Assembly: GCA_021018995.1 (NCBI GenBank)
Contig: CM037589.1
Location: 10,989,001 to 11,053,000, forward strand
DNA: 64,000 nucleotides
From: Chloranthus sessilifolius
Lineage: Eukaryota; Streptophyta; Magnoliopsida; Chloranthales; Chloranthaceae
Direction of reading: 5' to 3'
The translations under genes were made by a program, and so were the position numbers. Under the pieces are notes generated by a model. The model was not told the origin of the DNA. It saw nothing but the letters and a program-made list of their open reading frames with translations, and made no database searches. Positions within the stretch are counted from its first letter, which is position 1. Each line of letters opens with the position of its first letter. Of this stretch, positions 1 through 64,000 are shown piece by piece.

Positions 1-480
1 TGTCCAAAATGTCAACGCACCCGAAGTGCTAAACTACCAATGCACCAAAAAGTGTCCAAATTGTCAATGCACCCGAAAGTACCAAAAATGCTAATGCACT
101 CAAAGTGACAAACTACCAATGCACCCAAATTTGCCCAAATTGTCCATGCACCCGAAAGTGCCACACTGCCAACGCACTCGAACGTGCCCAAATTGCCATT
201 GCACCCGAAGTGTCAAACTATTAATGCACCTGAATGTGTCAAACTGCCAAAGCACCCGAAAGTATCAAACTGCTAACGCACCCGAAAGTGCCCAAATTAC
301 CAATGCACCCGAAGTGCTAAATTGCTAATGCACACAAAAATGTGCAAACTGCCAATACACTCAAAAGTGCCAAATTACCCATACCAATACACCCGAAAGT
401 GTCAAATGTGCCCGTAGGCTCCACCACGCCCGAAAGTGCCAAACTGTAAATGCCTGCAGGGTTATTTGTAGTGCCAAACT
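1..480. repeat. 26-bp minisatellite (about 16 diverged copies)
   Basis: The segment is a head-to-tail array whose unit reads roughly CAATGCACCCGAAAGTGCCAAACTGC. Units are 24-28 bp with several substitutions each (CACCCGAAAGTG, CACTCAAAGTG, CACCTGAATGTG). The array is cut by the left window edge and fades near 480 after a duplicated motif containing AAATGCCTGCAGG. Open frames across it follow the repeat and are not evidence of a gene. Confidence 0.85.
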
Positions 481-1245
481 GCAAATGCCTGCAGGATTAT
501 TTACAGTAATGATGGCCACTCCACCTGGCATAGTATTTCTTTGCAACTAGTGCCCTTTGTCACGAACTATTTCTGATCTTTCACAAAATACAATCGATTT
601 GTACCACAAGTCTACCAATTAATCTTGTCTCAATCACATCTAACTTTTCACACAACCAATCATAAAAACCATCAACAACAAGCAAAAATTTCCTGTAAAA
701 GCAAAACGATGCCCAAATCGAAACCTAGGTTATGATATCAATTGTTGTGCAAAAATCTCTCTAGATGGCCTTTGCACATTTAATTACGTTGATGACTTTC
801 ACGTATGAAAAAGACAACCAAAAAATCAAAAAACCAATATCACAAGAAGGTAGAAAGAGAAAGAGATCATACCATAAACAAGAACAAGATTTACGTTAGT
901 CAGCCTAAGCCTACGTCCACGGACAGTCAAACAAAGTGTTTCCATTATTACGAAGAAGATGCACAAAGGCTACAAGCAATGGAAATCGAATTCTCCATTC
1001 TGACCCAACAAAGGAACTATAAATACTCATGCCTAAAAGACCAAGTCTCATATGCAAAACAAAACCCCAAGTTCTCCCTCTCTAACTCTCATGCACAAGG
1101 GAGATCCCAATTCCAAAAACCCCCAAAACGTCTAAAAAACTCACTCACCTATTTATTCTTACCTAGTTTCCAATTTAGACTAGGACTCTTCTTTTATAGC
1201 AAGTTTTTCTCTCACACTAAATAACCCAAAGAGAAAACTTATGTT
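481..1245. other. Unassigned non-coding sequence
   Basis: AT-rich DNA. The motif at 729-744 (GTTATGATATCAATTG) resembles the degenerate primer-binding-site and LTR junction of a minus-strand copia element, so this may be an eroded retrotransposon. No second LTR or coding domain was recognised. A 139-codon open frame at 805-1224 is low complexity (Lys/Ser/Gln rich) and not convincing. Confidence 0.4.
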
Positions 1246-1614
1246 TCAAATGTGACAACTCGACTTTTTTCCTTATCGTTACAGGAAAGGTCGCATCGTC
1301 AGATCATCTAATATGATTCTATCATACAAGTACATCGTGTACAAATTGTTACATTGCGAAAGCGATTTAATAACTTTGATAAAGAGAGCATATGACAACA
1401 ACTGATATTCATTTCTAACTAATGCAGGAAAATATACAAAAAGATATAAATAAAAATCATGTATAGATTTCTACTGATAACGGCTATCCGTCATCTAAAC
1501 AATGGGAAGAAGATCTATACATGTATATAACAAAATATTTTAGAACAAAACAGGAATTATTTACACCAGTGTCTATCAAAAGAGTTCTCTCAAGTATTCT
1601 CTCTTTCTAACCTA

Positions 1615-1721
1615 TTAAAGAAAGAAGTCCTTAGCAGAACCTTCCTCCTCGTCCTCGTCCTCGTCATCCTCCTCAGGCTGGTAGGTAGGATCAGCCTCGT
1701 GCTCAGGGTCACGGTCAATAT
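1615..1721 (-). CDS. Conserved acidic C-terminal exon in LTR copy A
   Basis: On the minus strand a splice-acceptor-like TTGCAG is followed, after two leftover bases, by an open frame that ends at TAA (1615-1617). The peptide is very acidic: it contains DPTYQPEEDDEDEDEEE and ends SAKDFFL. The same acceptor phase, a DPxYxPEE-like core and an aromatic end recur in the other three LTR copies. The upstream exon was not found, and the function is unknown. It may be an LTR-borne gene or a remnant of one. Confidence refers to this being a real conserved coding exon. Confidence 0.45.
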
Positions 1722-2042
1722 CTGCAACTAAGACATGAAGTCGTAGAATGAGTTATCATCGAATCTCAACAGGGAAGTTTAAAGTACTACTTTATATGTT
1801 AGATTTCCAATTCACTTCTAGATGTATAAATTATAAAATTAAACACATTATATTTTACCTTGTTATATTCTAGCAACATTTAGCATAAGCAAGCAATAAA
1901 TCATGCGAATCATTGATCATGCTGACAGATTCATGTTGAACAAATATAAGGAATCATGTTTCATGTGGAACAAATATAAGGAATTGTGCTGACAAGGAAT
2001 CCTGCTAAAATAAGACATCAAACTGAATAAAAAATCAAGCTC

Positions 2043-2265
2043 TCGAGATTAAATGTCTAGCCCTTGAGCTATGTTAATTGGGTCACTAGCACCGAGAAAT
2101 TAACCCCTTGAGCTATGTTATCAAGGTCACTTGATACAAGACGAGTCAAGCCCCTGAGTTAAGTTAGCAAGGTCACTTGGTACAAGACGAGTCAAGCCCT
2201 TGAGCTAAGTTACCAAGGTCACACTTGGTACAAGATGAGTCATGCTCCCGAGTTAGCGGGATCAC
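2043..2265. repeat. Tandem repeat of about 55-60 bp inside LTR copy A
   Basis: Four imperfect units carry the phrases AGCCCTTGAGCTA, AAGGTCACTTGGTACAAGACG and GAGTCA. The block lies between the acidic exon and the palindrome cassette of this LTR. Copies B and D also hold unrelated tandem repeats in this interval. Confidence 0.75.
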
Positions 2266-3529
2266 TTGTTTCACAACAAGAACAAAGACGTGTACATGAT
2301 ATCAAAGATAACAGGACATGAACAATGCATGGTAACATGTATGTGAGCACCTCGTGAACAGATATCATATAGCAAAATTGATTTGAATAACTGAACTCAC
2401 ATGATCAAATATAACTACAATTAGCATAGTCATTGATAATCATGTATCCAAGCTGAACTAGTATCATAATTATGCAAAGCATATATTGAATCTGAAGTTC
2501 TTCTCATTAATATACATTACTATAAATTGGTCTAACACCATCAGTCATAGGCATATATCGAAAACTAGCACATCATCATAAATTAGGCTAGCATGTGTAT
2601 ACATTATTATACGTTGTAACTAAACTATACTTTCATTACGATTTATAAATCTTTTTCTAAATTACTGTAGTATCATCATGCATACACATTCATCTGTTGA
2701 TCTATATCATGTCATCTAAATTGGTCTGACAATATTCCTAATAGAATTACATATATCGGATCGAACTGATCTTATTGAGCTAATCTTATCAAAATCATAT
2801 ATCACTCAAACTGAACTACCATATGCTCATACATCGAGCTGATCTGATCGTAAACATGCATCAAATTAAACTGAACTAGCGTACTCGAACTGATCTGATC
2901 ATAAGCATGCATTCATGTAAGCGGGCTTAATATCATCACAACAGACGTATATATTAAATTGACTAACATCATTACATCAGACGTATAGCTTCACATGTAT
3001 ATACAATCAATATGTCGAGTTTAACATGGCCTTGATCGAAAAAAAGTATATATATAATAATGTACGATCCAAAATGCAAAGAAGAAACCAATTATAACGT
3101 AGCAAGGTAAAATTTCCTACCTTAGCTCACACGCGACTTGTTACGTATGCATGCACATTCAAACTAGATTCCTTGGTATGAGCTCGTCGTGTGCACCAAC
3201 ACCTATCATTTACATATACCATTTTAGTATATATATATATATGGTTTTCTGGGTCACCACAGACCTTACATAAATGCTCTACATGATCATTAATCCTAAA
3301 AATTAATATACCATACATATACATAGATTAAAGGTACCTCAGGACATGCACAAGTTAGACACAGGCTTGCCTCAACTTGTCACTAAATTTTGACCTATTA
3401 AACATTAGATTCATGAATTTGTTAATTCATGAAAGTTATAAGTCTCGTCGTCCCCTTTTCTAACGCATCAAGAATCGTGTCACTTGGAATTCGGGGTCAA
3501 AAGTGATGACTCAAATGCCGAACAGTGGT

Positions 3530-4680
3530 CAACGCATAGGGTTGCCGCGGCAAGCCACTCAGCCAACACCTTGCCATGGCAACTTAAGCCTTACTGCGGC
3601 AAGCCTGTCAGGCTTGGCTTGCTACGTGCTTTCTTACTCCTTTTTGAGTTTTTTTGACACAATTAGTCTGCTGGGTCTTTTATAATATAAAAATATAGTC
3701 GATTTCCTTGTATACCTTGCACAGGGAACCTAGTTTTAAGTATGAAATCTGCTAAGAAAGTTTCAGTATATTCAGTGGAAATTTGAACTCCGACACCTTT
3801 GTCAAATTGACTTTCTTTATGCTGTTGATTCGTCGGGCTCATGGAATCGACACCACAGTCCACTAATTAATAAGTCACTTGAACTAAGAGGTGGTTCGGT
3901 TTATGACATACCTTACGGTGACCTTGTGGTTATAATGACGGTGTCGAATGTGTATTGACGTCGCGTTCTCCGAGTCTTGTGAACTACTAAGGACTCTCCG
4001 AAATCAATGGTTCCTCGGTTGAAACTCGGCTAAAACTCATCGGGGTTCACTTTGTGATCTCAGGTTCTAAGGTGGTGTAGAAATAGCAGTAGTTTCTTTT
4101 CTCTACAATTTACTGAGATTTATTTAACTGGTTGTGATTTCATGTATCAATGGCTTTGATTTCAAGTATAAATGGCTGTGGATACATGTATCGGCAGAGT
4201 TGGGTTGCGGAGGAATGGAAGCAAGAAGACGAAGAAGGCTCTATTGTCTCTTATAATGGTTGGTGTCTACTTTGCGTGCATGTAGTCGACGGATGACTCA
4301 TGCATGCGTGGAGGGATTTGAAAGACTAAAATAGCTTATAAGCTTTTAAGGGATGAAATGCCCTATTGTGCACACATATATTTGCAAGGTGTATATGCAG
4401 ATAAGTCAAATAGGTTTTAGCTTTAATATCAAACTCATACACTGGTTTAGTGTATAAGCTTTATAGGTTTATCATATGTGTAAAACAAATGTACCTATCC
4501 GAGCTATATTGGATGACATAATTATTTAATTGTGTATTTTTAATATATAACAGAAATAAGTGTCTTATTATTATATCTAATCAGTCATCAGTTGTCGAGG
4601 CAACTACTGGTGCTTGCCTCAAGTGTCGAGGCAACCAATTGTGCTTGCCTCAGTTGTCGAGGCAAGACCATCAGACATTG
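3530..4680. repeat. Copy-A cassette of GGCAAG/CTTGCC inverted motifs
   Basis: Two clusters, about 3545-3620 and 4585-4672, repeat short inverted motifs. The first has GCCGCGGCAAGCCACTC, CTTGCCATGGCAA and CTGCGGCAAGCC. The second has TGTCGAGGCAA and TGCTTGCCTCA. The first cluster follows GGTCAAAAGTGATGACTC, comparable in place to the cassettes of the other LTR copies. Confidence 0.6.
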
Positions 4681-5006
4681 GTTGATATTTTTTTCATGCA
4701 CGATTGGGTTTTGGGTTAAAGGGTTGACACCCCTCAGTCTCTAGCGGTCCTATTCATCATTTAAAATTGTGTTACGAAAATTTTCATCTTGAATGAGGGC
4801 TCCATATATTTTAATTCGTACCAAATCAATGATCAATCATTGTTTCACTTAATAATTAATACTAGGTCACTAAGGTTCCACTATTTAACAATCATTATTA
4901 AAATTTTAAATCAATTCTTTGTATCACATTTTTGGCACAAGCCTGACCCTACTCTAGTTCATACCCGGTATTGTCAGGATAAAAATGTGACAACTGTTAC
5001 ACCAAA

Positions 5007-5670
5007 GCTCTCCCACTTTCTAGTTTTAGTTTGGACTCTTATTCTCTATCTTTTATATCATATTTAATAGGATTCTATTTTTATCCAAACCCAAAATAAC
5101 AAGGGTCAAACTAAAACAGGTTGGATCAACCTGTTTAAACCCAAAACGAGCCAAAACCTAACACCCTCCATTACTTGACTCTTAACAATCAACATCGAGG
5201 AAACCAAATTAAATAGTCTTTTGAAGGGTTCATAGGAAAGATGGAACAAGGAGATAAATTCAAAGTAATAATATGCCCAAAAATCGACTAAAAAAGAGGA
5301 AAAAACTTATATCCAATATAGAAAAACCTAAAATCGAACAAAAATACCCTAGACTCGACAAAAAAACCCTCAATTTTGATTAGCAAATAATAAAAAACCT
5401 AGATTGCTTAACAGAAAACCCAAGGATTGAATAAGAAAACCTTATATTGCTAATAAAAAAATCATAGAATTTGTTGCATAATCACAGCAGAGAAGATTCA
5501 TAATTTTTTTTCATTTCCGTCTAGTAGCAAATTGGGCGTGTCGATTCGTCTTCAAGGTTCACTCCCGCTTCGGCTCCAAGCACAAAATAAGAAATTTGGC
5601 AAATTTTAGGTTTTATATGTATGATGCAACTATGAGGGTATAATTTGTAATTTCAAACATACTTAATATT
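5007..5670. other. Unassigned intergenic sequence
   Basis: AT-rich DNA containing the short inverted repeat ACAGGTTGGATCAACCTGT and several AAAACCC-containing direct repeats. I see no gene or recognisable element. Confidence 0.5.
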
Positions 5671-5678
5671 TATAATTA

Positions 5679-6052
5679 AGGAGCCATTACTTGCACTCAC
5701 TTTTTAAGTGATTGTACCAAGGTTAAAAAAAGACTTTGTATTTTAGGGACATGTGACATGTGAAAACGCAATTTGGGTAGTCTAATTTAAAGTCCACGAT
5801 CTATAAGATCCTTAGTAGATAAGATTGACATGAAATATAATTTTCATCATGTGATTGAATATAATCAAAGTCTACTATTTGATTCAACTGCTGACAACAA
5901 TAGATCATATGATAAATATCGTGTTTTGCTTCAACCTTATCCACTAAGGATCTATAGATCATAAATTTTCAATCACACGGCCTAGATTGCGTTTTCCCTA
6001 AAATATAAAGCCTTTCTTTAACCTGGATGCAATCACTTAAAAAGGGCTCCCT
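5679..6052. mobile_element. Hairpin MITE, AGGGAGCC family, copy 1
   Basis: The left half (from AGGAGCCATTACTTGC) and the reverse complement of the right half (from AGGGAGCCCTTTTTAAG) match along most of their length, so the element can fold into one long hairpin. It is flanked by a perfect 8-bp duplication TATAATTA (5671-5678 and 6053-6060), which fits a non-autonomous hAT-type MITE. It has no coding capacity. The element at 16241-16636 is of the same family. Confidence 0.85.
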
Positions 6053-6060
6053 TATAATTA

Positions 6061-6705
6061 TTTTATCAACTGAAGCAACGACCTATAATTGGGATGCAGC
6101 TAATGGCTCTCTATAGGAAAGGCCTTGGAACAGATATATCTGCAGCCCTCGGAAATTGCAAAATTTTGACTTTCACAATAGTTCTTTTTCATAGGAATGC
6201 ATGCAGTTAGGAATCGGCAAGTTCCAAGGGATTCGGATATGGCCGACTCCAAATCCCGTTCAACTAGTTGGACTTACCATTCTCTGCATAATTACAACCG
6301 ATCATGGATACTATAAATATATAAACTGTATATTTTTTGGGACTTGCATGTGTCGCGTACAACACTATTTAACACTATTTAATCCGTCTGATTTGAAAGC
6401 CATTAGGTAAAAATCTTTGGTACCAAAGATTGGCCCGAAAACAGTCTCTATCATCTAAACCAAAGAGTATGCCATAAAATAAAATTATTAGCTTTGATTA
6501 GAGAGTGTATTTTGTGCCAAAATACATGGTAGAGATATAAAATAAAATTATTAGCTAAGTTGGTATTCCATCCGGCACAGGTCCTAAAATATCAAATCTT
6601 TCTTTTTAAACCTTTCGTCAACCACACAACTCTTATGTGCAAGTAGTAGCTAGCTCCCAATAATAAATTATAGATATTTTTGTCATATAAAGAATATATT
6701 TATGT
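6061..6705. other. Unassigned sequence with a short direct duplication
   Basis: No gene is seen. The phrase GAGATATAAAATAAAATTATTAGC and its near copy ATAAAATAAAATTATTAGC occur at about 6530-6555 and 6473-6492, indicating a local duplication. Confidence 0.4.
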
Positions 6706-7089
6706 TTGGTGGGTAGGACTGTCAAAGGGTCGGAGTCAAGATCAAAATTTTGGCCGAAATGATCAAAATTTCAGTCGAAATTATCGATTTCGGTCCCCAC
6801 CGAAATGATAATTTGGGACCGAAATTTCGGTCATCAAATGTATGTAATTGAAATTTCGGTCCCCTCCGAAACTGAAATTTTGATTATTGATCGGGGTGGC
6901 TAATAATTTAGCTACATCAGCGCTCAAATTCCTTCCTCGTTATTGCCCTGGCTTTGATGATCAACCCTTTTTCATTTGAGTTTTGATCTTTAGCAATCTT
7001 GGCCCGGCCCTTAATGGGCTAACGCCAAATTTTGAGGGCGGGCAAGGCTTGGGCCATTAAAATAAAAGCCCTGGAATTTAGGGCCAACC

Positions 7090-7445
7090 CAAGATTATAT
7101 ATAAATAGGGAGCCGGTTTCGTCCTCCATGGAGTGTCCTCCAAGATGTCATGGAAGTCCACGTGACACCCAAAGAACTATTTTGGTCCTACATAGAGCAT
7201 AGCGGGATGGGTTAGCTAGATCAATTTTTTAAACAAAATTTTTGTTTTAAGGCTTGCGTCAAAGTTTTTTTATTTCAATGGTTCATATTTTAAGGCTCAC
7301 AAAATACATGGTAGAGATGACTTTTCAAACTTTTTTTCTAAATGTGATCTACACAATGCATTTAGTGTCTCACTGCCAATTTGAGGTTGTCCATAATCTT
7401 GGAGGGCGCTCAAGGGTCCTCCAATGGAGGACAGAAGCCTTTTTC
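7090..7445. mobile_element. Possible hairpin MITE remnant
   Basis: The left part has GTCCTCCATGGAGTGTCCTCCAAG and the right part has CTTGGAGG, GGTCCTCCAATGGAGGAC, giving opposed arms about 250 bp apart. GAAGTCCACGTG is shared with the related piece at 10233-10545. The ends are not precise. Confidence 0.4.
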
Positions 7446-8749
7446 ATATACTAGTGGACCACGTGCAATACACGTGAGAGCTGTTTACTTGTAGAATAAA
7501 TCGTTACAATATAAATTTTAAAAATATTTTTTGTATTTAACAAAAATATCATTGGGCACTGACATTTCAGTGAAAATTTTGGTTTTGGTTGAAACCGAAT
7601 CCGATAATTTCACCAAATTTTCGAGATTTCGGCCAAAATCCTAAACGAAAGTGATGGGTCAAGTCAAAGTTTCGGTGCCCATACATTTTTTTGTTTTGTT
7701 TTAAAACCCAAAATTATCGGCCTTCAAAATATTGGCCGATAATTATTGGTGATTAGCAAATTATTGGCTAATTACTTCAAATTTTCTGCCGAGAATTTGA
7801 AGGCTGCAATTTTTGACCAAAAATTTCGGGATTTCATTTCGGTAGGGTTTGAAACCGATGAGTTTCAGCCGAAATTTTGATCCAAAACCCCAACTAAAAT
7901 GAAGTCTATCGTTTTGGGTGAAGGTGTGAAATTCGGCCATTTAAAAAAAAAAAAAAAAACAAGGTCTCGGCACAAACCGATATGTATCGGTCGATACCCA
8001 ATATAGATCGACCGATACGGGCCCATATCAACCGATACGGATACCAATACCTTGTTGGGGGACCGCAGAGTATTAGAACCGATACGTATAAGTTTGCTGA
8101 AAAGCTGATATGTATCGTCGTTATGTATGGGTATCGCACAAGATGTCATACCTTAGAGCATGGATCAAAATTTCGACCAAAATCTTGTGGGCTAGGACGA
8201 AATTTCAGCCGATAATTTTAAATTATCGGTCGAGAATTTGAAGGCGGTGATTTTTGACTGAAAATTTCAAGATTTCGTTTCGGTGGGGTTCGAAACCGAA
8301 GCGTTTCGGCCGAAATTTTGATCCATGACCCAAGTAAAATGAAGTCTTTATCGTTTGGGATCAAGGTGTCAAACTCGGTATCATGTATCGGTTTATGGAG
8401 GACCAATAAAAATCGGCCGTTACATATCGGCCGAACCCGATATGTATCAGCCGAACCTAATACGTATCGGCTAATACGGGCCCGTGTCGTAACAATACCG
8501 TCTGAGTTGGAGGATCGGAAGTAGTCGAACCGATACGCATCGGTTTGTTGAAAACCACGTATCATAGTTATGTATCAGTATCGCGAAGGATGTCATACCT
8601 CATAACATGGATCAAAATTTCGGCCGAAATCCTAATATTTCAGCGAGAACGAATCGGTTTCGAACACCACTGAAATTTTGAGATTTTGGCCGAAAATCCT
8701 GAACGAAATTTCGGCCGAAATATTGTAGGCCAAGGCGAACTTTCGGTGC

Positions 8750-8751
<2 letters not shown>

Positions 8752-8793
<42 letters not shown>
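8752..8793. repeat. (TA)n microsatellite
   Basis: Uninterrupted TA dinucleotides following GGTGCCCA. A second TA run at 8986-9036 follows the same GGTGCCCA word, so the microsatellite is part of the larger repeat. Confidence 0.95.
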
Positions 8794-8801
<8 letters not shown>

Positions 8802-8982
8802 TTATTTTTAAAAAGCCAAATTATCAGCCGATAATTTGAAGGCTGATAATTTTGGGTTTACAAAAAAGAATCATTGGGCACCGAAATATCGGTTGGGACC
8901 CAAACCGAATATGATATTTGCACCGAAATTTCGGGATTTCGATTGAAAATACCGGAAGAAATGTCGGCCGATATTTTGGTGC

Positions 8983-8985
<3 letters not shown>

Positions 8986-9053
<68 letters not shown>

Positions 9054-9056
9054 TTA
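8986..9056. repeat. (TA)n microsatellite followed by a T run
   Basis: About 25 TA dinucleotides followed by about 20 T residues. It occupies the same place in its repeat unit as the run at 8752-8793. Confidence 0.95.
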
Positions 9057-9829
9057 AAACCCAAAATTCTCGGTCGATAATTTGATGATTAACAAATTAT
9101 CGGCCGATAACTTCAAATTATCAGTCAAGAATTTGAAGGCTGTGATTTTTGACCGAAAATTTCAGGATTTCATTTTGATGGGATTCGTAACTGATGCATA
9201 TCAGTCGAAATTTTGATCCTTAACCTCAACTTAAATGAAGCGTTAATCGTTTGAGATCGAGGTGTAAAACTCGGTATCGGTATCGGTCCATGGATGATCA
9301 ATACGAATTGACCGATACAAATACATATCGCCCCTTGTGAAAAAAAAAAATCCAAGGTCTCGACATAACCGTCTGAACACATGTCGAGGCGATACGAAAT
9401 GTCGGTGGAGGACCGAGAAGTATCAGAACCGATACGGATCGATATGCTGAAAAACCGATACTTATCGTTGTTATGTATCGGTATCGCCCAGGATGTCATA
9501 CCTTATAACATGGATGAAAATTTCGGCCGAAGCAAATCGGTTTCAAACCCCACTGAAATTTTGGGATTTCGGTCGAAAATTCCCGACGAAATTTTGCCCA
9601 AAATCTTGTGGTCCGAGCCGAAATTTCGGTGCTCAAATATATATATTTTTTAAATCCAAAAAATTATCGGTCGACAATTTGAAATTATCAACCGATAATT
9701 TGATGATTAGCAAATGAGGTCGATAACTTCAAATTGATTAGCAAATGATCAGCAGATAACTTCAAATTATCGGCCGATAATTTTGGGTGTTAAAAAAAAA
9801 ATCATTGAGCACCGAAAAAAATCATTGGT

Positions 9830-10075
9830 ACACTAAAAAAAGTGACCTTAAAATCAATTTTAAGCATTCCCGTGATGTTAAAGTCACTTTTCTGAGATGT
9901 GTGCTACGTGAAATAAAACACTGATCGTTTGATAGTACGCCCATGATATGAAGATTCATTATGTAAAAGATTGGGAGGATAAACGATCTCCATCGTCTGA
10001 TTCAACGCAGTCCATGTGTTTCAGTGTGAGTGAACCCAAGGATTAGGGGGGTGGATTTAAAGGTACTCAGAACCA
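9830..10075. mobile_element. Half of a hairpin MITE related to 30239-30635
   Basis: Phrases such as AAAGTGACCTTAAAATCAATTTTAAGC, CGTGAAATAAAACACTGATCG and GGATTTAAAGGTACTC match the intact hairpin at 30239-30635 in the same order. The left arm is missing, so this is a truncated copy inside the 6714-10833 element. Confidence 0.6.
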
Positions 10076-10193
10076 AAAACCAAATTACTAAAAGGAGAGA
10101 TTTTATCTTATAGCTTTGTTTTTACAATTTCAAAGATTATTACTTATTTTGTTTTTTTGTGAGAGGAAGGAATCTAAAGTTAGATGCCCTTCT

Positions 10194-10195
<2 letters not shown>

Positions 10196-10226
<31 letters not shown>
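10196..10226. repeat. (AT)n microsatellite
   Basis: About 15 AT dinucleotides directly before the MITE-like piece at 10233. Confidence 0.9.
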
Positions 10227-10227
<1 letters not shown>

Positions 10228-10232
10228 GGAAC

Positions 10233-10545
10233 GGTGAAGGTACTCTAGGTGGAGTATCCTCACCACCCAAATATTGTTTTCGTGCCACATGGAGCTTCAC
10301 AAAAAAAAAATGAATTCAAAATTGAGTTTTAAATTAAAAGTCAAATTTTGAGTGTGATTCAAGGAAATAGATTTTACAAACCAAAAATCACATGGTGAAA
10401 ATGTTATTTTAGATTTTTTCTTTTTCAAAAATGATCTAAATAATGTTATATTGTTTCAGGTACCACCCAAAATATGCTTTGACCGCCACGTGGACTTCCA
10501 TGTGAATTTTAGAGTACGATGAACGTACTCCACCTAAAATACCTT
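10233..10545. mobile_element. MITE-like inverted repeat
   Basis: The left arm AAGGTACTCTAGGTGGAGTA and the reverse complement of the right end (AAGGTATTTTAGGTGGAGTA) match. Inner parts also pair (CACCACCCAAATATTGTTTT with AGCATATTTTGGGTGGTACC). It is non-coding and no clear target duplication was found. Confidence 0.55.
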
Positions 10546-10841
10546 ATATATATAATCAAATTTACCCTTCTTTCTAACTCTTAGGTAGATTATTCTTAAT
10601 AGATAGCTCGATTAAAAGGTTAATTTAATTATATATATTTAAAATTATCTAATAATAGGTATCATATATATTTTTTATAAAATAAAAATAATAATAATAA
10701 ATAAAAATGATAATTTTCGAAAGCCCAAAGTCTGGCCTTAGCCCGCTATAGAGCCGACCATATTAAGGCCCACCTAAGGATAGGGCCTGGGCAATGCAAA
10801 ATCCCGTCCCAGCCCGGCCCATTGACAGCCCTATTAGTGGT

Positions 10842-11996
10842 GATTCGCCCCTCTCTATTATAAAGTAGTACAGATATAGATGATAAAAAGATTGTGAGTT
10901 CTACATTTAATTATTTATTTTTATTTTTTTTATAACAAAAGATTGGGAGTTTTACTTAACCAAAGAAACCCTTCGCTATCCAGTACTACTATGTTTTCGA
11001 GTGAGATTTAAAACCTAATTAGGGCTTCCATTAGTCGCACGTCTGATTATACCGACTTGCCATCTTTATTAGGCCTACGCTAACTCATAGAAACTTGCCA
11101 TAGTCCTCATTTAGTAACTCTGTTTTTTAAGGGCTTCCGGTACAGTCGTAGGATCGATGATCAGGTCCAACTGGTTGAACTTGAAATTGTCGATATAGGC
11201 ATTTGGTTGGATCACAAGCCGATACGAATCCCACACATCTGATACACATAGGCCAAACTGGCCGATATAAAAATCCTTTTTATATATTTTTAAAATATAA
11301 ATAAATTTGCTCAAAGATTATTCTTGATATTATGTTCAGTTCATATCGAATGCTGTTCGGCCGATTTGATTCGATACTTTCCAATATGAGCCGATATTTG
11401 ACCAGGGGTAATATTGTATCGGGCGGGGCTACATATCAGTGAATGTGTATTGGATCAAGGATCAAATTTTCGGTCCAAATTATCGGTTTCGGTCCTCACC
11501 GAAACGGTAATTTGAACCGAAATTTCGGTCAGATTTTTGCATGGGAGTCAAATTATCAGCCGAAATTTCGGTTTCGGTCCCCTCCGAAACTGAAATGAAA
11601 CCCGAAATTTTGATCCTTGTATTGGATACATTCATTTCTGCCAATAAAAAAGCATCACGTGAACTTAGAAATTTCATAATCATGGGGGTCTCACAAGAAA
11701 ATTATAAACGGTGGACAATTTTTTATAGACAATTTTGCAGATAATTTATATGGCGTGATGTGATTGGTTACAATGCTTGGATCCCACCATGTATGCAGCA
11801 AGTCATGTCGCGTCACATAGGCTGCTAGCAAAATTGTCCATTGTATAACATTGTCTCGGTCTCAAATATATATATCTTAGTTATCTACCCAGATGGGGGT
11901 GCCCTTGGATGTATCTCTGCCGTTGATGCGGCATGGACATGTGTGGAAATCGATTTCCTCCAACTCGTTTTTACCGTGGCTCATTCTGTGGGGTGC
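10842..11996. other. Non-coding DNA with eroded TCGGCCGA repeat fragments
   Basis: Around 11150-11620 there are scattered copies of the words seen in the 7.7-9.8 kb array (AGCCGATA, GAAATTTCGG, CGGTTTCGGTCC). They look like a decayed fragment of the same repeat. No gene is recognised. Confidence 0.45.
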
Positions 11997-12004
11997 GTTG
12001 TCCG

Positions 12005-13309
12005 TAGGGCTATCAACGGGCTGGGCCGGGTTCGGGTCAGATTTTTCATCCGGCCTGTTTTTATTTTATTTTTTAATTCGGGCCCGGCCTAGCTGTCGGG
12101 CCGGGCTCAACCCGTTTCTATAATTTTCGGGCCCGAACCCGGCCCGATTAGTTATCCGGGTCGGGCCGGGCCGATTCGGGCTGGGCTTCCCACCTTTTTA
12201 AAAAAGAAATCAAGTTTTTTTAGGATATCTGCTAAATGGGCCGAGACGGGCCTTAAACTTTGAAGCCCGAACTTGGGTCCGATTATTATCCGGGTCGGGC
12301 CGAGCCTCAGCCCGTTTAATAGAACTTGAAATTTTTGGGCCCAAACCCGGCCCATTCGGGCCGGGGCGGGGCCCGGTGTCACGAGGTCGCACTTTCGCAA
12401 CCTCAGTCTCATGCGGCACCTAGCGCACGCTAAATCACCTACTCGATCTAATGCGGGCGTCCTTCGACGCTTTCAACTCATGGTGCTTAGCCGCTACGCG
12501 TGCAAACCCAACCCATCTACACATCAGCTCTGATACCACCCGCCTAGAGGACGGGAACTCCCTCAACGTGGTTGCCTCTGTTTCACGGCCTACCACCCAG
12601 CTTATCGTGCCCCTTACGACACACCATCTGCACCGTTGTGCTAAACTTGGCATGCTCAAGCTTCACTCTGTGCACTGCACTAGTACCTCGCTCGCAATAG
12701 TCTTGGCATGTAGCTCCCCATGCCACCATGTGTCGCTCACATACCGAACCAAGCCCACAGCCTTGTGCATCGCGCTCGCGTGCTCAACCGAGTCCCACGC
12801 AGCACTGCTGTTCTCACGAAGATGCCTAGCCGTATGCACCGCGACGCGTAGTCCGGAGCCATACTTCAACCTCCCTTGGGTGCCACACGGCATCGCTGCG
12901 TCGACGTCCTAGGCCTACCCTTTCAGGCCTAGGAGACACTTGCGCCCCCTCTGGCAACGCAAGGCCCCGTATGGGTGGAAGGCAACTCTCCAGCTCCTCT
13001 CCCACATAGAAGGGTAAAACAGTCATTCAGCTAGAATGACAGGAGAACCTCAAACCCCTTGGTTTGACATACCGCAATGTCTCTTGCATCGCTAGCCCAC
13101 CTTGGCTATGTCACGACTGCATCGCGATCGCGTCTTCCCCCTCCATGCATCCGTGTCGCGACCCCGCAGCGCGACCACGTTGCAAGGCCCTCTTGGCCCC
13201 CATGTCGCATGCCCTCCTGGCACCATATGTCGTGCTCCAAGCACCATGCTGCAAGCTCGAGTATTGGCCCCGTCACATCGGACTGATGCCCGGCCCGTTG
13301 ACAGCCCTA
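12005..13309. mobile_element. hAT-like element with TAGGGCTRTCAACGGGC ends
   Basis: It starts TAGGGCTATCAACGGGCTGGGC and ends GCCCGGCCCGTTGACAGCCCTA, nearly perfect inverted repeats. The flanking 8-mers GTTGTCCG (11997-12004) and ATTGTCCA (13310-13317) share six central bases, as expected of an old hAT-type duplication. Both subterminal zones repeat GGGCCGGGC words. The middle (12380-13280) is GC-rich, unlike its surroundings, and has no recognisable domain. Confidence 0.7.
12380..13060. other. GC-rich insert with a tRNA-iMet-type primer-binding motif
   Basis: GCTCTGATACCA at 12527-12538 is the reverse complement of TGGTATCAGAGC, the usual primer-binding site of plant LTR retrotransposons. 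It suggests a minus-strand retroelement fragment inside the hAT-like element. No pair of LTRs could be matched by eye. Overlapping open frames on both strands follow base composition and lack recognisable motifs. Confidence 0.35.
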
Positions 13310-13329
13310 ATTGTCCACAAAATATTGGT

Positions 13330-13380
13330 AATATGTTGAGGGTGAGGGTTTTCCTTAGTAATTAGTCCAAGCGTAAGTAA
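13330..13380 (+). mobile_element. 3' fragment of a SINE
   Basis: GAGGGTGAGGGTTTTCCTTAGTAATTAGTCCAAGCGTAAG closely follows the 3' part of the SINE at 29803-29991 (GTGAGGGCAAGGG, TTAGAGATTAGTCCAAGTGTAAG, minus strand there). It lies just outside the hAT-like element at 12005-13309. Confidence 0.5.
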
Positions 13381-13619
13381 AATAATAAATAGATTATATG
13401 ATTAATTTTTTAATCTTTGTGACCTTGTGAGTTAAAAAGTGTTTTTTTGCCTATTCAAAAGGTTAAAAGCTGGTATCAAGTATACTGCCCATGACCCCCA
13501 TATGTGCATCCGATTCAAGCTGTAGCTTATACTTGGAGCTACCCAAATATTACACTTACTGCAATTTGAATCATTTGATATATGTGCATTAATTTAGATA
13601 ATTATATACAGTTTTCGAT

Positions 13620-13800
13620 AACCTCAAGGGGTTAAGCGGTCATGTACCTCCTTTCAAAAGCAGGAGATTTGAGTTTGAATCTTCTCTCCCTATGAGACCA
13701 CCCTAGAAATTTATATCATGTGCTAACTCAATATGTGCTGAATTTGGAATGCACATATGCCCCTGGGATTAGGCAGGTGCTCTAAGAGGCCTGGATACTA
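13620..13800 (+). mobile_element. tRNA-derived SINE-like sequence
   Basis: GGGGTTAAGCGGTCATG resembles a pol III A box and, about 35 bases on, GAGTTTGAATCTTC resembles a B box (GGTTCGAATCC type). The following body ends near AGAGGCCTGGATACT. No poly-A or target duplication was recognised. Confidence 0.45.
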
Positions 13801-16232
13801 AATCGCTTTGAACCATGGTTTTAAATTTTGGACACATCCAAAACATATTAGCCGGATGTTACCACAAATTCATTGTAAAGTGAAATATTGGTTAAATTCC
13901 TTTGAAAAAAAAATTATTATTTTATAAACCACTTCAATATAGTAAAACATAAAAAAGAATTTAAATTTATTGTCAGTTTTTAAATCCCTTCTCAAAAAGC
14001 CGAGTGGTATGAGTGATTTTTGAGTTGAGTAGTTACTTCTGTGAATTAGATGTTTCTTTGTTTTTTTTGATGAAAAATAAGCAATTCGTTTAGAAGAGGA
14101 TTCAAAAGCGATTACATCATAAATGAGTGGAGGAATGTTAGAAACACAATTTAAACTAGATTTGGCTAGAATCATTGGAAAGAGACGACCGCCATTGGAA
14201 AGAGACCCCTTTATCGGCTAAGACTTTACCACCAGGCAGCTCACCCTTGCGATTCGACACCAAACACTATTAATATTAATTTTTACATCAGAACCCGTAG
14301 GGGACTACGGGTTCAGCCAACGTTCAGAATTTGGATGGTTTGATGTTGATTAACGTACGCATGATCACGATCGCAAGAATCATTAGTTACAAAAATCTAC
14401 TTGTCCTGTCAGATCCGTGAGCTGGAGCTGAATCTGATCGTGAAAACGGTTAGGATGATTAAGAATATTACTAGATTTGGAACTCTTTAAGTCATAAAAT
14501 TACCTTTTTACCATAATTTTACCATAAAATTGCCATAAAATTACCTTTTACCATAATTAACTTTTCCCATAAAATTACCAAGAATCACAAGATTTATATT
14601 CTTCTGTTTTAGGAAAATCTCCAAAACCGCTTTTCCATAATTCTAGGAACGTTAATTTTACCCATTCCACTTATTCTCTTAATATAGAGAATTATAAGTC
14701 TAATTAGTTATTAGACTTTTAAGATGTATGAATATCGTATTGAATCTGGAATCTTAACTCTAACTTAGACTCTTCTTCTTTATATAATTTTCCGATTTAC
14801 CACTAAGCTACCAGCAAATCTTTTTTCTACCAAACACATCTTTTTTCTTCTCGAATCTCTTGTTTTGTGTGGAATAAGAGTCTCGAATCTCTTGTTAGGT
14901 TCTCCTCAATTGGCTTCCTTAAAGGTAAGGATTCTTTAATTTTTATTTGTATCTTCTTGTTCTTTTGAAAAATTTTAATTAAACATTAGATCTGTTCTAA
15001 ACTTTGAAAATAAATTGAAAAGAAGGATTTCGAGAGTGAAAACAATAATGAGTTCTCTACCTGGTAAATATGCTCTACGAGATACCGTCATCTAAAAAAA
15101 GAAATAACAACATCAAATAAATATCGTTTTTAGATATTAATCTAAATATTAGAAAAAATAAATAACAACATCATATAAATATATAATCTAACTATTTATG
15201 AATAACGCTTTAAGATATTAATCTAAATATTTATGAATCTCAATTAATATAATCATACCGATAGTGACAAATTTCGTTGTTGGTAATGGTGGGGTCCTTT
15301 CGGTACATTTTCGATTACTTTGATACCTTTCCAAAAAAATTTGGGGATTAAAAATATATAAAAAATATATTTAATATTTTTTTAAAAAAATTACTATAAT
15401 ATATACTAAATTACTAACATATTTCAAAATATATATAAATTTTAAACATAAAAAAAAAATACCGAAATTTATGAAATTTTGCCAAAAAATACCAAAAGTA
15501 CTAAAAAATGCCGTGGTGAAGAGAGGTGTAATAGTAAGTTTAGGAATTTAAGGGTGCAAGGCCATACACCTATTCCCAAAATTTATATGACTCTTGCAAA
15601 ATTTATAAGGCTCGCTCCATAGTGTCGCAAGATTAGCCTAAGTTTGTATTAAATCAAGAGTCGTAAGATGAGCCTAAGTTTGTATTAAATCAAGAGTAAT
15701 TTATAATTTTGGAAGTGCCTTGCAAATGAGACCCTCTTGTTATTTATACTTTACACTCTTTCATGAGTTTAGACTTGTCTTATCTTGTCTAGAATCTTTC
15801 ATGGAGTGTTTAGACTTGTCTTGTCTAAAATCTTTCATGGAGTCTCCCTAATTATTCTACTATTCTAGAATATTCTATGTATTTCTACTATTTTATGGGG
15901 CGTGACAGCTTGTCCGCTCCCTGCCAGAGCGGGTCCGCTCTTCGCTCACTCTCTGTATAATTACCAAACACGCTCCAGGTGGGCACTGCGCTTGAGCGCT
16001 ATGGCTGGGAGTAGGCGACCGAGAGCTTTGCCAAACACAGCCTTAGATACCAAGATATTGGCCTTTCATCCTTGATCGCTACAATGGTTAAGCAGACCAC
16101 GAATCAAATCTAGTAGGCAATGCCTAATGTTAAAAGAACAACCTGGGGTTACAGTAATTAGCAAGCTGAACAAAGTTTTTTGGGCTTGCAAATTCGTGAA
16201 TGAACACTTGTATCTTTCTCCCATTTGGTGTT
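13801..16232. other. AT-rich non-coding DNA with tandem duplications
   Basis: No gene is seen. A 36-bp unit ending AGTTTGTATTAAATCAAGAG occurs twice at about 15625-15700. A unit of about 42 bp (TTTAGACTTGTCTTATCTTG ... TTTCATGGAGT) is duplicated at about 15765-15845. The stretch 14430-14935 has a TATATAA box (14781), a pyrimidine-rich run and an AAAGGTAAGG donor-like site, so it may be an eroded LTR or promoter. That was not settled. Confidence 0.35.
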
Positions 16233-16240
16233 CAAAAATA

Positions 16241-16636
16241 GGAAGCCATTACTCACACACGAGAAATTGACCCTTGCACATAGTTTAAAATATTTTGGGG
16301 ATATGTCCCATGCGAAAACATCATCTACGTCATCTAATTTGAAGGCCATATTCTAAAGATCTATAATAGAAAAGATTGGAACAAAATATGACCTCTATCC
16401 TCTGGTTCACTGCAGTTAATTAATCAGATGTCTAGCCTTTGAGTGCATTTTGTCATATGATAAAGACTGTTTTTTTTTGCCAAGCTTTTCTACCTAAGAT
16501 CTTTAGATGATAACCTTCAAATCGACTCAGATGGTGTTTTCATGTGGCATAGATAGCTAAAATCCTAAGTCTTTCTTCTAAAACTATATGCAGAGGCCAA
16601 CTTCTAGTGTGCCAAGTGTGCAAGAAATGGCTCCCT
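16241..16636. mobile_element. Hairpin MITE, AGGGAGCC family, copy 2
   Basis: The arms from GGAAGCCATTACTC and, on the other strand, AGGGAGCCATTTCTTG pair over about 150 bp. The shared inner order includes GATCTTTAGATGATA and GAAAACACCATC. Perfect 8-bp duplications CAAAAATA flank it (16233-16240 and 16637-16644). Layout and size match the copy at 5679-6052. Confidence 0.8.
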
Positions 16637-17079
16637 CAAAAATATCAATCCATTTTCCAAAACTGATAGCAGGAGATTAGATTGATCCAGCACTGGTAAA
16701 AGATTACTTCACTGTTAAGGGTATCCTCCAATGCTAAAATGGTCAAACGTTGAAAACTGTTCAGTTATACATGAGCATGCAAAAAATAGTGAAAGTAAAA
16801 GTTTGACCAACTTGACTTGAGGAAATTGACCCGTTCACACTTTAAAATTTAAAGTGTCACCCTATACCAGCTCCTGGCTACAAAAAATAAAAAACAAGCT
16901 CCAGGCTAAAGGGTACCCGTCACCAAATTTGAAGTGTTATCCTATATAAATTAGTAGGGATTTTACCATAAAGTAATTAAAATCTTCTGTTTGGTAATGT
17001 GGTGGGCCTATAATGACTTTTAGAAATACATGATCCCTGAAAAAATCAGGGAATAGTTCTTATGGACGTTTTTTATTAG

Positions 17080-17236
17080 GCAGTTGGTACCCTCCCTCTA
17101 ATGTGAGGGAGTAAGTCGTGGGTCGCTGGTATAGGGTTGGGTTCGTTTCCCACCCTTGTCTTTATAAAGTGTGGGTTGGGTTATCTTAGTTAACCCTCAC
17201 TTTGTGCTCCCCGTTTCTCCAAAAAAAAAAAAAATA
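17080..17236 (+). mobile_element. SINE-like element with poly-A tail
   Basis: A B-box-like GGTTGGGTTCGTTTCC at about 17142-17157 and an upstream GTGAGGGAGTAAGTCGTGGG are followed by a body of about 70 bp and an A14 tract (17221-17234). This is tRNA-derived SINE architecture, upstream of the CAT1 promoter. No clear target duplication was found. Confidence 0.45.
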
Positions 17237-17419
17237 ACAAAACAAGAATTTGAGAGAATAATTGCATCTTGCATTCAAGTTGCCTGGGCTGTATGAATCC
17301 GACATTTCCTTTTTTCTTTTTTTGCTGATGAATAAATCGGGTATTTTCGAGATCTCGTTTAAGAAGACTGCAATCATTTCTCGGTAGGCACTACCTATTA
17401 ACTTTACAAGCTTAATCTT

Positions 17420-17427
17420 TATAAAAC
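17420..17427 (+). promoter_or_regulatory. Candidate TATA box of the CAT1-type gene
   Basis: TATAAAAC lies 55-63 bases before the ATG. If it is used, the 5' leader would be only about 30 nt. This is an inference from position and sequence alone. Confidence 0.4.
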
Positions 17428-17482
17428 AAAACTAAAAGTATCTCATCTCAGGCAGCAATATAAGTGAAAAAGAGAGAAGAAA

Positions 17483-17897
17483 ATGACAATTGAAGGTCTA
17501 AGTGAAGGTGGTACTCTGAGGAAAATGGGTTGTTCATGCACCAAAGAGGCTTTTTTCCCAGAGGAGTCTTTCAAAAGCTGGGGTAACTACATCAATGCCT
17601 TGAAAGAAACTAAGGGAAGGCTTAAAGACCGGCTCCTGACTCGGTCGCTTGACCACACCGAGTTGAACGAGGTGCGAGCCAGGAGCCAACATGAGATGAA
17701 GAAGAACTTAACGTGGTGGGACATCATTTGGTTTGGCTTTGGCTCTGTCATTGGTGCCGGCATATTTGTCCTCACAGGTCTCGAGGCAAGGGATGAAGCA
17801 GGACCTGCCGTCGTGCTCTCCTACGCTGTCTCCGGTGTCTCCGCTATGCTAGCTGTGTTTTGCTACACTGAATTCGCCGTGGAAGTTCCGGTTGCAG
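17483..17897 (+). CDS. CAT1: Cationic amino acid transporter, CAT1-type, exon 1
   Basis: This first exon encodes residues 1-138 and the first base of codon 139 of a predicted 603-residue plasma-membrane transporter. CAT family proteins (APC superfamily) carry basic amino acids such as Lys, Arg and His, usually with protons. The ATG at 17483 precedes a cytosolic N-terminus with the CAT1 signature GCSCTKEAFFPEESF and MKKNLTWWDIIWFGFG. TM1 follows, with the glycine-rich helix break GSVIGAGIFVLTG, then TM2. The exon stops at GTTGCAG before the donor GTAGGT. The reading frame joins GCA-G to GA-GGA-TCG in exon 2, restoring the family motif VPVAGGSFAYLR. No stops or frameshifts are seen. Orthology to CAT1 rather than CAT5 or CAT8 is judged from sequence memory. 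Confidence 0.92.
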
Positions 17898-18472
17898 GTA
17901 GGTAAAACCATTTATTTTTTTGTTTTTTGGGGGTACTTATTATTTTTTCCAGACTAAATCTAAGGACACATCAGGTCCAACCTGTTGAACCTAATACGAT
18001 ATTCAACCAGTTTCAAAACCCTTAAATTTATAAAACATTTACCTTCGTTCAATGCATTCCATCCAAAATTACTTCCAAAATTATTGACAAGATGCAATCC
18101 ATGCAAACCTAAAATGGTCAAAATTGGTTCTATAAAAATGATTGAGTACCAATAAAATGGTCCACCTGTTGGACCTGACCATTGCCTACAAGTCAATGTC
18201 GTTGAGGCGTGATAACTTTATGGACTTTTCACGAGAGAATTGTGTGCCCTTATTTTAATGTTTAAAACGATGAACCAAACTTTTAAAGTGAAATCGAGGT
18301 AGGAATCTATGTTTTGGCTACTTGCAGCTTTTAAAGTAAAATCGAGGTGGGAATCTATGTTAACCAGTGCTGTTTGCCACCATCTCAAAGCGGCAAGCCA
18401 TGTCAAACAAGGCTTGTTTCGCAACTCTTATGCAAAAGCACTTTAATTTGAAGTGATGTAAATAGAGGTGTT

Positions 18473-18477
18473 TACAT
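18473..18477. repeat. Copia target-site duplication TACAT (left)
   Basis: It is identical to TACAT at 25733-25737 on the other side of the element, which fixes the insertion borders. Confidence 0.9.
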
Positions 18478-18722
18478 TGTTGAGAACACTGAGAAGAATC
18501 TATAACACACAATCTTGAATGAAAAGTTCTATCTGTTTTATTGATAACAAACTGCAAACTTATAAAACCTTTTACAAAGGGATAAAGTCAAAATAACAGC
18601 ACACGTTTGCAACACCCTAAAACGTGGTAACAAACTAACAAAAACTACTAGTCCCTTCAGAATAGGACTTATTAACAGACTGATTAACTAAAAGATTTGA
18701 ATAATGACTAACAATCTTATCA
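18478..18722 (-). repeat. 3' LTR of the copia element
   Basis: It runs from TGTTGAGAACACTGAG to CTTATCA on the plus strand. It differs from the 5' LTR by about ten substitutions and one short indel over 245 bp, so the insertion is not recent. Confidence 0.93.
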
Positions 18723-18733
18723 TTCCCTCCCTT
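18723..18733 (-). promoter_or_regulatory. Polypurine tract of the copia element
   Basis: On the minus strand the sequence is AAGGGAGGGAA, directly against the 3' LTR. It is the expected primer site for plus-strand DNA synthesis. Confidence 0.85.
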
Positions 18734-21700
18734 AAACTGTATGCAGAATGCATTCAATTTATATTAGGAGCTTCACACACGCCCAGCAAACTACGAAGCT
18801 TCAAAAACACCTCCAACCTGAGCGGCTTCGTCATAATGTCAGCTAGCTGGTCTTCAGTATTACAATGATTCAAATCAATCACACCATCTTTTACCAGGTC
18901 ATGAAGAAAATGAAACCTGATGTCAATGTGCTTGCTTCTGCCGTGAAGAACAGGATTCTTGGAGAGTTTTATAGTTGAACTATTATCACACAGAATTGTA
19001 GTGCATTTCTCCTGTACATAACCAAGCTTTTCTAAAACCCTTCTTAAACAAACACACTGACAAGCGCATGAGGCAGCAGCGATGTACTCTGCTTCAGTGG
19101 TGGATAGGCTAACCACAGGTTGTTTTTTGGATGACCATGACACTGCTCCAGAACTAAACATGAATACACTCCCCAAAGTACTCTTGCGATCATCTACATC
19201 TCCAGCAAAATCACTATCTGAATAGGCTGTGAGTTGCTTACAGCCTCCTTTCTTATAGAAAATCCCCAGACCAATCGTTCCCTTCAAATATCTAAGCAAT
19301 CTTTTCGCTGCCAACCAGTGTTGCTATGTAGGACACGATATGAACCTGCTAATAAGACTCACACCATACATCAAATCAGGTTTGGTTGCAGTTAAGTACA
19401 TAAGACTGCCAACCACCTGTTTAAACACACTTGCATCAACCTTAGCTCCCTTTTCGTCCTTTGACAATTTGAAACTGGAACTATGGGGTTTTTCACTAAG
19501 TTGTTGTTGTTCATACCAAATCTTTCTAAAACTTCATGAGCATACTTTCTTTGACTCACATAAATCTCATCAGAATTTTGTAGTACTTCAACCCCCAGAA
19601 AATATCTCATTTTTCCCAAGTCAGACGTGTCAAATTCTAACATCATTGACTTCTTAAACTCTTTACACATGCTCATGTCATTCCCAGTAAAGATTAAATC
19701 ATCAACATAAGGACTGACAATTAAGAGCTTACCTCCTTCCTTCGACTTTGTGAATAGCGTGTGTTCACAATAACACTTTTCGAAGCCTTCTTTTGCAAAA
19801 TAAGCTTCAATTTTGTTGTACCAAGCTCATGGAGCTTGTTTGAGGCCCTACAGCGCCTTATTCAGCTTATAAACCTTGTGTTCCTCACCCTTCTTCTCAT
19901 ATCCCGAGGCTGTTGGACAAACACTTGCTCACTAAGCTCACCATGCAGAAATGCGCTCTTCACATCAAGCTGAAAAATCCTCCAACCTTGTTGAGCTGCT
20001 AGGGCAATTACCAAGCGTATGGTATCTAGTCTTGCAACTGGAGCATAAACTTCTGTGTAATCAATCCCATATTGTTGTGCATATCCCTTTGCCACAAGTC
20101 TAGCCTTGCACTTGTCTATCTCACCACTTTCATTGAGTTTTGTTTTAAAAACCCATTTAACTCCAATGGTCTTCACTCCTTCAGGTAGGATGGTCAGATC
20201 CCATGTTTTATTACGCTCAATAGCCTCAATCTCTACATTCATGGCTTCTCTCCAATTATTGCTCTTCACAGCTTCCTCGAAAGTAATGGGATCAGTTTCT
20301 GTGAGAATCATCATGGCACTCAAGTCTTCTTCTGACAAATCCTCTCCGATTTCATAGTCTTGCATCCAAAATGGAGCTCGTCTTGCCCTCCCTTCAACTG
20401 GACCTGAGGAATTCCCATCATGTGACTCACTGGAAGGTGAGCTGGTGCTGGAAGGTGAGCTGGTGCCACTTGAACCAGCTCCATTTGTGCCATTTGAGCC
20501 AACATCTTCATTCTCGTTAACTTTTGCTCCAAGTTCCCCTTCATTCTCAGCTTTATCATCTTCTTTTTCACTATCACTCCACTCTAGCATATCCAAAGCC
20601 TTTTCTTCCCTGCTCATGTTCCAATTCCAGCCCTTGTTCTCCTCAAAAACAACGTCCCTGCTGACAATTATTTTCTTAGAGACCGGATCAAACAATCTAT
20701 AAGCTTTCGACTAATCGCTAACTCCCAATAAAACACATTGAATGCTTTTGTCATCCAACTTGATTCTTTTCTGGTCTAGTACGTGCAGATGGGCCAAGCA
20801 CCCAAAAACTCTTAAATACTCTACTGTAGGCTTCATATCACTCCATGCTTCCTCTGGAGTTCTATTTTGCACATCTAAAGTAGGGCACCTGTTGAGGACA
20901 TGCACACACCATCTCACAGCTTCTGGCCAGAAAGCCTTTGGAACCTGCTTCTCAGTGAGCATACAACGCACCAAATTCATCACAGTCCTATTCTTTCTCT
21001 CAGCAACTCCGTTTTGCTGAGGAGTATAGGTTGTGGTTAATTGCCTGATTATGCCATTTGCCTTACAAAATTCTCCAAACTCATTTGAGGTGAACTCACC
21101 ACCTCTGTCAATCCTCAAACATTTAAGGCAGGCACCTGTTTCCTTTTCAACGCAAGCCTTATAACTTCTAAACATGGTAAGAGCCTCTGATTTTTCATGC
21201 AAAAAATAAATCCAAGTTTTACGACTAAAGTCATCGATAAAACTCAAGAAATACCTCTTGTTGCTGTTTGATGCAGGCTTAATAGGGCCACATATATCGG
21301 CATGTACCAGCTCCAGCTTCTGTGACGCCCTCCATAGACTTCTTTTTGGAATGGATTCCCTATGCTGCTTTCCAACCAAACACGTTGTGCATAACTTTGC
21401 AGGAGTTATAAAAGAAGGCAAACCACTGACCATCTTTTTGTATTGAAGAGTTCTCAACCCTTTAAAGCTTAAGTGTCCGAATCTACAGTGCCATAAATAA
21501 CTCTCATCTTCTGTCACAATTTGAAAACAAGTAATAGCTTTAGGCATCATTGCTGCGAGCACAACAAACATCCTGTTCGCACTCATCCCGGACTGAATGA
21601 TTAGACCCTTACTAGGATGATAAACTTTGCACTCCCCATGTTGAATCAGAATTGCCACACCTTTTTCTTGAAGCTGCCCCATAGTTAACAGGTTATTTTT

Positions 21701-22985
21701 CAACTCAGGAATGTTATAGACTTCAGAAATTACCTGAGTGATTCCATTCACTTGCATTCGATCGTTTCCTTTCCCCACCACAACCATCCTTGAGTTGTTG
21801 CCTAGTTTCACAGTTTGCCTGAATTGAACATCCAAATCCGAGAACCATTCTTTATTCCCACTCATATGATTACTACATCCTGAATCGAGGAACCAAATCT
21901 CTTCTCTCTTAGCATGGTTAAGTTCTAAATAAGACATTAATAGCAGCTCTTCTCCTTCATCTAGTTCTGCATAGTTGGTTCCCTTCTCCCAACTGGGACA
22001 CTCATACTTTAAGTGTCCTAATTTGTGACACTTAAAGCACTCGATAGTGGCCTTGTTGAAAGGTTGTCTGCCACGACCTCTTCCTCTTCCTTTGAACGTC
22101 CCTTGACCTCGTCCTCTGCTAGTGTTGTCTTCATGGGTGACTTTGAGAGCCTGTTCCTCTCCTCGATGGCCATTCATTCTTTGTTCATGGACCAGCAAAC
22201 TGCTCTGTAGCTCGTCAATGGTCAGTGTGTTCAAGTCATTGGACTCTTCAATGGAGCAAACCACATAATCAAATTTTGAAGTCATGGACCTCAAAACTTT
22301 CTCATTGATGATGGTTTGGCTCATTGTCTCACCATGAGCCTTCATTTTTTTGGCTATAGTGAGAGTACGAGCAAAGAAATTATCAACAGTCTGTCCCTCC
22401 TTCATGTGGAGAGTCTCAAAGTCCCTCCGAAGTGCTTGCAACTGTGCCCTCTTCACCTTGGTAGAGCCTTGGTATTTTTGTTTCATGGAGTCCCAAATAC
22501 TCTTTGATGTGTCTTTGTCAAGTATAGTCTCCATGATATTCCGGTCTATAGCTTGAAAAAGGTAATTCTTTACCTTTAAGTCCTTCAGCTTCTGCCCCTC
22601 GATCAATTTGCGTTGTGCTTCTGTGACAGCCCGGATTTCGGCACCCCGAAACCCGTGCCATCAGCACGATCATCTTGACCGTGCCCTTTAGCTAAGCACG
22701 GAACACTGGTATATCAAGCATAGAAAAGTATAATAAACGAGTTTGCAGAATTTAAATCTATATTAATTAACTTCCCAAAAGACAGTTCTACCCTCATGCC
22801 TCTGCATGAATGGAGAACCGATCCGAACCATCGATGATAGAAATCATCACGGATGGTTCGTCCCAAAAGAATAATCCCATCAATGTATATCTATATATAC
22901 ATGGTTTAAAACAGAATCAAGGCTTGACATACCAAGCCGTACAAAACCTCTCCAATAATCTCTCAAAGTGGCACAACGGAGTCCT

Positions 22986-23089
22986 CTAGAAGAAGTCCTC
23001 TGGAGGTGGCTCCAACTCTTCGCCGGCCGCAAGGTCCGACTCGCCGGGATCAGCGTCTCCTGAAGCCGCGGCAGCTGCTAATAGTGGAC
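22986..23089 (-). CDS. Conserved acidic C-terminal exon in LTR copy B
   Basis: Behind a minus-strand acceptor ACGTCGCAG the frame opens after two leftover bases, as in the other copies, and ends at TAG (22986-22988). The peptide holds SGDADPGESDL and GEELEPPPEDFF at its C-terminus. It is intact in this copy. The upstream exon is not identified and no family is recognised. Confidence 0.45.
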
Positions 23090-23534
23090 CTGCGACGTAT
23101 AGTCTATAGGGTGAGCTACATCCTAGCTCAATAGGGAACAAACACGGTTTGAACATATAAATTATGACTCACATGTATTCCATGATATGCTATGCATGAT
23201 GTGTCTATGCAGTTATTAGTAAAACAGATTAAAAGCATTTCGTTTTACTGTTGATTACTTATATTTTCATTTACTCATGAATGATGCTGAGAAGGCCTAA
23301 AGCAAAACTTAAACTTTCAACTTAAGTAATCCCCGAGCAATATAGCATCGAGCCCCGATGAGATACCCTTCATCGTCATCTATATAGACAGTTTTAATGT
23401 ATTCCCTGGGAATACCATATAGTACCCAAGCCCCTTTCCACAGGGATTGGTGGCGTTTCACTTGTCTCAATCAATACCCACGGGTGTGCTTACTATGTAC
23501 GGATAAGCCTCACTGGCCTACGGTTTCATCACCA

Positions 23535-23612
23535 GATCGCCACGGATATCCCGCCAGACGGTCACGGATATCCTGCCGTGTCAGTCGTGGATATCCCGCC
23601 ACGTCGGTGGGG
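23535..23612. repeat. Short tandem repeat CACGGATATCCCGCCA-type in LTR copy B
   Basis: Three to four units of about 22-25 bp read CACGGATATC(C)(C/T)GCC with AGACGGT, GTGTCAGT or ACGTCGGT linkers. It lies between the acidic exon and the palindrome cassette. Confidence 0.8.
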
Positions 23613-24129
23613 TAACCTATCAAACCTCAAATAACAAAAATATCGGTGCCTTACATATAGTTATTCACCGTGTAAGTGTGCTATCTTATATCAGTTAGGC
23701 CCTATCAAACATGATTCAATCCTTGGATACATCCCTGGGATGTATCCATTTACTTGCATCACACCTGATGCTCTTATCTCTTTACTTCTTCATCCCCTGG
23801 GGATGGCTCGTTAGTTTACTCTTATGAATATCACACACACACACTTTTCACAATTCTTTAAGCAGTAAAATATTTGAATGGAAATCTATATCACTACATA
23901 CATGCTCTTGTAAAATAAAGTACATGTTCAAGGTGTTCCCTACCTCAAGTCTTCATTCGATCATTGCATCAAGGTCCCACGTGGCTCCTTGTGCACTAGT
24001 CCACACGTACCACCTATGGTACCACATCACAGGTGAAACACATCACAAAGGATGCAATAAAGAAGGTATAAGATCCCCCAAGAATCTTAGAGTCAAACCT
24101 AAAAGTCAACATAGTTTATCTCAGTTCGA

Positions 24130-24590
24130 ACAGTCGAGTTTTCATTCGATTAATCGAATCCAATTTCGATTAATCGAAATTCTTCTTTTCGCAAAGCAAA
24201 TTCCTTTATTGACGAATTGAAGTTTTCATTCGATTAATCGAATCCAATTTCGATTAATGAAATCCTTCTTTCGCAAGGTAGACCTCGGTTCGAGCGATAA
24301 TGAGTTTCACAAGTTGATTAATCGATTCCAAATCGATTAATCGAAAACTAAAATCGATTAATCGAAATCCCATTTCGATTAGTCGATTTTTCCTCAAGTC
24401 ATTTCCTTCAACCCCTGGGATCCACTGGAGGTTCTCAGTCGATTAATCGATCCCCAAAACGATCAATCGAAATCCAAAGTCGATTAATCGAAATCAAATT
24501 CGATTAATCGAAATCGGGGTCCTCTGACCTTTCAACTTCTTGGCCAATTTCGATTAATCGAAACCCAATTTCGATTAATCGAAATTGTCA
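24130..24590. repeat. Copy-B cassette of CGATTAATCG palindromes
   Basis: More than fifteen copies of TTCGATTAATCGAAAT or close variants are spaced 5-25 bp apart. The core CGATTAATCG is a perfect palindrome. The cassette occupies the place held by different repeats in copies A, C and D. Confidence 0.9.
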
Positions 24591-25460
24591 GATTCAGCCC
24601 CTTTCGAGCTGTTCTTCCCAATCTTTTTCCATACTTTTTCTTCTATTTTTCTAAGCCATTATCCTAAGATTTAAACTATTTTCAACTACAACTTAAACCC
24701 TATAATCTATGCATTTTATTTACAAAAATCTTACCTTGAATATATCTCAAGTTGATTTCAAATCTAGGGTTGGAAGGCTAGGGTTTCCAGCTTTGTTCTA
24801 ACGGATCCCTTGCGCTGAATCAGCCTCTTTAATACTTGAATCCCTCTTCCAATCACCCACAATAACTCCTTGCTTAATCACCCTTTTTACTCCTCTCTCT
24901 CTCTTCTTTACTTCTCTCTCTCTCTTCTTTACTTCTCTCTCAACTACCAAACATCTATTTTAGGGTTATTAAACCCTTTTATCCCTCTCCTAGTTTGTGT
25001 GTTGGGCACATGCACCTCAATAGGTGTATGCGACTTCATATTTACAACACACACCACGCAATAATTCAAACTATCACATCTCGTCCGTTCATTTCATCCT
25101 ATACCAACTCTTGATCTCCTAATTGGTCAAACTTGTGACCAATCGGGCACGGATCCCGAGGTCATAGTTTTGCGTGATTTTTCGGGTTATTACAGCTTCT
25201 GTCTGTTCTGTTGCCACTACTGTAGAGAGAGATTGTGTCACCGCCACCGAAATCCCATTCTCTATGAGATCCCAATATTCCTTGGAACGGAGTAAGTTCT
25301 CCATCAGCATCGCCCAATGATCGTAATGTCCGTCAAATTTGGGAATGGCCAGCTGCACAAAATCACTGCTACTGCCCTCCGCCATTCTGCTTGACTCCCT
25401 TACTCTGAAAGAAAACTGCGATTTCTTTCCACACACACTCACAATCAGGCCCCCTGTGAT

Positions 25461-25475
25461 GGAGCTCTGATACCA
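25461..25475 (-). promoter_or_regulatory. Primer-binding site of the copia element
   Basis: On the minus strand the sequence is TGGTATCAGAGCTCC, complementary to the 3' end of initiator Met tRNA. It lies two bases from the 5' LTR. Confidence 0.93.
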
Positions 25476-25477
25476 AT

Positions 25478-25732
25478 TGTTGAGAACACTGAGAAGAACC
25501 TATAACACACAACCTTGAATGAAAAGTTCTATCTGTTTTATTGATAACAAACTGCAAACTTATAAAGCCTTTTACAAAGGGATAAAGTCAAAATAACAGC
25601 CCACGTTTGCAACACCCTAAAACATGGTAACAGACTAACAAAAACAACTAGTCCCTACAGAATAGGACTTATTAACAGACTGATTAACTAAAAGATCTGA
25701 ATAATAAACTGTTAACTCTAACAGTCTTATCA
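25478..25732 (-). repeat. 5' LTR of the copia element
   Basis: This 255-bp LTR begins at TGTTGAGAACACTGAG next to the primer-binding site and ends at CTTATCA before the TACAT duplication. It contains a short extra segment (about CTGTTAACTC) absent from the other LTR. Confidence 0.93.
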
Positions 25733-26104
25733 TACATTGCTTCTCAAATGTTACTTCACAAAAGGGTTGAAAATGGTGTTGTGTGAGAAGTAGCTTGAGA
25801 CAGCTTTTCAACAAAACACCATTTTCAGCTAAAGGTGGTCAGGGCTTTGGGGTGAAATGTGATTTTTGGAAAAGAGTTGCCAAAGAGCCTTGGAGCGCCT
25901 TTCGCTACCACATTGGATTTTAAGGTCCTCTAAACCAGTCAGCCTTTTAAATCATACTCCAATAGAATTTAGAACTTCAAAATGAAAGGAAATATCTTTG
26001 CCCCGTGGTTCATCTTAGGCAAACGATTTATTCATCAAAATATGTAATTGATTTTTGTTACTAATAAACAATGATACTAATCAAATCATATACATAATGA
26101 GCAG

Positions 26105-27501
26105 GAGGATCGTTCGCCTATCTAAGAATTGAATTGGGTGATTTCATTGCCTTCATAGCCGCCGGCAACATTATCTTCGAATACATCGTGAGCGGTGCGG
26201 CCGTGTCACGCTCATTTACCTCCTATTTTGCGACACTGTGCAACCAGCATCCTGACCGTTTCCGCTTCATTGTCTCCAGCCTTGCCGAGAGCTACAACCA
26301 CCTCGACCCCATGGCTGTCGGAATAACGATTCTCGTAGGAATAGGAGCCACCCTGAGCACAAAGGGCTCCTCCCTATTCAACTACATCACCTCAATCTTC
26401 CATCTTCTCATCATTTTCTTCATCATTATCACCGGTCTTACCAAGGCACATGGTGCCAACATCACCGACGATTTCATGCCGTTTGGGGTTCGTGGCATTT
26501 TCAAGGCTTCAGCTGTGCTCTTCTTCGCGTATATCGGTTTTGACGCCGTCTCAACCATGGCGGAAGAGACGAAGAATCCTGCCAGGGACATACCAATTGG
26601 TCTTATAGGGTCGATGACGATCATAATGTTAGCTTATTGCTTAATGGCCGTTACCCTATGTTTAATGCAGCCGTATAATAAAATCGATGAGAACGCGCCC
26701 TTCTCCATCGCGTTCAAGGCCGTTGGTATGGATTGGGCCAAGTATTTGGTCGCTCTAGGTGCACTTAAGGGCATGACAACGGTAATGCTCGCTGCTTCAG
26801 TGGGTCAGGCACGGTACCTAACACACATTGCTCGCACCCACATGGTCCCACCGTGGCTCGCCAATGTCAACAAACATACCGGCACACCAATAAATGCTAC
26901 ACTTGTTATGGTGGTTTGCACCTCTGTCTTCGCCTTCTTCACCGAGCTCGACATCTTATCCAATCTTCTCTCGATCTCCACTCTCTTCATCTTCTCGCTT
27001 GTTGCACTCGCGTTGCTAGTCCGGAGGTACTATGTGTCGGGTGAGACGTCCGACATTGACCGGAACAAACTTATCGGATTCTTGGCGTGCATCTTATTGT
27101 CGTCGATAAGTACCGCGGTTTATTGGGCAGTTAGTGAGGGTTGGGCACTCTATTGTGTAACTGTGCCCATATGGTTCTTTTCGACATTGGGGTTAAAGAT
27201 GATGGTTAAGGAGGCAAGAAAGCCAAAGTTTTGGGGGACACCACTCGTTCCGTGGTTGCCGTCGGCTTCAATCGCCATAAATGTTTTCTTGTTGGGCTCA
27301 ATGGATGGTGCATCTTTCATGAGGTTCGCGGTATGGACGGTGATCCTGCTAGTTTATTATTTCCTCTTCGGGCTCCATGCATCATTCGATACCGCAAAGG
27401 AGGCTGACAGAGCGGGAATCAGGAGAATTGAGGAGGGCGTTACGGGGCCGGCCCAACAAAATTCAATCAAGTCTGAGATAACTGAAGAAAACAGGAAGTA
27501 A
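26105..27501 (+). CDS. CAT1: Cationic amino acid transporter, CAT1-type, exon 2
   Basis: It encodes residues 139-603, following acceptor ATGAGCAG. It opens with GGSFAYLRIELGDF, then AGNIIFEYIVSGAAVSRSFTS. It contains the family blocks FAYIGFDAVSTMAEETKNP (TM6 region), ALKGMTTVMLAASVGQARY, ARTHMVPPW, KHTGTPINAT, LLSISTLFIFS and LVRRYYVSGET. The ending WGTPLVPWLPSASI and FGLHASFDTA plus a hydrophilic tail is typical of CAT1-type carriers. About twelve further hydrophobic helices are evident, giving about fourteen in all with exon 1. The predicted length of 603 is close to the usual 590-600 of the clade. TAA is at 27499. The frame is clean, so the gene may be functional if the 8.2-kb intron is spliced. 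Confidence 0.95.
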
Positions 27502-29796
27502 GAACAGAAAACCAAGGTTGATCTGTTTTAATATCCAGGATTAGTATTTCTAGCTTGGTTTTGTTGGGTTTGACATCTATGCTATTTAGTTTTCTAATTT
27601 AAATTTGTAAAGAAACTGAAAATTTGTTTCCCCTTTTTATTTATAAATCCTAATTTAGTTTGATTTTACAGATATAATTATTTATGATCTCCTAAGCTTT
27701 AACCAGCTAAGCAGTTGAAAATTGACCCTTGCAAATAGCAATACACTTTGTGCTCACCATATATAGTACAAGTTTACAACTCTTATTTGGAGGTAAACAT
27801 TTCTATATCCCTCTCAACTCAACTATTTTTTTGTCGAAATTAGTTACAATAAAAAGAGGAGGTGGATCCATCTTCTTTTTTTTTTTCTGATGGAATCTAT
27901 TCATTAAGTTAGATCTTATCAATACACACTTAAGGCACATTAATGAAATGTTCCAAATAATCTCCGCAACTCGTTTTGGTGTTCAATATATTTTCTCGTT
28001 ACCTATCAAAAAATAAATAAAATAATAATACTAATAATCTAAATAATGTATCATCTAATCTTATGTAATTTCTCATGAGCTCACTGACCAAATTTGCCCG
28101 ACTTATTGAAATAAATTGCGATTTAATCGTCATTTTCCAGTGACAATTAAATCCTGAATTTTTCAAAAGGGATAATTAGAAAAAACATGCTCCATTCCCA
28201 AATGATTCTGCGTATTATACGCAAGCGAAACCTTTTAGATAAAAGGGTTTTCACACTTTTTGAAAGTTTTGATGAGTGTGAGATACTAATTTCTTCATAT
28301 GTGACTTTACTGCTATACCCTTCTATAAAGACACAAGAAATGGAGAAAGAACCCATCGTTCGGTGAGCTTTGAATGTCACTGAAAAGTGATTGCCAGATA
28401 AATCTACCGGAATTGATCGAAAACAATGAGGGTTTGATTGATTTTTTGGGGTGAACATTTTTGTGTCCTAACTTGACATCAGCCAAGCTCGGGAACCAAC
28501 CCAAAACTCCTTCGTTTCCATCGTCTTCCTTGTTGGATTGATTGCAACTATAAAACTCAATGACTTAGTTTTTTATTACAGTAGGTCTTTAAGGCCTCTA
28601 CTAGGCTGGATCCACATTCTCAGCTCTGATTATGCTGGGAATCTTGTTATGTTTACAAAAGAATTCTCGAAAAAATAGCTTGTTTCTTTTCAGATTATGA
28701 TATAATTTTAAAACTTTTGCATGCGTCGCAGATGCTCCATTGATTTCGTTCTCTATTCAGCTTTTGTTGTTTTCAACCGTTTTGAGTTCTTCTCCTTGAG
28801 TATTGATCGCCTTGTTTATTTTAAAAATATATAAATTCAAATAAGCCATTTTCATGTGTGAAGCTCTGCATTTTTCCTTCTCAACGTTTTATTGTTTTAT
28901 TCTTTAGTCGATCCAACTCGGGAATCAGCCGAGTCGATTTGATCTGATATTCGTATCACCATTTCCTTTTCAACACACAGAAATTGAAAGTTGAAATGCC
29001 CAACAACCGATCGAAACTTTAATTTTGTGGAGAAGAAGGTTCAGTTTTGGGCTGCTGGAGAGAAGATAAGTAGATCAACATTATGGTCATTTCACATGGC
29101 CTAAAATAAGCTTAGTGCAAAAATCAAAATAGCTCGACCTCTATTAATGGTGGCTTAAAGCTTTTACATCATTAATGAGATCAAGCTCTTGTCAAGGATC
29201 TTTCAACCTTGTTGGCTTCACAATACAGGATTTTTTTTGAAAAAAAAAAATTAATATATATTCCAAAAAATTACATAGCAAGAAATGAAAAGAACCAAGA
29301 AAGAAGTATAGCCAAATTTGAGAAGAAGAAGAAGAGCAGGTTGTTGCATCAGACCTTGGTTCTCTTTGGAGGAGAAGAAGAGCCGGCTATTTTTGGGGCT
29401 AGGATTCTAAAGTACCCTCATTAAATATGAGGGTACTTTAGTACTTTCATATGTAAAAGTCCGATCACAAGTGAGAAACTTTCTATATCTCACATCTTTT
29501 AGTATCTCTATTTTCCGTGAAAGCATGATTCTCTAAAAGCTTTGGATTTAGTATAATACTCCAAAAACTTCTCAAAAGGGGCATGTTTTCCTAAAGTGGA
29601 AATGTTATGACTTTTCAAAAATAGCAAATTTCACTAACAAAATGAAATTTTTTTTTACTTTTCTCTAATTTTCTATTTTTCTCAAGCTTTTAATGTTTAT
29701 TAATTTTTGTTAATATCTTATTTATGAAAAAAAAATTTAAGTTTTTTCCCACTCTTTCCTCTTTTTCCCCTGGTCTGCGGTTTCAATTTTACTATT
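27502..29796. other. CAT1 3' flank and intergenic DNA
   Basis: The first 150-200 bases are the probable 3' UTR (TTATTTATAAATCC at about 27640 may serve as a poly-A signal). The rest is AT-rich with no convincing gene. An open frame at 28147-28458 (minus) has no recognisable domain. A purine-rich segment (29280-29340) and an inverted repeat TACCCTCATTAAATATGAGGGTA at about 29411-29433 are present. Confidence 0.4.
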
Positions 29797-29802
29797 AACT
29801 AT

Positions 29803-29991
29803 TTTTTTTTTATAACTTAAGGTAATCTCAAGCTTACACTTGGACTAATCTCTAAGGGATGCCCTTGCCCTCACCGTGTAACGAGTATTTCACAATTTAC
29901 ACACCCTATGGAGCACCTTGTTATCACAGAAGGGAGATACCTACACTCAATCCCATGACCTTTTGGTACCAAAGCCCCTACCAACTGCGCC
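29803..29991 (-). mobile_element. tRNA-derived SINE
   Basis: On the minus strand it reads GTTGGCGCAGTTGGTAGGGG (A-box region) and GGTCATGGGATTGAG (B-box region), followed by a body ending TTAAGTTATA and an A9-10 tail (plus 29802-29811). AACTAT flanks both sides (29797-29802 and 29992-29997), a plausible target duplication. A related 3' end lies at 13330-13380. Confidence 0.7.
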
Positions 29992-30238
29992 AACTATAAA
30001 ACTGCTTGTTTATAAGCTCTCACAGCTTTTGGTCGGATGGTCAAGAATCAAGATTGTTTTAATAAATGTTATAATTTGAACTATGATCTATCAATACGCA
30101 AATTTGTTGATGCAATGTGTGTGGCATTGATGACCCAAACATCATCAATGGTGATTTTTTTATTTCTAAGAGACACAAATTCCAAAAAGTGACTTGTGAG
30201 CATTATGTGTATCACTTAATCTTTAGGTCATATTTTTA

Positions 30239-30635
30239 AGAGTACCTTTAAAGCCATCCACTGAATTTTTGAGTTCACCCATGTTGAAATACATTGAGTA
30301 CGTTGAATCTGAAGATAGAGATTGTTTATCCTCCCAATCTTTCACACAATGGATCTTGAGTGTACCATTAGACAATCGGTGTTGTATTTCACATGGCACA
30401 CATCTCAAAAAAGTGACCTTAACATCACGTGGAAGCTCAAAATTAATTTTAAGCTCACTTTTTTGAGTGTGTACCACATGAAATAAGAAAATGACTGTAT
30501 GATGGTATGCCCATAATCTCAAGATCCATCGTGTGAAAGATTGGAACGACACTTTATATCGTCTCATTCAATGCAATTAATGTCTTTCAGCATGGGTGAA
30601 CTCAAAGATTTGGTAGGTGGATTTGAAGGTACTCT
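30239..30635. mobile_element. Hairpin MITE with AGAGTACCTT ends
   Basis: The left arm AGAGTACCTTTAAAGCCATCC pairs with the right arm (reverse complement AGAGTACCTTCAAATCCACC). Pairing continues through GAGTTCACCCATG, CCAATCTTTCACAC and TCAAAAAAGTGA to a small central loop. T-rich 8-mers (TATTTTTA and AATTTTTT) flank it. A truncated relative is at 9830-10075. The open frames on it are arm by-products. Confidence 0.8.
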
Positions 30636-30659
30636 AATTTTTTAAAGGTGTGTCGCATG

Positions 30660-31190
30660 GAATTCAAAAATATCTTCCTATGTTCTTAGGATATGTTGCG
30701 AAAGATTGGAACAAAGAAAGAAATGATTTCTATCATCTTATTTGAAGCCGTCAATAAATTTCAGTTGTAGTTAATAGAGGATATTTAATATTTGGTGGGG
30801 GTTAGTGCACATTGTACATGCTCATCCAAATGAAGAAGAAAAAGGAAGGCTCCTGGTCCCATCATCCAAACTGAATTTTAGTTAAGAAATTTGAATTACA
30901 AATGTATGATGATCATAAAACTCGATTGATTACATGTATAACGAAAATGTTTATTAATCAGAAGATGCACTATTTTCACATAATTATTACAGTTACCATC
31001 ACACTTCTATATGTTTTAATGTCATCCCATCTCTCTATTGTTGAGCTAACCTGCATTCTCAAATGTGAATGTGTCATTAATTTTATACACCTACCCATTT
31101 TTAGCGTAGGTGGCGGTAGGTGGTGTTATATAATTCACGAGGGCCATCATATAGATTGTAATCATAGTGACTAAGAAATAAATCAACTTA
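30660..31190. other. Unassigned intergenic DNA
   Basis: No gene or clear element is seen between the MITE and the GGGCTTGTTTGG end at 31193. Confidence 0.4.
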
Positions 31191-31469
31191 GGGCTTGTTT
31201 GGATAGGGGGAAAGGAAAAGAAATCATAGGAAATAAAAGGAAATGTGATACTTTCCTATGTTTAGCAATAAAGTTGTGTCACTGAAAATCATAAGAAAAT
31301 TTAAAATTTTCTTTCCATTGGAAACCGACAAATCCCTCTAAAATAGGAGGATTTTATTGGAAAACTTTTGTCATTCTCGATTTCTCTCTTTTTCTCTCAT
31401 CTATCTCTCACTCTTTTTTAATGAAAAAATTGAAACAAAATCAACTATTAAAAAAATTACAAAAATTAA

Positions 31470-32330
31470 AATAAAATAATAAAAATTTAAATTTTTTTTT
31501 AAAAGTAAAAAAAACAAAGATAAAATAATTAAACAAAAAAAATAAAATAATAAAATAAATATTAAAAAATTAAAAATTAAAAAAATATAAATATAAGAAA
31601 TAATAAAAATAATAAAATAATAAAAAATATAAAAATTAAAAATATTTTTAATAAAATAAATAAATAATAATAAATTAATTAAAATAATAAATAAAATTAA
31701 AATTACAAAAATTAAAATTAAAATTTTAAAAATTTAAAAATATTTAAAATACAAAAATAAATAATAAATAATAAATAAAATAAGATTTTAAAATAAATAA
31801 GTTAAAAATATAAAAATTAAAATTAAAAAAATTAAAAATTAAAATAAAAATAATAAAAAATAATTTTTTTAATAAAATAAATAATAAATAATAAATAAAT
31901 TACAATAAAAAATAATAATATTAATATAAAATTTTAAAAAATAAAAAAAATTTCAAAAAATAAAATAAAAATACAAAAATAAAAAATAAAATAAAATAAT
32001 AAAAAATAAATTAATAAATTAAAATTAAAACTAAAAAATTAAAATAAATAATATTTTTTTTTAATAAAAAAAATAAAAATAAAAAATAAAAATACAAAAT
32101 ACAAAATTTTAAAAAACTTAAAAAATTTTAAAAAATAAAATAAAAATACGAAAATAAATAATAAAATAAAATAATTTAATAAAATAAATAATTAATAATT
32201 AATAAATAAAATTAAAATTTTAAAAATTTTAAAAATATAAAATAGTCAAATAATATAATATAATAAATAATAATAATAAATCAAATAATAAAATAAAATA
32301 ATATAAATAAAATAATACTTTATTATTATT
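31470..32330. repeat. Low-complexity A/T-only tract of about 860 bp
   Basis: Nearly every base is A or T, built from words such as AAATAATAAAATAA and AAATTTTAAAAATT; C and G occur only sporadically. Confidence 0.95.
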
Positions 32331-32618
32331 ATTATTATTTTATTTTTTTTTAATTTTTTAACTTTTTATTTTTATTTATTTTATCAAAAGAAAGAGAGAG
32401 AGAGAGAGAGAGAGTGATTTTATTTTTTATTTTTTTACTTTTTATTTAATTTTTATTTATTTATTTTTAAAATGAAGTAAAAAAATAATAAAATTAAAAT
32501 TAAATATAAAAAAATTTAAAATTTTAAAATTTTTTAAAAAAGAAAATAATAATAAAAATAATAATAAATAAATAAAAATTAAATCTCTCTCTATCTCTTA
32601 GCTCTCTATTATCATTCT

Positions 32619-33659
32619 CAGTGGCGGAACCACGTCACCACCAGTGCAGGCGCACGCTCCCACTAAAATTCAAATTTTTATATATTTTTTTTAATATATA
32701 AAAGTTAAAATTTTGGGCGCCCTCTCTCTCCCCCTATTCTCTGTCTCCCTATTCTCTCTCCCTAAACTATCGCCCTCTCTCTCCCCCTATTTTCTCTCTC
32801 CCTATTCTCTCTCTCTCTCTCTCCCTATTCTCTCTCTCTCACTCTCTCTCTCTCTCTCCCTATTCTCTCTCCCTAAACTACCTCTCTCCCTAAAGGGCCT
32901 AAACTACCGCCCTCTCTCTCCCCCTATTCTCTCTCCCTAAACTACCGCCCTCTCTCTCCCCTATTCTCTCTCCCCCTATTATCTCTCCCTAAAGGGCCTA
33001 AACTACCGCCCTCTCTATTCTCTCTCCCTAAACTACCGCCCAACTCCCACGCCCTCCCTTTTTTTCAGCCTTTTTTCTCTCTAAAATCCTAAAACTCACT
33101 CTCTCTCTCTCTAAAAAAACTCACACCGGCCCTCTCTCTAAAAAACTCGGCCACCATCACGCATCCAAGCCACCGCCTCCTGGCCAACTCTTTCTTGCTC
33201 TTTTCTTCTTCTTCTTGTCTCTCTATCTAGATTTAGGGTTTTATTTATTTTTTAATTGATTTAGGGTTATGGTTTGTACTTCTTTTTCTTGTTTCTTTCT
33301 CTATATTTAGGGTTTTTTTTTAGATGGGCTTTCTTCAAATTTTTTCTTGTTTCTGTTAAAAGAATATTTATTTTAAATATATTAAAATATTTTCATTACC
33401 TATTTTGTTCACAAAATCACAAATGCTTTATGCTTCTCAATTTTTTTCTCTGAAAAAAATTAATATACCAAGCCCAGGGGAATTAATGATTAATCAGTAA
33501 TCAGTAATCACCCATTGTTAAAAATTTCTGTTTTTTATATAATTTTAATAAAAATTATATTTTATAATATAAATTAGTTTAAATTTAAATTCATTGTATA
33601 AAATTTATCTCTAATTCATTTTGCGCCCCACCTAGATGAGAATCCTGGTTCCGTCACTG
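32619..33659. mobile_element. hAT-like element with CAGTGRCGGAACCA ends
   Basis: It starts CAGTGGCGGAACCACG and its right end reads CAGTGACGGAACCAGG on the minus strand. A perfect 8-bp duplication ATCATTCT flanks it (32611-32618 and 33660-33667). The 1041 bp contain a C/T-rich minisatellite but no transposase, so it is non-autonomous. Confidence 0.85.
32718..33030. repeat. Pyrimidine minisatellite (CCCTATTCTCTCTCCCTAAACTACCGCC units)
   Basis: Variable-length units combine CTCTCTCTCC, CCTATTCTCTCTCCC and CTAAACTACCGCC. It lies entirely within the hAT-like element. Confidence 0.9.
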
Positions 33660-34309
33660 ATCATTCTTCTTTTTAGATGTCTTTCTCTTTGAGTCTCTCT
33701 CTCCTAAATTTTCTCTCTCTACATATTTCTTTTAATTTATCTCTCCTAAATTTTTTCTCTCTCCTCAAATTTCTCTCTTTCTCTCTCTCTTAAACTCACT
33801 TTTTTTCTTTCCTAATTTTTCTCTCTTATAAAATTTCCTTCATAATAGAAAATTAAATTTATTGAGTGTGTGAAATATACCATCAATAATGATCATTTTT
33901 TATGTGTCAATTACACAATCCAAACACCAGAAAATAATGAATTCCTATGAATTCCCAAAGAGCTAGAATCCATTGGATTTATAAAATCTTTTCCGATGTT
34001 TTCCGAAAAATTGCCAAACAGACCGTTTGAAAAAAATTAGAAAAAGTTGGCAAATTTCATCTAATTCATGAAAAATTGGTCAAAATTCGTTAAAAAAAAT
34101 GTAAAAATATATTAATTAAAAATTATAAAAATTGTAAATTTTGAAAAAAAAAAAAAATAGGGCAAATTTCTCACAAATATAGGGAAATTTGTGAATAATT
34201 CGTGAAATTCAGGAATAATTTTGACAATTTACAATTGTTTGAAAAAGTCGCAAATAATTTTAAAATAATTCATTTCAAAAAATCTGACTTACACTACGTG
34301 AAAAAGCCA

Positions 34310-34470
34310 AAAAAATCACTGCCTTAAACAGTGATTTTTTCAAAAAATCATTGCCCTAAACAGTTGTAAAAAAAGGAGTGATTTTTTTTACCACTATACA
34401 AGACAGTGATTTATGAACTTCAACAACAACTGCTCTTAACTGTCATAGAAAAAATCACTGCTTTTGGCAG
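34310..34470. repeat. CACTA subterminal repeats (CAGTGATTTTTT)
   Basis: At least six copies of AATCACTGCC or AACAGTGATTTTT occur in both orientations within 180 bp of the CACTA end. Such repeats are the known binding sites of CACTA-type transposase partners. Confidence 0.75.
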
Positions 34471-35631
34471 TAGTTTTTTTATGCAAATTTTTGTTGAAAA
34501 AAATACTATTTAAAAAAAAAAAAAATTACGTCGACGATTTTTTATGCATTTTTCTTTTAAATAATATTTTTTTTATACTATTTTTCTAATGCTTTAAAAA
34601 AAATTATATAAAAAAAAAAAGCTATTAATCTCATATTTCAACACATTCATTCAACTCAAATGTAAATTCTTCAATGTCATTAATAAAAAAAATAGAAGCC
34701 CAATTATTTTATTCAAATAAAATGTTTCATCTCAATCTATGATCCAACCTTTTGAATCAGCTAAATATTTTAGACTCTACATGTCTAATCCTTTTATTCA
34801 AACAAAAAGAAGAAGAAAAGAAAGAGAGTTAATAATCTGAGAATACCATGGCCCATTTTCAAAATAAAAGAAAAAATAAATAAATTTGCTTCGCCTCTCC
34901 TGCCAAGTGTCCCCGACCCCTGGTGATCCGTTTGAGGTGAGCTTGAAATCGATCGCCTGAAATCAAAAGGAAAACATCATTAAACTGCAATAGTGATGGC
35001 TTCCATCTAAGGAGTCCTCATCTAATAGGCCGGTTGAAAATATTGACCTATTATATAAATAGGTTGTATTCAAGTTAGCCCAAACCCGACTTGAACCCAA
35101 CCTAATACCTGTTTGCTACACAATATGTAGGTATATCATTTTTTTAATAGATCCAGGTCAGGTCCAAAAGTGGATAACAGGTCGGGGTCCAAAACTGAAA
35201 ATACAATTAAACCTATGAATCAAGAATGAGTGCAGAAAAAGTACATTGACTATAGAAAATACTCAAAATTTTAATTTTACGCTAAGGATAAGTATAAAAA
35301 GAAATACAAATTTATATAAATATAAATACTAACAGAAGATATAAATATAAAAAGAAATACAAATTTTATCATCATGCCCATAGTGTACAAATGTGCTCGG
35401 CCCTCCCGTTCATCACATGCTTCCCCCAAACATGCCAATCCTTTAAGAAAGCAATGGAGTATCCTTGTCTATCCCTACATTTAAAGATATTGGTGTAAAT
35501 ATGCATTGCAAAGTTTGCATAGAAAACTGTGTTAAAAATACATAGAAAAAAAAATTTCAACTGACAGCTCCATCACTTTATGCAATTTTTAATATGGAGT
35601 TCTTTGTACTTCATAGGTTCTATAGACTTGT

Positions 35632-35632
35632 A

Positions 35633-35691
<59 letters not shown>
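35632..35691. repeat. (TA)n microsatellite
   Basis: About 28 TA dinucleotides. Confidence 0.95.
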
Positions 35692-35694
<3 letters not shown>

Positions 35695-36900
35695 CTACTT
35701 GAACAAAAAATATCAATCAAGAAAAAGGCTCAATAGTAATTGGGGTCTAATCTTGAACAAAAAATCTAAGAGAGAGTCTTCAATCAAGAGAAACCCAGAA
35801 AGGTTGATATGACTAATAAGTAGGGAGGGGCTTGACAGAAAACAAGAATTTGGTAGAATTTCAGACTAGGGAGGGGCTTTGTTGGTAAGCAATTATGTTA
35901 GTGATCTATAGAAGCTAGTTTGCCTATTAGGTTTATTCCCTTTGTTGGTAACGTGAGTGCAGAAGTGGATTTGGGTCTGGGATTGGGAAAGTGCCAATTA
36001 TAAAAACATAAGTAGCGGGATCGCGTCATAATATACTAGTAAGAGCTTAAAATATTCACATACGTTAGGAGAATACCAAAAGAACATTATGTGAATGTAT
36101 ACAGTAGCGGAACAAGGATTTTCATCCAGTCGGAGCATAAATTGAATTAGATTTAAGGCCATCTAAGTCAAACAAAATAAATTCTAAGTTAAAAGGATTT
36201 TTGGGCTGAAAAGGGGTAAAACAGACAAGATTTTAACACATTAACACTCAAATGGCCTTAAGAAGCACCAAAAAAAGATGTTTTCGGCTGCAGGTGTCAC
36301 TAAAAGGGTTTCTAGTTAGCACATTAACAGAGCCAAGAAATTGAAGTTAAAGTAGAAGTAGAATAAGAAAGAAAAAATGGGCAACAAAATAATTCAATAA
36401 CTAGAGAAGCTTGAGCCAAAACATTCAGCAATCCAATGTTAGACCTGTAGTAATGCAATTACAGCAAAAATCAACAGCACATTGCACCTCAACTAGCTGC
36501 AAACCTACAACAGTAGGTGGGATTTTAATCTCTCTTTCTAGGACAAAACATATTATATATTCCATAATTTGTGGGAAAAAAGAGAACCTAATAGATGCAC
36601 AAAAAATGAGTAGCGGTCAAACAACTTGCCTTTGCAGTTTTAGTTGAATGTACTTGGGTCCTGTTGGCTGTTGACAGATTCAGTAATTGCTCCGGCAGGA
36701 TATGTTGATAAAATCCAAAAACTAATTTGTTCATTTTTTGCGCTTATAATTGCAAAACCAAAGTTTATACAAGCAATCAGATGTTTTCTTCAAATTTAAC
36801 TCAGTATATTTTCTAGGAGCTTGCCAATATATAAAGTTTAAAACATAAAACAACTCCCCAAACAGAAAAAAAAAAGACTATAATAGACGAGCTGGTAATA

Positions 36901-37271
36901 TGGATACCGACCCGCTCCCAATCAAGATTGGGATCGGGTCACTGATCTTGGACATGTGACACTATTTTTCATCATGTGTGCCACGTGATACATAGGACCC
37001 GATGTGAAGATCAGGTGCGTTGAAGATTGCATTGAAGAAACATCTCTACCATCAGATACAAAGCAACAACTAAAACTAGTAGCCATTCTATTAAAGGCGT
37101 TTGACTGCTTTGAATCGCACGTTGGAGAAGTTTGTTTCGATGCAATCCGCAATCCACCAGATCTTCACATCGGGTCCTTCACGTCACATAAAGTACATGA
37201 TGAAATATAATGCCACTTGTCCAAAATCAGTGACCAAATCGAAATCTAGATTGGGAACAGGTCAGCTACCA
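36901..37271. mobile_element. Hairpin MITE inside the CACTA element
   Basis: The left arm (ACCCGCTCCCAATC, GGTCACTGATCTTGGACA, ACCCGATGTGAAGATC) pairs with the right arm (CCTGTTCCCAATC, GGTCACTGATTTTGGACA, ACCCGATGTGAAGATC on the minus strand) over about 150 bp. The exact ends and target duplication are unclear. The open frames here are arm by-products. Confidence 0.75.
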
Positions 37272-37476
37272 AATACCAATTCATAAAAAAGACGCATTTT
37301 ATGGAAACCCACAAATCTCAGATGAATTTAAATTGCGCTCACAAAACAGAAATTAGAAAAACATGTTACCATCAGTCTATCACAACCCGTACACAAGAAA
37401 AAACCTGCCTCCTAAAAGCACAGAAGAAGAAAAAAATTGAAAAAAAAAAAAAGAAAGCCCACAATCCAATCCTTAC

Positions 37477-37756
37477 CGCGATTTGCTTTTGAAGGAAGAT
37501 TTCTTCTTTGCTCCAAGCAAACTTCCCTTCGACCTACGCAATTGTTTTCTTTCACTCATATCAGTCTGAAATAGTTCTTGCATATCTTCCGTTCTATTTT
37601 GAGTCCTATGGGGAGGTTTATTCAATGTCTTGCCTGCCTTTCTCACAATCTTGCCGGCATCGTGTGCCTTCTTTATGGCCTTTACTATTTTGCCCGCCGA
37701 TAACCCTCTTCAACAAGTGACTTTCCTGGTTTCCCTTTCTTGCCACTAACAGTCAT
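37477..37756 (-). pseudogene. Exon fragment of a probable nucleolar protein (basic C-terminal tail)
   Basis: On the minus strand an acceptor GCTGTAG precedes ATGACTGTTAGTGGC. The translation gives SGKKGKPGKSLVEEGYRRAK, then, after a one-base deletion, VKAIKKAHDAGKIVRK, QNRTEDMQELFQTDMSE and KKSSFKSKSR, followed by a consensus donor GTAAGG (37476-37471). The basic tail with GYxRAKxVKA, EEMxxLFxxDM and SFKSKSR motifs is like that of plant nucleolar proteins, for example DEAD-box helicase RH28. The preceding exon at 39042-39101 does not look like RH28, so an ARM-repeat ribosome-processing protein is an alternative. The single-base deletion makes it a broken copy. Confidence 0.6.
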
Positions 37757-39041
37757 CTACAGCCGAAAACATGTATGGAAATAAAGAGTCAGTATTAGGT
37801 GCCTAACCTTTACAATAGCGTATAGCATGCACAGTTCAGGTGCATCTCGATCTCTTTGTTCTTAAAGTCTGCATGCCTCAAGGTCCACATGGCGCATGAG
37901 TATGTCGTGCACACTTAAGGAAAAAGCTATATTGATGGAAATTAAAGCTGTGGGAAAAAGCAACGATTTAGGATTTTTTAGTCTCCTAAAGCGAAACTAA
38001 CTTGATGAACTGCTATGATTTAAGTAAAGTAGACATTACACACAACAATGCAGTAAAACAGACACATTTTACTCATGTAAAGTAAGGAATTACAAGTGAT
38101 ATCTTTTTGAAATATTATAGATAATGCCCACTTTGCATGTACACTGATTAAAGCGAAGTGAACCTGCCCTAAATCTTTTTAGTACTTGGAGCGAGACTCC
38201 GATCTCGCATTGAATATTGAAGCACTCATCAAGACCTCTCTTTAGAACCAGGTTCATTTGGAAAAAAAGGGAACTCACCCGACTTATCCATGGGAACCAA
38301 GATTCAAAATCTCAGCTCCAATATTGGTACCAGTTACGACAATACTGATATATACCCAAAGTACTTGCTGATATTTACCAGTAAATATAGTAGCAAATTC
38401 AAAAAAAAATTTAAAGAAAGAGAAAAAATGCAATGAAATGATAAAAGTTAAAAAATACACTAATATGGAAAGTAAATTTGGAATACCGAGCAATATTTGG
38501 CAGATGTTACAGATATTTTAATATAACAGGCAGTATTCCAAGATTTTGAACCTTACTGAGAACCCATAGAAAATCAAATTCCATGAATCTCAAGGCCAAA
38601 AAATTGACACACATTAGTTTAAGGGGACCTGTTTTTGCAACTTAAGATTGTTGCATTGCCACCAGAATTTTCAAGGGAGAAAATAGTTAAATGCTTTCAA
38701 TCAGAAAATAGTTAAATGCTTACAAAAACAGGGGAACCTATTTTTTGTAGTTAAGCTATCCCCTCCTGCATCTATGTTGGATTCAGGTTTTTGTCCAGAA
38801 TTGAGAAGTAATATTGGTTTAAGTGTTCAAGGATAATAGTAACTCGACATTATGTTTAACGCTAATAGTATCATGTCTAAAGTTCATCGATTTGGGATTG
38901 TTTAGTTGTCCAGTTTCAACGATTATTATAACTCAGGAAAAAAGTAAACCAAAAACAACAATTTAATGCCAAAATGCACTGGCATAAATAAGAGACCACT
39001 ATACCTTAATAGCTATTTAAAATCACGAAAAAGAAGTTTAC

Positions 39042-39101
39042 CTTCCCAATTGCATTGCTCAATCTGGCAAAAGCCTCTGCTTGCAAATATTCTGGCAAAA
39101 C
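39042..39101 (-). pseudogene. 60-nt upstream exon of the same captured gene
   Basis: On the minus strand an acceptor GTTGCAG is followed by 20 codons (VLPEYLQAEAFARLSN ... IGK) and a donor GTAAAC. The phase is compatible with the exon at 37477-37756. In the minus-strand order it lies directly upstream, 1.3 kb away. The family is not identified with confidence. Confidence 0.45.
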
Positions 39102-41583
39102 CTGCAACATAAAAGAATAAGGAACTAAACACCAAATCAAGGGCCTCTACTGAACTGCCCAAAAAAAAAAAACCACCAAATCAAGGCCATGATAACTCAC
39201 TTCCGCACTTGAAGCAGCATAATTTGATTATCTCTCCATTAGCTACAATAAGACTGTTTTGATATCAACAGTTGGCTGCGAAATGAAAAGGAAAGGAGAA
39301 AAAAGACTTAGTAAGCCACCATATGTTACATTTTTTAAAACAAAAATTTGCCCAATTTTAACACTAATAATGTTTTATAAACCAAAATCATTTTCAAAAA
39401 AAAAAGAAGTAGAAATCAAATTAGTGATTTGTCATGAACATCTAGGAGAAGACTCCATCAGTTATTACATTCTGCACAAGAATCAACTCAAACAAGGAAA
39501 AAATGCCAAGTTTGCGAATTTGGATATCTAGTCAAAAGGTCTAAAATTCACAAAAGTGGTAACAATTACATAAGGGCATGTTAAATAGTATCTATGACAT
39601 GCAGTTTCACAAATTCAGATATCTTATCAAAAGGTATTTATATATCTTTTACCAACATATAACCTAAGCTAATTTTGATAAAGACTAGGATCACCATCAG
39701 ACTTCCTATCTTGCAGTATTGACTTAAAAATAAGCACATGATGTGTTCTGTGGATCAAAAGTGAAGTCTATTAATCTTTATCAAAATAAGAAAAGAGTAC
39801 AGCGTTGAAAATTGAAAAATATGTGAAAAATGGAAAAGAAAAAGAAAAAAACAGCCAATATGTCCACATACATCTTAGTGGAGCACAAGCCCAAGCGCTT
39901 GATGTGTTGCCAACCCATGTCACTAATAATAAATTATGTCATCAATATTCCTTTTGTAATTGCTGCAAATTTAGACTCATAATGAGGCTAGAACAATCAT
40001 CAGTTTTTCAGTGTTTGAAACATGAGGATTAGCTGACCCTCACATAACGGATGAAAAAAAACATCACTATGAACTGAATGATCTGATACTCTGTAATTAG
40101 CACTGATATTCCACTACATGAGATACTACTTTGCAGGGGATGGATTTTTACTTTCTTTTATTTTTAGTAGTGGAAATATTTGGTGAAGGTATCTACATGT
40201 ATGGAGACCCTACGCACACCACTTAAGTCTTGTTTGGTCCAGCCTAGAGAAACTGAAAATCACTGCTCTAATTAGTAACGAATATTGGTTGCCATAGAGA
40301 AACTGAAGCTTCAGTCGTCGGTATAGATCTTTTAAAAAAATATATATTATTCCCCCACCTGCTTGCACGGCCAAATCCCACCATCTGGTAGCCCTATGGT
40401 TCCTCAATGTTACACCTAAAGCATCACTAAAAATGTTTTTCCACCTAAAGCCACCCCATTACCATAGATAGTATTATTTCTCATATTTTCACCAATTTAA
40501 CAATAAACAAACATAGATAAGATAAGAAAAAAAAAAAAACTCAACCCAAATGAGCCACTCTTTGAAAGAACTGTTTAGTCATATAATATACTTTTTTAAA
40601 CGGTTGAAAGCTTCTGTTCCTCGACTTTGTTTTAGTGGTGGGCTCTTCAAGAACTGACCAATGCTGAACATGGTCATTTCAAGACCTACATCTAACAATA
40701 TGGAGATGGATTTGGATATTATGGCAGGCTTCTCAACATGCCATCAGCAAGAACACAAAAAAACACCAACCAGAAAAGGTATCCACAATTTTGAGACCTG
40801 GCACATTCAATCAAACACTCTGATTTTCCCTGAGAGATATAATGAGAGAAGACCTAGACCTGGCCCCTGAGAGACTTGCTCATAAGAGCCCGTCACAACC
40901 TCTGGCAAGGCAACGTGAGATTATAAGCTAGCCCTGAGTTTTCCTATTCTACAAATTCTTTAACAAAAGAAAAACACTAACCAATGCACATCAGCAATAC
41001 ATCCTTTCCTGTATATGCAAAAGGTGCCTATAAGGTGGAGCAATTAAGATTTTAGATATGACTAGTTTCATCACATCCATTCATGTCGATAGGATATAAA
41101 CATTAAAAGGAAAGGGTACAATGGAAGCATGTTAAATAGATGCATAGGTACGAGGAAAATGCCTACCTCGGATCCATTTTCAAATATGAGTCATCTATTT
41201 CTAGAATCAATAAGTCCTAGATTCCGTACCAACATCATTGCTATCTTTTTAACAGCAACTCCTCTTTTATCACTTGTAAAACTGCATTCTACATAAAGTG
41301 ATAGGACAGTGACTGCCATATCTGTGATCAATCCGAGTACCCCTAAGGATTGTCAAAAAGGGACTTTTAGATCAAAGCCTAATAGCTGTCTGCCTTCAAT
41401 TTGATTTAGCCCTTCATAGTTGGATTAGATAGCCTATATAGTTAAATTAATTTCTTTTGCGTGACCATAAATGGATTCGAAGTGAAGCTTGCTGTTTTCT
41501 AGAGTTTACCTTATTTAGTCCAAGTGAAGCTTGAACTAGGACTTTAGCTTATTATCATCAGTTCATGATAATAAAGGGGCACC

Positions 41584-41665
41584 ATCACCACGAAAGCTCA
41601 GCTTGCAACTGTTCAATGCGACTCTGCATCTGTTGCATCTGAGCTGCCATTCGATCACGAAGAAA
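41584..41665 (-). pseudogene. Kinesin-4-like coiled-coil fragment
   Basis: The minus strand reads LRDR then MAAQMQQMQSRIEQLQAEL, followed by SW and a stop. Plant kinesin-4 (FRA1 type) proteins carry a similar AAQMQ-RxQIEQLQ-ELL stretch after the motor domain. Only about 27 residues are recognisable, so the assignment is tentative. Confidence 0.4.
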
Positions 41666-42651
41666 AACTATTAGGAATTGAAGATTGTTGAGTCATTCAG
41701 CCTTAGAATTAATAAATATGAACAGCAACTCACCTATCATCATTAGTTCATGATAAAAACAAATATCTAATGATGAAAAAATGCAATTTTTCTTTAAAAT
41801 GTGACTTTAATTCAAGAAATTAGACGTAGTGGCTTCCAATGACAGGTTCCACGAAATTAGACGCATAATATGTACGAATAAATGGTTAGCTGGGTACAAG
41901 TACCAGACATCACTATGACTTGGGCTTCTCATAAAGTTTGGGAAAGTTGACTGCAAAAAACACAATACAAATTTGCTACTTGTTCAAAGTAATTTCATCA
42001 GATTTTAGAAACGGGGAAATGTGGCAGCAATATTAGCACTTTTTAAGTGACTTCCATTAATGCTTATAAACAGGTTTCAACTTAGCACTCATTATTTTAA
42101 AAAGCGTTAGAATTAGGTAGCACAGCAGTTTAGAGTACTAAACAGGGTTGAAACAGAGCCATTGTTATAGGTATGTTTAACTATTGACATTATTTGGCGA
42201 ACACTGTTATTTTACTCGACAAGCAATGGCATTGTAAAGTTCCCCTCCCATGTTAATAGGAATTAGGTACAAGTAATACAAATCGACCTAATGTTATAGG
42301 TAATATATAGTGTGACGACCCGACTTTTCCAATCCCTAAGGTATAGGAAAGGTCGGCTCATCAACGTATTGATTTCTCAATAAGCCGTAACAAACAGAAG
42401 CCAGCAACATAGCAATGATCTAAAGACAGAGGCAAAGCATATAATAATCCAAAAATAAAAACTTTCTATAACAAAAAATATATCACTGTAAGGAACCAAG
42501 AAGAACCGCCGGTGATGGCCAATCCAACACCTAAAATAGTGGTTCACAATAAAGGTTCCTCGAGTGATATCAAAAGAACCAAAATAATGGCCTAGGGCGC
42601 AATAGTCAAAATAATATTCTAACAAAATTACCAAAAATAAGGGATCTAGGA

Positions 42652-42746
42652 TCAAGGGAAAAACTCCTCAGCTGGTGTGTCCAATTCCTCCTCGGGAATG
42701 TAATCGGAGTCCTCCAGATCCTCTGACCCAAGGTCAGTCTCAGCAC
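42652..42746 (-). CDS. Conserved acidic C-terminal exon in LTR copy C
   Basis: A minus-strand acceptor TACGTCACAG is followed, after two leftover bases, by AETDLGSEDLEDSD and then IPEEELDTPAEEFFP before TGA (42652-42654). There are no internal stops. Acceptor, phase, acidic content and aromatic end agree with copies A, B and D. Confidence 0.5.
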
Positions 42747-43559
42747 CTGTGACGTATAGTCGATGGTGAGCTAACAACAAAGCCCAATTATGATTTTCAA
42801 ATGATGCTTTGCAAACTAAAATTCCAGTTCTAATCCTGAGTCAAAACTGATAACATAAATCTGATGTGTTCGAAATCTTCTGAATTAGCATGCTTCTTGT
42901 CTTAAATTTATAACTTAATTTTATCTCCCAAATTTCCTATAGCATGAGAGTGGACTACGTGACCGACGGGAAACCCTACTGACCATCGTCGTTCATGAAC
43001 CCATTTTCTGAAGTGCAACAGGCCCTTACTCTATGAGAGAAACTTGTACCAAAGTAATACCATCAACACGGTTGGTAGAATCTAAGGCATCGTTCGTATG
43101 TACCTCAAATCGAATGCAAATGCTAACATATATCAAAGCTTATTATTCATAACTGATTTCTGATATTTTTCAAAGTTCTGATTCAAAAATTTACTGAGGT
43201 TCTGAGGTTCAATTTACGAAGTTCTTAGTCATAAAAAAGTTTCCAATTTTCAGATTTGTGTCATATATTCAGAGTTTTATTCATGCTGTGTGTAACAGGA
43301 TTCCAAAATTTATGCTTCTTAAATGAAATAGTCAAAACAGTTATACTTATAATTCAATGCAAATTAAATATAGGGTTCCCCTACCTCAACAAGGAAGACT
43401 CAACAACAAGCATAAACAATCCTCACAAAGAACTCCCAATATTCAAAACCTACAAGGATTAACACTATCAATGTTAATATAAGACCAAAAGTCAAACCAA
43501 AAGCTTGCCGAGAAAATATCTGACAAATATTTAAGGATCTGAAACAGGGCAAAATTCGA

Positions 43560-43800
43560 CCCTCGAATTCAAATTCGTGGGTCGAATTTGAAATTCGATG
43601 GTTGAATTCAATTTCGACACTCGAATTCCAAAAATCTCATCAGGCATAAAAATCAGAAAATCGACCCTCGATTTTCAATTCGATGGTCGAATTCCAAATT
43701 CGACCCTCGAATTGGAAATCGACCCTCAAATCTTGAAAACTACCTCAGGCATAAAAATTCACTTTTCGACCTTCGAATTGGAATTCAACCCTCGAATTTC
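43560..43800. repeat. Copy-C cassette of TCGACCCTCGAATT motifs
   Basis: About fourteen occurrences of TCGAATT, AATTCGA and TCGACCCTCGAATT appear in both orientations. It sits after AAAAGTCAAACCAAAAG, in the same relative place as the cassette of copy B. Confidence 0.85.
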
Positions 43801-46800
43801 TTCAGGTCTGTGGCTGTCAAATTTTCATGTGCGGATTCTTTCTCTCTTATTCAACCACAGCCATCTGATCTTATTTAAAATAAACACCATATACTTATAC
43901 AAAACAGAAATTGAATTCATAAGACAGAAGGAGGTTTAAAGGCCTACCTCTTGTAGTTTAAACTGTTGCTTCCGTTGCACCAAAACACGCACCGGAACCA
44001 ATCTTAAAGGCTTAACGGTTTAGAATCTCCAATCAGTCCATCATAAACCTTTCTCTATTGCACAGATCAGAACTACACAGAGACATCCTCTCCCCGATCC
44101 TTCTCTTCCAATAGTCCAAATATATCAGAAATCAAGCACAAGGCTAATCAATTGTTGAGATGGGGAGAGTAATTCTCAAGGTCTCTAGATCTAGGATTAA
44201 AATGAGCTAAGGCTTTAGAGGTTTATGAATTCCAACGAGAGAGAGAAGTTAAACTTCTCTTTCAATCTCTCTTATAACAAAAAAAACAAACCAACTAATA
44301 TCTAGATTTTATATTTTTGCAACTTATCCACTTAATTTGCAAAAAAATGTCCCATGTTGAACACATACACCAATCCCTATCATGTAAGTCATTGATTACA
44401 TGACTTGCACACCTCTCGAGACAAATTCCTTTGGCCATTAGTTTTATTATAGCCTTAGCTTACCCAAAAACCTAAAAATCCCTCAATAATTTTTTGGACA
44501 CGCTTACCGAGGTAAACGAAATATAGACCAAAAATATCAGGGATATTACATATAGTGGGCAAGAATTACATTGATGCAAAGCTTAATAAAACCAAATTGT
44601 AAAAACTAATCAATTGGCATATGCAATCCCAATTGATTTGCATGCCCATTCTGTGAACTTTTACTGATTTGCATGCCCATTCTGTGAGTCTCCAGAGGCT
44701 TGACCATTTGGACAAAGGAGATTGACCTGAGTGCTGTCACGGGTGACTAAAACAGCTCGTATACGAACAATTGTTGTGATACAAGCATTCGAAAGTAAAA
44801 TATAAAGGGGAGACTAATGAGCATTATTGAGTATGCAGAGGGAATTAGCATTATTATGAGACTGGATGATAATGCTATCATTTCAGTTCTAATTAGCTCA
44901 GACAAATTTTAAAACAATCACTCAACGCCCAATGAATGAAAATTCATGGAACAGAGAAGCATTTGCAAGGAATGATCATAAAGCACATTTCTAAATTAAT
45001 TCCACACATAACTCTTACAACTATTGGCATTAGATTAACAATCACCCTTAATAATACATACATGTGGGTATTGGAATCAACCAAACAATAAACCAAATAT
45101 GTAATGCAGTTCAATCAAATCACGTAATAAACACGGAAGTAACTACTCTGAGTTTCTAGAGGCTAATGCTAGAAAAATGGCTATCATTTTCCAGATAAGG
45201 AGCTCATAAGAGGGAAAACTGAGACTTGGGTTGTATTGCCCTCTTTATGCATTTTGATTCCCATTCAGAATTAGAGAAAAACTAGGACTACTAAACATTC
45301 CACTCATTTATTGGGTGTTGTCCAAATCTATAGATAATTGAAAGAACATGTGAAAGTTAAGATCTAATTAAATCAAAAATCGCCAATTTCGAGCATGCAA
45401 ATTATCACCAAATGTTTGCTTGTATTTATCATCAGATCAAACTATTCAAATATGGAAAGACAAATGTGTAGAAAAATTTCCCAAATTATTCCTCAATGCT
45501 ATGCTTTACCAATATGTACTACAAACTCAACATATAATCCACGCAACACAAACTACGCACATCCCATGAGAATGGGTATCTTTAAAAATACAACTAGTTG
45601 AGTGCAAAACCACGTAGGATTGTAACTGACTCTTCTCACTGACATTATAAGATGAATGTTAGCAGCTGATACATATTTAAGTCCACAACAGCTGCACTCA
45701 AATTCGGAACAATCAAAAGCTATGATTCAGCTTAGGTCAACAGAAATAAATACACTGTTAATCATGGTTATCATTTTTTTTATGTTTTCTACAGTAGTAA
45801 TGCCGCGGAGCTGTCTATACATTCATTCCACAGTTTGCACTAAAGCCATGACTGCAAATTTCACTAATTTATCCAATACTATATTAGCAAAAAGCTCAAA
45901 TTTTAACTAAATGTGGAGCTACTATAACTTGTCTAGCATACTGAAAGGTTAACAGCTGCAGTTTTCATTAATTAATGCAATAAGTTTGAGACTTCATAAC
46001 ACTCAAGCAATTACATTATACAAGTAAATAAATAGATGGGCAACAATCGCAGGTACAACAAGCATATAAAGAGCAAACTTTAGAATGTGTTTTCACTCTT
46101 TTGTTAATCCATTAATTCTTGTTAAAACGATAATCTATTCATGTTAGGTAGATACCAAGGAACACAAGTAACCAGTTGTGCCTAGACTCATTGCACAGGT
46201 ACCAAATAGCTTCAGCATCCATATTTATTCACTGCTTTTACTTTTCATCCAGGGCAAGTTTCAGCCACTACACTTCTATTGTTTAATTTTGGCTTATAAC
46301 ATCTCCATGATCAAATTTCAGTCACTCATTTTCTGTGGTCCTCAACATGCTTACAATTGGCCATATACCATAAGATAAGTAACCTCAGCATACATATTAT
46401 TACCCCACTACATTCTCATTCCTTCAAAGGTAAACCTTATGTCTTCAATTGAATATGAACCATTTGAAACTCCCTGATGGACATGACTACACTACTATAC
46501 TTATGATACGATAGTCAACCTGTAATTTTTCATTAGGCATATAATTAAATTGACAAAAGATGAGTACATGCAGCCTTGGGTTATGTGTTGTTTCAACCAA
46601 TGTTTCAAAAATCAGGCAAGACATAGAACTGCCAAATGCACTGGTCCGGTTGGACTGGGTTGAACCGGGTTCGACCGGATTGGTTCATTAAAAAATATTT
46701 AAAAACTATTTATGAGGTTTTACATAAAACTTTAGATGTGTATGCAAAAAACTGATGAACAAACCGGATCCACTGAAAAAATGGCCCAAATAATCGATTT

Positions 46801-46927
46801 GGGGTAATTTAGGCACATCACACAGGAACCTAAAAATTGCTCCATCCTTCAGTTTTAGAATCTCTAATCAGTCCATTTATCATATGTGAAAGCATGTTTA
46901 GGTTATTGTTTGAGTTGAAGAACATAC

Positions 46928-47025
46928 CAAGAGAAATTATTCCAAAAGAAATCAATGTTCCAACTGCTCCAAACAGCATGATTGTAATGAAATTGCTGAA
47001 AAACTGCTTCTTTTTTACTTGGAAC
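46928..47025 (-). pseudogene. Single exon of an NHX-type Na+/H+ antiporter
   Basis: The 98-nt minus-strand exon encodes FQVKKKQFFSNFITIMLF then GAVGTLISFGIISLG, a transmembrane segment highly characteristic of vacuolar NHX1/NHX2 exchangers. It has an acceptor ATAGTAG and a donor TTG/GTATGT at positions that fit the introns of plant NHX genes. The exons that should flank it (NAG upstream, DYLAIGAIFAATDS downstream) are not found nearby. It is therefore an isolated captured exon, not a gene. The reading frame is intact. Confidence 0.8.
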
Positions 47026-47211
47026 CTACTATAAGAAAAAATAAATAACAAAATAAAAAATAAGAAAGGATCCAAATACAAATTATAGAGCTCATTCTAA
47101 GGATTGAAGTTAGATGTTCAATCTCCACTTAGCATAAAAGAAATAATTATATCAATCTCAAAATTTGAAACAGTTATTAGTCTCCAAAAAAAGAGGCAAA
47201 GAAATAATAAT

Positions 47212-47216
<5 letters not shown>

Positions 47217-47288
<72 letters not shown>
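47217..47288. repeat. (TA)n microsatellite
   Basis: About 35 TA dinucleotides just upstream of the GH17 fragment. Confidence 0.95.
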
Positions 47289-47290
<2 letters not shown>

Positions 47291-47347
47291 TTATTCTACA
47301 ATCAACCTTCCTTACATTTTTAGGGGAAATCTTCAAAATTCATGCAG

Positions 47348-48138
47348 GTTCTCTGCTTCCAGCGGCTTTTCCAACTTCGATCGGCATCAACTACGGCCAG
47401 ATTGTGAACAATCTCCCGTTGCTGGAAAACGTCGTCTCGATCCTACAATCAATCGGCGTCAACAAGGTGCAGCTCAATGATGCAGATCCACGGGTTCTCC
47501 GTGCATTCGCAAACACCGGAGTCGAGTTCATCGTCAGCCTTGGCAACGAGCAGCTCGCAAGAATGGGAGATCCGTCGAACGTCGTGGCTTGGGTAAAGAC
47601 GAATGTGCAGACCTACTTGCCGGAGACAAAAATCACCTGCGTCACCATCGGTAATGAGGTAGTGACCGGCGAAGACAAGGTTCTGATCCGAAACCTTCTC
47701 CCCACGATGCGGAACATTCAGGCGACACTCGTGACGCTAGGGTTAGATAAGCAAGTGAGCATCACAATAGTGCACTCGTTAGCCATGCTTCAGACATCTT
47801 ATCCACCATCCGCAGGATCTTTTCGGAGTGATCTGACGGACGTGATTTCTCCCATCTTGAGCTTCCAATCGACAATCGGAGCAACTTTCCTCATCAACGC
47901 TTATCCGTTTTTCGCATACAAGGGGAATCCGAAGCGAGTCCCTCTGGATTTCATGTTGTTTCAGCCGAGCCAAGGGGTTTTGGATCTGATCTCGAATCTC
48001 TGCTACGACAACATGTTGTTCGCGCAGATCGACGCTATTTACTCGGCATTGGCGAAGCTAAGGTACTCGCACCTACCGGTGCAGATCTCGGAGACAAGGT
48101 GGCCGTCGAAGGGCAACAAAGATGAGGCTAGGGTTTGA
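47348..48138 (+). pseudogene. Glucan endo-1,3-beta-glucosidase (GH17), 3'-truncated
   Basis: This exon-2 fragment starts after an acceptor CATGCAG and reads SLLPAAFPTSIGINYGQIVN through DADPRVLRAF, TIGNEV (general-acid Glu, codon 47656), LINAYPFFAYKGNPK, LFAQIDAIYSALAKL and ISETRWPSKG (nucleophile Glu, codon 48091). GH17 enzymes cut beta-1,3-glucans (callose and fungal cell walls) in the apoplast. The signal-peptide exon is not found. The C-terminal third of the barrel (about 80 residues after WPSKG) is missing: the frame runs into unrelated sequence and stops at 48136. The near-invariant Gly of ETGWPSKG is Arg here. The remaining 260 codons have no stop, so loss of function is recent or the piece is transcribed as part of its carrier. 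Confidence 0.85.
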
Positions 48139-48463
48139 GATGGATTGGACGAACTCGTGCAAAGGGGTTGTTGAGAGAGAGGAAGAGGAGAGAGGCTAGG
48201 GTTTGAGAGAGAAAAAAAAAAAGATGAATAAGGGAGACGGTAGTTTTGTTTGTATAATAAAGAGAGAAAGTTTAGAAATAAGGCCCGATAGATTTGGCAC
48301 GTGATGAGGGTTAGAGTTGGACGTGATAAGGATTAATTAATTAAACCACCGTTTTATTATAATAAATCACCGATTTTGACAGTAGATTATTATATTATTG
48401 CTTGGACAGTGATTCTTTATATATTTACAGGTGTGGTTTATATGCCATTTTCAAATAGTGTTA

Positions 48464-48965
48464 TTAGCTATTTTTTCAAAAGGAGAATTTGGTCACTATA
48501 GTTATAAGTTATAACCATCCATAAAAATACATCCTATGTTTCCCTGGGCCGCTATATAGATTTGGAATCAACTAGAAAATTACCTTAAAGAACTACTTTC
48601 ATCTTGTGGTTAAGAGGTTACCACGATCGAAAAAAAGAATTGTTAAAACAAATTTGAATAATTGTACAATAGTCATTCATTTTATGGTGCTTCTTTTGGT
48701 TTCTACCCACAAGAAGGAGATGATTTGTTGATGCCCATTAAGATTTTTCGATTTAGACAATCACCTCACGCACCACGTGACGTCACACGACACCAAAATG
48801 TTGCCACATTTACAAATTCAATAACCCATTTACACTTAATTGTGGACGTGTTCGTTACCCTATATTACCTCTAAAATGCTTAATGAGAGTTGGTATAGTA
48901 GGCGACACCCATTTCACATGGCGATCATACATGTCAAATTTGTTTTTTCCATGACTAGGTATCTT
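48464..48965. other. Unassigned spacer between the CACTA element and LTR copy D
   Basis: No gene or element is recognised. Confidence 0.4.
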
Positions 48966-49291
48966 AGAGTATGATAGCCCGAATTTTTCAGGAAAATTCG
49001 GACTGTCGAGTCGCAAATCACAATCGAAATACATAACACTTTGTACAATCATAAAAATACGAAAATCAAAGCAAATAAAACGTAACATATGTAAGAACTA
49101 AAAATTCTTTTTTATATAGAGCATATGAATAAAACCTACAAAATAAATTGTCGGTGATTGTCAACCATCACCTAAACAGTGATATACAAAAATATGTACA
49201 AATTTAATTTTATCATTCTACAAAAATTATTGGACGTACCAAGTCCAAACTCAAAAGTAAACTCAGACTATACTAAGTCTAAAGCCGAAGC

Positions 49292-49386
49292 CTATGGGTA
49301 GAAATTCTCAGGCGGCAAATCCTTCTCTACCTCAGGTATGCAATCAGGGTCCGTCACAAGCTCGGAATCCTATCCCAAATAGACAC
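49292..49386 (-). pseudogene. Acidic C-terminal exon in LTR copy D, with a stop
   Basis: The acceptor TACGTCACAG and phase are as in copy C. The translation runs VYLG, an in-frame TAG, DSELV, then DPDCIPEVEKDLPPENFYP before the terminal TAG (49292-49294). The internal stop shows decay, but frame and C-terminal motif are preserved. Confidence 0.45.
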
Positions 49387-49975
49387 CTGTGACGTATAGT
49401 CGGGGTGAGCTAACAGTTTAAGCTCAGTAGAGGAAAGATCAATACAAAAATCATATTCTAACAAATCAAAGCATATATTCGATGACTGAAATTAAAAGCA
49501 ATTTTCATATCAAATGTAGAATTTTAAATAATACTGAGTTCAAAGTCATAACTAAAACATGTCGAATCAACAAAACGGAACACATCATGTCAGAGAACAA
49601 AGTCTATCATGTCAGAAAACAAAACTGTATCATGTCAGAGAACAAAGACATATCGTATCAGAATGCGGAATAGAACTGGAACAAAATAGAAACGGAGTAT
49701 AGAAGCAAAACGAAAACAGATTCAAGTCAGAAAGCGGAACATTGTACGGACACAAAGTCATCTCAAAGACGATAACGAAATGTAAAATGTAACATATATC
49801 GTAAAATGTAAACGTATCAAAATCCAAGCATCGAATTAAAACATCGGATCGAAACATCATACCAAAACAGTCAAGTGGAACTGAATATAAAACGGAACAA
49901 AGCCAATAACGAAAGTAGAAACGGAATCATGTTAGAAAGCATGAATAAAATCATATAAAAAAGCAGACTGATCCA

Positions 49976-50395
49976 CACATCAAACCAAAGCATCCCTTAG
50001 TGAGAACAGGGTAAAAACCTTAGATCCTCAACTCCTCTTTGCCACCGATGTGTGACCAAAGCATCATATCAAAACATCCCTTAGTAGGGAATATAATACA
50101 TCACTTCAAGACATCCCTTAGCGAGGAATAGAAACATATCAGATCATAAACATGTGATCAAAGCATCCCTTTGTGGGAACAGGGTAAAAATCTCGGAGCC
50201 TCAACTCCTCTTTATCACCAATATATGTCCAAAGCATCATATCAAAACATCTCTTAATGGGAAAATAGAACACATCACATCAAGACATCCCTTAGCAGAG
50301 AACAGAAACATATCAGATCATAAACATTTGACTAAAGCATCCCTTTGTGGGAATAGGGTAAAAATCCCGGAGCCTCAACTCCTCTTTGCCACCAT
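49976..50395. repeat. About 180-bp tandem repeat in LTR copy D
   Basis: Two full units and part of a third begin near 49990, 50160 and 50335. They carry AAGCATCCCTTTGTGGGAA, GGGTAAAAATC and GGAGCCTCAACTCCTCTTT. Smaller CATCCCTTAG words repeat inside the unit. Confidence 0.8.
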
Positions 50396-50924
50396 GATTT
50401 CATAATCATACAAATCATGTATCAAATTAGAGTTCAAGTTCAAAAGAGAGTCAAAGTTCAGAGTTTGAAACAGATTCGGAATGAGAGTTCAAGACGGATT
50501 TGGAGTTCAATGTCAAGAGTTCAGTGTTCAAAGTTTAAAATTAAATGTTCAAAGTTTAATAATTTCAAAGCTCAGAGTTGTGTCATGAGAATTTCAAATT
50601 TTCAGATGCAAAACAGACTTTACAAAATAAAAAGTTCAATTTCTAAAATCATAGATTCAAATCAAATTATCATCATAGCATATGATTCAAATATTAAAAC
50701 ATAATCATGTATTGAATTTTTCCCACCTTACTTTCGAAGTCACACAAAATCACCCGAAATGGTCCAAGACTCCACGTGGATGTTCATAACCTTAACCTGC
50801 ATCCCAATTCATCCAATGACTCTTTAGAAATATCTAAGGAAGCTTAATGGTCAAGATTTCTAAAAAATTCTCAAGAAAACACTCAAAATTGCCCAAACTT
50901 TGAATCTCGCATGAGCCAGATGCA

Positions 50925-51085
50925 GGGTCGAGTGCGCGAGTCCAGTGGCACACTCAGCTCGCGCGAGGGAGAAACAAAGACTCACTGGAGTCCCTGTTCT
51001 CCTCTACTCTTCATGCGTGCGAGGCTCGTCTGGAGCCTTTCTGAAGATTGCTCACGCACGCGACAGCTAGTTCTCGGGGGCGCGA
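50925..51085. repeat. Copy-D cassette, GC-rich GCGCGAG motifs
   Basis: Motifs GTGCGCGAG, CTCGCGCGAGG, GTGCGAGGCTCG, CACGCACGCGA and GGGCGCGAG form short inverted and direct repeats. It occupies the cassette position of this LTR and is GC-rich compared with its AT-rich flanks. Confidence 0.7.
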
Positions 51086-52089
51086 GTTTCAGCAACTCTC
51101 AGATTTCTGAGTTTTAGAAACCCCTTTTTCTTGTGACTTTTCGTCATTTTTATTCACACATCTCACACAAATATCAAAACATTTAGATCTACAAATTCAA
51201 CACTTTTGGGTAATGATTTCTTATATTTTATCTGTCGAAATTCACGTGTAAAACGAGCGAGAATCGGGTCGCACTCAATTTCGAAGGAGAGGGTTTCAAA
51301 CGAATCCAAAAGAGGATTTGCGGAGTTAGGTCTCTCCCTCTCGTTCGCGAATTCCTACCACATTGAAGATCGATAGTGACAACTCCTTTGAAGACAATTG
51401 ACGAAAATTTTACGAAGACTTTGAGCTTCGACATGCACAAATTCGGTGGAATTCTTCTTTTTCTCTACCCTTTCTCTCTCTTTCTCTTTCTCTTTTACAA
51501 ACATATGAACCCACGTGAGGGGCTTTGCTTTTATGCTTGGAGGTGGTTTCCTTATGAAATACATACACCCATTTGGGTGTTAAGCCTTATCTACTTGACT
51601 TTGTTCCAGTGTGAATTTATACACCTAAGCAAGATGTTTCTTATTACACCAAATAATCTTTCATTCAGTGTGGAGCTTGCACACCCAAACCACTAGTCAC
51701 ACAGGATTCGGCGTTAAGCCAATACACCACCACAGTGTATGAGATTTGGTCTAAAAGTCTTACACAAGGCTCAAATGGACTCGAAATAATCTCATTTGAA
51801 AAATCTGAAACGGTGATGCGTTTCTTAACAGACACGTACCTAATCAGGACCTACGTGTCATTGGGCTCGGGTCCGTGTGCAACATGCACAAACACGTATA
51901 CGTTCTACATAAGGTACGAGTTGAGATTTAATGAGCTTGACGCATGCCCCCAATTATAATAAGTGGGGTTTGAGGTCATGTTATCTAAGTCAAATATTTG
52001 ACTCAAGTCAAATCAATCAAAAGATTACATTCTCATCTAAAGTTAACAATTCAATATTTTCAAAATTTTTGAGTTGTTACTTAGGGCCT

Positions 52090-53395
52090 TTTAGAGCACC
52101 TTCTGACACGTGCAACGCCCAAACTATCTCAAGTCCCAACAAGTAAACAGAGATAAATCCTTGAAGAAGTGGAATTTATACTCAGGACCTCCTCCACTTC
52201 TGGAGACGTTGTGCCAAACCCCGTTGCTTCATACATGTCAAATTCTGATCCATGACACGCATTAAATATCATTTAAAGAAATATTTGAAAAACTATAGAT
52301 TTTTTATTTTTAAAGTCTAGACTTTCTTGGAAACATATATTTGCGATATATCAGTCTTTTGTACGTGTTTATGAATTTAGAGAACTAATCTTTATATAGA
52401 TGAGTGTGCTATGACTTATGAATAAATGAGCCAAGCCGTGCTGAGGCAGGACTTGGGCTTGGAATTATAAGCCCGCTACACGCTCTAGTCGGGCTTGAGA
52501 TAAGCTCACATAAGCTTTTATCCATCTCATGCACTAAGGATGAAGGTGTCAACTCAGGTATCAGTATCGGGTATCGGTACATAAAGGACTGATATGAATC
52601 GGCCGATACCAATATATCTCCGTATATTAAAAAAGATTAAATAAATAAAAGTAATTAAAAAGTATCAACTGGTACCCAATACATATCAGCTGATATAGAT
52701 ACCAATACCCGATAGATACGGATACCAATACCCGATACACATCGATTAGCTAAAAATTGATACCGATCGGCCAATATTTGATACCTTGCTAAGGACACTG
52801 GTATTTGGGTCAATTTTCATTTTTTAATCAATATACCCGGGTCAACATTCCCATTAAACTGGTCAAATCTTGATAAATGTCCGAATATTTATGAGCGGTC
52901 AAGTGTAATGTAACTAACTATTCACTAACTTAGGCTTCAAACTTAAGCTTAGGCCCGTAGCACAATGGCCGGTTGACAATGGAAGATCGCATATTTAAGC
53001 CCAGACTTACCTATCCAAAGAGAATATATATCCACACAACTTCTGAGATTGGTGTAGGGAGATCAGCCCGTCCGCTGACTTTGGTGAATGGATACGTACT
53101 GCTAACTCATACCTTAACGTATTCTCTTTTATCAAGAAAAAAAACAAAACACTTGTATTCTTGGCGCTTGTGTTTTTTTCTCAATTTTTTTCACGAGGCC
53201 GAGGGATATGGATCGATGCATTTGAAGTAGGCGGGGCGACATGGCACCTATCTAGGGGATCAGGTGTTACGACAAGTTGTCCAAGGGCCATCAGGTCCGT
53301 TTAAAAAATATTTAAAAGGATAGATATCCACAATCTGAAATATGGTCAAAGGTAACAAAATCTTAATACACTAGAATGTTTAGAGGCGGTACTCC
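52090..53395. other. Non-coding DNA with a decayed GTATCGGCCGATAC fragment
   Basis: At 52550-52790 words such as GTATCGGGTATCGGTAC, ATCGGCCGATACC and GATACCAATACCCGATA repeat, resembling the 7.7-9.8 kb array. No gene is recognised elsewhere in this stretch. Confidence 0.45.
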
Positions 53396-53399
53396 GAAT

Positions 53400-54240
53400 T
53401 TTATTATTATTTTTTTGATCGATAATGATTTGAAATTGTAATAAAAAACAACGAGACGCTGAGAAAACAAAAATACCCACTCCTACCAAAAAGGCTCGCG
53501 ACTATAGAGACGGTCGGCGAGGAAGAAACCATAGTGAAAATGAGAAAAAAAGACAAAAAAGCATTAGCATAAAAGAAAAGGGATGGCAATCCCGCAGGCT
53601 CTACCCTGGATCCCATGCAAGAGCCAAACTAGCCCCCTCCTTATCCAAAGCCATCCAGTAGCACATGAAGTCTCGGATACACTTTAAAATCATCCCAATA
53701 GGGTGACGTTTCTAATTGAAAATACGGGCATTTCTCTCAAGCCACACGCACCATAAGACTGCAAAGAAATTGATTCTCCAAAAGGCTCCCTCTCTCCCTC
53801 CAAGCGAACTTCGGATCATGCCAAAAATTGCTGAAAGACGTTTTCCGATTGAACCCACCCCATATCAAACGACTTGAGAATAACTCTCCAGATTTTGGCA
53901 GCCACCCAGCAATATAAAAATAAATGTGATGACGATTCTTCCGCTTGCAAGCACATGACGCAAATATTAGGGAGGTCTTTTCCCCTCCTGATCAGCTAAT
54001 CAATCGTGAGAATCCTCTCTCTCATCAGGGTCCACGAGAAAAAACACATTTTGGGGGGCACAGGCGCCCTCCATAAACCAGCCCAACTCTATCTAGTCAA
54101 CGGACGACCCGCCAACACTTGGAAATAAGCAATCTCCGAGTAGCTATGTATTAGATCGACCAACCCCCCTCTCATCTCCTTCTGAAAAGAAATTAGCTAC
54201 TAAACCATAAGAAAGAGATGCAATACGAGCCACACCCCAA
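53400..54240 (-). mobile_element. Truncated LINE (L1-type) 3' end
   Basis: On the minus strand the sequence recalls the zinc-binding C-terminal domain of plant LINE reverse transcriptases: CFFSWTLMRERILT, then CVMCLQAEESS with a following H-x-C-like spacing, then WRVILKSF, and further on VRVAWERNARIF. Several stops and frameshifts break the frame. A T-rich run at 53399-53418 on the plus strand corresponds to the A-rich 3' tail. The 5' part is missing. Confidence 0.65.
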
Positions 54241-54436
54241 ATTTTGACTACCAAAAAACTTCCTCTCAAAAATTTTATATATCACATGTGACATGACCCG
54301 TAAAATGGGTGTTGTTTTAGGATAACGTGTTATGGGGCACGTGATCTGAGTTCCCATGCATTCGGATCCATATGCTCATTTTCCCATTTTAAGATGTTAG
54401 TGTCATCTTCTTTTAGGGTAGCGAACGGAAGTTCAC

Positions 54437-54457
54437 ACCCCCCCCCCCCCCCCCCCC
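54437..54457. repeat. (C)n homopolymer
   Basis: About twenty consecutive C residues. Confidence 0.95.
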
Positions 54458-54650
54458 AACACACACTAATTTCGATGCATGGGTCGCGCGAGTACCTAAT
54501 ATCAGCTCAAGCCTGAGTTTTTCTTGAATTATTCTATGCAGTTAGTATTAAAGAGTTCATGAGGCAAATTTGGTGCACTTGTCAATCTCCTTCCATCAAA
54601 ACACAGTATTTAAGGAGTGCAAAAATTATTGAAACTTGACTATTTTATCA

Positions 54651-54765
54651 GGGAAATTTGCACTTTTGGCCCTATATGTTTGCGTATTTGCAGAAATGGC
54701 CCTATAGTTTCAACCGTTACATTAATGACCAGCTCCAGGCCTAGCCGCCTCCGCCTGCTCCACGT
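54651..54765 (+). repeat. Left terminal inverted repeat of the MULE
   Basis: It pairs with about 62497-62607. Landmarks are TTGCAGAAAYGGCCCTATAG and CAGCTCCARGCCTAGCC, present in both. Confidence 0.93.
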
Positions 54766-55016
54766 CAGCAAGGACCTATTCTAAATAATATAAAAAAAAT
54801 AATTTCACCGCCCTTTAACAGAGAGTATAAAAGCTACTTTTACATTTCATTAGTTACTGTTACTTTTAAGTTTAACTTTTCTGAAAAAAACAAGAGAGCG
54901 GCGACTTAGCGGCGACAAAGCGGTAAAAGGTCACAAAGGTCACATTACAATTTCAGGTAATTTATTTTTTTTACATTTCAACACATTTAGTCATCCCCAA
55001 TGTTTCCCACCTAATC

Positions 55017-55125
55017 CGATAACTTACCGATAATCTAAGTTATCGACCGATAACTTAAATTATCGACCGATAATTTAAGTTATCGGTCGATAACTTAGAT
55101 TATCGGTAAGTTATCGGTAGGTTAG
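55017..55125. repeat. 20-bp palindromic array 1 (TTATCGACCGATAA)
   Basis: Five to six units of TTATCGRYCGATAA with TTAAA or TTAAG spacers. It lies just upstream of the DUF1985-like frame. The whole array is close to an inverted repeat. Confidence 0.9.
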
Positions 55126-55209
55126 GGGATTAGTAGTTTTTTCAAAATCACTTCTTTTATTTATTAATTGCTTTTTATTTATATTGCAGTTCCTACTAAG
55201 TTATTGAAA

Positions 55210-56592
55210 ATGACCATGACTCTAAAGCCCATCGGAAAATGTTCTGGAGTTGGTGTTAGGAAATTTTACATGCACTGTAACGAAGAGAGAAAGAAAATAT
55301 TAGATGATTCAGTATTCGGTCATCTATTTAGGATGAATGAGAAATTAGGTTTCGTTGGAGACTTGGTTGACGCTATTTTAAGTTTTTAGGTTGAAGAGAA
55401 TATTTTCAAGGTCAAGAACACCAATGTACTCCTGCAACAGATCGATATAGCCTTGATTTTAGGCCTCAACATGCTGACGGAACCTGAGTCTGAGAAGGTA
55501 GCCGTAAAAGAGGAAACAACTATTCGATACAAATTCTTTCGGGGGAAGCCGGTGAAAAGATCTCGTATTAAAGAAATTATTGACAGTGCTGATTTATCCA
55601 ACGATGATTTTTTGAAACTGTCATTATTATTTTTCGTATGTTCTTTTTTACTTCCGGACACATACCAGGAAGTAGATACACGGTACTTAGAATTAGTAGA
55701 TAACATTGAAGAGTTCAACAAGTTACCGTGGGGCCTGATAGTTTACAATAATTTATTAGATAGTATATCAAAAGCGAGTGGCAGGAGGGAAATGGCGAGA
55801 AGGTCAGAAAAGGGGCAATACAATATCTATGGATGCACTATCGCCTTACAGATTTGGGCGTTTGAGCACTTTCCTGCAGTCGCCACCGCTCCTATTGGGC
55901 TTAAAGAACCATTTCCAAGGCTAATGAAATGGGAAGGCCCGAAATTCAGCCGTAATCCTAATTTATATAGAGAAAATTTTCTTAAGTCTAAAGTGATTTT
56001 AGAGCTTGAAGTTGAGAAGCACGAATTACAGTATAAATGGGTTCGATACTTTTTTATTCGAAGAGAAATGAAAAATAAGAAGGAAGAGACCGAAGAAAGA
56101 GAAGAGCCTTACTCCGAATAAAATATAGATGAATATGATGATATCCCAAATCATCCAACACGTCCGAAAGAAAGAGCCGAAGAGCCGATTATCCGAGATG
56201 ATGACAATGAGGATGACGAAGATTATAGCAACGATAACGATGATTTTGAAGTCGTTGTACGTCAACCAAAGGGCAAACCAGAAATTAGGCCCGAGCCAAC
56301 AAGAGAGCAGCCAGTTAGGCAACCGCACCTAACCAAAGAAGTAACGGAGCTAAGAAAAGAATGCAAGACGCTCCGCATGGCTGTAAAAGAAATGAAAAAA
56401 GAATTCCGGCGTGCATTTACGCTGCTTAAAGGGCAAGCACTCACCATTGAACAACTAGGCAGAGATAAGAAGGCCTTACAAGAAGAAAATAAAGCAATAC
56501 GGAAGGATCTTGATGCGGTCATCTCTCATTTAAGAAAGGTATCAAACCAAGACTTTTCAAATTTAGAACAAAATCAATTCTTTACAACTTAA
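55210..56592 (+). pseudogene. DUF1985-like and coiled-coil part of the MULE plus-strand gene
   Basis: One reading frame runs from ATG 55210 (or from an acceptor ATTGCAG at 55188) to TAA at 56590, but two stops break it: TAG at 55387 and TAA at 56119. The first part (IALILGLNMLTEPESE, LSLLFFVCSFLLPDTYQE, VDNIEEFNKLPWGL, YGCTIALQIWAFEHFP) resembles DUF1985, a domain usually N-terminal to Ulp1 proteases in plant transposons. An acidic stretch (DDDNEDDEDYSNDNDD) and a coiled coil (VTELRKECKTLRMAVKEMKK, QLGRDKKALQEENKAIRKDL) follow. The TAG sits at TTTTTAG/GTTG and could mark a splice acceptor rather than a stop. It probably formed one gene with the Ulp1 exons downstream. Confidence 0.6.
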
Positions 56593-56603
56593 TGCAAAAT
56601 TAG

Positions 56604-56880
56604 CTTGTCGTCCGAAGATGGAACTTATCGTCCGACGATGTACATTATCGACCGATAATTTAAATAGTCGATCGATAATGTACATTATCGGACGATAAGT
56701 TACATTATCGGTCGATAATTTAAATTATCGATCGATAATTTACATTATCGACCGACTATTTAAATTATCGGTCGATAATGTAAATTATCGATCGATAACT
56801 TAAATTATCGACCGATAATGTACATTATCGATCGACTATTTAAATTATCGACCGATTAGTTAAATTATCGGTCGATAATG
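56604..56880. repeat. 20-bp palindromic array 2
   Basis: About thirteen units of exactly 20 bp, TAAATTATCGRYCGATAATT-like, alternating ATCGACCGAT, ATCGGTCGAT and ATCGATCGAT cores. It lies between the DUF1985-like part and the Ulp1 part, possibly within an intron. Confidence 0.93.
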
Positions 56881-56934
56881 CAGTTTTTTTTTTTTTTTTT
56901 TTTTTGTAATGTATATTTTTTTGCAATTATGCAG

Positions 56935-58444
56935 GATAATATTTTAACCTCTGTGCTCTTTGACACCTTCGTTCTTTCACTCACTTACCCTCAATCAACT
57001 GTCCCTCAACCCACCACTCATCAACAAAGCCATCAGTCTACTGCCCTAAAACCCACTGCTCCTCAACAAAGCCATCAGTCCAGTGCCCCAAAACCAACTG
57101 CTCCTCAACCAAGCCATCAGTCAAGTGCCCCAAAACCCTCTGCTCATCCACCTAGACAACAATCAACTGCCCCAAAACCCGCCGCTCCTCAACTTACAAA
57201 TAAATCTACTGCCATTAAACCCGCTGCCCCAAAACCTACTGCTCCTCAGCCTACTAAACAACCCTTGGTTGATGTGGGTGATGATGGTGCTCCTCTTACG
57301 CAGCCTTCTCGTGAGTCACAGCCGGCATCACTAAAAACAATTATAGTGAAACTATCATCTACAAAAAATGAAGCCGAAGGTTATGACTTGCGTGCTCGTA
57401 AGAAGAGAAAGTCTCCGACCACTAAAGCATTAATAAAAAAACCAAGATTGGTTGTAGAGGAGGATGGGGCAATATCAATGGAGCAAAAGTATATGCTTAG
57501 TTTTTGGAATCGGCCGGAGAACGAGGACAATGTGATCGTCAATACTATCAGCGGTGTTGAGATCACAGTTGCTCTTTTGAAGGTTCTCAAAGGACGCTCG
57601 TGGCTCGACAATGAAGTCATCGACGCATACTCGAGAGTCCTTGAAGTTATAAATGATTCAATGTTTACGGCCAATGCCGAAAAAGTGGTTCGTCCTTAAG
57701 GTTTCAAATATTTATTGGAAGCTCGTTTGTTTCTTTTATTTGTCTTTTCAATCACGACTCTTGATTAACTTCTAATTTATTTACTTACTACATTATCCTG
57801 TTTCAGACCTTGTTTATGGCAGACGAGAAAAAATTTGAAAAATATATCGATAATGAAGGTATAGCTGCGCTCAGCGACCTCGATAGGTGGCAGGCCTATT
57901 GTGACGAATGGAATGCTCGTAACAATTCAAAGCCGATGGAACCACTATTGACAAATAATATCCGCGGAATTCACGTGATTGGTATTGGAACGATGCGTTT
58001 TGAATACTAAACTTCGCTTTATTTAACGTTAACGACTTTTAAATAAAATTTATTATTTAAAATTTCGGTTTCGTTTATGTGTAGATTTATCTTCCGATGC
58101 ATAGCCAAAAACATAGCCATTGGGCGTTGGCTATAATTTCATTAGTTGATCGAGAAATTAAGTTAATTGATCCAGCAGACCGAGAGTGCTCAAAAAGGTT
58201 TGAAGCGCATAAAGAATGTCTATTGAATCACCTTCCGCGCCTTCTTTACGCTATCGGTTTGAAGTCAGCTTTCGATCAACAGTGGAAGGTATCGGCGTTC
58301 AACAGTGTCGTTCTCCCGATCCAACAAAACGGTTGGGATTGCGGTGTATACGTTTTGAAGTATATAGAATACTTCTCCCAACATATGCAACAATTTAGAG
58401 CCGAAATCGGACATCTAATGTGCACGTTTGGGAAGAAGAGTTAA
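56935..58444 (+). CDS. Ulp1-type (C48) cysteine protease of the MULE
   Basis: Proposed exons are 56935-57684, 57807 to about 57980-58002, and 58085-58444. The first encodes a Pro/Gln/Ser-rich repeat (SHQSSAPKPTAPQP), a basic nuclear-type motif (RARKKRKSP) and the protease opening (GRSWLDNEVIDAYSRVL). Joining AAA to ACC across the first intron gives EKTLFMADEKKF. The third has the catalytic His (HSHWALAII, codon 58118), Asp (IKLIDP, codon 58169) and Gln/Cys (QQNGWDCGVYVLKY, Cys codon 58340). The family cleaves SUMO-like or related isopeptide bonds. The substrate here is unknown. The donor of exon 2 is unclear. The catalytic triad is intact. Confidence 0.8.
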
Positions 58445-58618
58445 TATCTGTAAAATTTTTTAGTCTTTTGTAAAGATATTTTTTGATGAAATTGTAAATA
58501 ATTAATTTTATTAATTTTTATTAACTTGTATAATTTTCATTTTCGTTGTTATCAATTTATCTTATTTGTATCACCTTGCCTGATTTATCAATGGAGCCTT
58601 CCTCTCTTGAAGCAATTC

Positions 58619-59000
58619 CAATAGGCCGATGACTTAAATCATCGGCCGATATCTTAAATCATCGTCCGATATCTTAAATCATCGGCCGATAATTTAAGTC
58701 ATCGGCCGATATCTTAAGTAATCAAACGATATTTTAAGTAATCGGACGATAGCTTAAATCATCGGCCGATGATTTAAATTATCGGCTGATATCTTAAATC
58801 ATCGTCCGATATTTTAAGTTATCGGACGATATCTTAAATCATCGGCCGGTATTTTAAATCATCGGCCGATATTTTAAATCATCGGCCGATATCTTAAATC
58901 ATCGGCCGATATTTTAAAACATCGGCCGATAATTTAAATCATCGGTCGATGATTTAAGATATCGGCCGATGATTTAAAATATCGGCCAATGATTTAAGAT
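58619..59000. repeat. 20-bp palindromic array 3 (ATCGGCCGATATCTTAAATC)
   Basis: About nineteen tandem 20-bp units with core ATCGGCCGAT or ATCGTCCGAT and spacers ATCTTAA, ATTTTAA or ATTTAA. It fills the space between the convergent Ulp1 and transposase genes. Confidence 0.95.
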
Positions 59001-59364
59001 ATACCTTTCTGAATTGTGAAGCCTGATATCTTTGGTTTGGCTTTATGCCAATCACTAGTAGATTATGGGCGAATTTGGCAACTTCAAATCCTGTTTGAAT
59101 GAATGAATGATTTATTAAGAAGCACAACAATATATTTTAATCACAATTCCAAAAAAATATATTAATTAATTGGTAGATGTTGATCGCTCTTTTATTGAGG
59201 TCTAATCTGTTTATATTGAAGGAAAGAAAAAGAGAAAAAAAAAATACTCTTCTATAATGAGATCATTTGGAAGCTCGATTGCCACTAGGTCTAATCTAAT
59301 CTAAATCTGTTTTCAATCTCAACCTTTGATGTAATATAAGTTAATTTCAAATATTAACAAATTT

Positions 59365-61974
59365 ACACGAGCGACGATTATGACCGTACTTGTTACAATT
59401 TTTACATTGTAGTGGTCGAACTTCCCCTTTAGATCTTGTTCTCCTTTTCTTCGGACGGCCGGCTTGACGTATTTTGTGGGGAGGCAAAACTTGAATGTCT
59501 TTTATTTGCGAAGTCCATTAGCGCTTGTCAACGGTCGGGACAAAGTGTTCTTTATAAGTTTCCCTAAATAAGTCACTGGTAAACCAGTGTTCACAAAATT
59601 GGGGGATCTCTCTTTCTCTGTTTCGGCGCGATAATGCGGCAATCGCATGTGAACATGGTAATCCAAGAATAGCCCAACGTCTACATGTACATGTTCGCGA
59701 TTCTAGATCGACACTGTGAGTGTAATCACCACGTTTAACTTGAAATATATCACGACCATATGGTATGACGTTTTTCGTGCACCCATCCCGAATTTCTTTT
59801 ATGTATTTTTACGCCGTGTTAACACATGTGTCATTTTATTTCCTTCCTCCTGACAACGAAGATAAAATTCGGCTACTTTTGTGCGAATAGTTTCTAACAT
59901 GCTCACAATCGGTTCCTCCCTGGCTATTTTCAACACACTATTTATGCTTTCAGCTATATTAGTTGTCAACATATCATAACGCCTCCCTTGGAAATAAGCG
60001 CGTGCCCAGAAATGATCACCAATTTCTTTAATCCATTTTGTACATTCCGGTGGGGCGTCGTCTTCTATTTTTCGCATAATTCTTTTAAATTTTGCTTCTG
60101 AAAATGCACGGGCAGCAACCCAGAAAAGCGGTCTAGAGATTGTATCCTTATATTTATCAAACAGATTTAGAGCCAGGTGTCGCATACATTAGCTGTGAAA
60201 GGCATTAGGAAAAACCTTTTCCACTGCTTCCATCAAACCTTTTCTCGTCATCGATATCAAAATAAAAGCGTTCTTCAAATTCACCGATTACACGTCTCCC
60301 TAATAGATCAAGAAACCATGTCCAATAGTCTTCATTTTCTTCGATTTAACGCCAACGCTATAGGAAATAAATGTCTATTCCCGTCTATCCCCGTAGCTAT
60401 TAACAACACTCCCTTATATCGTTCACACAAATGCGTTCCATCTACCGCAATTATTCTTCGTAAAGTATTACGAAAGCTTCGAATGCAAGGTCCGAATGCC
60501 ACGAAGAATCTCTGAAATGCATTATCAGGCTCGAGACACAATTCGGTCTCAGATGCGGATCGACCTGCTGTAATTCGGCAACATATGACGGTAACATCTT
60601 AAATTGCTCCTTCCAGCTACCTCGGATGTCATTCAACGCCATTTCTTTTCCTCTCCATGCTTTCCAGTAACCTACTGTTATACCGTATTTTTTTTCAATA
60701 TAAAAAATTATTGAAGCAGGAGTCTCGTCAAAACCCTTTAATAGTTTATCTCTAACGAATGAAGCTATCCACGATGTCGTACATTGGCGATGTCCGCTTC
60801 TAAAAGCTGGCATTCCGCACGTGTGTTCCGGGTGGAAAGTTTTCACAGCAAACGTGTCTACGCCTACTAATTTCGATGCATGTATTCGCCAAGCACATCC
60901 TACTTCAACACACCTCGCAGTAACTCGAAGAGGACTGGGTTTTATTGGTTTAATCTGAAAATTATTTGTCATCGCAAATTCTTTAAGAACTTTTTAAAAT
61001 AATTTCTTATTTCTAAACGCTCGACCAATGGTAATCGCCCTTCATACAGCCTCATCGCTCTAATCCATATACTCCCTTCCGAAGTCATTGTCGATAGTCT
61101 TCGTCTACCAGAGGTTGATTAATTCCCCTATTAGTATAAACACGTGAAGTGGGAGACGGCGGGGCTTCATTATTTTCAGGATCACTATCCCCGTCATCGA
61201 CTGGATGGTTATTACGTGATTGGGATTGAGCCCGTCGATGTACGCTTGGTTGATGTGCAGTTGTTTGGATTGATGTTAGCCGATGCAGGAATGTTTGATG
61301 TATGAGAGGCTGTTCTGTTGAAGGCTCGATTATCGCTATTCGTTATTTGTTCTAAGGCCATTGATATGGACTAAGGCCGACTAAAAACGTTTCCCAATGA
61401 TTTACCGAATCAAAGTTGAACTGAGATGTGTCATGCATCGGATTCATTTGATGAGAATATCTTTGATCTTCATCGCCTTCACTCATCGGAATGTCTGAAT
61501 AGGGTTGCTCTGGAAGTTTACTGTAGGGGCGAAATCTTATATTTATATTTCTATCATCGTCAGCTATTATCGGTGCAACAATGTTCTCCTCTTCATACCG
61601 TATTCCTTGATTTTCAATCAAATGTTCTGTTCCCACACCATGATCATCTTCGTTTGTTTCCTTAAACGGTTGAAATGTTTCTAAAGACGGCAAAATTTCT
61701 CACAAAGAGTGACTAATGATTTTTTGATATAAATATTTATAACACCATCACCGATACGATATGCTCTAAATAAGTTTGTAAGATCATCAGAGTCAGACAA
61801 TTCGACAAATACAAGCTCATTTCCTATGCGTAATGAAACAGTAAGTGTAATAGAATGTTCTTCCGGTCGTGTCCGACTGACTTTGTACATTTTCTCTATA
61901 AACTCATCAAATGAAATATTCTCCGTGACAGTGACAATCCTCCGATGTCCTCCGTTGTAATTATTATCTCTCAC
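59365..61974 (-). pseudogene. MULE transposase (mudrA-like), disrupted
   Basis: Reading on the minus strand: a PB1-like N-terminus (61974-61681: ISFDEFIEKMYKVSRTRPEE, VINIYIKKSL), a low-complexity linker, a Mutator DNA-binding zinc region (VGCAWRIHASKL, VKTFHPEHTC), the DDE core (AVDGTHLCERYKG and ATGIDGNRHLFPIA), and WARAYFQGRRYDMLTTNIAE. A SWIM finger (TCTCRRWAILGLPCSHA, about 59670-59620) and a CKNCNKYGHNRRSC zinc knuckle near 59385 follow. MuDR-type enzymes cut and rejoin element ends. Stops (near 60186 and 59518) and frameshifts (near 60255, 60350 and 60460) make this copy inactive. The PB1 part may be a separate exon. Confidence 0.9.
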
Positions 61975-62149
61975 GCGTACGAAATCAAAATGGCAAAGAA
62001 GGGAAACATCTATTTCAACCTACAATATTTACAAAATTAAAATTAAAATTAGTTGTTTATAAAGAGTTATACTTGACTTAGCGCTATAATTGTTTAAAAA
62101 TATTATTAAAAAATTAAAGGAATGAAAACTTTAGAGTTTTTGTCAATCA

Positions 62150-62290
62150 TAGGTTATCGCTCGATATCCTAAGATATCAGGCCGATATCCTAAGATATAT
62201 AGCCGATTAATGGACTTTTAACGTAAACCATAATCCAAAAACTAAAAAAAAAAACCTCTTTTAAGATATCGGTTGATAACTTATATATCT
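62150..62290. repeat. Degenerate palindromic repeats near the MULE right end
   Basis: Words GATATCCTAAGATATC, GGCCGATATCCTAAGATAT and AAGATATCGGTTGATAA are diverged relatives of the 20-bp arrays, upstream of the transposase gene and inside the right terminal repeat. Confidence 0.7.
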
Positions 62291-62496
62291 TGGACTACCT
62301 ACAATGTTTTGAGAAATTGGGAAAACAATAACTTAAAAGATATTGTACTCGATATCTTACCTAGCCTGTTGTATTCTCTATGTTATACGACCTTTAGTGG
62401 AATCTCGAAATCGCTTTCAAAGAGAGATAAAAATTGTTAAAAAATGATACAAAAATTCTAGATTCAATGCTTGCATAGAGAAACATATATATAGAT

Positions 62497-62607
62497 ATCT
62501 GACGTGCACGCGGCTAGGCTTGGAGCTGGCCATTTATGCAAGGATTGAAACTATAGGGCCGTTTCTGCAAATACGCAAACATATAGGGCCGAAAGTGAAA
62601 ATTTTCC
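62497..62607 (-). repeat. Right terminal inverted repeat of the MULE
   Basis: It is the inverse of 54651-54765 with about ten mismatches. It ends at TTTTCC before the 9-bp duplication. Confidence 0.93.
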
Positions 62608-62616
62608 ATTTTACCA

Positions 62617-63466
62617 TCATTGATTTAGTTTTCAAAATCAACTGTGACTCTCTATATAGCCTTGACGAAGAAGTGAGGTGCCTAATTCTAACTCAAGCAT
62701 GAATAGGAAAACTTGTGGCAACTTTTCGTAGGTTTCTAAAATATTTGGAAGTAAAACACGGGTTGATTACCTTACAATAACTCCAATGAAAAATATAGGT
62801 GATATAAATATAAAACAAAGGATATAGACTCTCAAGAAGAGGAAATATAAGAAAGGAACAAAATAAAAGATATGTATGGTAATTTTTCCCAATTATTTAG
62901 AGTTCTAAATGGACTCTTAGAAAGCATTTATCACTTAGGAGGTCGGCATAGTCTCCGACAGGGTCGGCTTGAAGGCGCAATCAAAATAAAATTATTAATG
63001 ATAAGCAATTTTTTTATAGATCATTTTGTAGGCAACTTATGTAGCACCATGTCACTGGCTGCATTACTTGGATCCACTATCCGTGCGCGCTTATGTCTAT
63101 CAAAAACTGCCTAATGTATAACAATATCCCGTAGACAACATCTTCATCTAGTGGTGCTAAGGCCCTCAATAACTAGGCTCCTTTCTTTGCTGCATTAGTC
63201 TATGGAGATCTTGTCTTCTATTTGCTTTAATTTTTTTCCGTTTAAGTACTTCTATGTTGCGAGTTTTTGTACATAAGTACTCGCTAATTTGGTCAAGCTA
63301 TGTACCTAAAATTTGTATGCACTCTTTTACACCTCCCCATATATTATAGTAATTAAGGTTTTGTTTGTGTTAACTCTTATATGAGCAAAAGCAGTTTGAT
63401 ATCTGCTCCTCTTAAGAGAAGATAAAATCTACTCTCATGGAGAGTAGGCTGAGAGCAATTTTATCA
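62617..63466. other. Unassigned intergenic DNA
   Basis: No gene is seen. The inverted-repeat phrase GGTCGGCATAGTCTCCGACAGGGTCGGC (about 62941) and AT-rich sequence are present. Confidence 0.4.
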
Positions 63467-63469
63467 CTT

Positions 63470-63634
63470 CACTATAAAAATATAAGATTATTATCGGCAG
63501 CTAAAAATTACCGCTATTAACAAAAAACTGCTGCTATTAGACTTATTGCTATAAAAAATTGTCGTTTTTAGTCTTGTCATTACCAAAAAATGCTTTAACA
63601 GCAAGTGCCGCTGAAACACCTTATTTTTATAGTG
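63470..63634. mobile_element. 165-bp CACTA-type MITE
   Basis: It starts CACTATAAAAATATAAG and ends CCTTATTTTTATAGTG, inverted repeats of about 15 bp. A 3-bp duplication CTT flanks it (63467-63469 and 63635-63637). Its ends differ from those of the 14-kb CACTA element, so it is a separate family. Confidence 0.85.
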
Positions 63635-63891
63635 CTTCAAATTGATAGAAATTTTAGGATCTAGGCTCGATTCACACAATTAAATAAAATATGACATGCG
63701 TACTTTGCATGTCCCTTGGGTCGAAGAGCCAATGATCTCCATCAGAAAATTCGAGTCCACGTTACTTCTCATCTTTTCTAAGTTTGCCTCTAGATAGAAA
63801 TAAGCTAGGTTAAGAGAAAGAGGAGACGGTGGTCTCCTTAAATAGCCACTTCACTTTCTTAACTCATTAAGGAAAGAGAGTGGAGACATAT

Positions 63892-64000
63892 TGTCACGAC
63901 CCAGAATCCTAACATATCACAAGGGCCTAAAATTTCATATTAAAATACTGCATGCTTGTGAAAGCGATAAGCGGACATACAAACAACTCATAGCTCAACA
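63892..64000 (-). mobile_element. Start of a fifth solo-LTR family copy (E), cut by the window edge
   Basis: TGTCACGACCCAGAATCC matches the family start. Further in, TGCTTGTGAAAGCGATAAGC parallels TTGCGAAAGCGATTTAAT in copy A at a similar distance. The rest lies outside the window. Confidence 0.6.

What the first reader, a model, noticed from the sequence alone, without database searches (positions are those of the whole stretch)
1615..49386. Four solo LTRs encode the same acidic peptide behind the same splice acceptor
At 1615-1721, 22986-23089, 42652-42746 and 49292-49386 (all minus) an acceptor (TACGTCACAG in C and D, variants in A and B) is followed by two leftover bases and then one frame ending in an acidic, aromatic C-terminus: DFFL, EDFF, EEFFP, ENFYP. 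A core like DPxYxPEEE is shared. Nucleotide sequence around it is much diverged, yet phase, acidity and stop position persist. An LTR is not expected to hold a conserved protein-coding exon, which suggests an undescribed LTR-borne gene or that these units are not simple LTRs.
Basis: partly seen in the sequence, partly recalled or inferred. Interest (0 to 1): 0.82.

Follow-up and report, generated by a model that had tools for sequence, protein, structure and literature searches.

The report
Coding last exon inside retrotransposon LTRs
In this plant genome, several families of a common jumping element carry, inside their repeated ends, a short protein-coding last exon that selection has kept; it may give the element's Gag coat protein an acidic tail by splicing, which has not been shown yet.

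Summary
The four peptides are real: each lies behind a splice-acceptor-like site, in one phase, in four LTR families of one 2.17 Gb plant genome. Between families C and D the flanks are at shuffled level, yet the exon frame stays similar (0 of 1000 shuffles), pN is far below pS, and the 30 bases before the exon are 97% identical. So this is a conserved coding exon. Full-length elements are Ty3/gypsy chromoviruses. In families A, B and C an AT-rich, intron-like gap of 122-197 bp separates gag from protease; its donor leaves one base and its acceptor begins GT, the phase the LTR exon needs. One B copy lacks exactly this gap. Best reading: the gag donor can skip pol and join the 3' LTR acceptor, giving a short Gag mRNA with an acidic, aromatic tail. 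That splice is inferred: no genomic copy of the junction was found, family D's gag-only elements do not fit the phase, and 23 of 30 D copies are broken. Known parallels are Ogre, EVADE and BARE splicing; for a coding terminal exon inside a plant LTR my searches found no paper.

The parts
1251..5001 (-). Unit A, LTR (about 3751 bp), TGTAACA...TTGTCACA
   Evidence: Ends by sequence; TSD TTTGG/TTTGA 4 of 5; a relative matches up to 4665 (L097); 5' end not independently confirmed
1615..1721 (-). LTR exon A, acceptor TTAGTTGCAG, frame open to TAA
   Evidence: 19 of 20 copies examined keep the length in frame
22622..25194 (-). Unit B, solo LTR 2573 bp, TSD GAAGC, nested in a copia element (LTRs 18476-18723 and 25476-25733)
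   Evidence: copia gag, integrase and RVT_2 domains in the interrupted element
22986..23089 (-). LTR exon B, acceptor GACTATACGTCGCAG, stop TAG
   Evidence: the 40 best-scored genome copies are 100% identical over 145 bp
24734..24735 (-). Donor-like boundary in the B LTR leader, TTCAAG|GTAAGATT
   Evidence: splicing not shown
42311..44550 (-). Unit C, solo LTR 2240 bp, TSD CTATA
42652..42746 (-). LTR exon C, acceptor GACTATACGTCACAG, stop TGA
   Evidence: 14 of 14 copies examined open
48970..52083 (-). Unit D, LTR (about 3.1 kb), 3' end degenerate (..ATCATA), no TSD recognised
   Evidence: alignments to L098 and L100 both begin at 52080
49292..49386 (-). LTR exon D, acceptor GACTATACGTCACAG, stop TAG; in-frame TAG at 49370-49372 in this copy
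42747..42776 (-). 30 bases before exon C, branch-point-like CTCAC plus acceptor (GTTAGCTCACC..GACTATACGTCACAG)
   Evidence: 97% identical to D's 49387-49416 while flanks are at shuffled level

Best explanation
The peptide is the coding part of a terminal exon carried in the LTR of a group of plant Ty3/gypsy chromoviruses: acceptor, about 30 codons, stop, 3' UTR, end of the LTR. In a full-length element the copy in the 3' LTR can be joined to an upstream donor. The most likely donor is the one at the end of gag (..DVIQ G|), which also serves the short gag-protease intron. Unspliced RNA gives Gag with a short tail; removing the short intron gives Gag-Pol; joining the gag donor to the 3' LTR exon gives a compact Gag mRNA whose stop codon lies near the RNA end and whose product carries an acidic, aromatic tail behind the zinc-knuckle region. 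Shown: the exon, protein-level conservation between families, its place in the LTR, the gag-protease gap with matching phase in A, B and C. Suggested: the gap is an intron (one exact loss). Inferred: the splice from gag to the LTR exon, the role of the tail, and the Gag to Gag-Pol balance.
For: Protein-level similarity of C with D-like copies in the exon frame: score 74 (L092) and 52 (L053), 0 of 1000 shuffles each. C-L092 pS 0.76, pN 0.32, Fisher p 5e-4; L092-L048 p 2e-4. Acceptor stretch 97% identical C to D, flanks at shuffled level. Full-length elements: protease, RT, RNase H, Tf2-1-like SH3 above cut-off; chromodomain just above cut-off in C, just below in B; integrase core below cut-off in B; tRNA-Met-type PBS. 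Gag-protease gap with a donor leaving one base and an acceptor starting GT in B (L035, L039), C (L016, L011, L014) and A (L096); its removal leads ..VIQ or IIK into GTL.. of protease; gap AT 76-78% against 49-55% in gag. One B copy (L102) lacks exactly the 169 bp gap and reads open from gag into protease. The LTR exon needs the same phase.
Against: No transcript seen. Genomic copies of the gag-LTR exon junction: 0 in B and 0 in C, exact and with up to 3 mismatches; weak evidence, since such RNA would lack PPT and U3. In B two other phase-1 donor-like sites exist (integrase, ORF3) and C's ORF3 has one. C's gag donor is weak by my recalled matrix (2.3). D-like pieces L098, L100 and L101 match gag but not pol, and in L098 and L100 the donor-like sites after the zinc knuckle are not in phase. 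A 1-base deletion shared by 9 of 32 D copies breaks the exon, so that subgroup multiplied without it. In A copy L094 the protease-side edge is changed. Two C hits first taken as gap losses were not. The one B loss has AGGT at both ends, so a plain deletion is possible.
Confidence: 0.5

Rival explanations
1. The LTR exon is a genuine coding terminal exon, but its partner is another internal exon, such as the extra ORF3 between pol and the 3' LTR, or integrase.
For: B has phase-1 donor-like sites in integrase and ORF3; C's ORF3 has one in three copies, scores 4.0-4.1 (L017, L010, L013); C's ORF3 itself ends in an acidic GDF tail.
Against: By eye the B and C ORF3 sites do not lie at matching places; C's ORF3 has its own stop; no sign of use of these donors.
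Confidence: 0.2
2. The acceptor serves a leader intron inside the 5' LTR (donor mid-LTR, as CAAG|GTAAG in B); the reading frame is secondary.
For: Strong donor-like site in the B LTR, 7.0 by my recalled matrix, after a TATA-like box; same acceptor.
Against: The only ATG between the TATA-like box and the donor in B opens a 4-codon frame, so protein-level conservation would be unexplained; the B copy that lost the gag gap keeps the LTR between donor and acceptor; 0 genome copies with exon B preceded by other bases under the pattern used, which excludes C at -5 and G at -4.
Confidence: 0.12
3. The frame is a by-product: a conserved RNA or DNA element in R, with acidic codons from GAN repeats and shared descent only.
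For: Within families codon positions diverge alike (A 0.115/0.097/0.105, D 0.164/0.151/0.196); A's in-frame length changes are in GAN repeats; 23 of 30 D copies are broken, two of them only in the last codons.
Against: Between families synonymous change is near saturation while the protein stays similar; of the flanking windows only two frames of one downstream window (L053) show some similarity (p 0.003 and 0.045), and for L053 the other exon frames show none.
Confidence: 0.1
4. The LTR exon is a captured last exon of a host gene that is now evolving without use.
For: Host-like terminal exon layout.
Against: Fewer protein than synonymous changes between LTR families; presence in four families.
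Confidence: 0.05

Closest known systems
[quoted passage not shown]
   Same: A region between two polyprotein ORFs that is an intron, spliced from a subset of transcripts so that the whole polyprotein can be translated (PMC6317226, section 13 read; the original papers were not read, one look-up not held)
   Different: Here the element is a chromovirus, the gap lies between gag and protease, and a coding terminal exon sits in the LTR
EVADE short GAG (Ty1/copia, Arabidopsis)
   Same: Alternative splicing for a Gag-only mRNA, as reported in PMC12786077 (passages read; the original paper was not found)
   Different: There splicing removes the protease domain and a premature stop follows the junction; the passages describe no LTR coding exon
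BARE spliced Gag RNA (Ty1/copia, barley)
   Same: Spliced subgenomic RNA for Gag only (PMC3735527, abstract and section list seen)
   Different: Other superfamily; the abstract mentions no LTR exon
CRM group A chromoviruses
   Same: Part of the protein is coded inside the 3' LTR (CR motif; PMC3059260, passages read)
   Different: There the coding region simply extends into the 3' LTR and gives an integrase tail
MMTV sag and lentiviral nef (recalled, no call)
   Same: Coding sequence in the 3' LTR
   Different: Complete or overlapping genes of retroviruses, not a short acidic terminal exon

Membership tests
LTR retrotransposon, solo LTR | TG..CA ends and 5-bp target-site duplication | tested here: met
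   B and C exact TSD; A 4 of 5; D degenerate ends and none recognised
Ty3/gypsy chromovirus | Order gag, protease, RT, RNase H, integrase, chromodomain | tested here: met
   C: RVP_2, RVT_1, SH3_Tf2-1 and Chromo (25.3 bits, cut-off 25.1). B: RVP_2, RVT_1, RT_RNaseH, SH3_Tf2-1 above cut-off; integrase core and Chromo below cut-off. A: homologous to B gag, protease-RT and RNase H pieces in tblastn
Ty3/gypsy chromovirus | tRNA-Met-type primer binding site | tested here: met
   TTGGTATCAGAGC one base after the LTR in L014, L098, L101; that this is the tRNA-Met motif is recalled
Tekay clade | RT phylogeny within Tekay | not tested
   No reference set held; the name rests on recall
Ogre-like intron strategy | Intron in the polyprotein that is spliced in some RNAs | tested here: inconclusive
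   Phase-matched gap in A, B, C; one exact loss in B; no RNA
EVADE/BARE-type short Gag mRNA | Spliced Gag-only transcript | not testable with these tools
   No transcript data; no genomic junction copies
CRM group A | Coding region running into the 3' LTR with CR motif | tested here: not met
   pol ends with a chromodomain-like end and a stop well before the LTR in B and C

The most novel reading that the evidence does not exclude
A group of plant chromoviruses carries a portable terminal exon in its LTR: by one very long splice from gag to the 3' LTR it makes a compact Gag mRNA with a selected acidic tail, and every solo LTR left behind keeps a ready-made acceptor, coding exon and RNA end that host genes could capture.
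Probability: 0.42. Interest if true: 0.75.

Novelty: new variant of a known kind. Interest (0 to 1): 0.62.

Why it matters
How plant Ty3/gypsy elements make more Gag than Gag-Pol is, to my knowledge, an open point; a review says plant LTR elements generally lack introns and names Ogre and EVADE as notable exceptions (PMC12786077, passages read). A coding exon in the LTR is copied twice with every insertion, so it would also seed genomes with acceptor-exon-end cassettes. It can be tested directly in long-read cDNA data.

Tried and rejected
Rejected: an LTR-internal two-exon gene (no in-phase open first exon in three LTR pieces; B leader ATG opens 4 codons only). Rejected: the two C hits as gap losses; L104 and L105 keep the gap. 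Led nowhere: the acceptor motif in viral contigs, 0 matches; relatives of a B protease-RT piece in viral contigs and genome contigs, none confirmed, so nothing is known here about other plants. Rfam and tRNA scans of the window: nothing. Within-family codon positions are not informative. My RT motif search used a wrong pattern and is disregarded; one search replaces it. For D gag-only pieces I found no convincing phase-1 donor in L098 and L100.

Rows dropped and choices made: genome searches score only the 40 best candidates, so the copies are the nearest to the window's, which favours open frames. One search kept only matches covering the whole exon (20 A, 30 D, 14 C, 20 B; some are the two LTRs of one element); L092 and L093 fell out and were used from the alignment. 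Protein tests used chosen copies (L053, L092, L055 and the window's A, B, C). One search computed dN and dS for 11 pairs (6 C against D-like, 5 among D-like); I tested 4 of them, with rounded counts; ratios among the D-like pairs were 0.14 to 0.53. The donor matrix is recalled, not trained.
Full report
What is there. The window lies in a 2.17 Gb genome (G000:C6:10989001-11053000), a plant by its genes and elements (my reading; species not given). The four acceptor-plus-frame units were read directly. B is a 2573 bp solo LTR with the 5-bp duplication GAAGC inside a copia element; C is a 2240 bp solo LTR with duplication CTATA. A is about 3.75 kb with a 4 of 5 duplication; D is about 3.1 kb, without a recognised one. 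The D copy in the window has an in-frame TAG.

Copies. The genome search scores only the 40 best candidates. C: 40 matches, 2392 candidates; B: 40 matches, all 100% identical over 145 bp, 1545 candidates; D: 40 matches, 429 candidates; A: 40 matches, 2180 candidates. At least 40 identical B copies point to recent spread. Pairs of matches on one strand 9.3-10.4 kb apart mark full-length elements of A, B and C.

Frame fate within families (nearest copies only). B: 20 of 20 copies examined have the same protein. C: 14 of 14 are open. A: 19 of 20 keep the length in frame, with length steps of 3, but these fall in GAN repeats; 15 of 20 have neither internal stop nor frame loss, five of them with the last stop changed. 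D: 12 of 30 have lost the frame (two of them only in the last codons) and 11 of the other 18 have internal stops, leaving 7 of 30 open. Within A and D the three codon positions diverge about equally (A 0.115, 0.097, 0.105; D 0.164, 0.151, 0.196). This is what dead copies do and neither supports nor refutes selection on active ones. In A the exon (0.105) and the 30 bases before it (0.098) vary less than upstream (0.155) and downstream (0.228); in D the exon (0.169) is not less variable than upstream (0.146). A 1-base deletion shared by 9 of 32 D copies means that a broken exon did not stop that subgroup from multiplying, perhaps in trans.

Between families. Window C against window D: identity upstream (-150 to -30) 0.63 against 0.64 after shuffling, downstream 0.60 and 0.63 against 0.65, exon DNA 0.61 against 0.61, but the last 30 bases before the exon 0.97 against 0.61. 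The exon proteins of C and of D-like copies L053 and L092 have the same length, 30 residues, and score 52 and 74 with no shuffle of 1000 reaching it; windows up- and downstream do not, with one clear exception (one frame 190-285 bases after the exon start, L053, p 0.003) and one marginal (p 0.045); the other two exon frames of L092 also beat shuffles, at lower scores (34 and 42), while those of L053 do not. For C against six D-like copies pS is 0.68-0.84 and pN 0.32-0.43. Fisher p is 5e-4 and 5e-3 for two of these pairs, 2e-4 and 0.03 for two pairs among D-like copies. B matches C (p 0.0005); A matches L092 (0.0065; copy L055 0.0005) and L053 (0.02); A-B, L055-B, A-C, L055-C, L055-L053 and B against both D-like copies do not pass 0.05. 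I read this as purifying selection on the peptide at family level and base-level conservation of its acceptor; the number of independent comparisons is small.

The elements. Pieces of C give protease, reverse transcriptase, SH3_Tf2-1 and Chromo; B gives protease, reverse transcriptase, RNase H and SH3_Tf2-1 above cut-off, integrase core and Chromo below it. The primer site follows the LTR. An extra sense ORF lies between pol and the 3' LTR in B and C with a weak Transposase_32 match, 22.8 bits against a cut-off of 45 in both. Tekay is my recall, not a test.

The gag-protease gap. In B (L035, L039), C (L016, L011, L014) and A (L096) the gag frame leaves its homology after ..VIQ G or IIK G, and protease resumes further on; in most copies a stop intervenes. 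The left edge is AAG|GT with one base left over, the right edge AG|GT followed in phase by codons for T-L. In A copy L094 the right edge is changed. The gap is 169, 122 and 197 bp (L035, L016, L096) with 76-78% AT (gag 49-55%). One B copy, L102, lacks exactly 169 bp here and is open from gag into protease, against 627 exact copies of the 21-base donor string. A deletion between AGGT repeats could also do this. The two C hits are not losses. An intron of the Ogre type is thus likely but not proven.

The link. The LTR exon starts with the same two leftover bases in B, C, D (GT; AT in A) and so fits the gag donor; chance alone gives a fitting phase one time in three. In B the gag donor is one of three phase-1 donor-like sites with score 5 or more and 25 or more open codons in the internal pieces; in C it scores low. 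A gag-LTR exon RNA would lack PPT and U3, so absence of genomic copies says little. The B copy without the gap keeps its LTR between leader donor and acceptor, so the leader was not spliced in that round. D-like pieces L098, L100 and L101 match B gag but not B pol or ORF3 (L099 matches neither), while L016 and L096 match pol; the donor-like sites after the zinc knuckle in L098 and L100 are out of phase. This counts against the link or shows that these lines no longer use it.

How it may work. The stop codon of unspliced gag is followed by kilobases of RNA, which plants tend to treat as faulty (recalled); a splice to the LTR exon would give a normal-looking last exon. The tails have 9 to 17 acidic and 0 to 2 basic residues and would sit behind the zinc-knuckle region, where they could mask RNA binding, as an acidic spacer is thought to do in yeast Ty3 Gag (recalled, inference).

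Literature. Nine searches listed no paper that I recognised, from titles and abstract starts, as describing a coding terminal exon in a plant LTR; only open-licence papers are held. Read: PMC6317226 section 13 and passages; passages of PMC3059260 and PMC12786077; abstract and section list of PMC3735527; the rest as listings.

Noticed in passing
24130-24600 (B), 43550-43830 (C), 50920-51100 (D), 3560-4665 (A); L036 1190-1790; L017 430-625: Each LTR carries short palindrome-like words of its own sequence (for example TCGATTAATCGA in B, TTCGAnnnTCGAA in C, CTCGCGCGAG in D); B and C have a second such array between pol and ORF3. Read by eye.
   Followed up: no
L017 729-2257; L036 1983-2690; L040 1909-3144: Extra sense ORF before the 3' LTR with a sub-cut-off Transposase_32 match; in B a TATA-like stretch lies just upstream.
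   Followed up: partly
L098, L100, L101: D-like elements with gag but no match to B pol in the pieces read, possibly gag-only non-autonomous elements.
   Followed up: partly
18476-25733: Copia element (minus strand) with 92% identical LTRs, interrupted by solo LTR B.
   Followed up: yes
L104, L105: Two C copies whose protease acceptor reads ATCCAAG, the same letters as the gag donor side; cause unknown.
   Followed up: no
56605-56880 and 58620-59002: Two tandem repeat blocks of period about 20, related to each other in both orientations.
   Followed up: no
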